Origin: Myotis daubentonii
Taxonomy: Eukaryota > Chordata > Mammalia > Chiroptera > Vespertilionidae
Direction: 5' to 3'
DNA length: 64,000 nt
Assembly: GCF_963259705.1 (NCBI RefSeq)
Contig: NC_081841.1
Coordinates: 113,620,979 to 113,684,978, forward strand
Position 1 is the stretch's first letter; each line of letters starts with the position of its first letter. A program made the position numbers and the translations under genes. A model generated the notes under the pieces. The model made no database searches. It was not told the DNA's origin and saw only the letters and a list, made by a program, of their open reading frames with translations. Positions 1-64,000 of this stretch are shown here, one piece after another.

Positions 1-319
1 TTAGGATAGGGCACAATAGGGACAGTTTGCCTCTGCTTCATGATAATTCCCTTTTTAAAAAATATATTTTATTGATTTTTTACAGAGAGGAAGGGAGAGG
101 GATAGAGAGTTAGAAACATCGATGAGAGAGAAACATCGATCAGCTGCCTCCTGCACACTCCCCACTGGGGATGTGCCCACAACCAAGGTACATGCCCTTG
201 ACCAGAATCAAACTTGGGACCCTTGAGTCAGCAGGCCGATGCTCTATCCACTGAGCCAAACTGGTTAGGGCAATAAATTCACTTTTAATGTGCATGAATT
301 TCGTGCACAGGGCTACTAG
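1..319 (+). mobile_element. Helitron (HeliBat-type) 3' fragment, split by a Ves SINE
   Basis: The segment ends with the HeliBat 3' terminus: a short inverted repeat (GTGCATGAATTTCGTGCAC) followed by CTAG at 316-319. A minus-strand Ves SINE interrupts it at about 57-274. The sequences on both sides (AATTCCCTTTT at about 46-56, AATTCACTTTT at about 275-285) look like the SINE's target-site duplication with one mismatch. The 5' part lies outside the window or is lost. Non-coding. Confidence 0.6.
57..274 (-). mobile_element. Ves SINE (tRNA-derived), minus strand
   Basis: Read on the minus strand, a tRNA-like head (ends near 271; 'ggtttggctcag', A- and B-box region) is followed by the Ves body and an AATAAAATAT/A-rich tail at 52-75. 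It is nested in a Helitron fragment. Ves SINEs are Pol III-derived repeats of vesper bats mobilised by L1. Confidence 0.85.
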
Positions 320-847
320 TCTATATATATAAAAGCCTACGCGACCATTATGACTGAACGACCGGAACGACCAGTCGTGATGACGTGCACTGACCACCAG
401 GGGGCAGACACTCAACACAGGAGCTGGTGGTCAGTGTGCTCCCATAGTGGGAGCGCTGCTCAGCTGACAGACCCATTTTGGTGGCTCACCAGCCGGGCTG
501 CAGCCACTCCCTCCCTCAGTAGACCTACAGGTCCAATCTCCGGAGAATGGGTCAGGCACTGAGGGACCAGCACCGCTGGCAGGGTCCCGACAGCACCGCT
601 GGCCTCCTGGAGGTCAGCTCGGGCACAGTGGCCAGGTCCCCTCCCTAGACACTCCGCAATAAAGAAAGGATATAAAAGCAGCTGCCAGGTGGCTCCTGAC
701 AACTGGCGCGAATGTCAGCAGGACGGATCCGGATCCTGAGCCAGCAAGGGCATCCCACCGCCTGCTCAGAGGACCGATCGCATCTCCGCCCCACCCCTAT
801 CCCCCTGGGGACTCCATCGTGCATGAATTCATGTATCCGGCCTCTAG
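320..847 (+). mobile_element. HeliBat-type non-autonomous Helitron, complete
   Basis: Begins TCTATATATATAAAAG directly after the CTAG end of the preceding Helitron. It ends with the GTGCATGAATTCATG-type hairpin and CTAG at 844-847. The 528-bp body contains the 'ctgaccaccaggggg' segment shared with other Helitrons in this window. No Rep/helicase coding was seen, so it is non-autonomous. Confidence 0.75.
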
Positions 848-907
848 TTCATAATAAAATAGCCAACCTTTCTCGGTATTTAGTGTTTGGCTCTACTAGT
901 GCTAGGT

Positions 908-1118
908 CAGTGGTTGGCAAACTGTGGCTCGCGAGCCACATGCGGCTCTTTGGCCCCTTGAGTGTGGCTCTTCCACAAAATACCACGTGTGGGCACGCAC
1001 GTACAGTGTGATTGAAACTTCATGGCCTATGCGCAGAAGTCGATATTTTGTGGAAGAGCCACACTCAAGGGGCCAAAGAGCCACATGTGGCTCGCGAGCC
1101 GCAGTTTGCCGACCACTG
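908..1118. mobile_element. Palindromic hAT miniature element with 8-bp TSD
   Basis: Terminal inverted repeats of about 75 nt (starting CAGTGGTTGGCAAACTG and ending in its complement CCACTG) flank a centre of about 60 bp. The flanks are identical 8-bp target-site duplications, TGCTAGGT at 900-907 and 1119-1126, as expected for hAT transposases. No coding capacity. The arms include GGCTCGCGAGCC, itself a palindrome. Confidence 0.88.
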
Positions 1119-1126
1119 TGCTAGGT

Positions 1127-2159
1127 GAACAAACTCTTCCTGTTCAATAACAGTGTCAATTTTCATTTAGGCAACTCCAAGTTTCCATGTCATTAAGACA
1201 ATTAACACTAAACTTTTACTTTTCATATTTAATTATCAAAATCTATCAGGCATTATGCTGTTCTGAGCAACTATTACCACTTCTAATAACTCAATCCAGA
1301 AGAAAAATAACTCCTAAAGTTAAAAAGTCATACAAAACTTTAAAAACTAGTTTCACTTATACAAATCTTTTTATTAAAGGCACATATGACAGAGAATAAA
1401 AAGCTTTCAAGCATAAATAAAATATGTATTTTTAAAATCGATGATGGGTATAAAAGTGCAATATTATACTCCTTTGGATACAGTTAAGAGTGATGTACCA
1501 ATTTTATACTATACAAATGTTAATATGTGGGAAAATGCATGCTTTGCAACTACTTAAAAGTATGATGTAAAATCTTATAAATGAACCTAAACATGTGCAA
1601 AAGGGCAATTTTACAAAAATTATTTTGGGGTTCATAAGCAAATTAAAAGCACTGCTCTAAAACCATTCACTACTATACACTGCAATCATAAAATGCACAA
1701 AATCTCTGGCCCTTAGAAGCACCATACTTTACTACCTTTTATTAAACTCTTTGGATGTATTTGACACTGTTCTAAGCTTATTTAATTTTTAAATCCTTGG
1801 AAGTTAATATCTGATTACAAATACTGAGCAGCTTGCTGCCCAGGACAGAGCTAGTAAATGGGAGACATTCAAAGAGTCAGGTTCCACAGATATTTGACAA
1901 GAAAATGAGATAAAATTCTAATTCTAAAGCTAAAGCTGTGACTATGTTTACAAGTTAGCAGAGTGAGGGAGGGCTGAAGGAAACTTGGGGTGTTTAGTAA
2001 AAAGGCATTTGGCTTAAGCCTTAATAGGTAGCACCTGAAGGCAGAAGGAAGGCATGAGAAAGGAATTCTAGATAGAAGCATTAAATTTTTAAAAATTACC
2101 TACACTAATATCATTGTCTTAAATCCCAAACCAAAACCTGGTTCCAGATGCCAACAGTG
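1127..2159. other. AT-rich intergenic stretch
   Basis: No gene, conserved coding frame or recognisable repeat was seen here. Short open frames on both strands lack any family resemblance. Confidence 0.5.
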
Positions 2160-2171
2160 CATTTAAGTTAT

Positions 2172-2357
2172 TTTTTTAAAATACATTTTTATTTCAGAGA
2201 GCGAGAGGGAGAATCATTGATCAGCTGCCTCCTAAACGCCCCCATAATTGGGGGATCCATTCAGCAACCTGGGCATGTGCCCTGAGGAGGGGGGTTGTCC
2301 AACCCTGACCTCATGATTCATTGGTCCACATTCAACCACCGCGCCACACCATGGGGC
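2172..2357 (-). mobile_element. Older tRNA-derived SINE (Ves-like), minus strand
   Basis: An A-rich tail at the left and a diverged tRNA-like head at the right mark a diverged Ves-type SINE. A 12-bp duplication (CATTTAAGTTAT) at 2160-2171 and 2358-2369 brackets it exactly. Confidence 0.75.
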
Positions 2358-2421
2358 CATTTAAGTTATCTTTTAAACGTCCTAGTAAGAGTTAAAATGT
2401 ATGCTTGTATGCTCCAAACAA

Positions 2422-2457
2422 GTGTGTGTGTGTGTGTGTGTGCGCGCGCGCGCGCGC
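2422..2457. repeat. (TG)n(CG)n microsatellite
   Basis: Alternating TG followed by CG dinucleotides, a Z-DNA-prone simple repeat. The flanks (2370-3055) hold nothing else recognised. Confidence 0.95.
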
Positions 2458-3059
2458 TTTAAAAAATATTCAGGAGCCAAGTAAAATTCTGAACTAAACA
2501 GCTGGCAAGTTAATTCAGGCCCATAAATACTGAACGTAGCAACAACCATTCTAAAGGTCAACATCACAAGTAATCTTTAGTAACATAGCATTTATCTCCC
2601 TACAGCGAGAAGTTGCGCTAACACCCTATCTGGCCCTTTATTCAGAAAAAAGGAGAAGGAATTTTTCCCAAATAGCTGTATGCAATTCCCTCCCGTAGTT
2701 CTTACCCTGTCTCGCTGGTTAAATAAGCTATACACAATGACACTTCAGAAAGCCGCACAGCGGAGGAGGAGCCCACTAAGAGAAACGCTTCCACTTTCAA
2801 ACAGGTTTCATATAAAATCGCCATATAATATTTGTTTTTAGAAAAGTAGAGCAAATCAAAACCCACCTCTTTACTACTGGGGGCATTCTTATATTACTTT
2901 TTGGTAGTGCTATTGGAGATTTCAAAGAAAAACTGTTGAGTTTTTAAATACTTAAGGCCATATTTCAAAGGCAACGGTCTTCAGGCAACTTCATTAAATT
3001 ACAACACAATAAAGCCAATCTCAATGATCCTCAAAAGACAAGAGCAAAGCAATTCATTA

Positions 3060-4120
3060 CAATTAGAGGCCCCTGGGCCGAGCCCTCGGGGTAGCACTGC
3101 CGCTGCGTCACAAACTGGCGCATCCAAGACACTCGCCAGCGCAGAAACGAGGTCGGAGGAATCCTCCGCGGCGCTCAACCCTGCAACCCTCGTCAGTAAC
3201 AGTAACAAATGTATTCCAGAGAGAAAAATCGCGCACTATCCATTCCCAGTACCACTGCTGTTGGCTGTTGACCTTTTTGTAAAGAAAGGGTATCGAACGC
3301 TCAAGAAACTACAAGCGCTGGGTGAAGAATCACTGTATTTTCGAAGCGAAAGTAAACAGCCGGGGCGGGCAGCAAAAATGGCCAACAGATGCTCCAGGAT
3401 GACGACATCCAAGGCCCAAGGCGGGGGGGGGGGGGGGGGGGTGCAGTGCTGTGAGGAGCACTAAGTTTCCATAAATATGAGATGGACGTTAACTAAGAAC
3501 TTCTCAAACTATTTTCTCTCGAAATCGCTCCCTTCACAGAAACCTTCATCTCCAATCCTTGGATAAGGGAATTGGACCTTCCCTGCCCTCGTCCTTCCCG
3601 TCAGCCCCGCCAGGTCGCAGGATTCGGGGAGTTCACACCACCCGCCCGCCTCGGCCCGCGCAAGGGCGAAGGCTTCCCCGCCGCCGTCCGCCGCCCCACC
3701 TGTGCCTTCCAGACCTCCGGCGTCCGAGCGCCGCCCGAAGAGCTCCCGCCGGGCCGCCGCGGCCTCCGGCTTCCTCAGACGCAGCGCAGCTCCGCAGCGT
3801 CCACCCAGACCCGTTCCAGGTTCTCAGCACGCCCAGCGCGCGGGACTCACAAAGCGCCCCCAGCCGGGCGCTCCAAGCGCCCACGTCGCGCGGCCGCCCC
3901 GCCCCTCTCTTGACGTCGGGCTCTTGGCGCTGCCGCTGCCGTCACCAGTCCCCGTGTGCATGACGTCCCCGCGGGCGTCTTTCCCACGGACTGGTCACAG
4001 CCCTCCGCAGCCTATGGCAGTGTAAATAGTATATGGGGAGACGTCACCCAGAGTCAGCGTAACGCCCCTGGAGGAAGAAAAGGAGCCAGAGCGATGGCTG
4101 AGAGAACCATAGGAGCCACC
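3060..4120. promoter_or_regulatory. CpG island with CRE-like sites; possible divergent promoter (SPART?)
   Basis: The stretch is sharply richer in G+C and CpG than its flanks, densest at 3,600-4,000. It contains three TGACGTC motifs (3911, 3961, and inverted at 4040-4046) within 140 bp, resembling CREB/ATF sites. A minus-strand GCACAG|GTGGGG near 3702 could be a splice donor. In mammals the gene upstream of CCNA1 is SPART in the opposite orientation, so a minus-strand first exon would fit. No coding exon of it was recognised here, so the gene assignment is inference only. Confidence 0.5.
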
Positions 4121-4124
4121 ACAA

Positions 4125-4897
4125 CCAGCGTCTCTCGGGTCCTCGTGGATTGCCCTGCGCTTGCGCAATCTTTTTCTCCGAGGCAGAACCTGGGGGTCTT
4201 GGGAGGGATGAGGAAAGAGCAGTAGGTGGTAAGAGCTGTGAGGGCTAGAGGGAGCCCTGGGCTCAGTGCAAGTGGGAGAACAAAGACTGATTCTCTCAAC
4301 TGTTCTGGAACCTGATCTTTGTGACTAATGTATGTGTTACTGGAAGGACAGGAGCCTAGGCTGGCCTGCAGTGTGTGGGTCCTTGACTTCTTGTAGAAAA
4401 GATTTCACCACAGGAGTCCAGGTGGGGTTGAGAGTACTAATGCTGGGGAGAGTGAAGCAAAGGAAGAAATTAGGGTAGAAGAAATAACAGGGGAGAGGTT
4501 CGGTATTGCTCTGCTTTGGTTCTCTAGAAATGTTATAGGAAAGAAGTGAGCCCAGGCGGGGCTGCTGTTAGATCTCTGGGAAGTGAAGGTCATAATGATG
4601 GAAGTGAGCCAAGTTAGCTCACTGGAAAGTCTGAAAAAAAGGGACCTTCGAGACAAGATCAGGTGGTGATCCCAGGTGGAGTTGCGCTGCCCACTGCTTC
4701 CCTGCTTGGTTGCGGGTCTCCTGGGGACCCTTAGATGTAAAAAGTTCATGCCCCAGGCATAGGCGTGCTCCGGAGAGAATCCCCATTGAGTTTTTGTCCT
4801 GGGGGCTTTCCCCCCCCCCCCTGCAGGCAAGAATCTTAGGGGAGGGTTTCAATAGAATATTCATCAGCTTTCCAGGTGCATTTTTAACATGCTGATG
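4125..4897. other. CpG-island shoulder and unannotated flank
   Basis: Moderate-GC sequence with a poly-C tract near 4811. No exon, repeat or conserved frame was recognised. The short open frames here look incidental. Confidence 0.4.
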
Positions 4898-4905
4898 CAT
4901 TAGAA

Positions 4906-5211
4906 CAGTGGTTCTCACCCTTCCTAATGCTGCGACCCTTTAATACAGTTCCTCATGTTGTGGTGACCCCCCAACCATAAAATTATTTTCGTTGCTACTT
5001 CAAAACTGTAATTTTGCTACTGTTATTAATCATAATGTAAATATCTAATATGCAGGATATATTTTTGTTACAAATTGAACATAATTAAAGCATAGTGATT
5101 AATCACAAAAAAATATGTAATTATATATGTGTTTTCCGATGGTTAGGCGACCCCTGTGAAAGGGTCGTTCGACCCCCAAAGGGGTCGCGACCCACAGGTT
5201 GAGAACCACTG
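4906..5211. mobile_element. SPIN (Space Invader) non-autonomous hAT element
   Basis: Begins CAGTGGTTCTCACCCTTCC and ends GGTTGAGAACCACTG, with the internal sequence typical of SPIN_NA. The 8-bp flanks CATTAGAA (4898-4905) and GATTAGAA (5212-5219) differ at one base, consistent with a hAT target-site duplication. SPIN elements are known for horizontal spread among tetrapods. No transposase frame. Confidence 0.9.
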
Positions 5212-5219
5212 GATTAGAA

Positions 5220-6852
5220 TGAATGTATAGAGGAGTTTTGGATTATTCTTTGGTCTGTTTTATTTTTATCTTAGGTCTGTCTGGCTTTAATGGGGTTTTT
5301 CTTATTTCTTCCCCATCTTCATCTGTCCTTGAATTTAGCTGGCACAAATGGCATTAATTGGGTCTTTGTTCCCTATTTTCCCAGGCCAGGGTGATTTAAG
5401 CTATGTATTTTCTGGTTAGGGAGGAGGATATTAACCATTTGCTCTCAAGTGCTCTTGGTTAGGGAAGGGAAGGTCTTGCAACTCACAAGCTGGCTGCCCA
5501 ACTGGCCTTGTTTCATTTTCTTGTCTCAAGTTTCCCCATTCCACTTACCCAGGAATTTTCCTAGCTTCTTACTATCTAACCACATATCCAGAGAGAACAC
5601 TTCCAAAAGCCCACATATACTGATAAAAGTTTCAGTAGGGTGTATACCTGTGTGTGCTAAAAGTCTCTAGCAATATGGTAAAAAAAAAAAAAAAAAAAGT
5701 TAAATTACTCACTCCTAAGGATAGATAGCAATTGTGCTAATACCATTGATGATTATCAAAGACTGAAAGGGGGGAATCAAAGTGAACATACTCTACTTTT
5801 CTTAAAAAGTTCTTTAACATTAGTAAAACACTATAGATGACAGATTTTATACTCTGAATAGACCTGCCTTAATAAATTTATATATGTATAAATATACATA
5901 TATATGTGTGTGTGTGTGTCTATGTATGTATGCAGTGCCTATGCATTTAAGACTAGCTAAAAGACTTGTTTAACTTAATTCCAGATGAATTATTATTCCT
6001 CTCAATCAAAATTAATGATTTTGATTGTTGGATGACTACTAGGGGAGGCTTTTTCATTTAAAAGTAGGGGTTAGTTGATAGTTCCCACAAATCTCAGAAA
6101 GGTAACAGTCAGTCATCCCAAACAGAAAAATCTATTAAGAAGGTATACAGTAATACAGACATTGTCAATGATTTTGCTTTGCTCTTATATCCCCTAAAAG
6201 AATTCTGAAAAACTATGATTGTGTACCTTCTCCCTCATTTTTTAGGTTGATCAAAGTTTTCCATCTGACTTACATAGTTGCAAAGGATGCAAAGTGTTTT
6301 ATTGTACATTGACACTTTAAAATAAAAGTTACACAACTCTTAAATGTACCCATTCCAGGCAATATGATATCCATCATCAATTTTTAAAACTAATACATTA
6401 ACAAGCATTTCTTTAATAGGAAAGTTTACATCATTTTTTCTCTTCTGGAATTCATATTTCCACATCACTTTATGAATTTTTATCCCAATGTAATATTTCC
6501 TTATTCCGGAAAGTCTTTTATTGGTCACCTACAATACTTCTCTGAAATACAAATAAGTATATACATTTAAATATAATTTTAAAATTTTATGATATCAATA
6601 TAGGTTAAAGTGTTTAAAATATAAAATTTCTATGTACAGTAGCATCTGATATATAGAAACCCCTAAATTTTACTACAAAGCTACTAAAACGAATCAAGTC
6701 TATCAAGGTTTCAGGATAAAAGATTACTTCTACACTCCAAAAATTAAGTATTTCATTGACAATACTATCAAGATGAATAAAATACTTGAGAATAAATTTA
6801 ATAGTGTAAGTGCAAGACTTATATGCCAAAAACTGTAGAACATTCCTGAGAG
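5220..6852. other. AT-rich intergenic stretch with simple repeats
   Basis: Holds an A-run at 5680-5698 and a TA/TG microsatellite at 5881-5919. Nothing else was recognised on either strand. Confidence 0.5.
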
Positions 6853-7151
6853 CAAGCATGTCAAACTCAAAGGCTAACAGAGGCCAAATAAACAAGATTT
6901 GTTTATGTAGGCCACAAAAAAACCAAACACTTTAATTTTCATAGAAACGTAGGTTTATTTCGATAGAGACATGCTGAAATACAAAGGGCTGAAATAAATG
7001 AGTAATTGTTAACAAAATAATAGAACATTTTAATAAAAATTAATATTTTTTCTTGAACATTAACTTACCAGACACTGAATAACTGTACAAATTAATAAGT
7101 GTAACACAAATAAACCTCTTTTTCTTATTCTCTGAAAGTGAAATATTTCCT

Positions 7152-7512
7152 TGTAGAGGGCCGCCTGGGAGGCACCTAGGCATTTTCTTGTAATTATTGT
7201 CAGCTGAACTCAGAGCATAGGCAGAGCCACGCCCTGTGAACATGCTTCCCCAATAAGGCTAGACATGTTAATCAGGCAGGGGCGGAACTAGACATGTAAA
7301 TCTAGGCCTTTAAAATAAACCTGCTGTGTGGCTCAGCCCGCTTTTTGCCGCCTCTCCATCAGAGAGGATGGCACCCACCTGGCCCCAGCTTAAAATCTAT
7401 TTCTGCGTCTTGGTCTTTCTTTAATTTCTTAATCCCCAGCTCCTCCACTCAGCAAATGGACTGTTTCCTTTTCCATGCGGGACATGGAAAAGAGAGAAAC
7501 AGCCCCCCCACA
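7152..7512 (+). repeat. Solo LTR, betaretrovirus-like (ERV2/ERVK class)
   Basis: Starts TGTAGAGGGCC and ends CACA, 361 bp, flanked by identical 6-bp duplications TTTCCT (7146-7151 and 7513-7518). Six-bp duplications are typical of ERV2. An AATAAA-like signal lies near 7312-7320 (TTTAAAATAAACC). No internal retroviral sequence remains, so it is a solo LTR formed by recombination. The class assignment rests on duplication length and LTR style. Confidence 0.75.
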
Positions 7513-7687
7513 TTTCCTGTTGCGCACACCAAAGTCAGTACAAGACTAATGATATGGCAATTGGCTGCTAAAATACTTGCTGCAAGTATTAGTGGAGAGA
7601 AATGGTGCGCTTGCACATAAGGCACGTAAGGGAAATGAATGCAACATGATTATAGTAATCAGTCATTAGCAAACGTTATGGTTTGTA

Positions 7688-8082
7688 CTAGAGGCCTGCT
7701 GCACGAAATTTGTGCACTGGGGTGGGGACCTTCAGCTCAGCCTGTGCCCTCAAGCAGTCTAACCTCTCAGGGGATGTCTGCCTGCCAGGCCCTGGGGGAT
7801 CGGGCCTAAGCCAGCAGTCAGACATCCCTCTCACAGTCCAGAACCGATTGCTCCTTACTGCCTGCCTGCAGCAGAGGCGGGAGAGGCTCTCACCACCATC
7901 ACTGTGCTTACCAGCCATGAGCCTGGCTTCTGGCTGAGCTGCTCTCCCCCTATGGGAACGCACTGACCACCAGGGGTCAGCTCCTGCATTGAGCGTCTGC
8001 CCCCTGGTGATCAGTGCACATCATAGCGACCAGTCATTCCACCATTTGGTTGGTTTGCATATTAGGGTTTTATTATATAGGA
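7688..8082 (-). mobile_element. HeliBat-type Helitron, minus strand
   Basis: The plus strand begins CTAGAGGCCTGCTGCACGAAATTTGTGCAC (inverted 3' terminus with its hairpin) and ends TTATTATATAGGA (inverted 5' terminus TCCTATATAATAA). It lies inside the hAT element. Non-autonomous, with no Rep/helicase. Confidence 0.82.
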
Positions 8083-8223
8083 TTGTGTGTAACAGGATAT
8101 TGTAAAAATTAAGTTACGAAATTTTAATTAAAACGTTTCTTACATACCATTATATTGGCTGGGCCGCAAAAATATTCATTGTGGGCCACATGCGGCCCAT
8201 GGGCTGCAAGTTTGACGTGCTTG

Positions 8224-8642
8224 ATCTACACAATGGAATACTATGGCGCTCTAAAAAAGAAGGAACTCCTACATTTGCAACAGTGTGGATAGACCTGGAG
8301 AGCATTATGCTAAGCAAATTAAGCCAGTTGGAGAAAGATAAATATCACATGATCTCACTCATTTGTGGAATATAATGAACAACATAAACTGATGAACAAA
8401 AATAGATTCAGAGACATTGAAGCATTGAACAGACTGTCAAACCTCAGAAGAAGGCAGGGGAGGTGGTGGGGGTAAGAGATCAACCAAAGGACTTGTTTGC
8501 ATGCATATAAGCATAACCAATGGTCACAGACAGTGGGGGGAGGGGTAAGGGCTTTTGCTGGGGGTGGGAGTGGGCAGGAAGAGGTTTATGGGCAAAAAGG
8601 GAGATATATGTAATACTTTCAACAATAAAGAATTAAAAAAAA
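8224..8642 (+). mobile_element. L1 3'-end fragment (ORF2 C-terminus and 3' UTR)
   Basis: Starts within the end of L1 ORF2 (frame reading ..NGILWRSKKEG.., then ..WIDLESIMLSKL..YHMISLICGI), then a G-rich 3' UTR and AACAATAAAGAATTAAAAAA tail. Strongly 5'-truncated. Confidence 0.85.
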
Positions 8643-8673
8643 ACAAAAGAAAGTTTATGTAATATATTTCAAA

Positions 8674-8731
8674 CCATGCAGCAAATACCAAAGACAAGAT
8701 TCCCATGCAGCAAATACCAAAGACAAGATTC
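8674..8731. repeat. 29-bp tandem duplication
   Basis: Two identical head-to-tail 29-bp copies (8674-8702 and 8703-8731, beginning CCATGCAGCAAATACC). No other copy was seen nearby. The flank to 9160 is AT-rich and otherwise unremarkable. Confidence 0.9.
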
Positions 8732-9167
8732 CCAAAGATTGTTTTCAGAATTATTTTGTTGAAATTAATGTTTTATTGAAAAACTAATACTGTATGCTCA
8801 AGATGAGTAATTTTCAAGTATTACCATTGAATTACCCCCAAAACCATATGGAATGGGGTTTATTAATATTAAGTAACATGATGAAAACCTCATGATTAAT
8901 AAGTAGTAGAGCTATATTTAAAATGGAGTTTTTGACTTCAAAATTCTTAGTATTTTCTATTATAATACAGTGTCATTGTTGGTTATCCAGTTCCCAAGAC
9001 TTAACATAAGACCTAACATACTTTGGAAAAATCTGAAATATCCTAGTGAAGAGAAATTTTGCTTATAAATTTAATTTTAAAAAGAGAAATTTTGCCAAGA
9101 AAGACATTTGGTGGTTTCTTTAGCTTAGCTCTAAAATAAAGATTCACTTAGAATCATGGACTATCAA

Positions 9168-9312
9168 AAGGATTTGTGTTTGAATGCTAGCAATCTTACT
9201 ACCCATATAAACTTGGGCAATTTACCCTCAAGGCTTCAGTTCTCACCTTTGCATAACTAGGATAAAAATAACTATATCATACAACTGACCTTACAATAAA
9301 TAAGATAATGTC
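9168..9312 (+). mobile_element. MIR-like ancient SINE fragment
   Basis: Resembles the MIR core ('..ttgggcaattta..cagttctcacctttgcataa..ataa..') in sense orientation, much diverged. Confidence 0.5.
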
Positions 9313-9349
9313 TATAATACTCTGTACTCTGCAAAAGGTAGCAGATTTG

Positions 9350-9530
9350 AGAGGTTAAGAACAAAGACCTCATAGCCACCTGCCTGAGTTCAAGTTCTGA
9401 GTCTGCCACTGGTGGGCTCTGTGATATTGGGGCACATTTACTTTATCCACATCCTCACTAGTAAAAAGAGGCAATGATAATAATTACCTCATGAGTCAAT
9501 ATGTATAAAATGCTTAGGATAAAAATTGTT
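9350..9530 (+). mobile_element. MIR ancient SINE
   Basis: Recognisable MIR order: '..gagttcaagttctgagtctgccact..', '..gtgata ttgggg..', '..aatgataataattacctcat..', '..aaaatgcttagg..'. Diverged, plus strand. Confidence 0.65.
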
Positions 9531-9837
9531 TCTTTTAAATTACATGTGCTGGGCCTTTCAAAGGCAGAGGCAACAAGCATGTATTTGAGATCAAAGAATA
9601 GCTATTCAGAAAGCATTGATTCAGGCAGAAGCCCAAATAAAGTCTGATTAGATACAAAGGTGAAGGGTATTATGAGAGAGGGAAGGGGAAGAATTTCATC
9701 AGAAGAAGGAAGGCATTTCTATTGGTGCAGATAACATAGCATACTGATCTTAATTCTAAACAATATTTTAAATTTTCAGTCAGGTAGTCATTAGTCCAGC
9801 AGTCATAATATCTGCTTTTATAAAAATTAAATCTTGA

Positions 9838-11140
9838 AGATCCAAGATGTCTGCCGACAGAACGGCAGGCTGCAAGATAGTGTGTCAGTGAGAGAAAGAA
9901 AGGAGAGTGCGTGGACATGTGGGGAGTGTCTGTATTTGTGAGTGAGGGACAGCTATATTCCATGGGACTGTTGGGGACTGGCGGACCGGGCTACCCTGGC
10001 TGGGCAGCCTCTACTGCTGGTGAAATCTCTCCTGGAGCAGCCGGCTCTGCCACAGAGACCGAGCCATCTTGAAGGGAAGAGTGGCTGTGATCGGAAATCC
10101 AGCCTTACCTTCAACTGAGAAGACCTCGGATACCTCCCAGGACTATAACCACAATGCCCAGGGACCAGTTGCCTCAGCTGTGAACTCATGAACACTGAGA
10201 CTCCAGCCTCCCTGACCGTGGGCACCTAAAAAGTCTGTCCAGGGGGAGACAAAGCAGCGCTGAATATGTGGACAGGCCCTGTGCATTCTCACAGAGCAAG
10301 TAGAAGGAATAGCTGAATTGAACAACACCCACCTGGAATTGGCTAATTGAACACGGCTAGTGAGGCAAGCCATGGACGGAAAGGTCAGATATCACCAAGA
10401 AAGGTGAGATCTGGGATCCAGGCTGGAGGGAGAAACATGCGTAGTGGGGACTAGAGTCTCAGAAGAAGACTGCACCCCACAAAATCCACGGCCGTTGGGG
10501 TCAGTGTAGCCCTCAAATGTGGAAGGGGGTCCACAGGGCTGCTGGCAGAAGGGGACTCTAGATATTAACCCACAGCTGGGCTCAGCCCAGAAAGGCAGCC
10601 TGAATTTCTATAGTGGCTGCTCATTGCCAAGGGAAAAAAGATGTGAGTCAGCGTGCTTCCTCTGGCTTTTTGTCATTTTAACTCCTTGCTTTTGTTTGCT
10701 AAGTCCAATACATAGGATCTTCCAATTAAAAACACTCACCGAGACTGCAGGGGAAAATTGTTTTGTGGAAACTGGGTATCAGAGTGGGAAGAGACGAACA
10801 GGAAACCAGCTCTGGGGCAGTCTGTCCCTCCAACCCAGTATTAAGTGCGGCAGGGAAAGCAAAATCTAAACACTGGGTAGAGGGGCCTTTTAGCCCCAGA
10901 TATCAATACAGAAACACTGCCACTGAGGGGTTGTATCAGAAACTGACTCTTGTGTAAATACAACCAAAGGCAGGCTGAAAAATGTGAGCAGAGAGATCCT
11001 GCTTGCTTGAAAACAGGTTTATGGCTTATGACACAAGTGGTGGATCTCAGGGAACACCAATACTGTGCTGACTACCTGACAGGAAACAGATGTGCCAAGC
11101 AGAACAGTAGAGGAAGTGAATGAACTTCACTATTTCACAT
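9838..11140 (+). mobile_element. L1-type 5' UTR fragment, plus strand (probable)
   Basis: Starts 'gatccaagatgtctgccgacagaacgg', resembling the CAAGATGGCGGC start of mammalian L1 leaders, and continues as GC-moderate non-coding leader-like sequence for 1.3 kb. It stops at the poly-T 3' end of the antisense L1 that follows. No ORF1 is attached. Family assignment is by style only. Confidence 0.45.
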
Positions 11141-11489
11141 TTTTATTTTTTACATAAGAAATTAAATTTTTTCTTTCACTTTATTTTATTTTATTTTTTT
11201 CCACTTCTTTTTTTTTAATCTTTAATTTCTTTATTGGTTAAGGTATTACAAGTGTGTCCTCATCCCCCCCATTAACCCCAACCTCCCCGCCCACTCATGC
11301 TCTCATCCCCCTGTTGTCCATGTCCATTGGTTTGGCTTATATGCATGCATAAAAGTTCTTTGGTTGATCTCTTCCCCTTACCCCCACCCTCCCCTACTTT
11401 CCCTCTGGGGATTGATAGTCTGATCACTGTTTCCCTGTCTTTGGATCTGTCACTGTTCATCATTCTATGTTGTTCTCTATATTCCACTA

Positions 11490-14400
11490 ATGAGTGAGAT
11501 TATGTGGTATTTATCTTTCTCTGACTGGCTTATTTCACTTAGCATAATGCTCTCCAGTTCCATCCATGCTGTTGCAAATGGAAAGAGTTCCTTCTTTTTT
11601 ACCGCAGCATATTATTCCATTGTGTAGATGTACCATAGTTTTTTAATCCACTCATCTGCTGATGGGCACTTAGGCTGTTTCCAAATCTTAGCTATGGTGA
11701 ATTCTGCTTCTATGAAATAGGGGTGCATATATCCTTTCTGGTTGGTGTTTCTGGTTTCTTGGTATATATTCCTAGAAGTGGGATCATTGGGTCAAATGGG
11801 AGTTCCATTTTTAGTTTTTTGAGGAAACTCCATACTGATCTCCACAGTGGCTGCACCACCCTGCATTCCCACCAGCAGTGAAGGGTTCCTTTTTCTCCAC
11901 ATCCTCTCCAACACTTGTTGTTTGTTGATTTGTTGATGATAGCCATTCGGACAGGTGTGAAATGATACCGCATTGTCATTTTGATTTGCATCTCTCCTAT
12001 AATTAGTGACTTTGAGCATGTTTTCATATGTCTTTCGGCCTTCTGTATGTCCTCTTTTGAAAAGTGTCTATCTAGGTCCGTTGCCCATTTTTTGATTGCA
12101 TTGTTTATCTTCCTATTGTTAAGTTGCATGAGTTCCCTGTAAATGTTGGAGATTAAACCCTTATCGGTGATATCATTAGCAAATATGTTCTCCCATGCAG
12201 TGGGCCTCCTTGTTGTTTTGTTGATGGTTTCCTTTGCTGTGCAAAAGCTTTTTATTTTGATGTAGTCCCATTTGTTTATTTTCTCTTTAGTTTCCATTGC
12301 CCTAAGAGCAGTATCAGAGAAGAAATTCCTTGGGCATATGCTTGCAATTTCGCTGCCTGTGGATTCCTCTAGTATTTTTATGGTTTCCCATCTTATGTTT
12401 AAGTCTTTTATCCATTTTGAGTTTATTTTTGTGTGTGGTGTGAATTGGTGGTCTAGTTTCATCTTTTTACATGTATCTGTCCAATTTTCCCAACACCATT
12501 TATTGAAGAGACTGTCTTGACTCCATTGTATGCTCTTGCCTCCTTTGTCGAATATTAATTGGGCATAGTGGTTTGGGTCAATTTCTGGGTTCTCTATTCT
12601 ATTCCATTGATCTATATGTCTGTTCTTGTGCCAGTACCAAGCTGCTTTAAGAACAGTGGCTTTGTAATACAGCTTGATATCTGGTATTGAGGTCCCACCT
12701 ATTTTATTCTTCTTTCTCAGGATTGCTGCAGCTATTCAAGGTGTTTTTTTTAATTCCAGATGAATTTTTGGAACGTTCTTTCTAGATCTGTGAAATATGC
12801 CATTGGTAATTTGATGGGGATTGCATAGAATCTATAGATTGCTTTGGGTAGTATGGACATTTTGATGATGTTGATTCTACCAATCCATGAACACGGTATA
12901 TTCTTCCACCTGTTTATGTCTTCCTCTATCTCTTTTTTCTGTGTCCTGTAGTTTTTCGCATATAAGTCTTTTACCTCCTTAGTTAAGTTTATTCCTAGGT
13001 ACCTTAATGTTTTTGGTGAGATGGTAAATGGGATTGCTTTTTTAGTCTCACTTTCTGGAAGTTCACTATTGGTGTAAAGAAATGACATGGAGCCCTGACT
13101 GGTTTGGCTCAGTGGATAGAGCGTAGGTCTGTGGACTGAAGGGTCCCAGGTTTGATTCCGGTCAAGGGCATGTGCCTTGGTTGCTGGCACATCCCCAGTA
13201 GGGGGTGTGAAGGAGGCAGCTGATTGATGTTTCTCAGAGATGTTTCTAGCTCTCTATCACTCTCCCTTCCTCTCTGTAAATAATCAATAAAATATGTTAA
13301 AAACAAAGACATGCCATGGATTTCTTGGCATTAATTTTGTATCCTGCTACATTGCCAAATTCATTTATTAAGTCTAATAATTTTTTGATGGAGTCCTTTG
13401 GGTTCTCTATGTACAGTATCATGTCATCTGCAAATAAGGACAGTTTTACTTCTTCTTTTCCAATTTGGACGCCTTTTATTTCTTCTTCTTGTCTGATCAC
13501 AATGGCTAGTACTTCCAATACTATGCTGAACAGGAGTGATGAAAGTGGGCATCCCTATCTTGTTCCTGTTCTTAAGGGAAATGGTTTTAGTTTTTGCCCA
13601 TTGAGTATGATGTTGGCTGTAGGTTTGTCATATAAGGCTTTTATTATGTTGAGGTATGATCCCTCTATTCCCACTTTGCTGAGCGTTTTTATCAGAAAAG
13701 GGTGTTGGACTTTGTCAAATGCCTTTTCTGCATCAATCAATATGATTATGTGATTTTTGTCTCTCAACTTGTTTATGTGATGTATTACGTGTATTGATTT
13801 GCGGATATTGTACCATCCTTGCATCCCTGGGATAAAACCTACTTGGTCATGGTGTATGATCTTTCTGATGTACTGCTGGATCCGATTTGCTAGGATTTTG
13901 TTGAGGATTTTGGCATCTATGTTCATGAGGGGTATTGGCCTGTAATTCTCTTCCATTGTGTAGTCTTTATCTGGTTTTGGTATTAGGGTGATGCTGGCTT
14001 CATAGAATGAGCTTGGAAGTGTTCCTTCCTCTTGAATTTTTTGTAGTAGTCTGAGGAGGATAGGTTTTAGTTCTTCCTTGAAGGTTTGGTAAAACTCCCC
14101 TGTGAAGCCGTCTGGCCCTGGGCTTTTGTTTGCTGGAAGCTTTTTGATGACTGCTTCAATTTCTTTTATAGTTATTGGCCTATTGAGGTTTTTGGATTCT
14201 TCCTGGTTAAGTTTTGGAAGGTTGTATTTATCTAGGAATATGTCCATTTCCTCCAGGTTGTCTAGTTTGTTGGAATAGAGTTGTTCATAGTATTTTTTAA
14301 CGATCCTTTGTATTTCTGTGGGGTCTGTTATTTTTCCTCTTTCATTTCTGATTTTGTTTATTTGGGTCCTCTTTGTTTCTTGGTGAGCCTGGCTAGAGGT

Positions 14401-15518
14401 TCATCAATCTTGTTTATCCTTTCAAATAACCAGCTCTTGGTTTTGTTGATCTTTTGTATTGTTTTTTTGGTCTCTATGTCGTTTATCTCCACTCTTATCT
14501 TTATTATTTCCTTCCTTCTGCTTACACTGGGCTTTTCTTGTTGCTCTCTTTCTAGCTCTTTGAGTTGTAGGGTTAGGTAATTTGTTATCATTGTTACTTG
14601 TTTTTTGCAGTAGGCTTGTAGAGCTATGAACTTCCCTCTCAAGACTGCTTTCGCTGTGTCCCATAGGTTTTGGATTGTTGTGTTTTCATTGTCATTTGTT
14701 GCCATGATGTTTTTTATTTCTTCTTTGATCTCTCTGGTAAACCAGTCATTAATAGAATGCTATTTAGTGTCGATGTGTTTGATTTCTTTTGGATTGTTTT
14801 TATTGTAGTTGATTTCCAGTTTTATGGCATTGTGATCTGAGAAGATGCTTGATGTGATTTCTATCTTCTTGAATTTAAAAAGACTTTTCCTGTGTCCCAA
14901 TATGTGGTCTATCTTTGAAAATGACCCATGTGCACTTGAGAAGAATATATATTCTGTGGCTTTGGGGTGAAATGTTCTGAAGATGTCAATTAATTCCATC
15001 TGATCTAGTGAGTCATTCAGGATTGATGTTTCTTTGCTCATTTTTTGTTTAGAGGATTTGTCCTATAGTAATAGTGGGGTGTTAAAGTCCCCTACTATGA
15101 TTGTATTGCTGTCCATCTCTCCCTAGATCTCCTCCAGAAGATTTCTAATGTATTTTGGTGCTCCTATATTGAGTGCGTATATGTTTACCAGAGTTATTTC
15201 TTCTTGTTGGATTGCTCCCTTTAGTATTATGAAGTGGCCTTCCTTATCTCTTTTTAGGTCCTTCACTTTGTGATCTAATTTGTCAGATATAAGTATCGCT
15301 ACCCCAGCTTTTTTTTCGTTTCCATTCGCCTGAAAAACTTTTGTCCATCCCTTCACCATCAGTCTATGTGCGTCTTTATTTTTGAGGTGCGTTTCCTGTA
15401 GACAGCATATATATGGGTCATGTTTTCTTATCCACTCAGTTATCCTATGTCTTTTGATTGGGGCATTTAATCCATTTACATTTAAAGTTATTATTGATAG
15501 ATACTTGTTTGTCCCCAT
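11490..15518 (-). pseudogene. L1 ORF2 (endonuclease-reverse transcriptase) pseudogene
   Basis: Begins with the AP-endonuclease domain (MGTNKYLSIITLNVNGLN..; ..CCLQETH..; the ..SDHNAI.. motif near 14,830). The RT domain follows (..[18 protein letters not shown]..; the catalytic FADD motif near 13,430), then the C-terminal domain down to 11,490. Stops occur after the first 131 residues and again between domains. A Ves SINE interrupts the frame at 13,091-13,300. It cannot make a full protein. Confidence 0.88.
13091..13300 (+). mobile_element. Ves SINE in L1 ORF2
   Basis: Complete Ves from AGCCCTGACTGGTTTGGCTCAG to the AATAAAATATGTTAAAA tail, plus strand. The second L1 in this window is uninterrupted at the equivalent site (near 53,250), which confirms the insertion point. 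Confidence 0.9.
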
Positions 15519-15566
15519 TTTTATTCTTTACCCCTGTGTTCCTTCTTTGTTTCCTATATTTTCTTT

Positions 15567-16500
15567 TTACAGCAGACCCTTTAGCATTTCTTGCATTGCT
15601 GGTTTGGTGGTAATAAACTCCTGTAGTCCTTTTTTGTCTGTGTAGCTCCTGATTTCACCCTCAATTTTGATTGATAGCCTTGCTGGGTACAGTATGCTTG
15701 GATTCAGACCCTTCCTTTGCATGACTTTGTATATTTCATTCCATTCCCTTCTTTCCTGATGTGTTTCTGTTGAGAAATCAGTCACTAGTCTAATGGGGGA
15801 TCCTTTGTAGGTAACTTACTGTCTCTCTCTGGCTGCTTTTAAGATTCTTTGTCATTGGTGTTTGCCAATTTAATTATAATGTGCCTTGGCGTTGGTCTTT
15901 TGGGGTTCATTTTGTTTGGGACTCTGTGAGCTTCTTGGATTTGTGTGAGTTTTTTCTTCCCTATATCAGGGAAGTTTTCTGTCATTATTTTTTCAAACAT
16001 GTTTTCTATTCCTTGCTCAGTTTCCTCTCCTTCTGGCACCCCTATTATGCGGATGTTGCTTCATTTTGTGTTTTCCCAAAGTTCTCTTAGGCTCTCCTCC
16101 TGCTTTTTATTTTATTTTTTTTCTAGAAGCTGCTCTGCTTGGGTATTTTTTCCTACCTTGTCTTCTAGCTCACTGATGCGGTCCTCTGCTTCTTCTAGTC
16201 TACTGTTGATGCTTTCTATTGAGTTCTTTATAGCAGTGATGTCATTTTTCATTTCTTCTTGGTTCTTCATTTTCTCTTGGTTCTTACACATATTGTTGAA
16301 TTTGTCTTCCATTTTTTTCATCCACCTTATGACCATTTGTCTGAATTCTTTCTCTGACAGGTTGCTTGCCTCCATTGCCTCCATTTCATTTACTTCCTTT
16401 TCTGGTGATGCCTGTTTTTCTTTCATATGTGGGCTGTTTCTTTGTCTCCCTATGGTCTCTGTTCTCCAGGTGTTTGGTTATGTAGTTCTCTCTCTGCTGC
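15567..16500 (-). pseudogene. L1 ORF1 (ORF1p) pseudogene
   Basis: Frames carry the L1 ORF1p layout: an N-terminal coiled coil (..ESINSRLEEAEDRISELEDK..), an RRM-like segment (..IRIIGVPEG..), and the C-terminal domain (..RREWNEIYKVMQRKGL.. to ..FITTKPAMQEMLKGLL). At least one in-frame stop lies near 16,115, with frame changes near 16,040 and 15,790. ORF1p is the RNA-binding trimeric protein of the L1 ribonucleoprotein. Confidence 0.85.
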
Positions 16501-17178
16501 ATTGATTTAAAGGCACAAAATACAACACAGCAATGCACAACACACAAGGCACTGAACACAAATGTATTCACGATACTAATAACCCCAAATAAAGGTTACC
16601 ACCAGAGCAAAGAGAATTAGGGGATAAGGAAGAAAGAAGAGAAAAAGAAAAAACAGAGATAGGAAAAAAAAGGAGTGCAAAAATGAAATTGGGAAAAAGA
16701 AAAAAGAAAGTAAGAGAGAAAAGAAAGGGAAGGAATTAGAAGAGGGGAAGAAACTATTTATATGGGGAGAAAACTCCAATAGAACAGCCACTAATCCCAA
16801 CAAATTCTAGCAACAGATCCCTGGAGATGAATGCAATCTACAAACAACAACTAATATCAAGCGAGGTGAGGGAAAACAGAAGCAAAAAAAATAACCGGAA
16901 AAAAAAACCAACAGAAAAATAAAAATAAAAAGCAAAACAATCTCACAAACAACCATAAAAAAACTCAACAATCAAGCAAACAACAAAACGACAGAGAGGA
17001 AAAAGAAAATTTGGATAATAAAGAAAGATAAGAGAGAGGCGTATATGGATTTAGAGCAGGGGATTGGAAATCAGATATATAAGTAGGGTGAAATTTTAAC
17101 AGGGGGTAAAAAGAAGGAATAGGGAAAATCTAAAGCAGGAATAGGGTAAGAGAAACAGGACAATAAAAGGGGAAAACT

Positions 17179-17410
17179 GGCCCTGACCGGTTTGGCTCAG
17201 TGGATAGAGCATCGGTCTGTGGATTCAAGGGTCCCAGGTTCAATTCCCATCAAGGGCATGTACCTTGGTTGCAGGCACATCCGCAGTTGGGAGTGTGCAG
17301 GAGGCAGTTGATCAATGTTTCTTTCTCATAGATTTTTCTAACTCTCTATCCCTCTCCCTTCCTCTCTGTAAAAAATCAATAAAATATATTTTTAAAAAAA
17401 GAAAAGAAAA
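17179..17410 (+). mobile_element. Ves SINE in L1 5' UTR
   Basis: Starts GGCCCTGACCGGTTTGGCTCAG and ends in an AATAAAATATATTTTTAAAA tail. The L1 leader resumes afterwards ('..ttagtttcttaattaaaagg..'), as in the second L1 near 61,885. Confidence 0.9.
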
Positions 17411-17480
17411 AAGAAAAAATTAGTTTCTTAATTAAAAGGTGAATAAAAAAATAAAAATGTGCAGTAGTGAAGGTCCTTCA

Positions 17481-17746
17481 CGACCCTTTCACAGGGCTCA
17501 CCTAAGACCATCAGAAAACACATATATAATTACATATTGTTTTTGTAATTAATCACTATGCTTTAATTCTGTTCAATTTGTAACAATGAAAATACATCCT
17601 GCATATCAGATATTTACATTATGATTTATAACAGTAGCAAAATTACAGTTATGAAGTAGCAATGAAAATAATTTTACAGTTGGGGGTCACCACAACATGA
17701 GGAACTGTTTTAAATGGTCGTGGCATTAGGAATGTTGAGAACCACG
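17481..17746 (-). mobile_element. SPIN hAT element, one end truncated
   Basis: Inverted SPIN_NA sequence from 'cgaccctttcacagg' to 'gttgagaaccac'. The outer 40 or so bases expected at the left (the GGTCGCGACCC-rich end) are missing. The break coincides with loss of the L1 5' end, so this is a recombination or deletion junction. Confidence 0.85.
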
Positions 17747-17905
17747 GTTCTAGAGCTTCAGGGTTCAGTGGATACTGTCTCTGATGCGGATGTGAGGCTT
17801 TCTGCAGGATCTGGAAGGCATGGGAAAGAGGCAACTTACCCTAGCTGCACCCTGAAGGCTGAGAAAAATATATCTCTCATGGATTCCCAGATAAACCTGT
17901 AACAG

Positions 17906-18040
17906 CTACAGCCTCTGAGGGTTTGGGAGGAATACAGAGAAGGTGGCTCCAGCATTGGGTAGGAAATTAATTTCCTTGCCCCCCACTGTCAGACTTACCC
18001 AGGGCTCCTCGGTGGAGATGGCAGTCCTCTGAGGAGCAGC
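17906..18040 (-). pseudogene. Retroviral protease (pro) remnant
   Basis: The minus-strand frame reads ..WVSLTVGGKEINFLPNAGATFSV.., matching the start of gammaretroviral protease. The catalytic Asp-Thr/Ser-Gly triad is replaced by Asn-Ala-Gly, so the active site is lost. Only the N-terminal part remains. Confidence 0.75.
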
Positions 18041-19310
18041 ATTGAGAGACCTTGAGCCCCTGTTGGGCCAGCTGGGTCGCCAGCCCTGCCCCAAGGAACC
18101 TCCATCTCCTGGGGCAGTTGACTTACCGTGATTTCCTTGACAGACAGGACAGGGCTTTGGGGTCTGCCATGCCCCTTGGAGAAACTATGGTGGATAAGTC
18201 CAACCTGTCTACAGTTGTAGCAGGTGGCTGGGACTGACCATTCACCTCTGGGCTCTGACTTGGAGCCCTTGCTCTTCTGGAGCATGGCACAAAGAGCCTT
18301 AGTTCTGGCTTTTCCTGTTTCTCCTTTTTTCCTTCTCCCGGTCTCTATTATAGAACACAGAGGTGGTAACTTTCAGGAGATTTTCTAAATTACTCTTGGG
18401 ACCAATAGCCAATTCTTGCAACCTCCTAATGTCTGGGACTGCCTGAGTGATAAATTTGTCCTTTAAAATTAGTTGTCCCAATTCTGAATCTGGGGTAACC
18501 AATGCCTCCCTGAACCTTTCTAAAAAGCTGAGGGGATTCTGTCATCCCCTTGATTAATGGTGGTTAATTTAGAGTAGCTGACAGGCTTTGTTTTACTACA
18601 TCTGAGGCCTTCTATAATACAGAACTGGCAGTGGTTTATTTTCTACCTTTTAGTTTCAGGATTCTACTGAGGGACTCCTGTCCTGTTATATCCCTACTTC
18701 TTTCCTCAGAGTCCTTTATTTCCCTGGCATAAGTAAGAAAATGGTCATCTCCAGATTCTCTTGCTTTTTCTAGTATTCCTTGCTTTACAGTTGCTGAGAG
18801 GGTCAAGTTTAATATGAGCATGGTGTCTCTAATTCTCTGTATGAGAGATTATACACTTGAATAAGGGTTTGGAAAACCTTAATATATTTGTCAGAGTCTT
18901 CCAAGAACTTTCCTAAATTATTTTTAATTTGTGTCATGTCCCAGGGTGAGAAGGGAATCTAGGCTAAAGTATGACCAGATCCTTCATTTGTCTTGGGGCA
19001 AGTTAAGATCGGCTCAATCCTGGGCGGGGGGCATGGTCTCCACCTTTCCCTGGGTGGACTTTGGATTGTTATTGCTAAGAGCAAAAGACTAAGTTTACAG
19101 TTTCCCTGCCTACCTCTGACTCGTCCCCTAGAGTAAAGAAAGCCTGTGACTTCCAACTACTTCCCATTTTTCCTACAGAAAGTTGGTATTGAGGCCAAAC
19201 CTGAGGGCAAAGAGAAATCAGGCACTATTTTTTTTTTCAGGTCTGTAGGTCAAATTTATCCCAATTTTTTGAGGGTGCGTCCTAGGGGCTGTCTTTATGT
19301 AGTATGGATG
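17990..19310 (-). pseudogene. Gammaretrovirus-like gag remnant
   Basis: A matrix-like start (..PLGRTLKKLG..) lies near 19,290. A capsid C-terminal segment (..LILKDKFITQAVPDIRRLQELAIGP.. then ..SVFYNRDRE..) lies at 18,502-18,310. A degenerate CCHC knuckle (CYNCRQVGLIHHSF) lies near 18,215, with the last Cys lost. Several frameshifts and stops separate the pieces. Confidence 0.75.
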
Positions 19311-20013
19311 ACACGCTTCCCGTCTGAAAGAAGAAAAAATAAGAGAAACGTATAAGGATGACTAGCCTCCTTGTACCCACAAAAGACATCCTGCATCCAT
19401 TGTGATGATTTTAGGTGACCCACCTTGCTGATATGTGGTCACAGACAAGGTGGCTGGGTGGACTAACTGCACTTACCACCACGACTGACGACCAACGCTC
19501 ACGCAGAGGCCACCTCCACTTGATGTCTTCCTGATGAGAGTGGTGTGTATAACCTGTGTTCTCAGGCCCTTTGTCTGTGATTAAAGTGCCTGAGATGGTT
19601 CTAATGTTTTTGAAGTACCTACTGAACTGAATGTCCGAGGGATTTAATGTAGGATGAGGACTTAAGAGAGTTTACACAGTATTTGGAACCCTGGTTTGGA
19701 ACCCTCAGAACTAGTACAAACAGCTCTGGTCCCCACCCTTTGTATGCCCTCATCAAAGGATTTATCCTCTGCCTGATTTCTGGGGAAAGGATGGAATTTA
19801 TTTCTGGCCAAATTTAATACTTTAAACTCCCTGCTCACTGGCTTAGCTCTTTGTTTTTACTGAACCTTAATTTCTGCTGTTTTACTTTTAAACCTTAAAA
19901 ATGCCACCTCAGAGACTTTACCTTCTTTAAAACAGGGCAAACAACCTGGTTGCTTCCTAAAAAATGCCTGGAAGAGGGACATGCTAGTTCACTTTGCAGG
20001 GAACAGTTTAGGT

Positions 20014-20081
20014 CAGGGTCGCCAACCTTTCAGACCTCACGGACCACCAGTGGTCTTTGGACCACCGGTTGGCGACCGCTG
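20014..20081. mobile_element. 68-bp hAT miniature element with 8-bp TSD
   Basis: CAGGGTCGCCAACCTTTC at the left and CCGGTTGGCGACCGCTG at the right are inverted repeats. Identical 8-bp duplications GTTTAGGT lie at 20,006-20,013 and 20,082-20,089. A 'ggaccaccagtggtc' palindrome forms the core. Confidence 0.85.
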
Positions 20082-21886
20082 GTTTAGGTAAAAGGACACC
20101 TTCTTAGTTCTTATTAAAGGTGAATATTGGTGGAAGAGATTTTTATTTCCCCTTTTTAAACTTTCACTGAGGTATGCTGGGAAGGGGGTACCACCTTCTA
20201 TATATACATTTTTGTTATTTCTACTTAATAATTCCGTGAAGTTCTACAAACCTTCATTTAGTTCAAAGATATGACCTGCTTAGAAGCCTGCAATTTAGAG
20301 TAAGTCAGAGTCCTTTCCATGGGTTTTTCTAAAGACATAAATGCACCAAAGTAAAGCAATGGCTGTCCAATATGACAAAATTCAAAAAGTGGCATGGTTA
20401 TAGATTTGTTTAAAATGTAATTGATAAAACCTTTATTTTATAACATTCTGAGATAACAAACAATTTGTACAACAAACAATTTGTATATAAAGTATAACAT
20501 GTGGCACACGGCTTGTTGTATATGGTGTATTAAGCATTGAAAACATTTATAAACCCCTAATATGAAACGCAAAACACCCTAGTGTCAGATGCAGAGTGAA
20601 AAAGACATCTCACAACTCCAGATTTATTTCACAGAGATCTCAAAAAAGGTGAGAGGCAAGCGACCTAGAAACTAATGGGCTAACTTAACAGCTGCATCTG
20701 GCTGTAGTGCTGCTGCGCACAGTAAGGGGCCATGCCTTCCTCACTTGTTGCATGCAGACAGACTTGGGGCTCCCATCCTAGATTTCTAAGGAGTTTGGAA
20801 AGTCCTCCTCTACCTGAGGAATTAACCCCTTCTTAGGTGCTGCAAACCTTTAATTCTGTCTTTAGTGAAGCAGATTGATGAAAAAAACTGTTCGGACTGG
20901 GAGTGAATTCTCTGAAAGGCTAAAAACTTCTACAGGGGGTACTGGCAGGAGTGGCTAAGGACTGTGATTAACCCCTGTTACACCTGATGGGAAGATCTAG
21001 TGCCATGCTTATATGCCAGGAGTAGAAAACAGCTGGCTGGCCCCACGTGTCTTAACTCATGCCTAGAAGTTTTCCCTTAGGACCTTTTACTCCCTTTATA
21101 CTAGAGAGGCCTGCACAAATGGAGACTGAGGAGTTAAGCTGAATGGGACCTGGACTGCAGAGGCAGTGGCCTTACTGGCTATTTCACCTGACCGAGATAG
21201 AGAGCAGAAGAAAAAGGCAGATGACTCTCCAATTAAAACCTGCTTGGGATCTGGGCCAGAGGAGTGGACATATGTAGTGGGTCAGAAATGTGATGTTTTT
21301 GGAAACATGTCTCAGTTTCTCTCCCGGCTGTTTAAGACAATCACAAGGACTCAGAATGCTGGGTGACCAACCCTTATTTGCATCACCTGGATAGGTCAGA
21401 ATTTAATTACGTGTGTTGTTAAAACCCTATGAGGCAGTCTTCATGCCATGGAGAGGTTCTCTCCCAGCACCCCCTCTGTGGCTTCCTACTCATGTAGGAA
21501 CATCCAAAAGTCCCGGACCTGGGGGAGGGCAGGGACCCAAGCACTCCCTTAGTCAATGGCCAGGCTTTGACTTGCTACTGGTGGAAGCCTAATGCTCTAA
21601 CCCGACCTGGCACCAGTTTATCCTGACATGGGAGACTTTTTGTGGCAGTCACCCTAGTGGCTATTACTTGACTGACCCATGCCCACTTTAGTTTGGCCCT
21701 GGAGATGGAGAGTGCATCTAGAAAAGAACAGTGAAAGAGAGAGGGAAATGCCTGCTTTTTGGACGGCAGCTAGGTTTAAGTGGCTGGTGGGCATCCGTCA
21801 ACCTCCAAAATTATACAAGAGACAGGAAAGGGACAGACTCTGTGGGTACACTCACCGTTCGACGTGAAGAGGATTGACTTATAAAA

Positions 21887-21904
21887 TTCCTGGATGACGC
21901 ACCA
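21887..21904 (-). other. Retroviral primer-binding site, tRNA-Gly-like
   Basis: Three nucleotides downstream of the LTR end, the minus strand reads TGGTGCGTCATCCAGGAA. By eye this matches 14 of 18 positions complementary to the 3' end of a tRNA-Gly(UCC). A GTGAGT splice-donor-like motif follows near 21,857. Confidence 0.55.
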
Positions 21905-21907
21905 TTA

Positions 21908-22704
21908 TGAAACGGGAAATCTGAACAGGAAACGCACGGTGTTCCCCTGGGCAGAATGGCTTCCTGGGCTCTTTGTCCATTGGAGTCGAAGAATGAAACC
22001 ATGGATGGAAGATGGCATAGCAAAGATGGAAATTTATTGAAGAACAAGTACAGACTCCCACGTGGGGAGGGGGAAGAATCTGCTGAGTTCCTTTTCTCTT
22101 ATGGTTTATAAAGGCTGCAGTTTTGTTTTTTGTTTTTTTAAATATATTTTATTGACTTTTTACAGAGAGGAAGGGAGAGGGATAGAGTCAGAAACATAGA
22201 TGAGAAACATCGACCAGCCGCCTCCTGCACACCCCCCACCGGGGTTGTGCCCACAACCAAGCTACATGCCCTTGGCCGGAATTGAACCTGGGACCCCTCA
22301 GTCCGCAGATCGACGCTCTATCCACTGAGCCAAACCGGCCACGGCAAGGCTGCAGTTTTTTGTGCCTTGATATCCCCTCTGGTTGGTCACTATCCCCACT
22401 TTGATTTGGTCACTACAGCAACTCCTGAGCTCAAGTCTCACATGAAGTATGTGATGTTCCCTCCTTCTTCTCCCTTATTGTTCTCCTATTCCCTCTGGGC
22501 TTTCCCTTCCATTTTGTAAATGTGTACGCTTTTGCTACTCCCAGCTCCCTTGTCTTATGGAAATATAACTTCTGCCGCTCCCAGCTCCTTTGTCTTCTGG
22601 AAATGAACCCTTTTGCAACTCTGTAGCCCTGTTTTTTTCCCACGGATCCCTTAATTCCTAAAATTTCCTAAACCTGCCTATTTCACCCCTAAAAATTCCT
22701 TTCA
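21908..22704 (-). repeat. ERV1 5' LTR
   Basis: On the minus strand it begins TGAAAGGAATTTTTAGGGG and ends CCCGTTTCA. A TATA-like TTTATAAACC lies near 22,110 and an AATAAA poly(A) signal near 22,034. It contains an inserted Ves SINE (22,125-22,345). No second LTR of this provirus was found within the window. Confidence 0.75.
22125..22345 (-). mobile_element. Ves SINE inside the LTR, 14-bp TSD
   Basis: Complete minus-strand Ves flanked by identical AAGGCTGCAGTTTT duplications at 22,111-22,124 and 22,346-22,359. Confidence 0.93.
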
Positions 22705-24559
22705 CCACCCCACCCCACCCCCGCCCTGCCCCTTGAGCTTCAACCTCAGAAAAATGATAAAAAAGACAGGTTTCAGAAACAAACACTGCACTGGCTCCTT
22801 TGTCTTGGAAGAAAGGCAAAAAGTGTGAGGTCTTCAGTCATTTCATAGAGGAAACCAGGTCAGAAGGGACCTACAGAAAGGGCCAGAATCACAGTGCTGG
22901 GAAATCTTATGCCCACCAAAGCAACAAGGGCTCTTGGCAAGCCTTGCTCCTGAGTCCCTGAGTTCATCCTAAAGGCTGTCAGTGTCTCCAGAAATCACAA
23001 CAGTGTTGTCGGGTGGGGGAGGGCTCCCAGAAAGACTTCCAAAAGCAGTACAAGGCAGGAAGAGGGCAGAACGTTCTTTCCCTCCACAAGGTAGTATCCT
23101 GTAAAGCAAAGCATTTGGTCCCTGCCTGCCTCTGACTCAGGGTGGGGACCCTACTCAGATGCTCAAGGCCAATTAGAGTATAAAGGCCCTTTTCAGAGTA
23201 CACCAGATGTTCAAGGCCACTATGGGTGTCCAAGGAGTATACACAGGTGCAAGACCAAATCCCCAGTAATCTGTCTGTATGTACACTGCACAAGTGTTCC
23301 CTTATATAACCCAAAAAACTGAGGTCGCTATTTGGAAAGAAGCCTCTTTTGTCAAATTAGTGTAAAGCTGTTACCAGCCAGTGAGGCTGCTTGGTGAGGC
23401 TCTCCTATGTTAGGTGCTGCTGTATTAAGGGAAAGATGTATTACTGACCAGCAGGCTGCTGCTGTGTGGGAAAGATGTATTGTTACCTAGCCGTGCAGCT
23501 ACTGTATGGGACTTTGCTTTGAAGAACTGTTTTAGACAGTTCCTTGCTAGCAATGGCTACATGGCCACTACAATAAAGACTGGCTTCTACAATAAAGACT
23601 CTCTTATATACACACACAACTTCTCAGGGCTTCCCTGTAAAATACTGGGTGTCCAGATGGTCCAGTCCCTGGCAGAGGGGCTCCAATCGGACAACTGGTG
23701 GAGCAAGATGAAGGAACTGAGTTCCAACACTCAGCCATTGCAGCAATCAAGACATTATCAGAGCTCCCCTGTGGCCTTCATCCAAAGGCATTGAAATCCG
23801 GGGTGCAATGGGATTGCTGCCTCCCAGTGAATGAAATTCAATGATAAACGCATCAAAATTAGTTTCATATTGAACAAGACCCGTTTCTGCTTCTCCTGCA
23901 TCCAGCACTGATTTCCAAGATGCTTCTCAACTTCCCACCAATGTCTGACTCGATCAAACCCTTTTATCCGCATTAAAAATAATAATAAAGTTAAAGATCC
24001 TCTTACCTGGCTTGCCAGGTGCCAGTCACCCCTGCAGATGCAAGGGCTCCTAGGTTTTAAGGACCTACTCTCCGCCCTTCCTATCCCGCCTCTTCCCTCA
24101 CATAAGGCTCCCTGCTTCCCCCTCACCTGTCCATGGACCCCTTTCCCTATCCAGCATCCAGAAACTTCCCTTCCCCAGTGGCCAGACCACCTGCCCAGCC
24201 TCCAGGTCCCAGCCTCACCACTGTCCCCTGCAAGGCCCCAGGCCCCATCGCTGCCCCCTGCGACCCTTCCTCCTCCTCCGGGGGCATTGTTTCACCGTTC
24301 CTGGCTCTGCTTCACGCTGTGGCTGCCGGAACCCTCCAGGGAAGACCACTTGTGGGGACTGTGAGGACCACGTGCGCCCCTAAAACTCCAAATTTCCTTT
24401 CCTGCCCCGCCGGGTGGGTCACGTGCACAGAAATCCGGGGGCCAGGCGCTGCCCCTGGTACTCAAGAACCCCAAATGACCAGAGACACACCACGCCATGG
24501 ATTAGGAGGCCCCGACACAAACTTGGGGCCAAGCCGCTGCTTCTGGGCCTCGCTCTCGA
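22705..24559. other. CCNA1 upstream region with a possible LTR-like segment
   Basis: Mostly unassigned. At about 23,330-23,650 two imperfect repeats of 'gggaaagatgtatt..' and paired AATAAAGACT motifs look like an LTR, but ends and duplications could not be fixed. From 24,060 the sequence becomes C-rich, grading into the CCNA1 CpG island. Confidence 0.35.
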
Positions 24560-25360
24560 GGAGGTGAAGGTGAGGGCAGGGGCGGTGAGCGAGCCTTGCT
24601 CTCGTGTGGGCGCAGTCAGGGCGCCGGCCTGCGCAGCCCCGAGGGCCTGCGTCGCTCTCCCGAGCCAAGGTTCTCAGGAGCGGGACGCGGAAAAGACGTT
24701 AGCGGGAGGAGTGGGCGGTTGTGCGGAGGCCGGCTTCACGGAAACAGTCCCTCCCAAAGCCAGAGCCGTCGCGGGGTGGGCCGCTTTCCTTCCTCCCAGG
24801 CCCCGGGCGCCGGCCGGCCGGGGCGCAGTGCCCACTGCGACCGCCCACCAGACGGCCGGGCCGCGCGGAGGAGCCGGAGCTGCTGCCGCAGGCCCCGCCC
24901 GGCCTTGAACGCCCAGGGGCAGCGGCCCGGCCTCGGAGCCGGCGGGTGAGCGGGCGGGCGTGGGGCGCGCAGGCCCACAGGCGCCCGCGAGGCCCGGCCG
25001 CGCCGCTGATTGGCCGGTCAGCAGCCGCGGCGCGCGGGGTGGTGGGGGCGCGGTGGCGCTGGCGAAACTAATCAGCGCTGAGCGCCCAGGCCGGCCGGGC
25101 GTCGGCCTCTCCGCCGGGATCCGGCTGCCTCTCGCCCCCTCGCCCCCCGCCCCGCTCCGGCGGCCCCTCGCTCCCAGGCCCCCAGCGCACTTGCTAGGTG
25201 TTGCGGGCACACGTGCCTAAGGCCGGGAAGAGCGAGGCCCGCTGCGTGGCAGGGGAGCGCCCTGCCGGTCACGGGGACGGCCATGTTCTTTCCCGCAGTG
25301 CTGTATTCTCGGTCTTTGCCGGCCGGAGCGGCGGGGGATGAGCCTCAGCGGAGAAAGACC
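24560..25360 (+). promoter_or_regulatory. CCNA1: CCNA1 CpG-island promoter
   Basis: Very GC- and CpG-dense. It contains GC boxes (e.g. GGCCCCGCCC near 24,891), an inverted CCAAT box (GATTGG at 25,008), an E2F-like site (TGGCGAAAC at 25,060), an E-box (CACGTG at 25,210) and no obvious TATA box. GC-box, TATA-less architecture is known for the human CCNA1 promoter. The transcription start and first-exon borders cannot be fixed from sequence alone; GT donors near 24,570 and 24,943 are candidates. Confidence 0.7.
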
Positions 25361-25652
25361 CGCCCTTGTTTAGACCCCCAAGAAACGTGGAGCCTTAGTC
25401 TCCTGGCTTGGAGGTCTGTCAGGCTGCTCTCTCCTCCCAGGTCTTGGAAGAAAGCCTCAACGGATTCAAGTCGCTGTTTTGGTTCAAAGCAGCTTTGATA
25501 GCTTATGCCCCGTGGCTAGCGCCCTTTCAGCCCTAATCATTGCTGGGAAGGTCATCGTTTCAGTGCTGCCCCTTAGAGATTCCCTGCACCCTTGGAGCCC
25601 CTGGTGGAAGAGGTTGACTAACTGGCTTGTCTATTTCTCCCTCCTGAGGCAG

Positions 25653-25832
25653 CAGCCTGTGGACACTGAGGTGATGCATCTCAGCAGCTCCAAGGGCAGA
25701 GTAGTCCTGGCTCCAGTGTCCCGAGGTCCTGATGTCCGTCAGACGAGAGCTCAGCTTGGCCAGGACCCCCCACAAAGAACAGTGCTAGGGGTGCTAACTG
25801 AGAATGGGCAGTTCAGGAAGACCTGTGACCAG
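25653..25832 (+). CDS. CCNA1: CCNA1 exon 2 (first certain coding exon)
   Basis: The acceptor ctcctgaggcAG ends at 25,652 and the donor CAG|gtaagg is at 25,833. The exon is open from its first base (QPVDTEV) into the ATG at 25,674. Residues 1-53 include the destruction box. The in-frame seven residues before the ATG match the upstream part of the human long isoform. Confidence 0.9.
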
Positions 25833-28800
25833 GTAAGGATGAGAAGCGCTGGGGAAGCTGCTTGTTGAGAAGAGCTCTCCTGTCATGGTGGGAGGTGGGT
25901 TTCTCTTGTAGCTTTATTTACAAACTCTCCTTGAGTATTTCAGCCCTGGAATCTGGATTATTGGGACATTGAATATTTTAACATCATCTTATTGGGCCCT
26001 TTTTACACCTAGAAATAGTGAATAAATCTTTCCCCCCCAAAAATCGAGGAAATAGGTCTTGGAACTATTTGGATTAAGTATATGTAAAGTCATTTACATG
26101 CTGGCTTAAAAGGAAATGTGAATATCCCCAAAGAATATAGAACTGGGGTTACTCCAGGTCAGAGTGGTGTGCAGACTGATCTAGACTGTGCCTGAAGCAA
26201 TCCTGGATAATTTTCACCTTGTTCATTGGAGAGTGTTTAAAATTAGGATTGGATCAGGCTAGACTAGATTATTTCAAAAAGTGATTTAAAAGCAGACATC
26301 TCCTCAGTACTGATAAAGTTTAGTTGGCCATTAGATATTGCTTAACTGATTCCTTAGAATTAGATTGAAAACTAATTCAGACATTTAAATACAAAGGAGG
26401 GGTTTGGATCCTTAAGAATGGACTTTCAGGTTTAAAAAAAAAAAAAGCTTTCCCAAGTCTGTTATTAGACAAAATCCTGATAACAGTGCTTTTTAAAGCC
26501 TTTTTGCACACTTGTAGTGGAATAATGCTGGCATTAGTCCAGTGAGGTAGGTAGGCTAGATATCATTTCCATTTTTAAAAAATACATATTTTTATTTATT
26601 GCTTTTAAAGAGAGAGAAAGGGGGGGGGAGAGGGAGAAAGAGAAAGAGACATTGATTTGTTCCATTTATTTATACATTCATTGGTTGTTTCCTGTGTGTG
26701 CCCTGACTGGGCATCAAACACACAACATTGGCATATTGGGATGATGCTCTAACCCACTGAGCTATCAGGCCAGGGCCATCCTTTCCATGTTATAGGTGAA
26801 AAAATTTAAGAGGGAAAGAAAGGCCAAGGGTGAGGCAGCGGGAGAAGGCATAGTAGAGGAGACCAGATTAGAAACCTCTCATCTACTGACCTGACCATTC
26901 AAGCATTTTTGTGGCATCTTATTAGTCAGAGAAAAATACCCAAAGTGATCTGTTTAAAGCTTTGGAAAAAATTCAGAAGTTGTTTTTAACAAACTTAATT
27001 TGTTTAGCAGCGTTTGCTTTTTTAAAATTAAAGTCTAAAACCTGGTTATTATGAATTGGCAGTATGCCTTTGCTGACAGGTCTAACCTCTTACATTGCCT
27101 GATACTACCTCTACATTTCCCTGCTTGATTCTTCTACAACTTTCTTAGAAATCTATTTTACATCTCTGCTTCTCTCTTTAATGCTTCACAACCTCCACCT
27201 CAGCTAATGGCTTTGTATTCTATTTCCCTAAAAATATGAAAGCAACCAGAAGAGAATTTCCATATGCTTCCATGTGCCATATACTCTGTCATCCAGATCC
27301 TGCTACATGACTCACGTTTCTACTCATATGCAAGATGAACCCCTATTTGTATAGTATACCTTACTCTTATTTTTTTCTTCTCGGTTTTCTTTTCTCTACT
27401 GGGTCAAACACATAAGCAAATATAATTTTTCCATCTTAAATATCTTTCAACTACAAAGCTCTTTGCAATGCCTGTCTCATTTATAGAAATATTTCTTTAG
27501 AGTTTGTTTGTCCCATCCTCCATTAGGATGAGAATTTGGGATGTCAGGTTCACTGTTGCATTCTTGGTGGTTGGAACAGTGCCTAGCCAGGGTAGCATGC
27601 TAGTGTTTGTTGAATGAATGCACTCTGTCTCTAGTTCTTCTCTTGTTCACTTTTCACTCAATTTTTAGTCCTTTACACTTAACTGATCATTCTTTATTTC
27701 TAGCAATAATTTTATTCTCACTCAGCCGGAGAAGACCACTCTGTCCTGGATTTTCACCTAGCTCATTGGCCACTCCTCAGTATTCTGGTTCTTCCTTATC
27801 CTGTGTCTCAAAATTAGAGTGCTCCAGGACTTAGTATTTATCTGAATTTGTACCTAGTCCCTTACAGTCTTCAAGTCTTTTAACATTAAATGCCATGGCT
27901 CTTTTTATCTTCTGTCTTGACCTCTCACCTATGTTGCAGGTTCACATTACTCAGCAGCCTACTTGACAGCTCCATTTGGATCCTTGGATCATACAATAGG
28001 CACCTCAAATGTGTGCAAAACCAACCCTAGCCCCAACCTACTCTTCCCAAATCTTATCATCTCAATAAATGCGATATCCATCCTTCCTGTTATTCAGCCT
28101 AAAAAACTTTGTCATCCTTGACTCTTGTTTTCCTCCTACCTCACATCTATTTTGCTGAAAAAATACAATTGGCTTTACTTTTAAAAGTGTCTAGAATATC
28201 TTCATTTCTCATCTTTTACTAATACTGCATTGATTCAAAATCCTATTGTATCTTACCTGGAATTGGCAAGTTTCACAACTGAGCATCTTACCTTACTTGC
28301 TCTCTATACCTCTACATAACCAGGGTGAACCTTTTAAAACATAAATCAGATCATCCTTTGCCCAGAACTCCCCAGTGGCTGCCCATCTCAGAATAGAAGA
28401 TGATCCTTAAATGGCCTATAGTTAGGCCCTACATAATCTGGCTTCTCTTTTCCTTTCGCTTTCTCTTTTCTCTCATGACCTACATACACTACTGTCTTTC
28501 TCACTCTGCCCCATTTGTTTCTTGATGTGCCTCTTAAGACACACTTCAACATCAGGACATGTACCCAGGCTGTTCCCTCTGCCCAGAATGCTCTTCCCTT
28601 TTTTATCTGTGTAACTTACTCTCTTAGCTTGTCCATATCTTTGTCTAACTTTTATCTTCATAGGGGCTTTCTCTGGCCACATTGTTTAAAATGGCAATGA
28701 CTCTCTTTTCTCTCTGTTCTTCTTCTCCAAAGCACTTATCATTTGATCTACTATGTCTTTTTCTTATTTGTCTTTCTCCTATCCTCCCAACTAGATATAA

Positions 28801-31687
28801 ACTCCATGAGGGCCATTCGTTTTGAACGTTTGGTTCATCGCTAAATTCTGGGCACCTAGAACAATGTCTGGCACATACTGGATGCTCAGTAAATGTGTAA
28901 TGAATGTATGATATGATCCAATTACTATATATATATATATGACAAAAGTCAAACATGGTAATAATTTGGAATTATGATTATCTGGTTATAGTAACTTGTG
29001 TTTTTGGTCCTTTATAGTTCTTGTGATTTTACCAGAATTACCATAAAGAATTTTTTCTTGCCTTGGCCAGGTGGCTCAGTTAGTTGGAGAGTCATCCTGT
29101 ACACCTAAAAGGTTATAGGTGCTGTTCCTGGTCACAGTACATACCTAGATTGTGGGTTCAATCCTGTAGGGGAGGCAGCTGATTGATGTTTCTTTTTCTC
29201 TCTCTCCTCTCTCTCTCTCTCCCTTCCACTTTCTCTCTAAAAATCAATAAATGTATCCTCAAGTGAGGATTAAAAAAAGAATTTTTTTCTTACTAGTGTA
29301 GACATAAACTACATATTTAATTTACTAGATGGAAGGGAAAGTTAGGAAACACATAATTTGAAAGGAGTCTCAACAGTAAACACCAAGATACTATATAATA
29401 AAGAGGTAATATGCAAATTGACCATCATGCCCTCGCACAAGATGGCTGCCCAGGGAGGGCAGTGGTGGGCAATCAGGCCAGCAGGGGAGGGAAGTTGGGG
29501 GTGACCAGGCCTGCAGGGGAGGGCAGTTGGGGCAACCAGGTCTGCAGGGGAGGGCAGTTGAGGGGGACCAGGCCTACATGGCAGTGCAGTTGGGGGCAAC
29601 CGGGCCAGTAAGGGAGGGCAGTTGGGTGTGACCAGGCTGGCAGGGGAGGACAGTTGGGGGCAATCGGGCCAGCAGGGAAGCAGTTAGGCATCGATCAGCA
29701 AGGTAGGGGAGTGGTTAGGGGGTGATCAGGCTGGCAGGCAGAAGCAGTTAGGGGCGATCAGGCAGGTGAACGGTTGGGAGCCAGCAGTCCCGGATTGTGA
29801 GAGGGATGTCTGACTGCCGGCTTAGACCCGGGGATCCCATAGGGGGGTCCAGATTGGAGAGGGTGCAGGCTGCATTGAGGGACGCCCCCCCCCGTGCATA
29901 ATTTCGTGCACCGGGCCTCTAGTTAATTATAAATGATAAAATGTTAATGCAGTAGCTAGACCTAGAATTTGCATAAATATAACTTAGATTCATAAAGCTT
30001 GCCCACCTGCCTTGGTTCAGCTGACCTTCAGGTCATCCAACATGACTCATCTTAATGTGCACTAGTATGTAATGCATCACAGTTGTTCACAGAGGGAACA
30101 CACACAGTTGTTTCCATCATTAATGTTATAGGAATAAAGAAAAGGGAGAAACAATTGATTGACTGTTAGATTTCTCCATCATGTCATACAAAAAGATTCT
30201 ATGTTAAGAGAATTTAGTAGTATGTGTTTCTAATATCATATTTCTAATTAACTGGGTATAAAATGGGAACTTTATAGAGGCCTGCTGACTTAAAGTTAAC
30301 TTTTTAAGGGGGATGACTGTAGGAACTCAGTAACTATGCATCAAAAACTGTGCTGGGTACTTACAAAATCCTGTAATGCTATATAAGCATGAGAGCCAAT
30401 TTACAATCCCTCCTCCCCCCTTTCATTTTGAAGGAGAGTTATAGTTTCTTTTTCTAGGATTTTTTAATTCCCTTTGATAAATATGTGAGGAAGATGAAAA
30501 ATTTTAGATAGCTCTTTTACCAAATGTCAAATGTAGAAAGAGATAAGGGAGAAGTCATACTTTGGAAGCTTTATTTTCTGAAATTATATTGCAGAAATAC
30601 ATATTGCAATTTAAGATTCCTCTTATTTTCCCATCCTGCTGGTTTGAGTCACACAGGTTCACATCACCTATTGGTCTTTGGGGTGGCCTTTAACAAAAAA
30701 TCCTTTTCTAGGGGATCACAACAGTTAGGTGTTTCTCTGGATCAGAAAATGTCTTCCCTCAAGCTGGAAAGAAAGCACTCTCTGACTGTGGGGTTCACAT
30801 GCCAGCCAAGCAAGGATTTGATATCTACATGGATGAACCTGAGCAAGAGGACAAAAACAGCTGCAGTGGGAAAGAGGGAATGGCATTTGAGGATATGTAT
30901 GAAGTAGACACTAGCACACTCAAGTCTGACCTTCACTTCCTGCTGGATTTTAGCACAGGTAATCTGACTTACCTACAGTGGATGATAGGTACCCTGTATT
31001 CATAATCACCTGCAGTATTCAATAGCATGTTACTAGCAAGAGAAAACCACGAAGTAATGACTGCCTATAGAGGGTTAGTGGGTAGAATGAGCTTTTTTTA
31101 AAATTAAATCTTTATTGTTCATATTATTACAGTTATTCCTCTTTTTCCCCCCCAATAGCTCCCCTCCACCCGGTTCCCACCGCACCCTCTGCCATTAACC
31201 CCCCCCCCCCACTGTCCTCATCCATAGGTATACGATATTTTCCACTCTCTTCCCGCACCCCCCGAGAATTGTCAGTCCACTCCCTCTCTATGCCCCTGAT
31301 TGTATTATATTACCCAGTTTATTCTGTTCATCAGATTATTATATTTTGTTCGTAATTTTTAACTTTATCTTTTTCTTCTTCCTCTTTTTAAAGAATACCT
31401 TTCAGCATTTCATATAATACTGGTTTGGTGGTAATGAACTCCTTTATCTGTGAAGCTCTTTATCTGACCTTCAATTCTGAATGATAGCTTTGCTGGATAA
31501 AGTAATCTTGGTTGTAGGTTCTTGGTATTCATCACTTTGAATATTTCTTGCCACTCCCTTCTGGCCTGCATAGTTTCTATTGAGAAATCAGCTGACAATG
31601 ATATGGGTACTCCCTTGTAGGTAACTGACTGTTTTTCTCTTGCTGCTTTTAAGATTCTCTCTTTGTCTTTTGCCCTTGGCATTTAAA

Positions 31688-31725
<38 letters not shown>

Positions 31726-34700
31726 ATTTTTTTACAGAGAGGAAGGGAGAGAGATAGAGAGCTAGAAACATCGATGAGAGAGAAACATTGATCAGCTGCC
31801 TCCTGCACATCTCCTACTGGGGATGTGCCCGCAACCCAGGTACATGCCCTTGACCGGAATCGAACCTGGGACCTTTCAGTCTGCAGGCCGATGCTCTATC
31901 CACTGAGCCAAACCAGTTTCGGCGCCCTTGGCATTTTAATTATGATGTGTCTTGGTGTGGTCCTCTTTGGATTCCTTTTGTTTGGGGTTCTCTGTGCTTC
32001 CTGGACTTGTAAGTCTATTTCTTTCATCAGGTAGGGGAAGTTTTCTGTCATTATTTCTTCAAATAGGTTTTCAGTATCTTGCTCTCTCTCTTCTTCTGGC
32101 ACCCCCATAATTTGGATGTTGGTGCGCTTGAAGCTGTCCCAGAGGCTCCTTACACTATTTTCATATTTTTGGATTCTTTTTTCTTTTTCCAGTTGGGTGT
32201 TTTTTTGCATCTTTGTATTTCAAATCCTTGACTTGATTCCTGTGATCCTCTAGTCTGCTGTTGGATCTCTGTATAATATTCTTTATTTCAGTCAGTGTAT
32301 GCTTAATTTCTAGTTGGTCCTTTTTCATATCCTCGAGGCTCTCACTAGATTTATTGAGGGTCTCACTAAATTTATCGGTGGTTTCTAGAAAATTCTTGAA
32401 AAACCTTATAACTGTGGGTTTGAATTCTATATCAAGTAGTTTGCTTTCCTCCATTTCTGTCATTTGTGACCTGTTTCTTTGTCTCTGCATTTTGGCTGCT
32501 TCCTGTGTTGATAGAGTGGCTTTGTGTGCTAGGTGTCCCAGTGGCTCAGCCTCCCCAATTACCTGAGGTGGACACTCTTGGTGCACCCCTTTGTGGGCTT
32601 TGTGCACAGTCTTGTTGTAGTTAAGCCTTGATTGTTATAGGTATCACTGGAGGAATTAACCTCCAGGCCAATTGGCAGTGAGAATCAGCTGTGTCTATGG
32701 TGGGAGAACTTCTGTGCTGGAGATACCTTTATGGGGCAAGACTTGCTTCAGTGGGGCTTTGGTGCTCACTGAGTCTGCCCCTGGAGTGTGTCCCTTATGG
32801 ATCTGAGGAGTTGTAATCTGGATGGTCCCACTCCGACCACTGGGTACACTGGCTCTTGGATCTCTAAGGAGGTGCTAATTTAGCCTCTGCCTGAGGCTAC
32901 CCAGCAGGAGCTATGGAGAGATCTGCAGATTCCTCTTCTTTCTTTGGGGTTTTGAGGTTCCCAGATGGGTCTCATCTGTGAAGCAATGCAAGCTGCTGTG
33001 GGGCCTTGGGCCTTCTTTTGGATGTTCTGGGTCTCTCTGACCCAGCTGCAGTTTGTTAGGTAATTTTAGATTGCAAAGGGCCAGGCCATTCATATGCAAA
33101 AGGCTCTGCACACAGCTTGGGTGTGGCGGGGTCTCAGGGAATCAACAGGGCGGAGCCAACAACTATGGCTGATCCTCAGTCCTACCCTAAGAGGCCCTGG
33201 GTCTTAGTGTCCCGGTAATATCTGCAAGCTTCTCTGAGAGAAAGCTGCCCTCGAGTTCCGCCCGATGCCAGACAGTCCAGTTTCTCCCCGTATGTGTCTG
33301 GGTCCCCAGAGACTCGCCCGGAACTGGAGTTCAGAGCAGTTGGGAACTTGAGACTCCCTCCCTATTGAAAAAGACAACCACCTCCTCAGTTGCCAGCCCT
33401 TTCTGCGTGCACCTCCGTACCTCTGCACTTTACTTCTGCACCTCCTCTGAGTCTCAGTGTACTTTTCTCTTTCTTTCTAGTTGTAGAATTTCCACTCATC
33501 CAGCCTTCCTGTGGTTCTGGATGATCTCCATTTTGTCTTTTAGTTGTATTTTTGAAGTGGTTGTTTGAGGCAGCAATTTCCTGTGTTTACCTATGCCGCC
33601 ATCTTGGTTTCTCTAGAGTGAGTTTTTAAATTAAATGTCTTACCTAATAATGTTGAATCCCTGCAGTTTCCCCTATGCTGGTAGAGTCATCTCTTCATGC
33701 TAAGTCTGAAGATGCATCAGATTTTGGTACAGACATGATAAATGTGACTGAATATGCTGAAGAAATTCATCAGTACCTTAGAGAAGCTGAAGTAAGTTTT
33801 CCCAAATTCTACTTCAATTGCCAGCACCCAAAGCACTTAATATTAAGATAGTTATAAACTCTTGGCCATAACCATTAATGAATGGCATTTTTATGACATC
33901 TAAATATAAGAATATCTATTAAAAATAATAGTTGTGAGGTGAGTAGCAATTACTTGGACTATTCCTCTATGACACAAATGGTTTATATATTAAGCATTTC
34001 ACTCTTAGGAATAGTCCATGTTGCCATTTCCCTCCCTCTGTTATTTGTTACCTAATTGCATTACAGAACCAGAATTTCACACTTTCTTTTGTGTCATAGT
34101 AAAGATTTATTTGTGTTTTGATCAGTTTCCTTCTAACCTTTGCTCATGAGATTTTTAAAATAGCAGCTATACTGTGGCATTATCTTTACGATACAGCAAG
34201 TATTTAAATATCAAAACTCTTTCCCCAAACAGATACGATACAGGCCCAAAGCCCACTACCTAAGGAAACAACCAGACATCACAGAAAGCATGCGAAGGAT
34301 TCTGGTGGACTGGCTGGTTGAGGTTGGAGAAGAATATAAGCTTCGAGCTGAGACTCTCTACTTGGCTGTCAACTTCCTGGATAGGTTTCTTTCGTGCATG
34401 TCTGTTTTGAGAGGGAAGTTGCAGCTTGTAGGTACAGCAGCTATTCTTCTGGCTTCGTAAGTGTTCTTCAGCTTAAATAATGTGAAACTACAGTCTGTCA
34501 AAACACATGACTTATTCTTCATTTATTGAAGAAATCCAGTACTTAAAATTTATTCATGCCTTTTTTGATAAAATACCATCATTTTTATAGTATTTACTGA
34601 GAAACTGAACCTTACCACATGTTCACTCTTCAATGCAGATGCTTATAATACAGTTTCATGACCAAAGCGGCCATCAGCTCAAATTCAGGATGCAATTTAA

Positions 34701-36573
34701 CTATTTTGTGGTGTAGTCTTTGGCTGTATTCTAGTATAAGTAAAAGTCCTACTTAAGGAAATTTTCGTTATATGGAAGTCATCTTCATGATCTGTTAAAT
34801 GATCCATAATACCACAGTTTATGTGGATACAGTGAATAAATTATTCACTGTTCCTGTTACTATCAATCATTGATAATAATATCTAATTATGTGTAAAAGA
34901 GCTGGATTGTTGCTGCCTTTAATTAAGTGACCTATTGGTGAGTAGTAGTTTTCCTTTCTATTCTTCTAGTCTCAGATATTCTATTTATTAATGCCTAAAA
35001 ACTTGCCAAAATTTCCCTACAAAAGGAAAATAAAAGCAAAGAATTGATAGCAGTGAAACTGTATCATTATCATTCTCTTGGATATATAGCATCATTTGAT
35101 AATTCAATAGAGAAAGCTAACCATAATGTTTTTAAAAACCTAAGACTTAAGGAGTTTTTTTCTACTATGTGTTCATCATAACATTCTTTCCCACAAGAAG
35201 ATTTTAATTAAGAGGATTTTACATGTATGTCATTCAGAATCTTTCAGTATATCAGAGGCCAAAACTAAAATTCTTATTGGAAATTGTTTCTGTTACTACC
35301 TAGCAGTTAGTACAACATATCTTTGTAATATTCATGTTCTTGTTCTGGAAACAAATTCCTAGTATCTTCACAGTCCTATACCATTTAGTGATTTTTTTTT
35401 AAGTCTGCAAGGGTCATATGAGAGGCAGGGTTTTGATAGCACAGGAAGGAGAGCCACAGGTTCCAAGCATTATTTCCAAAGATTCTTTACCTTTCATAGG
35501 AAATACGAAGAAATATACCCACCTGAAGTAGACGAGTTTGTCTATATAACTGATGATACTTACACAAAACGACAACTGTTAAGAATGGAACACCTACTCC
35601 TGAAAGTCCTAGCTTTTGATCTGACAGTGCCAACTACCAATCAGTTTCTCCTTCAGTACCTAAGGAGACAAGGAGTGTGCAGCATAACTGAGAACCTAGC
35701 CAAGGTATGCCATGTGACTGCCAAGAATGTTGGTGCCAAATTGGGTAAAAAGTAGCCTTTTCAATCATCCTTTAGTTCTTCTTTCCTTTTTAGTTTGTGG
35801 TTGTTTGTTTTGTTTTTGTTTGTTTTTTGTCGTGGGCCCAGAAAAACTTTTAGCAATGGAAGAGTGCTAATTTTAAGAACCCAACTTTGGGTTAGGAGAC
35901 ATTACTGTTGATCATGTTTGGTAGGCATGGGTTGTCTAATGACTCAACTCTTAAAGAAACTTAAGTTTGGGAACTATTCCAGTGTTAGATACAGACCACA
36001 TGAAAGCAGTATTCTTAGGTGTACAGAATAGGAACAAAGTAAACGTGATTTGATTTGACTCTAATCTCCTCCAAACATTAAGTAATGAAGCATTATTTAG
36101 TTATTTGGAGTAAAGAACTTAGTTGAAGGCACTAAAGTACATATTGGTTTGGAAAACTTGGTTTCTAACCACTATGATTTAGTATATCTGGTATTTATGT
36201 GCTATGCAAACAGTGATAAGAAAATCTATGTAAATTTCCAAATATGTTTTTTCTAATCTGATAGATTCCCACTGGTTCTACCTCTGAACTGCATGATTTT
36301 GCCTGATATAAATAGCTTTAATATGCTCATAGTTTGCCTTTGGCTTAAGTCTATAGTCCTACTCCAGTGGCCAGAGCAATGCTACTTTATCTGACCAACA
36401 TAAACCTATACTACTAGTATAATATAAGTAACCCATCACATATACTGTGTGTATTGAAATTTATTACAACATAAATATTATTCTGTTTGTGGACAGGCCT
36501 GGTAGTTATTAAGCTAGTGAATAATTTGAATAAAAATAAGACACAATTGTTTCCCCTGACATTTTTTTTTTTT

Positions 36574-36623
<50 letters not shown>

Positions 36624-38505
36624 GGAGGAAGGGAGAGGAAGGGAGAGAGAGAGAGAATAAGGTGGAGAGAAGAAGAAACATCAGCTGCCTCCTGCAGGCC
36701 CCCTACCAGGGATTGAGACCACAACCTGGGCATATGCCCTGACCGCATGAATGGAACTGGCAACCTCTTGGTGCACAGGATGACACCCGACCAACTGAGC
36801 CACACCAGACAGGGCAATTCCCCTGACATTTTAAACTTTACTTGTAACTTTAGTCGAATACCTAATTCCAATGAGCTTTTTCTTTCTTGTTTTTAGTATG
36901 TAGCGGAACTAAGTCTACTTGAAGCTGACCCATTCTTGAAATATCTTCCTTCATTGATAGCTGCAGCAGCTTATTGCCTGGCAAACTATACCGTGAACAG
37001 GCATTTCTGGGTAAGATTCTAATTACTTTTTTAAATTCAAGGCCTCTCTAAAATTTGTTCAGTAACTCTTTTTTAAAAAATATATTTTATTGATTTTTTA
37101 CAGAGAGGGAGAGGGATAGAGAGTTAGAAATATCGATGAGAGAGAAACATCGATCAGCTGCCTCCTGCACACTCCCTACTGGGGATGTGCCCGCAACCAA
37201 GGTACATGCCCTTGACCGGAATCAAACCTGGGACCCTTGAGTCCGCAGGCTGATGCTCTATCCACTGAGCCAAACCAGTTAGGGCCGTTCAATAACTCTT
37301 AAGGTTTAGAATAGGCTGGCCTCTTACAAGTCTTGCCAGCAGACTATAACAGCCTTTGTTTGTGGCTTTGACTCAATGGCTTTGCTTTATGGAAACTAGA
37401 GTTTGCAGGAAGTCAAGAAGATAGTGTTGACATGCTCATTTAACAGAAGCAGGCCTGGAAACCTCAATGTCTGCTCTCATTCAAGGAGGACCCTTGTAGT
37501 GTAAGCATTGACCACTTCAAGAAAAGTTGTTGACTTTTCCCCTAAAAGTTGTTCACAACCTGGGTCCAATTAAGATGATCAGAAGGTTGGATTATGCTTT
37601 CAAGGGAACAGGGGATTTAATGTTGCCTCTTGGCCCAAGAAGGTGGTAAGATTGGAAATGGGCACTAGGTTTGATTCTGAAGGCTCACTTGTGTGCTGAA
37701 AGAAGTGAGGTGTCTACTTTTATTTTGTTTCTTTTTCTGTGTTTGGCTAAGAAACTTTTATATTCAATATAAATAGGGAGTTTAGTTAAGTACATTATAA
37801 ATGTACAATATGAGCAAATTTAGAACTCTGGTTATTTCTAATATTTTTGCCTAAAGTCTTTAAAGAAGGATTATGTTGTCTTTTGAAATAAATATGAATA
37901 CCAAGTGATTAATTTCCTTTGTTTCACAGCTTTATCTTCAGATTTCTCATATCTTAAAAAGTTATATGATGCAATTTTTCTTTTGTCTTGATTAGCCAGA
38001 AACCCTTGCTGCATTTACAGGATATTCATTAAGTGAAATTGTGCCTTGCCTGAGTGAGCTACATAAAGCATGCCTTGATATACCCCATCGACCTCAGCAA
38101 GCAATTAGGGAGAAGTACAAGACTTCAAAGTAAGTTCCTGAAATTTTCTTATCTAGACTTACTCTTTAAAGCTTCAATAAGTCATAGTAATGAACAAACT
38201 ATATACCTGGTGCTAGACTGGAAAAACAATGTTGCATGTTAAATTAAGAAAATCAGTTGAAAACAAACAAAAGAAAACAAGCAAAAAAGAAAATCTGTTC
38301 AGAGAGATATAGATTTATAATTAGCTTGTAGTATATAGATTCAGCTAGCTTCCTTCCTTTCTGCTAAAACTACTAGAAAGTTTTCTGTGGCCTGAGATTT
38401 TACAAAACTGAAGTCTTTGCCTTGTGCTGAACTTGCTTTGGGTCTCATTTCAGGTACATGCATGTGTCTCTCATGGAACCACCTGCAGTTCTTCCTCTGC
38501 AATAA
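25674..38505 (+). CDS. CCNA1: Cyclin A1, spliced from eight coding exons
   Basis: Join: 25674-25832, 30712-30958, 33667-33791, 34233-34456, 35500-35704, 36897-37010, 37996-38129, 38454-38505. The total is 1,260 nt, or 419 residues plus TAA, with all introns GT-AG and phases compatible. Cyclin A1 activates CDK2 (and CDK1) and is needed for male meiosis; it acts mainly in the nucleus. A destruction-box motif is at R35-T-V-L38. The cyclin-box MRRILVDW is at 197-204. Lys253 and Glu282 correspond to the cyclin A2 CDK-contact pair Lys266/Glu295, with the same 29-residue spacing. Compared with human it lacks two residues shortly before the destruction box. The start is the internal ATG used by the mouse 421-residue form. 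CCNA2 is excluded by A1-specific sequence such as [16 protein letters not shown] and the C-terminal EPPAVLPLQ. Confidence 0.95.
26573..26777 (-). mobile_element. Diverged Ves-like SINE in CCNA1 intron 2
   Basis: An A/T-rich tail at the left with GA-rich body, and a tRNA-like head ending 'gagctatcaggccagggcc'. The flanks ATCATTTCCAT and ATCCTTTCCAT form a near-identical 11-bp duplication. Confidence 0.75.
27080..27625 (+). mobile_element. L2 3'-end fragment in CCNA1 intron 2
   Basis: Ends with the L2 signature '..ggaacagtgcctagc..gtgtttgttgaatgaatg'. The 5' limit is approximate. Ancient and diverged. Confidence 0.55.
28220..28915 (+). mobile_element. L2 LINE fragment in CCNA1 intron 2
   Basis: Contains the ordered L2 3' landmarks: '..ctgttccctctgcccagaatgctcttccc..', '..agcacttatcat..', '..taaactccatgagggcc..', '..gcacctagaacaatgtctggcac..', '..taaatgtgtaatgaatg'. 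A (TA)n microsatellite follows at 28,926-28,940. Confidence 0.8.
29060..29276 (+). mobile_element. Older Ves SINE in CCNA1 intron 2
   Basis: A diverged tRNA head (..CTTGGCCAGGTGGCTCAGTTAG..) and AATAAATG tail, flanked by AAAGAATTTTTTCTT-type duplications. Confidence 0.8.
29389..29922 (+). mobile_element. HeliBat-type Helitron in CCNA1 intron 2
   Basis: Starts TACTATATAATAAAGAGG and ends with the hairpin GTGCATAATTTCGTGCACCGGGCCTCTAG. The body contains a G-rich tandem repeat. Non-autonomous. Confidence 0.85.
29452..29700 (+). repeat. G-rich minisatellite within the Helitron
   Basis: About seven imperfect repeats with a unit of roughly 34 bp, of the form 'gcaggggagggcagttgggggcaaccagg'-like segments. 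Short open frames through it are repeat artefacts. Confidence 0.85.
29923..30711 (+). other. 3' part of CCNA1 intron 2
   Basis: No repeat family or alternative exon was recognised; it ends in the exon 3 acceptor. Confidence 0.5.
30712..30958 (+). CDS. CCNA1: CCNA1 exon 3
   Basis: Acceptor ttttctAG at 30,711, donor ACAG|gtaatc at 30,959. Encodes residues 54-135 plus the first base of codon 136 ([13 protein letters not shown].. to ..HFLLDFST). Confidence 0.95.
31410..32490 (-). pseudogene. HAL1 ORF1 pseudogene
   Basis: Carries the same ORF1 protein as the intact copies (e.g. ..[20 protein letters not shown].., ..[22 protein letters not shown]..). It is broken by a Ves insertion, internal frame changes and a deletion near 31,450. 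Confidence 0.85.
31685..31923 (-). mobile_element. Ves SINE in HAL1 ORF1, 13-bp TSD
   Basis: Complete Ves flanked by GCCCTTGGCATTT at 31,672-31,684 and 31,924-31,936. The tail is expanded to a (TA)n microsatellite at 31,692-31,720. Confidence 0.93.
33667..33791 (+). CDS. CCNA1: CCNA1 exon 4
   Basis: Acceptor ccctgcAG at 33,666, donor GAA|gtaagt at 33,792. Encodes the end of codon 136 to residue 177 (VSPMLVE.. to ..YLREAE). Only about 52 bp of intron separates it from a HAL1 insertion. Confidence 0.95.
34233..34456 (+). CDS. CCNA1: CCNA1 exon 5 (cyclin-box start)
   Basis: Acceptor cccaaacAG at 34,232, donor TC|gtaagt at 34,457. Residues 178-251 plus two bases of Ser252, including the [18 protein letters not shown] signature helix. 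Confidence 0.96.
34457..35499 (+). other. CCNA1: CCNA1 intron 5
   Basis: AT-rich, without recognisable repeats or alternative exons. Confidence 0.7.
35500..35704 (+). CDS. CCNA1: CCNA1 exon 6 (cyclin box)
   Basis: Acceptor ctttcatAG at 35,499, donor AAG|gtatgc at 35,705. Completes Ser252 and encodes 253-320 ([14 protein letters not shown].. to ..ITENLAK), containing Lys253 and Glu282. Confidence 0.96.
36566..36817 (-). mobile_element. Ves-like SINE with (GA)n tail in CCNA1 intron 6
   Basis: A diverged tRNA head at the right and a (GA)n expansion at 36,577-36,610. Flanked by TTCCCCTGACATTTT at 36,551-36,565 and 36,818-36,832. It lies about 80 bp upstream of exon 7. Confidence 0.85.
36897..37010 (+). 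CDS. CCNA1: CCNA1 exon 7
   Basis: Acceptor tgtttttAG at 36,896, donor TGG|gtaaga at 37,011. Encodes residues 321-358 ([19 protein letters not shown]..) of the second cyclin fold. Confidence 0.96.
37071..37286 (-). mobile_element. Ves SINE in CCNA1 intron 7
   Basis: Complete Ves. Duplications GTTCAGTAACTCTT (37,057-37,070) and GTTCAATAACTCTT (37,287-37,300) differ at one base. It lies 60 bp downstream of the exon 7 donor. Confidence 0.93.
37301..37995 (+). other. CCNA1: 3' part of CCNA1 intron 7
   Basis: No recognised element; ends in the exon 8 acceptor. Confidence 0.6.
37996..38129 (+). CDS. CCNA1: CCNA1 exon 8
   Basis: Acceptor cttgattAG at 37,995, donor CAAA|gtaagt at 38,130. Encodes residues 359-402 plus two bases of Lys403 ([16 protein letters not shown]..). 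Confidence 0.96.
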
Positions 38506-38715
38506 GTTTCAGAACTGAAGCACTTTCAGAACTTAACCTCCAGATCAACAAGATTGGTCCTCATTTTTATAGGTTTCTGCAGGTTGAATCATCTTGTGTT
38601 GGTACAATATAGATGACATATTTTAAAAAGTATGAATGTATTTAGGTTCTCTTAGATTTAGTAGTTTGTAAAATAGTCTAACATTTTGAAAGAATAAACA
38701 ACTTGCCTTATGGCT
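38454..38715 (+). CDS. CCNA1: CCNA1 exon 9 (last coding exon and 3' UTR)
   Basis: Acceptor catttcAG at 38,453. The coding part is 38,454-38,505 ([16 protein letters not shown] then TAA). A 3' UTR of about 200 bp follows to an AATAAA signal; the cleavage site near 38,715 is estimated. Confidence 0.93.
38693..38698 (+). terminator. CCNA1: CCNA1 poly(A) signal
   Basis: Canonical AATAAA, 188 bp after the stop codon, followed by a GT-rich stretch (GTGTCAGGTGTCAGG) that could be the downstream element. Confidence 0.85.
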
Positions 38716-39438
38716 ACGTGTCAGGTGTCAGGTTTATTTACTAATTATCGTGGCTGACACACTTGCCTGAATTTTAGATGAGAGTATTAAAAATGTCATC
38801 TCAATTTTAAGAATTCTTCTAAGTTGGTTTTACTAGTAAAAATTTGGCATGTGTTAGAAAAAGCAAATTTTACCATAGGATGGGACTTCAGAATAATTAA
38901 ACTAACCTGTTATGTTTATATCTTAGGAGATGCCCATGATAAAGTCTGCTCTTGCTCACATTATTCATGATTCTACATTTCACCTCACTACATACTTATA
39001 TATGGCTCCTGCCAACAACACTTAAGTGCTGTATAAGATGGGGAACATCCAAAAAATAAACAAACACTTAATTTTCTTTTAAAGATTAGAAGGAAAATCA
39101 AGAGTAGACTTGGCCTTAAAGGAAGGTGTTGCTTAGTGGGGATATATAAATTTTGTTAATTTCAAGATTGGCTAGGGAAGCTTCCTCTCATTTTATGCCA
39201 GTTTACCCTGGCTGACCACCTTCCTGTGAAACGTGCATGTCTCCAACAGTGCCAGTTTGGATCTAGACACAGTGCATTTTCTTTCACTATTAATATTCAT
39301 GTTTTATGATGTTTGCTTCAGTTAGAAGGTACCTTGTAGAAATTGGTACTTCATTCTAAGTTATTTTGCAAAGGAAGCACTTATCTCTAAATCCCTATCC
39401 AAAATTTAACCTTAACATCAGGTCACGAAACCTCACTA
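38716..39438. other. CCNA1 3' flank
   Basis: AT-rich sequence after the poly(A) site. No gene or repeat was recognised. Confidence 0.5.
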
Positions 39439-39727
39439 CAGTTGTCCGTTGGTATCTGCAGAGGACCCCTGTGCACACCAAAATCCTTGGATGCTCAATT
39501 CCCTTATAGAAAATGGTGGATGTACTTGCATATAACCTATATTTGCACATAGGGCCACACCAGGGTCTTCCTACACATCACTCCATTTATATGAATTCAG
39601 CATAGTACTTGGCACATGGCAAATTCAAATTTTGATTTTTGGAGATTTCTGGGATTTTTTTCCCAAATATTTTTGATCTATAGTGTTGAATTTGCCCATG
39701 TGAAACCTGTGGACACAGGGCCAACTG
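39439..39727. mobile_element. Tigger/MER2-like DNA transposon fossil (TcMar)
   Basis: Begins CAGTTGTCCGTTGGTATC after a TA dinucleotide and ends GGGCCAACTG. The interior (..accaaaatccttggatgctcaa..) is the familiar MER2/Tigger sequence. Ancient and non-coding. Confidence 0.75.
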
Positions 39728-40332
39728 GATCAGATACAGAGGTCCAAACCCATAACTCTTATGTTCTTTGCTGCCAGTGATTTGCACATACCTCATTCTC
39801 ACCCCCCAAATGCACCCCACCTGATTGCAAAGAACTGGGCTTCAGCTTTGATGTTCTTATTACATTTTTTTGTGTCCTTGTAATACTTAAAAATGTAACT
39901 GTTACCTGTGCATCTCCCACCAGTTTAAGAAAAACAGCCTTCAGTGTGTCCCTTCTTATATCTCATTATTTTTCTTCCCTGTATTTAGTGTTGATTGTGA
40001 GTGTGAGGACAGGAAAGGGCCTATTTTTTCTTGCTGTAGCCTTCCACAATTTATGAGAAGCCCCTAATAATTAAACCCCAAGATTAGCTCCTTTTATTCA
40101 AACAGCATCCCTGTTTGACAAATTAAGCTACTTTCAAGGCTCCATTCTTGTATATCCTTCCTCCCTGATATTTTCACAACTTCGGGATAATTTGCATGAA
40201 GAAATATCTAGTTAGTAGAAAGTTCCCTTCCTCCCTCCTCTTCAAACAAGCCTCTTCGGAACATTTCATAACTTTTACTCTAAGCATGTTTTACAGGCTT
40301 GGGAAAAATACTGATAAGCAATCCTCCCTAGG
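39728..40332. other. Unassigned intergenic stretch
   Basis: No gene or confident repeat call. Confidence 0.4.
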
Positions 40333-40577
40333 GCCCAACCGGTTTGGCTCAGTGGACAGAGCGTTGGCCTGCGGAATGAAGGGTCCCAGGTTCAATTCCA
40401 GTCAAGGGCGTGTACCTTGGTTGCGGGCACATCCCCAGTAGGGGGTGGTGTGCAGGAGGCAGCTCATTGGTGTTTCTCTCTCATCGATGCTCCTAACTCT
40501 CTATCCCTCTCCCTTCCTCTCTGTAAAAAAATCAATAAAATATATTTAAAAAAAAAAAAAAAAAAAAAGAAAGGAAA
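40333..40577 (+). mobile_element. Ves SINE
   Basis: Complete plus-strand Ves with a long A-tail (about 40,548-40,568). Flanks TCCTCCCTAGG and TTCTCCCTAGG form the target-site duplication. Confidence 0.92.
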
Positions 40578-40780
40578 TTCTCCCTAGGACATCTGACAGA
40601 CTGTCTCAGCCCCAAATTCCCCTCCCTTCCTTGTCACCTAGCAACAGCTTTTGTGGCTCCAGACACCCACTGAGCAACAGGTAAAAATAACTTTCAATGT
40701 TTTTAACAACTGAGGCAGGACAGAGGAAGAGCAAGAAAGCCACCCCATAGAAACAAACAGTTCAGTTTAAAACCATATGT

Positions 40781-42692
40781 TGAACTGGAACAGAAGATGG
40801 TGGCATAGGTAAACACCGGAGATTGCTGCCTCGCACAACCACTTCAAAAATACAACTAAAAGACGGAACGGACATCATCCAGAACCACAGGAAGGCTGGC
40901 TGAGGGGAAATTCTTCAACTAGAAGGAAAGAGAACATCATGCCGAGACTCAGAGGAGGCGCAGTGCGGAAAATACAAAGGTGCGGAGGTGCGTGCGAGTG
41001 GGCTGGCGGCTGAGGGCGCAGTTGTCATTTTCAATCGGGAGGGAGTCTCAGGCTCTGAGCTCCAGTTCTGGGCGAGTCTCTAGGGACCCAGACTCAAACG
41101 GGAGAAGCGGGACTGTCTGGCATCGGTCGGAACTCGAGGGCAGCTTTCTCTCCGAGGTTTGCAGCGGTTGCTGGGACTCTGAGAGGCAGAGTCTCTGGGG
41201 ACGGGACTGAGAGCAGCCATAACTTCTCGCTCCGCCCGCCCTGTTGATCCCCTGTGACACGCCCCGCCCAAGCCCTGCACAGAGGCATTTGCCGGATAGC
41301 CTCAGGCAAAGGCTAGATTAGCACCTCCCCAGAGGACAGAAGTTTTCCCACTGCAGACACAGCTGATTCTCACAGCCAGTTGGCCTGGAGGTCAAATCCC
41401 ACCCAGTAATACCAAAAACAGTCTACAAGAAGACTGCGCATAAAGACCACTAGGGGGTGCACCAAGAAAGCATAAAAAATGCGGAGACAAAGAAACAGGA
41501 CAAAATTGTCAATGGAGGATATAGAGTTCATAACCACACTTTTAAGGTCTTTCAATAATTTTCTAGAAACTGCCGATAAACTTAATGAGATCTACAATAA
41601 ATCTAATGAGACCCTCGATGTTGGGATAAAGAACCAACTAGAAATTAAGCATACACTGACTGAAATAAAGAATATTATACAGACTCCCAACAGCAGACCA
41701 GAGGAGCGCAAGAATCAAGTCAAAGATTTGAAATGCAAAGAAGCAAAAAACACCCAACCGGAAAAGCAAAATGAAAAAAGAATCCGAAAATACGAAGATA
41801 GTGTAAGGAGCCTCTGGGACAGCTTCAAGCGTACCAACATCAGAATTATAGGGATGCCAGAAGATGAGAGAGAGCAAGATATTGAAAACCTATTTGAAGA
41901 AATGATGACAGAAAACTTCCCCCACCTGGTGAAAGAAATAGACTTACAAGCCCAGGAAGCGCAGAGAACCCCAAACAAAAGGAATCCAAAGAGGACCACA
42001 CCAAGACACATCATAATTAAAATGCCAAGAGCAAAAGACAAAGAGAGAATCTTAAAAGCAGCAAGAGAAAGAAACTCAGTTACCTACAAGGGAATACCCA
42101 TACGACTGTCAGCGGATTTCTCAACAGAAACTTTGCAGGCCAGAAGGGAGTGGCAAGAAATATTCAAAGTGATGAATAGCAAGAACCTACAACCAAGATT
42201 ACTTTATCCAGCAAAGCTATCATTCAGAATTGAAGGTCAGATAAAGAGCTTCACAGATAAGGAAAAGCTAAAGGAGTTCATCACCACCAAACCAGGATTA
42301 TATGAAATGCTGAAAGGTATCCTTTAAGAAGAGGAAGAAGAAGAAAAAGGTAAAGATACAAATTATGAACAACAAATACGCATCTATCAACAAGTGTATC
42401 TAAGAATCAAGTGAATAAATAATCTGATGAACAGAATGAACTGGTGATTATAATAGAATCAGAGACATAGAAAGGGAATGGACTGACTATTCTTGGGGGG
42501 GAAAGGGGTGTGGGAGATGCGGGAAGAGACTGGACAAAAATCATGCACCTATGGATGAGGATAGTGGGTGGGGAGTGAGGGCAGAGGGTAGGGTGGGAGC
42601 TGGGAGGAGGGGAGTTATGGGGGGGAAAAAGAGGAACAAATGTTATAATATGAACAATAAAGATTTTTTAAAAAAATAAGTGGAAAAAAAAA
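40781..42692 (+). mobile_element. HAL1 (half-L1) retrotransposon, full length with 13-bp TSD
   Basis: The 1,912-bp element starts near 'ggaacagaagatggtggcataggt', has a GC-rich leader of about 0.7 kb, one 282-codon ORF and a G-rich 3' UTR. It ends AACAATAAAGATTTTTTAAAA. Identical 13-bp duplications TAAAACCATATGT flank it (40,768-40,780 and 42,693-42,705). There is no ORF2, so it must use L1 ORF2p in trans. Confidence 0.93.
41479..42327 (+). CDS. HAL1 ORF1 protein (L1 ORF1p-like), intact
   Basis: Uninterrupted 282-codon frame from ATG (MRRQRNRTKLSMED..) to a stop at 42,325. Layout as in L1 ORF1p: an N-terminal charged coiled coil (about residues 20-95), an RRM-like segment (..NIRIIGMPEDEREQDIENLF.., about 115-190), and a C-terminal RNA-binding domain (..[13 protein letters not shown].. 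to ..[16 protein letters not shown]). L1 ORF1p is usually nearer 340 residues, so this is a short form. It would bind RNA as a trimer in the cytoplasm. Activity is inferred, not shown. Confidence 0.9.
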   Translation: MRRQRNRTKLSMEDIEFITTLLRSFNNFLETADKLNEIYNKSNETLDVGIKNQLEIKHTLTEIKNIIQTPNSRPEERKNQVKDLKCKEAKNTQPEKQNEKRIRKYEDSVRSLWDSFKRTNIRIIGMPEDEREQDIENLFEEMMTENFPHLVKEIDLQAQEAQRTPNKRNPKRTTPRHIIIKMPRAKDKERILKAARERNSVTYKGIPIRLSADFSTETLQARREWQEIFKVMNSKNLQPRLLYPAKLSFRIEGQIKSFTDKEKLKEFITTKPGLYEMLKGIL

Positions 42693-42705
42693 TAAAACCA
42701 TATGT

Positions 42706-43453
42706 CACCTCAAGGTTCTGTTTCCCCTCTATTGCAAGTTCAACCACTGGAAGAGGGACTGTCTCAGGGGCTAGAAGGTCCCAGGATTAGAACCTAACCA
42801 CACAATGGCCTTGAACTGATTGAGCCCAATGCTCCAGTCAGCCCCCACTAAGAGCATCACCTATGAATGGACGGAGCCAATGAGGGACTATTTACTCTGC
42901 TCTGACTCTCTTACCAAGGCCTCTTTCTTCCATAACCTGTTTGATCACTGGGGTGAATGGGCATCCTTAATGTTACCCTTTCACTCTACCCCTTCAATTA
43001 CAACCCTGGGAATCTCAGAGGCTCTAGGGAGGAGTACAGCCCCTCCCCTTATAAAGGAAAGAATGTGGCACTTTTGAATTCAAGCAGCTGGAGGCCTGGG
43101 AGCTGCAGTCCTGGGAACAAGCTGCAGGGCCTGGTCCCTCCTCCCTCAGCCTTTTCTCCAGCCTCCTAAAAGTTGTCAAGGTCATGTTATCCCTGTTACA
43201 AATTTTATCAAGAAAATGGCTTGAATAAGGATTGACTTTAAAATCTCATAGAATTTTTAAGATAATAAATAAATATAACTAAAATGAAGGGTTTTTGATA
43301 AAGCTTTTCAGTAATACTTATATATGCCTAAACATAGTTTTCCAAGGTCTTTAGTAACTTAAAACTTTGAAGCATTGCTAGGTTAAATGATACTGTAAGG
43401 TTTGCCGAAGGAGGAATACATAAGGCCACACGTGGTAAAGAATTATAAATTTA
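42706..43453. other. Unassigned stretch, possibly LTR-like
   Basis: Contains a CCTTATAAAGG TATA-like motif near 43,037 and modest open frames without family resemblance. An LTR was considered but no ends could be placed. Confidence 0.3.
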
Positions 43454-44267
43454 CTAGTGGCCAGGTGCATGAAATTCATGCACATTAAAAGGGAATTAAT
43501 AGAGGAAATATTTTAATATTGCTATTTGCCCTTTCTCTATAATAGAAGTGTCAGAGATGAAAGAAAATTAGTAAAATGTATATGAAAATCTTCCTCCTGT
43601 TAGAGTCTGGGACATGCCGTGGGACCCAGAGTCAAGCCCCCGCCCACCCGCGTGCACCTCAAAATCACACAAGACCCAGACCCAGCTGACCACCCCCCCC
43701 ATTAGGCGAGATCCGGACCTGGCCGGCCCCACCCCCATCAAGACCTGCCGGGTGGGGGGCGCAGCCTCAGGTCCCCCAGCCTGGTGCCAGGCAGGGGGCG
43801 CAGCCTCAGGTTCCCCGTCAAGCCCCGCCTGGTGGGAGGCACAGCCTCAGGTCCCCTGTCAAGCCGTGCTGGGCGGGGGGCACAGCCTCGGGTTCCCCAG
43901 CACACCCTCAGGTCCCCCGGCCCAGTGCTGGGGCATGGGACATGGCCTGAGGTCCCCCTTCAAGCCCCTCTGGGTGGGAGGCATGGCCTGAGGTCCCCCG
44001 GCCCAGCGCTGGAGCGGGGGATGCAACCTGAGGTCCCCTGTCAAGCCCCACCAGGCAGGAGGCACGGCCTGAGGACCCCCGCTGGGTCAGGGGTGCAGCC
44101 TCAGGTCCCCTGCCCCACCCTGGCCCGGCGCCACACAGCCTCAGGTTCCTGCTGATCGCTCGTTACAGCTTGTTACGGGAACCCCACCTCTGCTGTGGGT
44201 GCAGCCATCTTGTGAGGGCATGATGGAGTGAGGGTCAATTTGCATATTACCTCTTTATTATATAGGA
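43454..44267 (-). mobile_element. HeliBat-type Helitron with internal minisatellite
   Basis: The inverted 3' end CTAGTGGCCAGGTGCATGAAATTCATGCAC is at the left and the inverted 5' end TTATTATATAGGA at the right. The G+C-rich interior is a tandem repeat. Non-autonomous. Confidence 0.85.
43740..44140. repeat. GC-rich minisatellite inside the Helitron
   Basis: Repeated 'gcctcaggtcccc..cagc' style units of roughly 35-60 bp. Open frames through it (Gly/Ala/Pro/Ser-rich) follow from the repeat and are not taken as genes. Confidence 0.85.
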
Positions 44268-44340
44268 TTAGGTCATCTGGAAAATCAGATGGGTTGAGCC
44301 CCAAAATTGCACCAGCACCCAGGGATGGAGAGTCAGAGAT

Positions 44341-44560
44341 TTTAATATATATATATTTTTATTGATTTCAGAGAGGAAGAGAGAGGGAGAGAGAGATAGA
44401 AACATCAGTGATGAGAGTGAATCATTGATTGGCTGCCTCCTGCATGTTCCACAATGGGGATCCAGCCCAAAACCCAGGCATATGCCCTGACCAGGAATCG
44501 AACCATGACTTCCTGGTTCATAGGTTGATGCTCAACCACTGAGCCACACCAATAGGGTGG
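44341..44560 (-). mobile_element. Ves-like SINE
   Basis: Minus strand, with a TA-rich tail at 44,342-44,355 and a tRNA-like head ending 'gagccacaccaatagggtg'. Flanked by GAGTCAGA copies. Confidence 0.8.
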
Positions 44561-44568
44561 GAGTCAGA

Positions 44569-45424
44569 ATCCTAGGAAGGTCCAGAGGAGAAGGATAATG
44601 GTCTTAGCAAGTGAAATGTGGTCTAAGTGAAAGAGAATGTCAGTTGTGAAGTGGTCTAAAGGTCAGTTGCCCGGGGCGGAGTGGTTGATTTAATTATTTG
44701 ATCATACCTAACAGATACAAGTTATTAAAACTCTAGATATTTTTAAATAATATGAAATACTGAAACATTAATTCTAGACAAGTTTTAAGTTTGCCTGCCT
44801 TTTAGCTTTTATTGCAGAAAGTCTATAAAGTGTACTTGTGACTATTAAAATAATGTCTGGTGCTTTGTTGAAGGTGTGTTATTTGAAAGTAAGAGTATGT
44901 TTAAAGTGCATTCATAAACTAAGAAATTCTGGTCATTTACTTTTGGGTTATCATTGAAAAATTGTAATTTCTAAGAGTTAAAAATTCAAATGAAATTAGA
45001 AAAAAATAATATGGTTGTGATAATAGAAGGCATAAAGTATAGAGATACATTTTTGCAGGACAAGGATTGAAATTGAATTATTCTAATGATGGTTATTTCT
45101 AAATAGCTTAAAAGGTTTGTGAAAATTGTAGAAAAGTTTGTAAAAGTTTTAAGTTTGTAGAAAAAAAAACAGGCTCCAGTCCCCTTCCTCCACCTAATTT
45201 CCCCCTAAGGACTAGAGATGCTTTCATTACACTTTTTCATGCCTTTGTTGGTGTGGGGGAAATCTGCCTGTCCAGCTGCTGCGGAGTAAGTCCTTTCTCA
45301 AAGCAGGGCAATGCTGAGATGAAAGGATATGGAGTTACCTGCCCACACAACAGTCCCCAGGTGACAACTGTGAGTCAGGACCTGATCACTCCAGATGGCT
45401 GAAAGTACTCCTCTCCTAGTATTT
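44569..45424. other. Unassigned AT-rich stretch
   Basis: No gene or repeat was recognised. Confidence 0.4.
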
Positions 45425-45442
45425 CTAACAACCCCACTTTTT

Positions 45443-45762
45443 CTTTCTTTTTTTTTAAAATCAACGTATCTTCCTTCTCCAGGTCTTTCAAAGCAGACCA
45501 CTTGTACTGTGAACTAAGTTCACATTTGTTTTTCTTTCTTTCTTTTTTTTTTTACATATTTTATTGATTTTTTACAGAGAAGAAGGGAGAGGGATAGAGA
45601 GTTAGAAATATCGATGAAGGAGAAACATCGATCAGCTGCCTCCTGCACACCCCCTACTGGGGATGTGCCCGCAACCAAGGTACATGCCCTTGACCGGAAT
45701 TGAACCTGGGACCTTTCAGTCTGCAGGCCAACGCTCTATCCACTGAGCCAAACCGGTTATGG
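45443..45762 (-). mobile_element. Ves SINE with 3'-transduced sequence, 18-bp TSD
   Basis: Identical CTAACAACCCCACTTTTT copies at 45,425-45,442 and 45,763-45,780 bracket 320 bp. On the minus strand this is a Ves (about 45,762-45,545), its A-rich tail, then about 72 bp of unrelated sequence (about 45,530-45,459) that ends in TTTT, then a second A-rich tail. The extra segment lies inside the duplication, so it was inserted together with the SINE. Confidence 0.85.
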
Positions 45763-46051
45763 CTAACAACCCCACTTTTTAAAAGAGGAAAGCAACCTAC
45801 ATTCCTTACCTGCAAAGACTGCCATGAACCACATGACCAAGCAAGGTACCAGGCTATTTCCCTGAGGCACTCACAATGGCTTCAAAGTCATTCTTCATTT
45901 CTTAAAGCTTTCTGGTGATATCCAGAGTCTGGACATGTCTCTTTCAGATATGACATTCCAGTCAAAGTCTTGCTTAATATAACCACAATTGGAAACTGGT
46001 TTTATTGAATTCATGCAAAGAATCCTATTGCCATGCCTCATTTATTAAGAA

Positions 46052-46524
46052 CTAGAGGCCTGGTACACGAAATTCATGCACTTGGGGAGGTCCCTCAGCT
46101 CGGCCTGCACCCTCTCACAGTCTGGGAGCCCTCAGGGAATATCCGACTGCTGGCTTAGGCCCAGGGGGAGTGGGCCTAGGCTGTCAGTCAGACATCCCTA
46201 GTGCTATTGTGGAGGCAGGAGAGGCTCCCGCCACTGTCACTGTTCTTGCCAGCTGTGAGCCTGGCTTCTGGCTGACCAGCACTCCCCCTGTGGGAGCACA
46301 CTGACCACCAGGGGGCTGCTCCTGCGTTGAGCATCTTCCCCCTTGTGGTAGGTGCACACCATAGAGACTGGTCAACTGGTCGACTGTCTGGCCCCTGGTG
46401 GTGAGTGCACATCATAGCAAGCGGTTGGGCACCTTAGCATATCATTAGCATATTAAACTCTGATTGGTTGAACGGACGACTGGATGATCAGACACTTAGC
46501 ATATTAGGCTTTTATTATATAGGA
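46052..46524 (-). mobile_element. HeliBat-type Helitron
   Basis: The inverted 3' end CTAGAGGCCTGGTACACGAAATTCATGC at the left and TTTTATTATATAGGA at the right. Shares the 'ctgaccaccagggggc' body with the others. Confidence 0.88.
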
Positions 46525-47341
46525 TTGCCAAATTCTGGAGGGATCAGGTAGGGAGTAAAATATATAATTTACCAAATTGCTTTAAGAAAATAAAAAGGTT
46601 CCTTATGTCTGGAAAAATAAAAGGATTAAAAATTAACAATACTTCCAAAAAAGGTTATAAAAATTATATAATTATTTTCAGTTCATTCAGTCCTATAATA
46701 AATTTTTTTGTTTCTCCCGATTTTTCCTGCCAGTACTTCCATAAATTCAGATACTCTAGTTCTAATAATTTTCATCCAGTTCAATGAGGATGATCTGAAA
46801 ATGTCAGAGTCTTTTCCATGGATCCCTCAGAAGATGTAACATTTTCCTAAATGCATTACAACAAAACTGTCTCTAAATGACAAGAAGAAATTTAAAATGA
46901 CATGGTTATGAATTTGATTATAATGCAAATGATATGGAACCTTGTCCTTTCTGCAAAACACAATATTTCAGAATAACAATTAGAGTTATAAGTGAAAGTA
47001 TATCAGAGTTATTATTTCTTTATTTGAAAAAGCTTCCCAGTTACCTTAAGTATAAAATTTTTCCTTCATAAGGAGAGAAAATAAATCCTTGAGGCATTCC
47101 AGGGCCTATTGGAATAACCTAAAGCCAATTCTAGGTCAAAAAAAGTTTCTTAAAATTCAAACCCTAGGAAGGTTGTCAAATTTATTTAACCAAAAGATTA
47201 TATATCATCCTTATTATTATGAAACAGTATTAGATTATTCATTCATTCAAAGTGACAAAAGGGTATTAAACACAAACATAGGCTAGCAAAACTTCAGTTC
47301 CCACATTAAAGATCACCTTTTTAAAGCATTAAAATAATATA
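46525..47341. other. AT-rich stretch, possibly ERV internal sequence
   Basis: The segment 46,790-46,960 resembles 20,281-20,470 in the leader of the first provirus ('..gtcagagtc.ttttccatgg..', '..catggttat.gattt..aatg.aa.tgat..'). No coding frame survives. Confidence 0.35.
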
Positions 47342-47811
47342 CTAGAGGCCCGGTGCACAAAAATTTGTGCACTCGCGAGGAAGGGGGTGTCCCTCAGCCT
47401 GGCCTGTGCCCTCTCGCAGTCTGGGACCCCTCAGGGGATGACCACCTGCTGGCTTAGGCCCACTCCCCGGGGGATTGGGCCTAAGATGGCAATCAGACAT
47501 CCCTCTGGCAGCCCGGCAGCCCTCGGGGGATGTCCACTTGCCAGCGGGGAGCAGGCCTAAACTGCAGTCGGACATCCTTAGCACTGTTGAGGAGGCAGGA
47601 GAGGCTCCCACCACCACCCCTGTACTGGCAGCCATCAGCCTGGCTTGTGGCTGAGCAGAGCTCCTCCATGTGGGAGCACCCTGGCCACCAGAGGGCAGCT
47701 CCTGCATTGAGCGTCTGCCTCCCGGTGGTCAGTGTGTGTCATAGTGACCAGTCATTCCCAGTCTTTCTGCTGTTAGGGTCAGTTTCCATATTACCCTGTT
47801 ACTATATAGGA
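47342..47811 (-). mobile_element. HeliBat-type Helitron, first of an abutting pair
   Basis: CTAGAGGCCCGGTGCACAAAAATTTGTGC at the left to ACTATATAGGA at the right; the next Helitron starts at the following base. Confidence 0.87.
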
Positions 47812-47917
47812 TAGAGGCCTGGTGCACGGGTGGGGGCCGACTGGTTTGCCCTGAAGGGTGTCCCGGATCAGGGTGGGGGTACAGTTAATTACCATGTTTG
47901 CCTATTATTAGATAGGA
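47812..47917 (-). mobile_element. Short HeliBat-type Helitron, second of the pair
   Basis: Begins TAGAGGCCTGGTGCACGGG and ends TTATTAGATAGGA. At 106 bp it is a strongly deleted copy sharing both termini with the family. Confidence 0.7.
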
Positions 47918-48611
47918 TAACAATTTTAATAATTTATAGAACTTTTGCTTCCTGGGCCGAAACAGGAAAGACTTTTTTCCCCTTTTAACAGACTAGAAAA
48001 GATTAAACAAATTCTGCATTAGCTTACTTTAGATTCATTTACTTAATTAAATCTATTATTCAGATTACCTATAATTTCCTTTTTAATATTTCTCTTCACA
48101 ACTCTTCCATAACTTTCACAAAGCTTTCTGCAATATTCACAAGCCTTTTTACCCATTCAGAAATAATCAGCTTGAAACTCACTTTCTTTTTCCTTCAAAA
48201 ATGCATCTCCGTGCCTCATGCTTTCTATTACCAAAACTATACAATTTCTTTCCAATGAGTTAGACTTCTTAACTCTTAGAAACCTTAATTTTTAGGTGAC
48301 CAACAAAAAGTAAGCAGTTAGCATTCTTTAGATTGGCAAATACATTCACTAACAGTTTTAGCGGTGTTTTCTAGCTTTTCTGTAATAAAAGGTCAAAAGT
48401 AGGCAAACACAAATTAATATTTCAGTATCCATTTATTTCAAAAAATCTAGCTATTTAATAATTTCTACTATTTAAACCAGCAGAACTCCAAAGTTTTAAG
48501 TTACCAAGGACTTTACTTTTTTTTCTTTACAATGTGGGAGTGGCCCCTGCCCAAGTTCACTTCTATAGCTCAAGCCCTTCTAGGAGAAAAACTTGGGGAT
48601 TTAAAAGGTTT
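47918..48611. other. Unassigned AT-rich stretch
   Basis: 'ctcttcacaactcttccata.ctttcaca' near 48,093 recurs at about 48,948, suggesting a shared repeat or duplicated ERV segment. No coding frame. Confidence 0.35.
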
Positions 48612-48945
48612 ACCTATATAATCAAAGTGTAATATGCAAATCGACCAAACAGCCAAACAGCGGAATGACCATCTGGACGACGATCCAGGACCACACTATG
48701 ACACACACTGGTGCCAGGCCGGCCAAGGCAGGTGGGATACAATTGGTTGGGGGCCTGACCATCGCCCCATGATCGTTCTGCAGAGGGAGGCCCAGGCCAC
48801 CAGCTGGTGGGGTGATCAATGGGGGTGGGAGGGGGAGAGATCCGCGATTGCCCCAAAGAGGGAGGCCCAGGCCACCGACTGGCAGGCTGTGGGAAGCCCG
48901 GGTCCCAGGTACCGGAGGGAAGCTGGTGCTGGTAGCCAGGGGACG
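48612..48945 (+). mobile_element. HeliBat-type Helitron, 3' end missing
   Basis: Starts ACCTATATAATCAAAGTGTAATATGC; no terminal hairpin/CTAG was found, so it is truncated at about 48,945. Confidence 0.65.
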
Positions 48946-49367
48946 ATTTCTCTTCACAACTCTTCTATAGCTTTCACAAATAATGTGCAAGGCCTACTCT
49001 TGCACAACCCAGACAAGAGCCTCACACCATGTCTTCCCAAACACTAATCTCCTCTTGTTCCCAGTTAAGAGGATATTTAAGAATGAGGCAAAGCAGTATT
49101 TCAGTAAAATACCCTTTTCCTTTTTCTTCATTGGCAGATAAGTGTAAGTAGCCCAATACCCCAAGATCCGTCCCAATGGAGTGTTTTTGGGAGGATTGAG
49201 CCACCAGCACACATCACTGAACAATTTAAGCAAGATTACAGGCAAAGTTACACCAGGCAAAAACCACCCTAATATACAATATTTACAAGTGCACACAACC
49301 CACAGACAAGAACCTCACACCATATCCTTTTCTTTCCAGCCACAGAAACCTCAGAATGCACTGCATT

Positions 49368-49425
<58 letters not shown>

Positions 49426-50449
49426 AAGTAGAGCAATGTCTCTTGTCCCAGAGTGGATCAGACTGAGGGCTTGGAGACCAGGCAAGGACCACTGGAGGTC
49501 CCTTGCCACCCTGACCTGATGATGCTCACCCAGTAAATGAATGCCTTTAACCCAGATGAGAGCAGCCAATGCTTCTCATGCCATACAAACACATTTGATT
49601 CCTCCTTCTGTCATACAGAAATGCTTGATTCAACTTACATCTTAGGTGAGATGACGGGGATTGCTGAGGCTGTGATTGGGATTCAAAACAGGAAAATTCC
49701 TGGCAGTGCTGCAAATAAAAGAGTCCAGGCCTCAGCCTCAGGAATCTTCAGTCCAGGCAGCAAGCAGGATCCCTGGTACTCACCTCAGAGGAGTCCCTTG
49801 CTTATGTCTCTCCAGAGTTGCCAGATTATGTAAACAGACAACCAAGGGGTCTGAGCTGCCTGTCACTACTTTAGCCAATTATGCAGAGACAGGGTTGTAT
49901 CAAATATGAGCGTTTATTCCAATACTGCCAGCAGTACGGGAGAGCAGCACATCATCCACAAAAATCTGCTCTGTACCCCACCAGGTGCTTATATTGGGTA
50001 GAAGGACAAAGATTACACGGGGAAGTAGGAATTACAGGCATGGGAAAGTAGGCATGGGATAATCATTACAGGTTACAAGTCATGCAGGCTGCAGGGGTGG
50101 GGGGTTACAAGTCATGCAGGCTGCAGGGGTGGGGGAGGGGGAGGGAGAGGGTGGGGGAGGGGGAGGGTGGGCACCTCTGGGCATCCTAGGACCAAATTGC
50201 AGTTAATAGGGTTGGGGGTTGTAAAGAGCAAGTGCCTCCTGCCACAAGGTTGTAAATCTTTCCATAATGATAGGCGGTTCTCAGAAAAAGGGTGGACTGC
50301 ATTCTGATGTTAGCTCCCATGTCCCAGGGTGTACAACTCTTGGTGAGGTTAGAATGTGCTTTCTCTCATAAGAACAGAACCATCATAGTTAGCAACATGA
50401 TTAATATTTCTTATAATTAGTTCCCAATATTCTATTTCTGCCCATAACA
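48946..50449 (-). mobile_element. Second gammaretrovirus-like ERV, 5' part
   Basis: Minus strand: LTR (50,449-49,829), a primer-binding-site-like TGGCAACTCTGGAGAGAC (49,823-49,806), and a leader with a GTGAGT donor-like motif near 49,783. A broken matrix-like frame follows (..TPLGRILGYW.. near 49,190, ..ILKYPLNWEQE.. near 49,070). It ends at a truncated Helitron. A (CA)n microsatellite at 49,371-49,423 sits in the leader. Confidence 0.55.
49829..50449 (-). repeat. LTR of the second ERV1
   Basis: On the minus strand it begins TGTTATGGGC and ends GTTTACA. It has a TATA-like CCAATATAAGC near 49,995 and AATAAA near 49,915. Two perfect 32-bp tandem copies (50,071-50,102 and 50,103-50,134) lie in U3. 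The outer end is tentative. Confidence 0.6.
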
Positions 50450-51035
50450 TTTTCTCTCCTAAGTTTTAAAATTAATTAGGTGTGCTTAATATGCTTGAAA
50501 AATTACAGGGGAAGCTCTGCCAAGTAAGAATTAATAATAACTATGTTTAATTATATACATACATTTTTATTAAAATGGATGATCTGGAAATTTCAGTGTG
50601 CTCTATGAAGGAACTTGCAAATATTCAGAGTTGAGTTCAAATAGGAAATTCTTAGGGGTAGCAAGTGTCCTTCTGTGACACCAGGCAAACCTAGAGTAAT
50701 AGTTGCTTATGAGAGTCCTCTGGCTGTAGTACTCCAGATGTGTGTGATTCACACATTGGGACATTTATGACTTGTTTACAGCATTCAGTACCCACTTCCA
50801 ATGAGGCCAGTGCATAAAAATCTTGCATATTGTTTATTCTTTATATATTAAAACTCTATATTAAATCTAAGAATATAAACTTTTATGTCATTTCATAACA
50901 ATTATTATTTGCCAAGAAATATTATCTTAGAATATTATATCTTACTTAACAGTAAGGTTCTTTGTCATTTGTTTTACGGTCAAGTCTATAACCATGTCAT
51001 TTTAAGTTTGTCATTTATCACTCTTATGACTTTGT
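50450..51035. other. Unassigned AT-rich stretch
   Basis: Flank of the 12-kb L1 insertion; nothing recognised. Confidence 0.4.
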
Positions 51036-51055
51036 TCAAAATATTACTAATTTTT

Positions 51056-51345
51056 TTAATGTTTGTTTATATTTTTATTTATTTTATTTTATTTTATTTT
51101 ATTTTTTACAAATTATTGCTTTATTACCCAGAAATTACATGGAACCTTCATAATAAAAATTATACATATACCATAATGTTCTCAACAGCACTTTCACTTG
51201 GATTCTTTCACAGACTTTGCTCATTACAGACCAGTCTAATTATTCATGTACATTCTTTCTACTGTGGTCTTATTACTACCTGTGTAGGGATGCTAACCAA
51301 CATTTCAGCAATCCCTGCACTCTGATATGTATACTTTTCAGCAGC
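51056..51345 (-). other. Probable 3'-transduced segment of the L1
   Basis: On the minus strand the L1 3' UTR ends in AATAAAATAAAATTT and a purine tail at about 51,345. About 240 bp of non-L1 sequence follows, then AATAAAGCAATAATTTG and repeated AAAATA. The target-site duplication comes only after this second tail, so the segment was carried with the L1 RNA. Confidence 0.75.
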
Positions 51346-54233
51346 TTGGCTTTCTTTCTTTTTCTTTTTTTAAATTTTATTTTATTGCTTACAGTATTAC
51401 AAAGGGTATTACATATGTGTCCCTTTTTTTCCCCTGCCCTTGACAATCCCCTGGCCTCCCCTACCCCGCAGTGTCTTATGTCCATTGGTTATGCTTATAT
51501 GCATGCATACAAATCCTTTGGTTGATCCCTTACACCCCTCCATCCTGCCCCCCACCCCTCCCCGGCCTTCCCGCTACAGTTTGACAATCTGTTTGAGGCT
51601 GCTCTGCCTCTGTATCTATTATTGTTCAAAAGTTTATAATGGTCTCTATTATCCATGAATGAGAGAGATCATGTGGTATTTTTCCTTCATTGACTGGCTT
51701 ATCTTACTTAGCATAATGCTCTCCAGTTCCATCCATGCCGTTGCAAATTGTAAGAGTTCCTTCTTTTTTACAGCAGCATAGTATTCCATCGTGTAGATGT
51801 ACCACAGTTTTCTAATCCATTCATCTACTGATGGGCACTTAGGCTGTTTGCAGATCCTAGCTATGGTGAATTGTGCTGCTATGAACATAGGGGTGCATAT
51901 ATCCTTTCTGATTGTTGTTTCTGGTTTCTTGGGATATATTCCTAGAAGTGGGATCACAGGGTCAAATGGGAGTTCCATTTTTAGTTTTTTGAGGAAACTC
52001 CATACTGTCTTCCATAGTGGCTGCACCAGTCTGAATTCCCACCAGCAGTGCACGAGTGTTCCTTTTTCTCCACATCCTCTCCAGCACTTGTCATTTGTTG
52101 ATTTGTTGATGATAGCCAGTCTGACAGTGTGAGATGGTACCTCATTGTTGTTTTGATTTGCATCTCTCAGATGATTAGTGACTTTGAGCATGTTTTCATA
52201 TGTCTGTTCGCTTTCTGAATGTCCTCTTTTGAAAGGTGTCTATTTAGGTCCTTTGCCCATTTTTTGATTGGATTGTTTATCTTCCTTTTGTTAAGTTGTA
52301 TGAGTTCCCTAAAAATTTTGGAGATTAGGCCCTTATCAGATATGACATTGGCAAATATGTTTTCCCAAGCAGTGGGTTTTCTCATTGTTTTGTTGATGGT
52401 TTCTTTTGCTGTGCAGAAGCTTTTTATTTTGATGTAGTCCCATTTGTTCATTTTCTCTTTAGTTTCAAGTGCCCTAGGAGCTGTATCAGTGAAGAAATTG
52501 CTTCAGCATATGTCTGAGATTTTGTTACCTTTGGCTTCTTCTAAAATTTTTATGGTTTCCTGTCGTACATTTAAGTCCTTTATCCATTTTGAGTTTATTT
52601 TTGTGTATGGTGTAAGTTGGTGATCCAGTTTCATTTTCTTGCATATATCTGTCGAATTTTCCCAACACCATTTATTGAAGAGACTATCTTGGCTCCATTG
52701 TATGTTCTTGCCTCCTTGGTCAAATACTAATTGAGCATATTGGTTCGGGCCGATTTCTGGGCTCTCTATTCTATTCCATTGATCTATATGCCTGTTCTTG
52801 TGTCAGGACCAGGCAGTTTTGAGAACAGTGGCTTTGTAGTACATCTTGATATCTGGTATTGAGATCCCACCTACTTTGTTCTTTTTCAGGATCGCTGCAG
52901 CTATTCGGGGTCTTTTTTTATTCCAGATGAATTTTTGGAGAGTTCGTTCTAGATCTGTGAAGTGTGCCGTTGGTATTTTAATGTGAAGTGCATTGAATTT
53001 ATAGATTGCTTTGGGTAGTACAGACATTTTAATGATGTTGATTCTACCAATCCATGAACACGGTATGTTCTTCCATCTGTATATGTCTTCCTCTATCTCT
53101 TTTTTCAACATCCTGCAGTTTTCTGAGTAGAGGTCTTTTACCTCTTTAGTTAAGTTTATTCCTAGGTAGCTTACTTTTTTTGGTGCGATGGTAAACGGGA
53201 TTGTTTTTATAATCTCTCTTTCTGAAAGTTCACTATTGGTGTATAGAAATGCCTCAGATTTCTTGGGGTAAATTTTGTATCCTGCTACATTGCCAAATTC
53301 ATGTATTAAGTCTAGTAGCTTTTTGATGGAGTCTCTAGGGTTTTGTATGTATAATATCATGTCATCTGCAAATAAGGACAGTTTTACTTCCTCTTTTCCA
53401 ATTTGGATGCCTTTTATTTCTTCTTCTTGCCTAATTGTGATGGCTAATACTTCCAGTACTATGTTGAACAGGAGTGGTGAGAGTGGGCATCCCTGTCTTG
53501 TTCCTGTTCTTAGGGGAAATGGTGTTAGTTTTTGTCCATTGAGTATGATGTTGCCTGGGGGCCTGTCATATATGGCTTTTATTATGTTGCGGTATGATCA
53601 TTCTACTCAGCCTTGCTGAGAGTTTTTATCAAAAATGAGTGTCGGATTTTGTCAAATGCTTTTTCTGCATCAATTGATATGACCATGTGTTTTTTTTCTT
53701 TCAATTTGTTTATGTGATGAATCACGTTTATTGATTTGCGGATATTGTACCATCCTTGCATCCCTGGGATAAATCCTACTTGGTAATGGTGTATGATCTT
53801 TCTGATGTACTGCTGGATCCGATTTGCTAAGATTTTGTTGAGGATTTTGGCATTTATGTTCATGAGGGATATTGGCCTGTAATTCTCTTTCATTGTGTTG
53901 TCTTTACCTGGTTTTGGTATTAGGGTGATGCTGGCTTCATAGAACGAGCTTGGAAGTGTTCCTTCCTCTTGAATTTTTTGTAGTAGTCTGAGGAGGATAG
54001 GTTTTAGTTCTTCCTTGAATGTTTGGTAAAACTCCCCTGTGAAGCCGTCTGGCCCTGGGCTTTTGTTTGCTGGAAGCTTTTTGATGACTGCTTCAATTTC
54101 TTCCATAGTTATTGGCCTATTGAGATTTTTGGATTCTTCCTTATTGAGTTTGGAATGTTATATTTTTCTAGGAATTTGTCCATTTCCTCCAGGTTGTCTA
54201 GTTTGTTGGAGTAGAGCTGTCCATAGTATTTTT

Positions 54234-56140
54234 ATTTTTTTAATTAAATCTTTATTGTTCAGATTATTACATTTGTTCCTTTCCCCCCCCCCCCATAACT
54301 CCCCTCCTCCCAGTTCCCGCCCCACCCTCCGCCCTCACTCCCCACCCACTGTCCTCATCCATAGGTGCACGATTTTTGTCCAGTCTCTTCCCACATCTCC
54401 CACACCCCTTTCCCCCCCAGGAATAGTCAGTCCATTCCCTTTCTATGTCCCTGATTCTATTATAATCAACAGTTCATTCTGATCATCAGATTATTTATTC
54501 ACTTGATTCTTAGATTCACTTGTTGATAGATGCATATTTGTTGTTCATAATTTGTATCTTTACCTTTTTCTTCCTCTTCCTCTTCTTAAAGAATACCTTT
54601 CAGCATTTCATATAATCCTGGTTTGGTGGTGATGAACTCCTTTAGCTTTTCCTTATCTGTGAAGCTCTTTATCTGACCTTCCGTTCTGAATGATAGCTTT
54701 GCTGGATAAAGTAATCTTGGTTGTAGGTTCTTGGTATTCATCACTTTGAATATTTCTTTCCATTCCCTTCTGGCCTGCAAAGTTTCTGTTGAGAAATCAG
54801 CTGACAGTCGTATGGGTATACCCTTGTAGGTAACTGCGTTTCTTTCTCTTGCTGCTTTTAAGATTCTCTCTTTATCTTTTGCTCTTGGCATTTTAATTAT
54901 GATGTGTCTTGGTGTGGTCCTCTTTGGATTCCTTTTGTTTGGGGTTCTCCGCGCTTCTTGGACCTGTAAGTCCATTTCTTTCACCAGGTGGGGGAAGTTT
55001 TCTGTCATTATTTCTTCAAATAGGTTTTCAATATCTTGCTCTCTCTCATCTTCTGGCACCCCTATAATTCTGATGTTGGTATGCTTGAAGCTGTCCCAGA
55101 GGCTCCTTACATTATCCTCGCATTTTTGGATTCTTTTTTCATTTTGCTTTTCCGGTTGGATGTTCTTTGCTTCCTCGCATTTCAAATCATTGACTTGATT
55201 CTTGCGCTCCTCTGGTCTGCTGTCGGGTGTCTGTATAATATTCGTTATTTCAGTCCGTGTGTGCTTAATTTCTAGTTGGTTCCCCAATATAAGATCGAGG
55301 GTCTTATTAGTTTTCGTGTAGATCTCATTAAGTTTATCGGCAGCATCTAAACAGTTCTTGAGAGACCTTAAAAGTGTGGTTCTGAACTCTATTTCTTCCA
55401 TTGACAATTTTGTCCTCTTTCTTTGTCTCCGCATTTTGTTATGCTTCTTTGGTGCACCCCCTAGTGGTCTTTGTTCGCAGTCTTATAGATAAATCTTGAT
55501 TGTTGTAGCTAATTCCAGGGAGGGTTTGACCTCCAGGCCAAGTGGCTATGAGAATCAGCTATGAGTGTCAGCAGTGAGAGAACCTCTGTCCTCTAGGGAG
55601 GTGCTAATCTAGCCTTTGCCTGAGGCTATCCGGCAAATGCCTCTGTGCAGGGCTTGGGCGGGGCGGGTCACACAGGATCAACAGGGTGGGCCGGAGAGAG
55701 CAGTTATGGCGGCTCTCAGTCCTGTCCCCAGGGGCTCTGCCTCTCTGAGTCCCAGCACCCCCTGCAAAGCTCGGAGAGAAAGCTGCACTCGCTCTGACCG
55801 AAGCCAGACAGTCCCGCTTCTCCCGTTTGAGTCTGGGTCCCTAAAGACTCGCCCGGATCTGGTGCTCAGAGTCTGCGACTCCCTCCTGATTGAAAACAAC
55901 AACCGCGCCCTCCGCCACCAGCCCGCTCTGCGCACTCCGCACCTCAGAATTTGACTTCAGCACTGCGCCTCCTCTGAGTGTCCGTATGCGTTTCTCTTTC
56001 CTCCTACTTGTAGGACTTCCACTCAGCCAGCGTTCCTGTGGTTCTGGGTGATGTCCCTTCCGTTTTTTGGTTTCACTTTTGAAGTAGTTGTTCAAAGCAG
56101 CAAACTCCGGCGTTAACCTATGCCGCCATCTTGGTTCTCT
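54234..56140 (-). mobile_element. HAL1 retrotransposon inside L1 ORF2, 17-bp TSD
   Basis: Full-length 1,907-bp HAL1. CTGTCCATAGTATTTTT at 54,217-54,233 and 56,141-56,157 is the duplicated L1 target. It starts on the minus strand at 'gagagaaccaagatggcggcatagg' and ends AACAATAAAGATTTAATTAAAAAAATAAA. Minus strand, same orientation as the host L1. Confidence 0.95.
54586..55434 (-). CDS. HAL1 ORF1 protein, intact (copy in L1 ORF2)
   Basis: Uninterrupted 282-codon frame (MRRQRKRTKLSMEE.. to ..[10 protein letters not shown]), the same length as the other two intact copies. By eye it differs from the 60.2-kb copy at about 19 residues, without length changes. Coiled coil, RRM-like (..NIRIIGVPEDEREQDIENLF..) and C-terminal domain are all retained. 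No ORF2 is downstream. Whether the protein is made is unknown. Confidence 0.92.
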   Translation of the reverse strand: MRRQRKRTKLSMEEIEFRTTLLRSLKNCLDAADKLNEIYTKTNKTLDLILGNQLEIKHTRTEITNIIQTPDSRPEERKNQVNDLKCEEAKNIQPEKQNEKRIQKCEDNVRSLWDSFKHTNIRIIGVPEDEREQDIENLFEEIMTENFPHLVKEMDLQVQEARRTPNKRNPKRTTPRHIIIKMPRAKDKERILKAARERNAVTYKGIPIRLSADFSTETLQARREWKEIFKVMNTKNLQPRLLYPAKLSFRTEGQIKSFTDKEKLKEFITTKPGLYEMLKGIL

Positions 56141-57469
56141 CTGTCCATAGTATTTTTTAACAATCATTTGTATTTCTGTGGGGTCTGTTGTTATTTCGCC
56201 TCTATCGTTTCTGATTTTGTTTATTTGGGTCCTCTCTCTTTGCTTCTTGGTGAGTCTGGCTAGAGGTTTGTCAATTTTGTTTATCCTTTCAAAGAACCAG
56301 CTCTTGGTTTCATTGATTTTCTGTATTGTTTTTTTTGGTCGCTATGTCATTTATTTCAGCTCTAATCTTTATTATCTCCTTCCTTCTGCTCACTCTGGGG
56401 TTTTCTTCTTGCTGTCTTTCTAATTCTTTGAGTTGTAGAGTTAGATGATTTACTACCATTTTTTCTTGTTTTTTGAGATAGGCCTGTAGAGCTATAAACT
56501 TCCCTCTCAGTACTGCTTTCATTGTGTCCCATAGGTTTTGGATTGTTGTGTTTTCATTGTCATTAGTTTCCAGGATGTTTTTGATTTCTTCTTTGATCTC
56601 ATTGTTAACCCAATCAATATTTAATAACATGCTATTCAGCTTCCAAATGTTTGAGTATTTGAGGTTGTTTTTATTGTAGTTTATTTCTAATATTATGCCA
56701 TTGTGGTCTGAGAGGATGCTTTTTATGATTTCAATCTTCTTGAATTTGGGGAGACTTTGCTTGTGACCCAATATGTGGTCTATTTTTGAAGATGTCCCAT
56801 TAGCACCTGAGGTGAACGTATATTTTGTGGCTTTGGGGTGAAGTGTTCGGAAGATGTCAATTAAGTCCATCTGATCTAGTGAGTCATTTAGGATTGCTGT
56901 TTCTTTGCTGAGTTTTTGTGTAGCAGATTTATCCAGTGATGTCAGTGGTGTATTAAATAAAGTTCCCTACTATGATTGTATTGTTGTCGATCTCTCCTTT
57001 GATATCTTCCAGGAGTTTTTTTATGAATTTGGGTGCTCCTGCATTGGGTGCATATATGTTTATCAGGGTTATATCCTTTTGTTGTATTGATCCCTTTAGT
57101 ATTATGAAGTGGCCTTCCTTATCTCTTGTTATGGCCTTCACTTTGAGGTCTATTTTGTCCAATATAAGTATTGCTACCCCAGCTTTTTTTTCATTTCCAT
57201 TTGCCTGAAAGATATTTTTCCATCCCTTCACTTTCAGTCTGTGTGAGCCCCTTATTCTGTGGTGGGTCTCTTGTAGACAGCAAATATATGGGTCATGCTT
57301 TTTTATCCATTCAGCCACTTGATGTCTTTTGATTGGACCATTTAGTCCATTTACGTTTAAAGTTATTATTAAAAGGTACCTGTTTGTAGCCATTTCTATT
57401 TTTTTGTGTGGCTGTTTTCTTTATGGGCTTTTTATTTCTTCTTTTTACACCAGTCCCTTTAGCATTTCT

Positions 57470-58454
57470 TGCATTGCTGGCTTGGTGGTGATAAACTCCC
57501 TTAGCCTTTTTTTGTCTGTGAAGCTCCTTATTTCTCCTTCAATTTTGAATGACAGCCTTGCTGGGTAGAGTATTCTTGGATTCATTACTTTGCTTTGCAT
57601 CACTTTGTAAATTTCCGTCCATTCTTTTCTGGCCTGATGTGTTTCTGTTGAGAAATCATTTGATATCTAATGGGAGAACCTTTGTATGTAACTTTCTGTC
57701 TCTCTCTTGCCGCCTGTAAGATTCCCTCTTTGTCCTGAACATTTGCCATGGTAATTATGATGTGTCTTGGTGTGGGTCTTTTCGTGTTCACCTTGTTTGG
57801 GACTCTCTGGGCTTGTGTGACTTTTTTCTTCCCCACCTCAGGGAAGTTTTCTGATATTATTTCTTCGAGTAGGTTTTCTAATCCGTGTTCATCTTTCTGT
57901 TGTTCTGACACCCGTATTATTCGTATGTTGTTTCGTTTCATGTTGTCCCAAAGCTCCCTTAGGCTCTCTTCCTGTCTTTTAATTTTTTTCTCCAATTGCA
58001 GTACAGTTTGGGTGTGTTTTGCTTCCTTGTCTTCTAATTCACTAATTCGGTCCTCCGCTTCTCCTAGTCTACTATTGATACTTTCAATGGTGTTTTTTAT
58101 TGCAGCTATATCACTCTTCATTTCTTCTTGGGTCTTACTTAAGTTGTTGATTTTTTCATCTGTTTCTTCTAGCTTCTTCCATATGTTATTGATTTTTTCA
58201 TCTGTTTCTTCTTGCTTCTTTCATAGGTAGTTGACTTTTTCATCTGTTTCTTCTAGCTTCTTGCATAAGTTGTTGACTTTTTCCTCCGCCGGGTTTATGC
58301 ACTCTAGAACCCTTATTCTGAATTCTTTTTCTGTCATGTTGCATGCCTCTGTATCATTTAGCTGCTTTTCTGCCGAGTCCTCTTTTTCTTTCCTCTGGGG
58401 GTTTCTTTGTCTGCCCATGTTTGATCTCACTGACATATCTAGACGTTGAGTCAT
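57470..58454 (-). pseudogene. L1 ORF1 pseudogene with coiled-coil repeats
   Basis: L1 ORF1p layout: MGRQRNPQRKEKED.. N-terminus, a coiled coil containing repeated KKxEETDEKxNNL units, RRM-like ..NNIRIIRVSEQ.., and a C-terminal domain. One stop near 58,222 and a frameshift near 57,660 break it. The closest intact relatives would be the source L1 elements elsewhere in the genome. Confidence 0.85.
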
Positions 58455-59201
58455 TCAGTGGCTGCTCCCTGGGTGGCAGTGACTCCTTGGGCTGTGGTTG
58501 CTCTTTGGGCGGTTGCAGTAGCAGCTGCTCCTCAGTTGGCAGCAGCTCCTCTGGTGGGTGCTGTTCACAGCTGTGGTGGCTCTTTCGGCTGGTGGGGTGA
58601 GGTTTCACGTACAGCTGCTGTTCCTCAGACAGTGGGTGTGGTGCTCAGGAGGCTGCTGTTGCTTGGATCTGCTGAGTTGATTTAAAGGCACAAAATACAA
58701 CACAACAAGGCACCACGTACCATGCACTAAACACAAATATATTCACGATATTAATAACCCCAAATAAAGGTGACCACCCAAATTAAGAGAATTAGGGGAT
58801 AAGGAAGAAAAAAGAGAAAAAGATAAAAGAGAAAATGAATGAAAAGTAGGGACCAAAAAAAAAAGGAGTGCAAAAATGCAATTGGGAAAAAGGAGGGGGG
58901 AAAATAAAAGAGAGAAAAGAAAAGAAAAGAACAAAAAAAGAGTGAAAAGAGTGAATGAAGTGGAAGAGGGGAAGAGACTATTAAAATGAGGAGAAAACTC
59001 CTATAGAACTGCCACTAATCCCAACAAATTCCAGCAACAGATCCCTGGAGATGAATGCAAACTAGAAACAACCAATAATATCAAGAGAGGCAAGGGAAAA
59101 CAGAAGCACAAAAATAACCGGGGGGGATGGGTGGAGGGAGGGGAAAAACCAGTAGAAAAAAATAAAAAGAAAAAGCAAAACAGCCTCACAACATGTCCTA
59201 A

Positions 59202-59226
59202 AACACACACACACACACACACACAC
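59202..59226. repeat. (AC)n microsatellite in L1 5' UTR
   Basis: About 12 AC units followed by an imperfect AAC-type stretch, in the purine-rich L1 leader. Confidence 0.9.
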
Positions 59227-59828
59227 AAACAAGCAACAACAACAACAAAAACAATATACTCAACAATCAAGCAAACAGCAACAAAACAATAGAAAGATAA
59301 AAGAAGAAAAAAAGAAAAAAATTTTTGGATAGTGAAGAAAGATAAGGGGTATGCGTATAAAGATATAGAGCAGTGGATAGGAAATAGGATATATAATAGG
59401 GTGAAATTTTGACAGGAGGTAGACAGAAGGAATAGGGAAAATCTAGAGCAGGAATAGAATAAGAGAAACAGTACAACAAAAGGGGAAAAGTGAGGGAGAG
59501 GGTTTTAGCATAGAGGTAAAATTGAGGTAGGGAAAATTGTTGCTAAAGGAACGATGAAAATAGAATGGAGAACACTAATCCCAAAATAAAATAAAGAGAA
59601 AATAAAATGGCACTTTAAAAAATGGTAAAATGGTAGCAGTAATAATACTGGTTAAAAATAAGAATGTAGCCGAAACCGGTTTGGCTCAGTGGATAGAGCG
59701 TTGGCTTGCGGACTGAATGGTCCCAGGTACGATTCCGGTCAAGGGCATGTACCTGGGTTGCGGGCACATCCCCAGTGGGAGATGTGCGGGAGGCAGCTGA
59801 TCGATGTTCCTCTCTCATTGATGTTTCT

Positions 59829-61757
59829 TTTTTTTTTCCAATGCAAAAGCAGAGGGTCCTTTTTTTTTTTAATTAAATCTTTATTGTTCAGATTATTACA
59901 TTTGTTCCTCTTTTTTTTCCCCCCATAACTCCCCTCCTCCCAGTTCCCGCCCCACCCTCCGCCCTCACTCCCCACCCACTGTCCTCATCCATAGGTGCAC
60001 GATTTTTGTCCAGTCTCTTCCCACATCTCCCATACCCCTTTCCCCCCCCCCAAGAATAGTCAGTCCATTCCCTTTCTATGTCCCTGATTCTATTATAATC
60101 AACAGTTCATTCTGTTCATCAGATTATTTATTCACTTGATTCTTAGATTCACTTGTTGATAGATGCATATTTGTTGTTCATAATTTGTATCTTTACCTTT
60201 TTCTTCCTCTTCCTCTTCTTAAAGGACACCTTTCAGCATTTCATATAATCCTGGTTTGGTGGTGATGAACTCCTTTAGCTTTTCCTTATCTGTGAAGCTC
60301 TTTATCTGACCTTCAATTCTGAATGATAGCTTTGCTGGATAAAGTAATCTTGGTTGTAGGTTCTTGCTATTCATCACTTTGAATATTTCTTGCCACTCCC
60401 TTCTGGCCTGCAAAGTTTCTGTTGAGAAATCCGCTGACAGTCGTATGGGTATTCCCTTGTAGGTAACTGAGTTTCTTTCTCTTGCTGTTTTTAACATTCT
60501 CTCTTTATCTTTTGCTCTTGGCATTTTAATTATGATGTGTCTTGGTGTGGTCCTCTTTGGATTCCTTTTGTTTGGGGTTCTCCGCGCTTCTTGGACCTGT
60601 AAGTCCATTTCTTTCACCAGGTGGGGGAAGTTTTCTGTCATTATTTCTTCAAATAGGTTTTCAATATCTTGCTCTCTCTCATCTTCTGGCACCCCTATAA
60701 TTCTGATGTTGGTACGCTTGAAGCTGTCCCAGAGGCTCCTTACACTATCCTCGCATTTTTGGATTCTTTTTTCATTTTGCTTTTCCGGTTGGATGTTTTT
60801 TGCTTCCTCGCATTTCAAATCATTGACTTGATTCTTGGGCTCCTCTGGTCTGCTGTCGGGCGTCTGTATAATATTCGTTATTTCAGTCCGTGTATGCTTA
60901 ATTTCTAGTTGGTTCCCCAATATAACATCGAGGGTCTCATTAGTTTTCTTGTAGATCTCATAAAGTTTATCGGTGGCTTCTAAACAGTTCTTGAGAGACC
61001 TTAAAAGTGTGGTTCTGAACTCTATATCTTCCATTGACAATTTTGTCCTGTTTCTTTGTCTCCGCATTTTGTTATGCTTCCTTGGTGCACCCCCTAGTGG
61101 TCTTTGTTCGCAGTCTTATAGTTAAACCTTGATTGTTGTACCTAATACCAGGGAGGGTTTGACCTCCAGGCCAAGTGGCTATGAGAATCAGCTGTGTCAG
61201 CAATGAGAGAACTTCTGTCCTCTAGGGAGGTGCTAATCTAGCCTTTGCCTGAGGCTATCCGGCAAATGCCTCTGTGCAGGGCTTGGGCGGGGCGGGTCAC
61301 ACAGGATCAACAGGGTGGGCCGGAGAGAGCAGTTATGGCGGCTCTCAGTCCTGTCCCCAGGGGCTCTGCCTCTCTGAGTCCCAGCACCCCCTGCAAAGCT
61401 CGGAGAGAAAGCTGCACTCGCTCTGACCGAAGCCAGACAGTCCCGCTTCTCCCGTTTGAGTCTGTGTCCTTAAAGACTCTCCTGTATCTGGAGCTCAGAG
61501 TCTGCGACTCCCTCCCAATTGAAAACGCCAACCTCGCCCTCTGCCGCCAGCCCGCTCCGCGCACTCCGCACCTCAGAATTTGACTTCAGCACTGCGCCTC
61601 CTCTGAGTGTCCGTATGCGTTTCTCTTTCCTCTTAGTTGTAGGACTTCCACTCAGCCAGCGTTCCTGTGGTTCTGGGTGATGTCTGTTCAGTTTTTTAGT
61701 TTCATTTTTGAAGTAGTTGTTCAAAGCAGCAAACTCCGGCGTTAACCTATGCCGCCC
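59829..61757 (-). mobile_element. HAL1 retrotransposon inside the Ves, with short 3' transduction
   Basis: Flanked by GATGTTTCT at 59,820-59,828 and 61,758-61,766. The 5' end lacks about 15 bp relative to the 54-kb copy. At the 3' end (minus strand) the tail A-run (59,870-59,860) is followed by 22 non-HAL1 bases (59,859-59,838) and a second A-run (59,837-59,829) before the duplication. Confidence 0.93.
60219..61067 (-). CDS. HAL1 ORF1 protein, intact (copy in Ves)
   Basis: Uninterrupted 282-codon frame (MRRQRNRTKLSMED.. to ..GLYEMLKGVL) with the same three-domain layout. Being inside a SINE that is itself inside an L1, it is the youngest layer of that stack. Expression is not demonstrable from sequence. 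Confidence 0.92.
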   Translation of the reverse strand: MRRQRNRTKLSMEDIEFRTTLLRSLKNCLEATDKLYEIYKKTNETLDVILGNQLEIKHTRTEITNIIQTPDSRPEEPKNQVNDLKCEEAKNIQPEKQNEKRIQKCEDSVRSLWDSFKRTNIRIIGVPEDEREQDIENLFEEIMTENFPHLVKEMDLQVQEARRTPNKRNPKRTTPRHIIIKMPRAKDKERMLKTARERNSVTYKGIPIRLSADFSTETLQARREWQEIFKVMNSKNLQPRLLYPAKLSFRIEGQIKSFTDKEKLKEFITTKPGLYEMLKGVL

Positions 61758-62964
61758 GATGTTTCTAACTCTCTATCTCTCTCCCTTTCTCTCTGTAAAA
61801 AATCAATAAAATATATTAAAAAAATAAGAATGTAGTAATTAAAAGGGTAAAATCAGGTGATGGAAAAAGAAGGAAAAAAAATTGGTTTCTTAGTTAAAAG
61901 GTGAAAAAAGAAAAAAAATATTGCAGTAGTGAAGGTCCTTCGGTTCTTCTACTCGTCAGTCTGGCTCGCCTTAGTCCTGCCAGGTATTCAGGAGAGTGTT
62001 GAATTTCCCTGCGATACCCTATTCCTCTGTGTTGTAAACCACAGTCCTTATTTTAAAGCAGGCTGTATTTGTTTCTCAGATTGCCTTATTTTGTGTTTAG
62101 CAAAGAATCATTTTGTGGCTCAGCCTCTGGGTGGCAGTGTTCTGGGGTTGGCCTCTGAGGCTATATGGCTTCTCTATCGCTGGGATTGAAAATCCCTCTA
62201 TAGGCCAGATCCTGTTAACTCCCAGTGACTGATCAGATTATTTTAATCCTTGATCTTGTTCACAGTGGAATCTGGGTGAGGCTGTGCTCCTTGCCTAGGG
62301 GCTAGGTAGGGGAGTCCCACCCTCCAGAGAGAATGGCTGCCCCAATCCTGGGCCCAGGGGTGTCTCAGCACTCAAATCGCTGCCACCTCTCCCGGCCCCC
62401 CCTCTCTCCTCAGTCTCTCCCCAGATTCCACTTGTCCGCACCTTCTCCCTCTCTTCAGCACAGGTGAGTGTCTGTATCCGAGATGTCTTATGAACAGGAT
62501 TCAGTGAAAATAAATAAGCAAACGCCGGCCGCAGAAACAGGGAAGGCTGACTTTCTTACAAGCTCTTCTACTACCGGCACTGCATGCTCTGGTCAGCTCT
62601 TCAGGCTGCCCCCTTTAGGCTCAGTCCTCCGTGATCACAGAACCCAGCTCTCAAATCCCCTGGCTGTGCCAGGAATCCCTCGGATCTCCTTTCCCTCGTC
62701 AGGGGCTGTGCCTGTCCCAAGGGACGCGGCTGTCTGCCGCGCGGTCTGCCTCTATCCCTCTGGGCTCAGAGGTCTGGCAAACTTTCCTGCCCAGATCCCT
62801 GGTTTTTTACCTTTCCAGGGGAGCTCTGCCCTTCCCGGCTGCAGACCATCTCACCAGCTGAGTAGTTTCACCAATTTGGGGTGGGTGTTATTAGTTTCAG
62901 CTGCTTACTCCATTTGCTCCAGGAGACAACCTGGGACGCGTCTGCCTATATCGCCGCCATCTTC

Positions 62965-63052
62965 CTTCTTCATTTTATTCTTTATTGTTTAAAGTATTAC
63001 ATAAGTCTTCCCCCCCCCCCCATTGACCTCTCCCTGGCCGCCCCCACCCTCC
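62965..63052 (-). other. Extra 5' segment of the L1 unit, resembling an L1/HAL1 3' UTR
   Basis: Inside the 20-bp duplication but before the L1 start ('gaagatggcggcgatatagg' on the minus strand) lies a G-rich tract. It is followed by 'tgtaatactttaaacaataaagaataaaat', the same ending as the L1 3' fragment at 8,600-8,640. Confidence 0.7.
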
Positions 63053-63125
63053 TCAAAATATTACTAATTTTTCAGAAATCTCTCTGTTTTCCAGATATAA
63101 GGAAGCTTATTTTTATTTCCCTATA

Positions 63126-63456
63126 CAGTGGGTCCTCAGGTTACGTCGGAGATACATTCCTACTGCGCGATGTAACATGATTTTTGCCGTAAGTCGGAAC
63201 CCACCTACATAAGCACCTATGTCACTCACATGGAGTACATACACAGCAGTAATGAAGTGAAACAGTAAAAAAAAATTTAAAAGAAAGATAACAATTCCTG
63301 ACCTTTACTTGTGGTAAATAAATAATAAAAAAATAAAGCACATATGTACATATGTCGAAATGACGGAACTTTTTTTAAAAAAATAAATATATGGGAGATG
63401 ATGATGTAACCACGAAATGACATACATCCAGTCCGACGTAACCTGAGGACTGCCAG
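63126..63456. mobile_element. TcMar-type non-autonomous DNA transposon
   Basis: The left end CAGTGGGTCCTCAGGTTACG and the right end (CCGACGTAACCTGAGGAC..CCAG) are inverted repeats of about 24 bp. TA dinucleotides at 63,124-63,125 and 63,457-63,458 are the expected target-site duplication. 331 bp, no transposase. Confidence 0.8.
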
Positions 63457-63458
63457 TA

Positions 63459-64000
63459 ATGATTTGGTAAATTATATCTTCTTAAGCAATATGGAAGCAT
63501 TTATATTTTTCTCCCTACCTGATTCCTCCAGAATTTGATAACTCTCAATGAGTGAGTATTATTTTCAGAGAAATATATTTATTTGAATAAATCCAATAAG
63601 AATCTATTTTCTTTATAAAACTAGGTTCCAATTATTAAGCAAGACTTTTACTGGAATGCCATATCTGAGAGAGACATGCCAGGACTCTGGATGTCACCAA
63701 AATTCTTAAGGAATAAAAGGTTGACTTTAAAGCCAGTAAGAATATCTTGGGGAAATGGTTTGGTTCCTTGCTGTTCACTTGATTCACAGCAATCTTTTCA
63801 GATAAGAAATGAAGTTTGCTTTTCTGGGAGATGGCAGAGAGAATCTCAAGACATTTTGGGGACCTCAATAACGAGGGATCCACCCAAACCCTTGCAGGCA
63901 AAGCCAGATGGCAACTGTGTGACTTGCCTTCTATGCCCTAAGAGGCTGACTGAAAATCAATCTGAATATTCCTTGTAAGTAAAATTCCAGCAAAGTAAAT
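63459..64000. other. Unassigned end of window
   Basis: AT-rich. Overlapping open frames of 88-100 codons on both strands have no recognised family or codon signal. Confidence 0.4.

Follow-up and report, generated by a model that had tools for sequence, protein, structure and literature searches.

A recently active bat HAL1 family whose ORF1 protein lacks both canonical trimerization motifs

Two questions, why L1 requires its ORF1p to form a trimer and why elements that are not autonomous retain ORF1 at all, may be approached through a set of HAL1 copies in one bat locus. The window, i.e., the whole 64,000-nucleotide stretch of Myotis daubentonii DNA that was analyzed, holds three such copies with an open ORF1 and a fourth that is broken:

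40781..42692, + strand: HAL1 copy h1, whole element including the A-rich tail, older class
41479..42327, + strand: h1 ORF1, open, 282 codons
40768..40780, + strand: h1 target-site duplication, 5' copy, 13 nt
42693..42705, + strand: h1 target-site duplication, 3' copy, 13 nt
54234..56140, - strand: HAL1 copy h2, within ORF2 of a resident L1
54586..55434, - strand: h2 ORF1, open, 282 codons
56141..56157, - strand: h2 target-site duplication, 5' copy, 17 nt
54217..54233, - strand: h2 target-site duplication, 3' copy, 17 nt
56122..56132, - strand: AAGATGGCGGC, 5' end of h2
59829..61757, - strand: HAL1 copy h3, youngest class, within a SINE
60219..61067, - strand: h3 ORF1, open, 282 codons
60813..60860, - strand: h3 codons 70 to 85, where L1 ORF1p has its two trimerization motifs; neither motif present, codons 70 and 74 encode proline
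61758..61766, - strand: h3 target-site duplication, 5' copy, 9 nt
59820..59828, - strand: h3 target-site duplication, 3' copy, 9 nt
59838..59859, - strand: 22-nt tag between two A-runs, 3' end of h3
31093..33609, - strand: older HAL1 copy, broken, in a cyclin A intron

The three copies had been predicted at these positions, and the prediction stands: each has an open ORF1 of 282 codons, no ORF2 is found between ORF1 and the A-tail, and exact duplications (TAAAACCATATGT around h1, AAAAATACTATGGACAG around h2, and AGAAACATC around h3) match the element ends to the base. All three run in the order ORF1, short 3' UTR, A-run, and duplication, and their ORF1s align without gaps, with pairwise differences of 27, 43, and 55 per 846 coding sites. 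AAGATGGCGGC, which we take to resemble the YY1 site starting human L1, is exact at the 5' end in 41 of 49 full-length HAL1 copies, and the SINE hosting h3 is presumably of Ves type. The 22-nt tag of h3 recurs in an LTR-like repeat elsewhere; in the search for its source locus, six further exact places of the tag were found, none with a HAL1 directly before it.

A first look at the same genome with three leader types gave 3514, 5013, and 6272 candidate places, sets that may overlap, and target-site duplications are present at 47 of 58 HAL1 loci versus 1 of 58 in a control with the 3' flank swapped. PF02994 and PF17490 were found in the ORF1s of h1, h2, and h3, where RRM and dsRBD-like domains exceed Pfam cut-offs, and the closest solved relative of HAL1 ORF1p, by sequence and fold, is human LINE-1 ORF1p. 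The HAL1 3' UTR bears a weak likeness to those of the resident L1s; in comparisons with three L1s, it exceeded all 100 shuffles each time. No relatives were found in viral and prokaryote contigs. The three repeats are copies of a recently active HAL1 family, an ORF1-only non-LTR retrotransposon of L1 descent.

The openness of ORF1 in this family follows class age. Among copies drawn from the same genome by their non-coding leader, ORF1 is open in 25 of 29 of the youngest class (~3 to 4 My), in 1 of 10 fetched relatives of the h1-type class (~9 My), and in 0 of 18 of the old class to which the broken cyclin A copy belongs (~14 My). L031 and L038 were dropped as duplicates of h3 and L002, with L038 retained in the 25/29 count; L033, whose start is rearranged and whose frame is open from codon 11, was scored as not open. 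L068 and L069, which gave no ORF1 alignment, were dropped before the old-class counts, and L025, L033, L039, and L042 were excluded from codon comparisons. The classes are small (old, 18; h1-type, 11 with h1 included; young, 54), and "fixed" denotes a threshold throughout. With a mean pairwise non-CpG divergence of 1.37% (~3 My), the h3 class bears out the recent mobility originally proposed, which does not extend to the three copies as one cohort, h1 belonging to the older class. A 4-nt deletion common to three old copies was considered as the mark of a broken-ORF1 subfamily and was judged to be recurrent loss of one CAGT unit because its three carriers do not cluster.

The fourth HAL1 copy (31093-33609, - strand) consists of pieces that are 73 to 89% identical and spread over three frames, with an insertion between 31687 and 31923; its frame is broken, with no stop codon within the 279 codons compared. 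The + strand carries what we take to be cyclin motifs on either side of it, at 25776 and at 34293, and the copy therefore lies in an intron of a cyclin A gene. A broken copy within a cyclin gene is thus confirmed, the name CCNA1 being that of the original prediction.

Does the open frame reflect selection for a functional ORF1p, as was also predicted? For single copies, the answer is no: the ratio of nonsynonymous to synonymous variants (N:S) in the young class is equal for shared and singleton variants, and selection at this level was rejected on that ground; single HAL1 copies decay neutrally. Purifying selection is likewise unsupported by dN/dS. A value near 1, which the original prediction had named as evidence against selection, was found between the young and old classes (net dN/dS, 0.99) and not between the young and h1-type classes (0.57). 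Since the same method gives 0.58 to 0.70 inside mostly dead classes, the former lies above neutral and the latter at neutral, neither falling below the baseline.

The lineage behaves differently from its copies. Between bursts, 55 substitutions were fixed with 0 fixed frameshifts or stops, where 5.5 to 8.5 disabling events were expected (P of 0.0002 to 0.004, depending on calibration; 0.04 for frameshifts alone under the gentler calibration), statistical support for a HAL1 lineage that would have maintained its ORF1 frame from burst to burst. In the McDonald-Kreitman comparison of the old and h1-type classes, the fixed N:S is 25:0, or 22:0 minus codons 5 to 15, versus 237:104 for singletons (p of 0.0003 to 0.0009 at the main threshold and 0.0002 to 0.037 across five thresholds), and 0 of 22 synonymous changes departs from the computed neutral share (P of 0.002). 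These fixed nonsynonymous changes fall chiefly in the N-terminal half of ORF1p, which bears signs of adaptive change. The excess is weak between the old and young classes (44:10, p of 0.077; 0.050 to 0.30 across thresholds) and absent between the h1-type and young classes (12:7, p of 0.6). The predicted selection is thus partly supported, at the level of the lineage, whose ORF1p is probably functional in view of the maintained frame and the McDonald-Kreitman excess, not of dN/dS.

If ORF1 were a passenger, L1 proteins alone would move HAL1 RNA in trans, and the frame would be open merely through youth. Neutral-like singletons, an open share that declines with age, and between-class dN/dS values not under the neutral baseline all agree with this, but a frame intact across 55 fixed substitutions and the nonsynonymous excess in the step between the old and h1-type classes do not, and we regard this explanation as unlikely.

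What sort of protein has been kept? L1 ORF1p (human 2ykp/2yko and the bat's own L1 ORF1 in L087) shares with HAL1 ORF1p an RRM, a C-terminal domain, and a fast-evolving N-terminal half. The two differ in the RhxxhE trimerization motifs, of which L1 ORF1p has two, described in PMC5940361 as conserved throughout the mammals. Both are present in the bat's own L1 ORF1, whereas none was found before the RRM in 83 HAL1 copies (54 young, 11 h1-type including h1, and 18 old) or in h2. Among the tree rows, the HAL1-type side has the motif in 0 of 18 (P0013 being incomplete) and the other rows have at least one in 15 of 16. Molossus and phyllostomid-like ORF1s (P0023, P0086, and others) are also devoid of the motifs. 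Judged by sequence, then, HAL1 ORF1p is without both canonical trimer motifs, and two prolines were gained in their place. The monomer model of HAL1 ORF1p, of moderate confidence (mean pLDDT, 70.4), has a helix at 12 to 68, a gap at 69 to 93 with pLDDT <50, and a helix at 94 to 118, while that of Myotis L1 P0048, also of moderate confidence (mean, 74.6), has a single helix at 34 to 136 with its last third at 52 to 65. Heptad scores of h3 drop to 0.25 to 0.38 ahead of the RRM. At this moderate confidence, the helix in the N-terminal half of HAL1 ORF1p is modelled as broken. Episodic evolution of the coiled coil is known from primate L1 ORF1p, where the coiled coil remains functional (PMC7449397); HAL1, by contrast, has no ORF2, and among its changes are prolines placed within the heptads of the trimer.

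Retention of the RRM and C-terminal domain with the trimer motifs gone might also mean that HAL1 ORF1p acts chiefly on L1 particles, either cooperating or competing with them and so drawing L1 ORF2p to HAL1 RNA. The motif loss and the amino-acid excess in the fast N-terminal half would suit a protein tuned to another element, but this reading is purely inferential, and we give it a slightly lower chance than a passenger ORF. It is highly improbable that the copies are independent 3'-deleted or spliced L1s with no family behind them: HAL1s have arisen from L1 repeatedly (PMC5753468), but these copies have leader and 3' UTR in common, and their ORF1s, which share 46 to 69% protein identity with the ORF1s of L1s in the window, lie on one side of a tree branch with support of 99/94.

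For a HAL1 lineage with a working ORF1p, the following scheme as a whole seems probable. A source copy would be transcribed from a putative promoter in its own 5' leader; its mRNA would yield ORF1p, which may bind the same RNA in cis via the RRM and C-terminal domain; and resident L1 ORF2p would join in trans and copy HAL1 RNA into new sites, with A-tails and target-site duplications as the traces. Such dependence on L1 ORF2p is consistent with the A-tails, the duplications, and L1s with long open ORF2 (frames of at least 1285 aa in 34 of the 150 listed places); a resident L1 also has an open 324-aa ORF1. Fresh copies would decay neutrally, and the next burst would be founded only by sources with working ORF1, so that the lineage retains its frame. 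During an almost purely amino-acid-changing step, two prolines were fixed at the trimer place, and the oligomeric state of ORF1p may have changed.

Bao and Jurka (2010) reportedly described HAL1 (half-L1) families, and such families in general, like the bat copies, have ORF1 only, an L1-like ORF1, a short 3' UTR, and an A-tail. In guinea pig HAL1, ORF1 stayed coding for ~29 to 44 Myr (PMC3627910), and families <1% divergent are described in guinea pig and marmoset in PMC3183009, whose list for Myotis lucifugus does not name HAL1. A young family with intact ORF1, singled out beforehand as the notable part, therefore holds in the bat but has precedents in guinea pig (intact ORF1 and young) and marmoset (young). 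The bat family differs from earlier ones in its vesper bat host, the absent trimer motifs, and a step with amino-acid excess. What is new is a bat HAL1 family whose ORF1p lost the canonical trimer signature; HAL1 families that are young, or that kept ORF1 for long, have been published before. L1TD1, a domesticated ORF1-derived host gene (PMC4161310), is likewise an ORF1-type protein without ORF2, and bat HAL1 ORFs are named L1TD1 in database entries; however, L1TD1 is a single-copy host gene, whereas HAL1 forms multicopy insertions with duplications.

A further reading, which we offer tentatively and hold to be less likely than not, is that bat HAL1 ORF1p works without the classical parallel trimer: the motifs would have been abandoned after ORF2 loss, the prolines fixed under positive selection, and amplification continued into the last few My using L1 ORF2p in trans. 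Bat HAL1 is a natural variant in which cis RNA binding and trimerization may be separable. If its ORF1p proves trimeric, the trimer must be built by something other than the RhxxhE motifs; if it is monomeric or differently assembled yet needed, the trimer is no general requirement. Were the reading without a classical trimer true, the family would be a case in nature where RNA binding in cis has been uncoupled from a trimer architecture deemed essential for L1.

The original prediction of three HAL1 (half-L1) copies with equal open ORF1s is borne out, and their coordinates are confirmed by exact target-site duplications in 64 kb of sequence with zero N:

40781-42692, + strand: HAL1 h1, open ORF1 of exactly 282 codons, ends fixed by an exact 13-nt target-site duplication
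54234-56140, - strand: HAL1 h2, open ORF1 of exactly 282 codons, ends fixed by an exact 17-nt target-site duplication
59829-61757, - strand: HAL1 h3, open ORF1 of exactly 282 codons, ends fixed by an exact 9-nt target-site duplication

A resident L1 ORF2 hosts h2, with ORF2 pieces flanking it on each side, and h3 is inserted in a SINE. Pfam finds the L1 RRM and C-terminal domain in each of the three ORF1s and does not report the trimerisation domain PF17489 in any of them. Human LINE-1 ORF1p is the best solved relative by sequence and by fold. The best protein matches are named Myotis myotis, Cnephaeus nilssonii, and Pipistrellus kuhlii, and one M. myotis entry (P0002) is one residue apart from a genomic copy (L008); the host is accordingly read as a vesper bat. 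In the protein database, bat HAL1 ORFs bear L1TD1-derived names, and Delftia sp. MAG and Colwellia sp. records (P0058 and P0071) contain mammalian-type L1 ORF1 proteins, most likely through contamination. Elsewhere in the window, positions 43764-47629 hold GC-rich repeat units of ~65-81 nt, the better pairs being 78-84% alike to the reference copy.

HAL1 copies were searched for across the 121 contigs (2.13 Gb) of the genome. When the h3 ORF served as the query, 137 of 138 scored places (among 64645 first-look candidates) lack an internal stop, a list biased to open copies because it is ranked by ORF similarity. A query with the noncoding leader, blind to the ORF, gave 40 scored places among 3514 candidates; 29 non-h3 places were cut out of these 40 and ten others left out, and the 282-codon frame is open in 25 of the 29, a count that includes L038, the same place as L002. 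Of 58 loci examined, 47 show target-site duplications, against 1 in a control that paired each locus with the 3' flank of another; a strict T/A junction at the nick is present in 16 of the 47, the remainder being blurred by run-on A's. Among 49 full-length copies, 41 carry AAGATGGCGGC without mismatch at the 5' end. At the 3' end of h3, a 22-nt tag (59838-59859) is flanked by two A-runs and recurs at six other genome places, directly 3' of AATAAA, AATACA, or AATGAA within an LTR-like repeat; it would fit 3' transduction out of a source copy lying in such a repeat, or template switching from the repeat's transcript.

The copies fall into a young class (that of h3), an h1-type class, and an old class (that of a broken copy in a cyclin A intron), aged 4.2, 8.6, and 14.4 My, respectively, on a common basis (ORF, all sites). 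ORF1 is open in 25/29 young copies, 1/10 h1-type copies (10 fetched among 39 listed relatives), and 0/18 old copies (20 fetched among 39 listed, 2 without ORF1 dropped). The idea of one young family thus holds for h3's class, in which the leader-picked set has a non-CpG mean pairwise divergence of 1.37%, or 2.9 My at 2.366e-9 (PMC4436864, which prints the rate as "per site/my," taken here as per year), and not for h1. In the leader search, the h1 leader had no relative of >94% identity; h1 is an older survivor outside the young burst. In three older ORF1s (L073, L075, and L086), the CAGTCAGT stretch has repeatedly lost one CAGT unit, causing a frameshift.

In 100-nt windows, h1 is about 7-17% divergent from the young class up to about element position 925 and 1-7% thereafter; synonymous divergence is about 0.13 in codons 1-117 and about 0.05 in codons 118-282. 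The sharp fall near position 925, seen against h3, suggests that the element is mosaic, an older 5' half being joined to a younger, shared 3' half; the histories of these halves may differ through recombination by template switching.

Selection for a functional ORF1p had also been proposed, and dN/dS does not support it. Net NG86 values are 0.99 for young-old, 0.57 for young-h1-type, and about 3 for h1-type-old (very small dS), against a baseline of 0.58-0.70 inside the older classes, so the case from low dN/dS fails. Within the young class, shared variants (22:14 nonsynonymous to synonymous) and singletons (79:46) have the same ratio, in line with drift of the copies once they have inserted. 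Two other tests speak for a probable function of ORF1p. In the first, frame maintenance, the young and old classes are separated by 55 fixed substitutions (45 in codons 1-117 and 10 in codons 118-282) and one in-frame 18-nt indel, with zero frameshifts or stops, where calibration on old copies (30 frameshifts/277 singletons, stops 4.7%) predicts 8.5 disabling events (P = 2e-4). A gentler calibration, taking private changes as half of the pairwise distance, predicts 5.5-5.8 (P = 0.003-0.004; frameshifts alone, P = 0.04).

In the second, the McDonald-Kreitman test, fixed differences between the old and h1-type classes are 25 nonsynonymous to 0 synonymous, compared to 237:104 among singletons of both classes (Fisher p = 0.0003). 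The ratio is 21:0 in codons 1-117 alone, 22:0 (p = 0.0009) without codons 5-15, which adjoin the indel, and 32:4 to 10:0 (p = 0.0002 to 0.037) across fixation thresholds of 0.6-0.9; against the computed neutral share, the probability of 0 of 22 is 0.002. Old versus young gives 44:10 (p = 0.077) and h1-type versus young 12:7 (p = 0.6), indicating that the nonsynonymous excess belongs to the step common to the h1-type and young classes. Template switching alone was rejected as the cause of 22-25:0, since it would also have brought in synonymous differences.

On the side of L1, ORF2 frames of at least 1285 aa occur at 34 of 150 listed places, and one L1 with such a frame has an open 324-aa ORF1. 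The HAL1 and L1 3' UTRs are weakly alike in order and parts, with local scores of 57, 54, and 52 against maxima of 48, 46, and 47 in 100 shuffles each.

HAL1s are ORF1-only elements of several independent origins (PMC5753468). A young HAL1 keeping an intact ORF1, held to be notable in the original prediction, is already in print: families <1% divergent are described in guinea pig and marmoset (PMC3183009), guinea pig HAL1 retained ORF1 for about 29-44 Myr (PMC3627910), and HAL1 activity is described in rat (PMC8535693). Within the portions of the HAL1 literature covered, no report on trimer motifs of HAL1 ORF1p was found; the novelty of their loss is not proven, because the founding HAL1 paper lies outside that search.

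A coiled coil has been described in all vertebrate L1 (PMC9410894), and the two RhxxhE motifs of L1 ORF1p are stated to be conserved throughout mammals (PMC5940361). The genome's own L1 ORF1 has both copies of the trimerisation motif (RhxxhE, with h = I, L, V, M, F, or A), whereas HAL1 ORF1 has neither, the motif being absent from all 83 HAL1 copies searched. In a midpoint-rooted tree of 34 protein rows, a branch with support of 99/94 sets apart the HAL1-type sequences (10 from vesper bats, 1 from Molossus, and 7 phyllostomid-like, one named Artibeus, as grouped by the ORF1 tree); the motif occurs in 0/18 of these rows and at least once in 15/16 others. Among the fixed changes are S70P and L74P, both of which introduce proline within the heptads of the trimer motifs. 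Heptad scores reach 1.00 in three L1s and 0.88 in an older HAL1-type protein (P0008), whereas those of h3 are ≤0.62, dropping to 0.25, in windows starting before residue 99 (every seventh window sampled). AlphaFold models of moderate confidence, which as monomers do not give the oligomeric state, predict a single helix (residues 34-136) in a Myotis L1 ORF1p, whereas in h3 it is interrupted at 69-93, leaving helices 12-68 and 94-118. The resident L1 ORF1 (58121-58286, also L087) carries 42-nt tandem repeats, equal to 14 residues or two heptads, in its coiled-coil part. The L1 coiled coil has been lengthened here, while the trimer motifs of HAL1 were lost.
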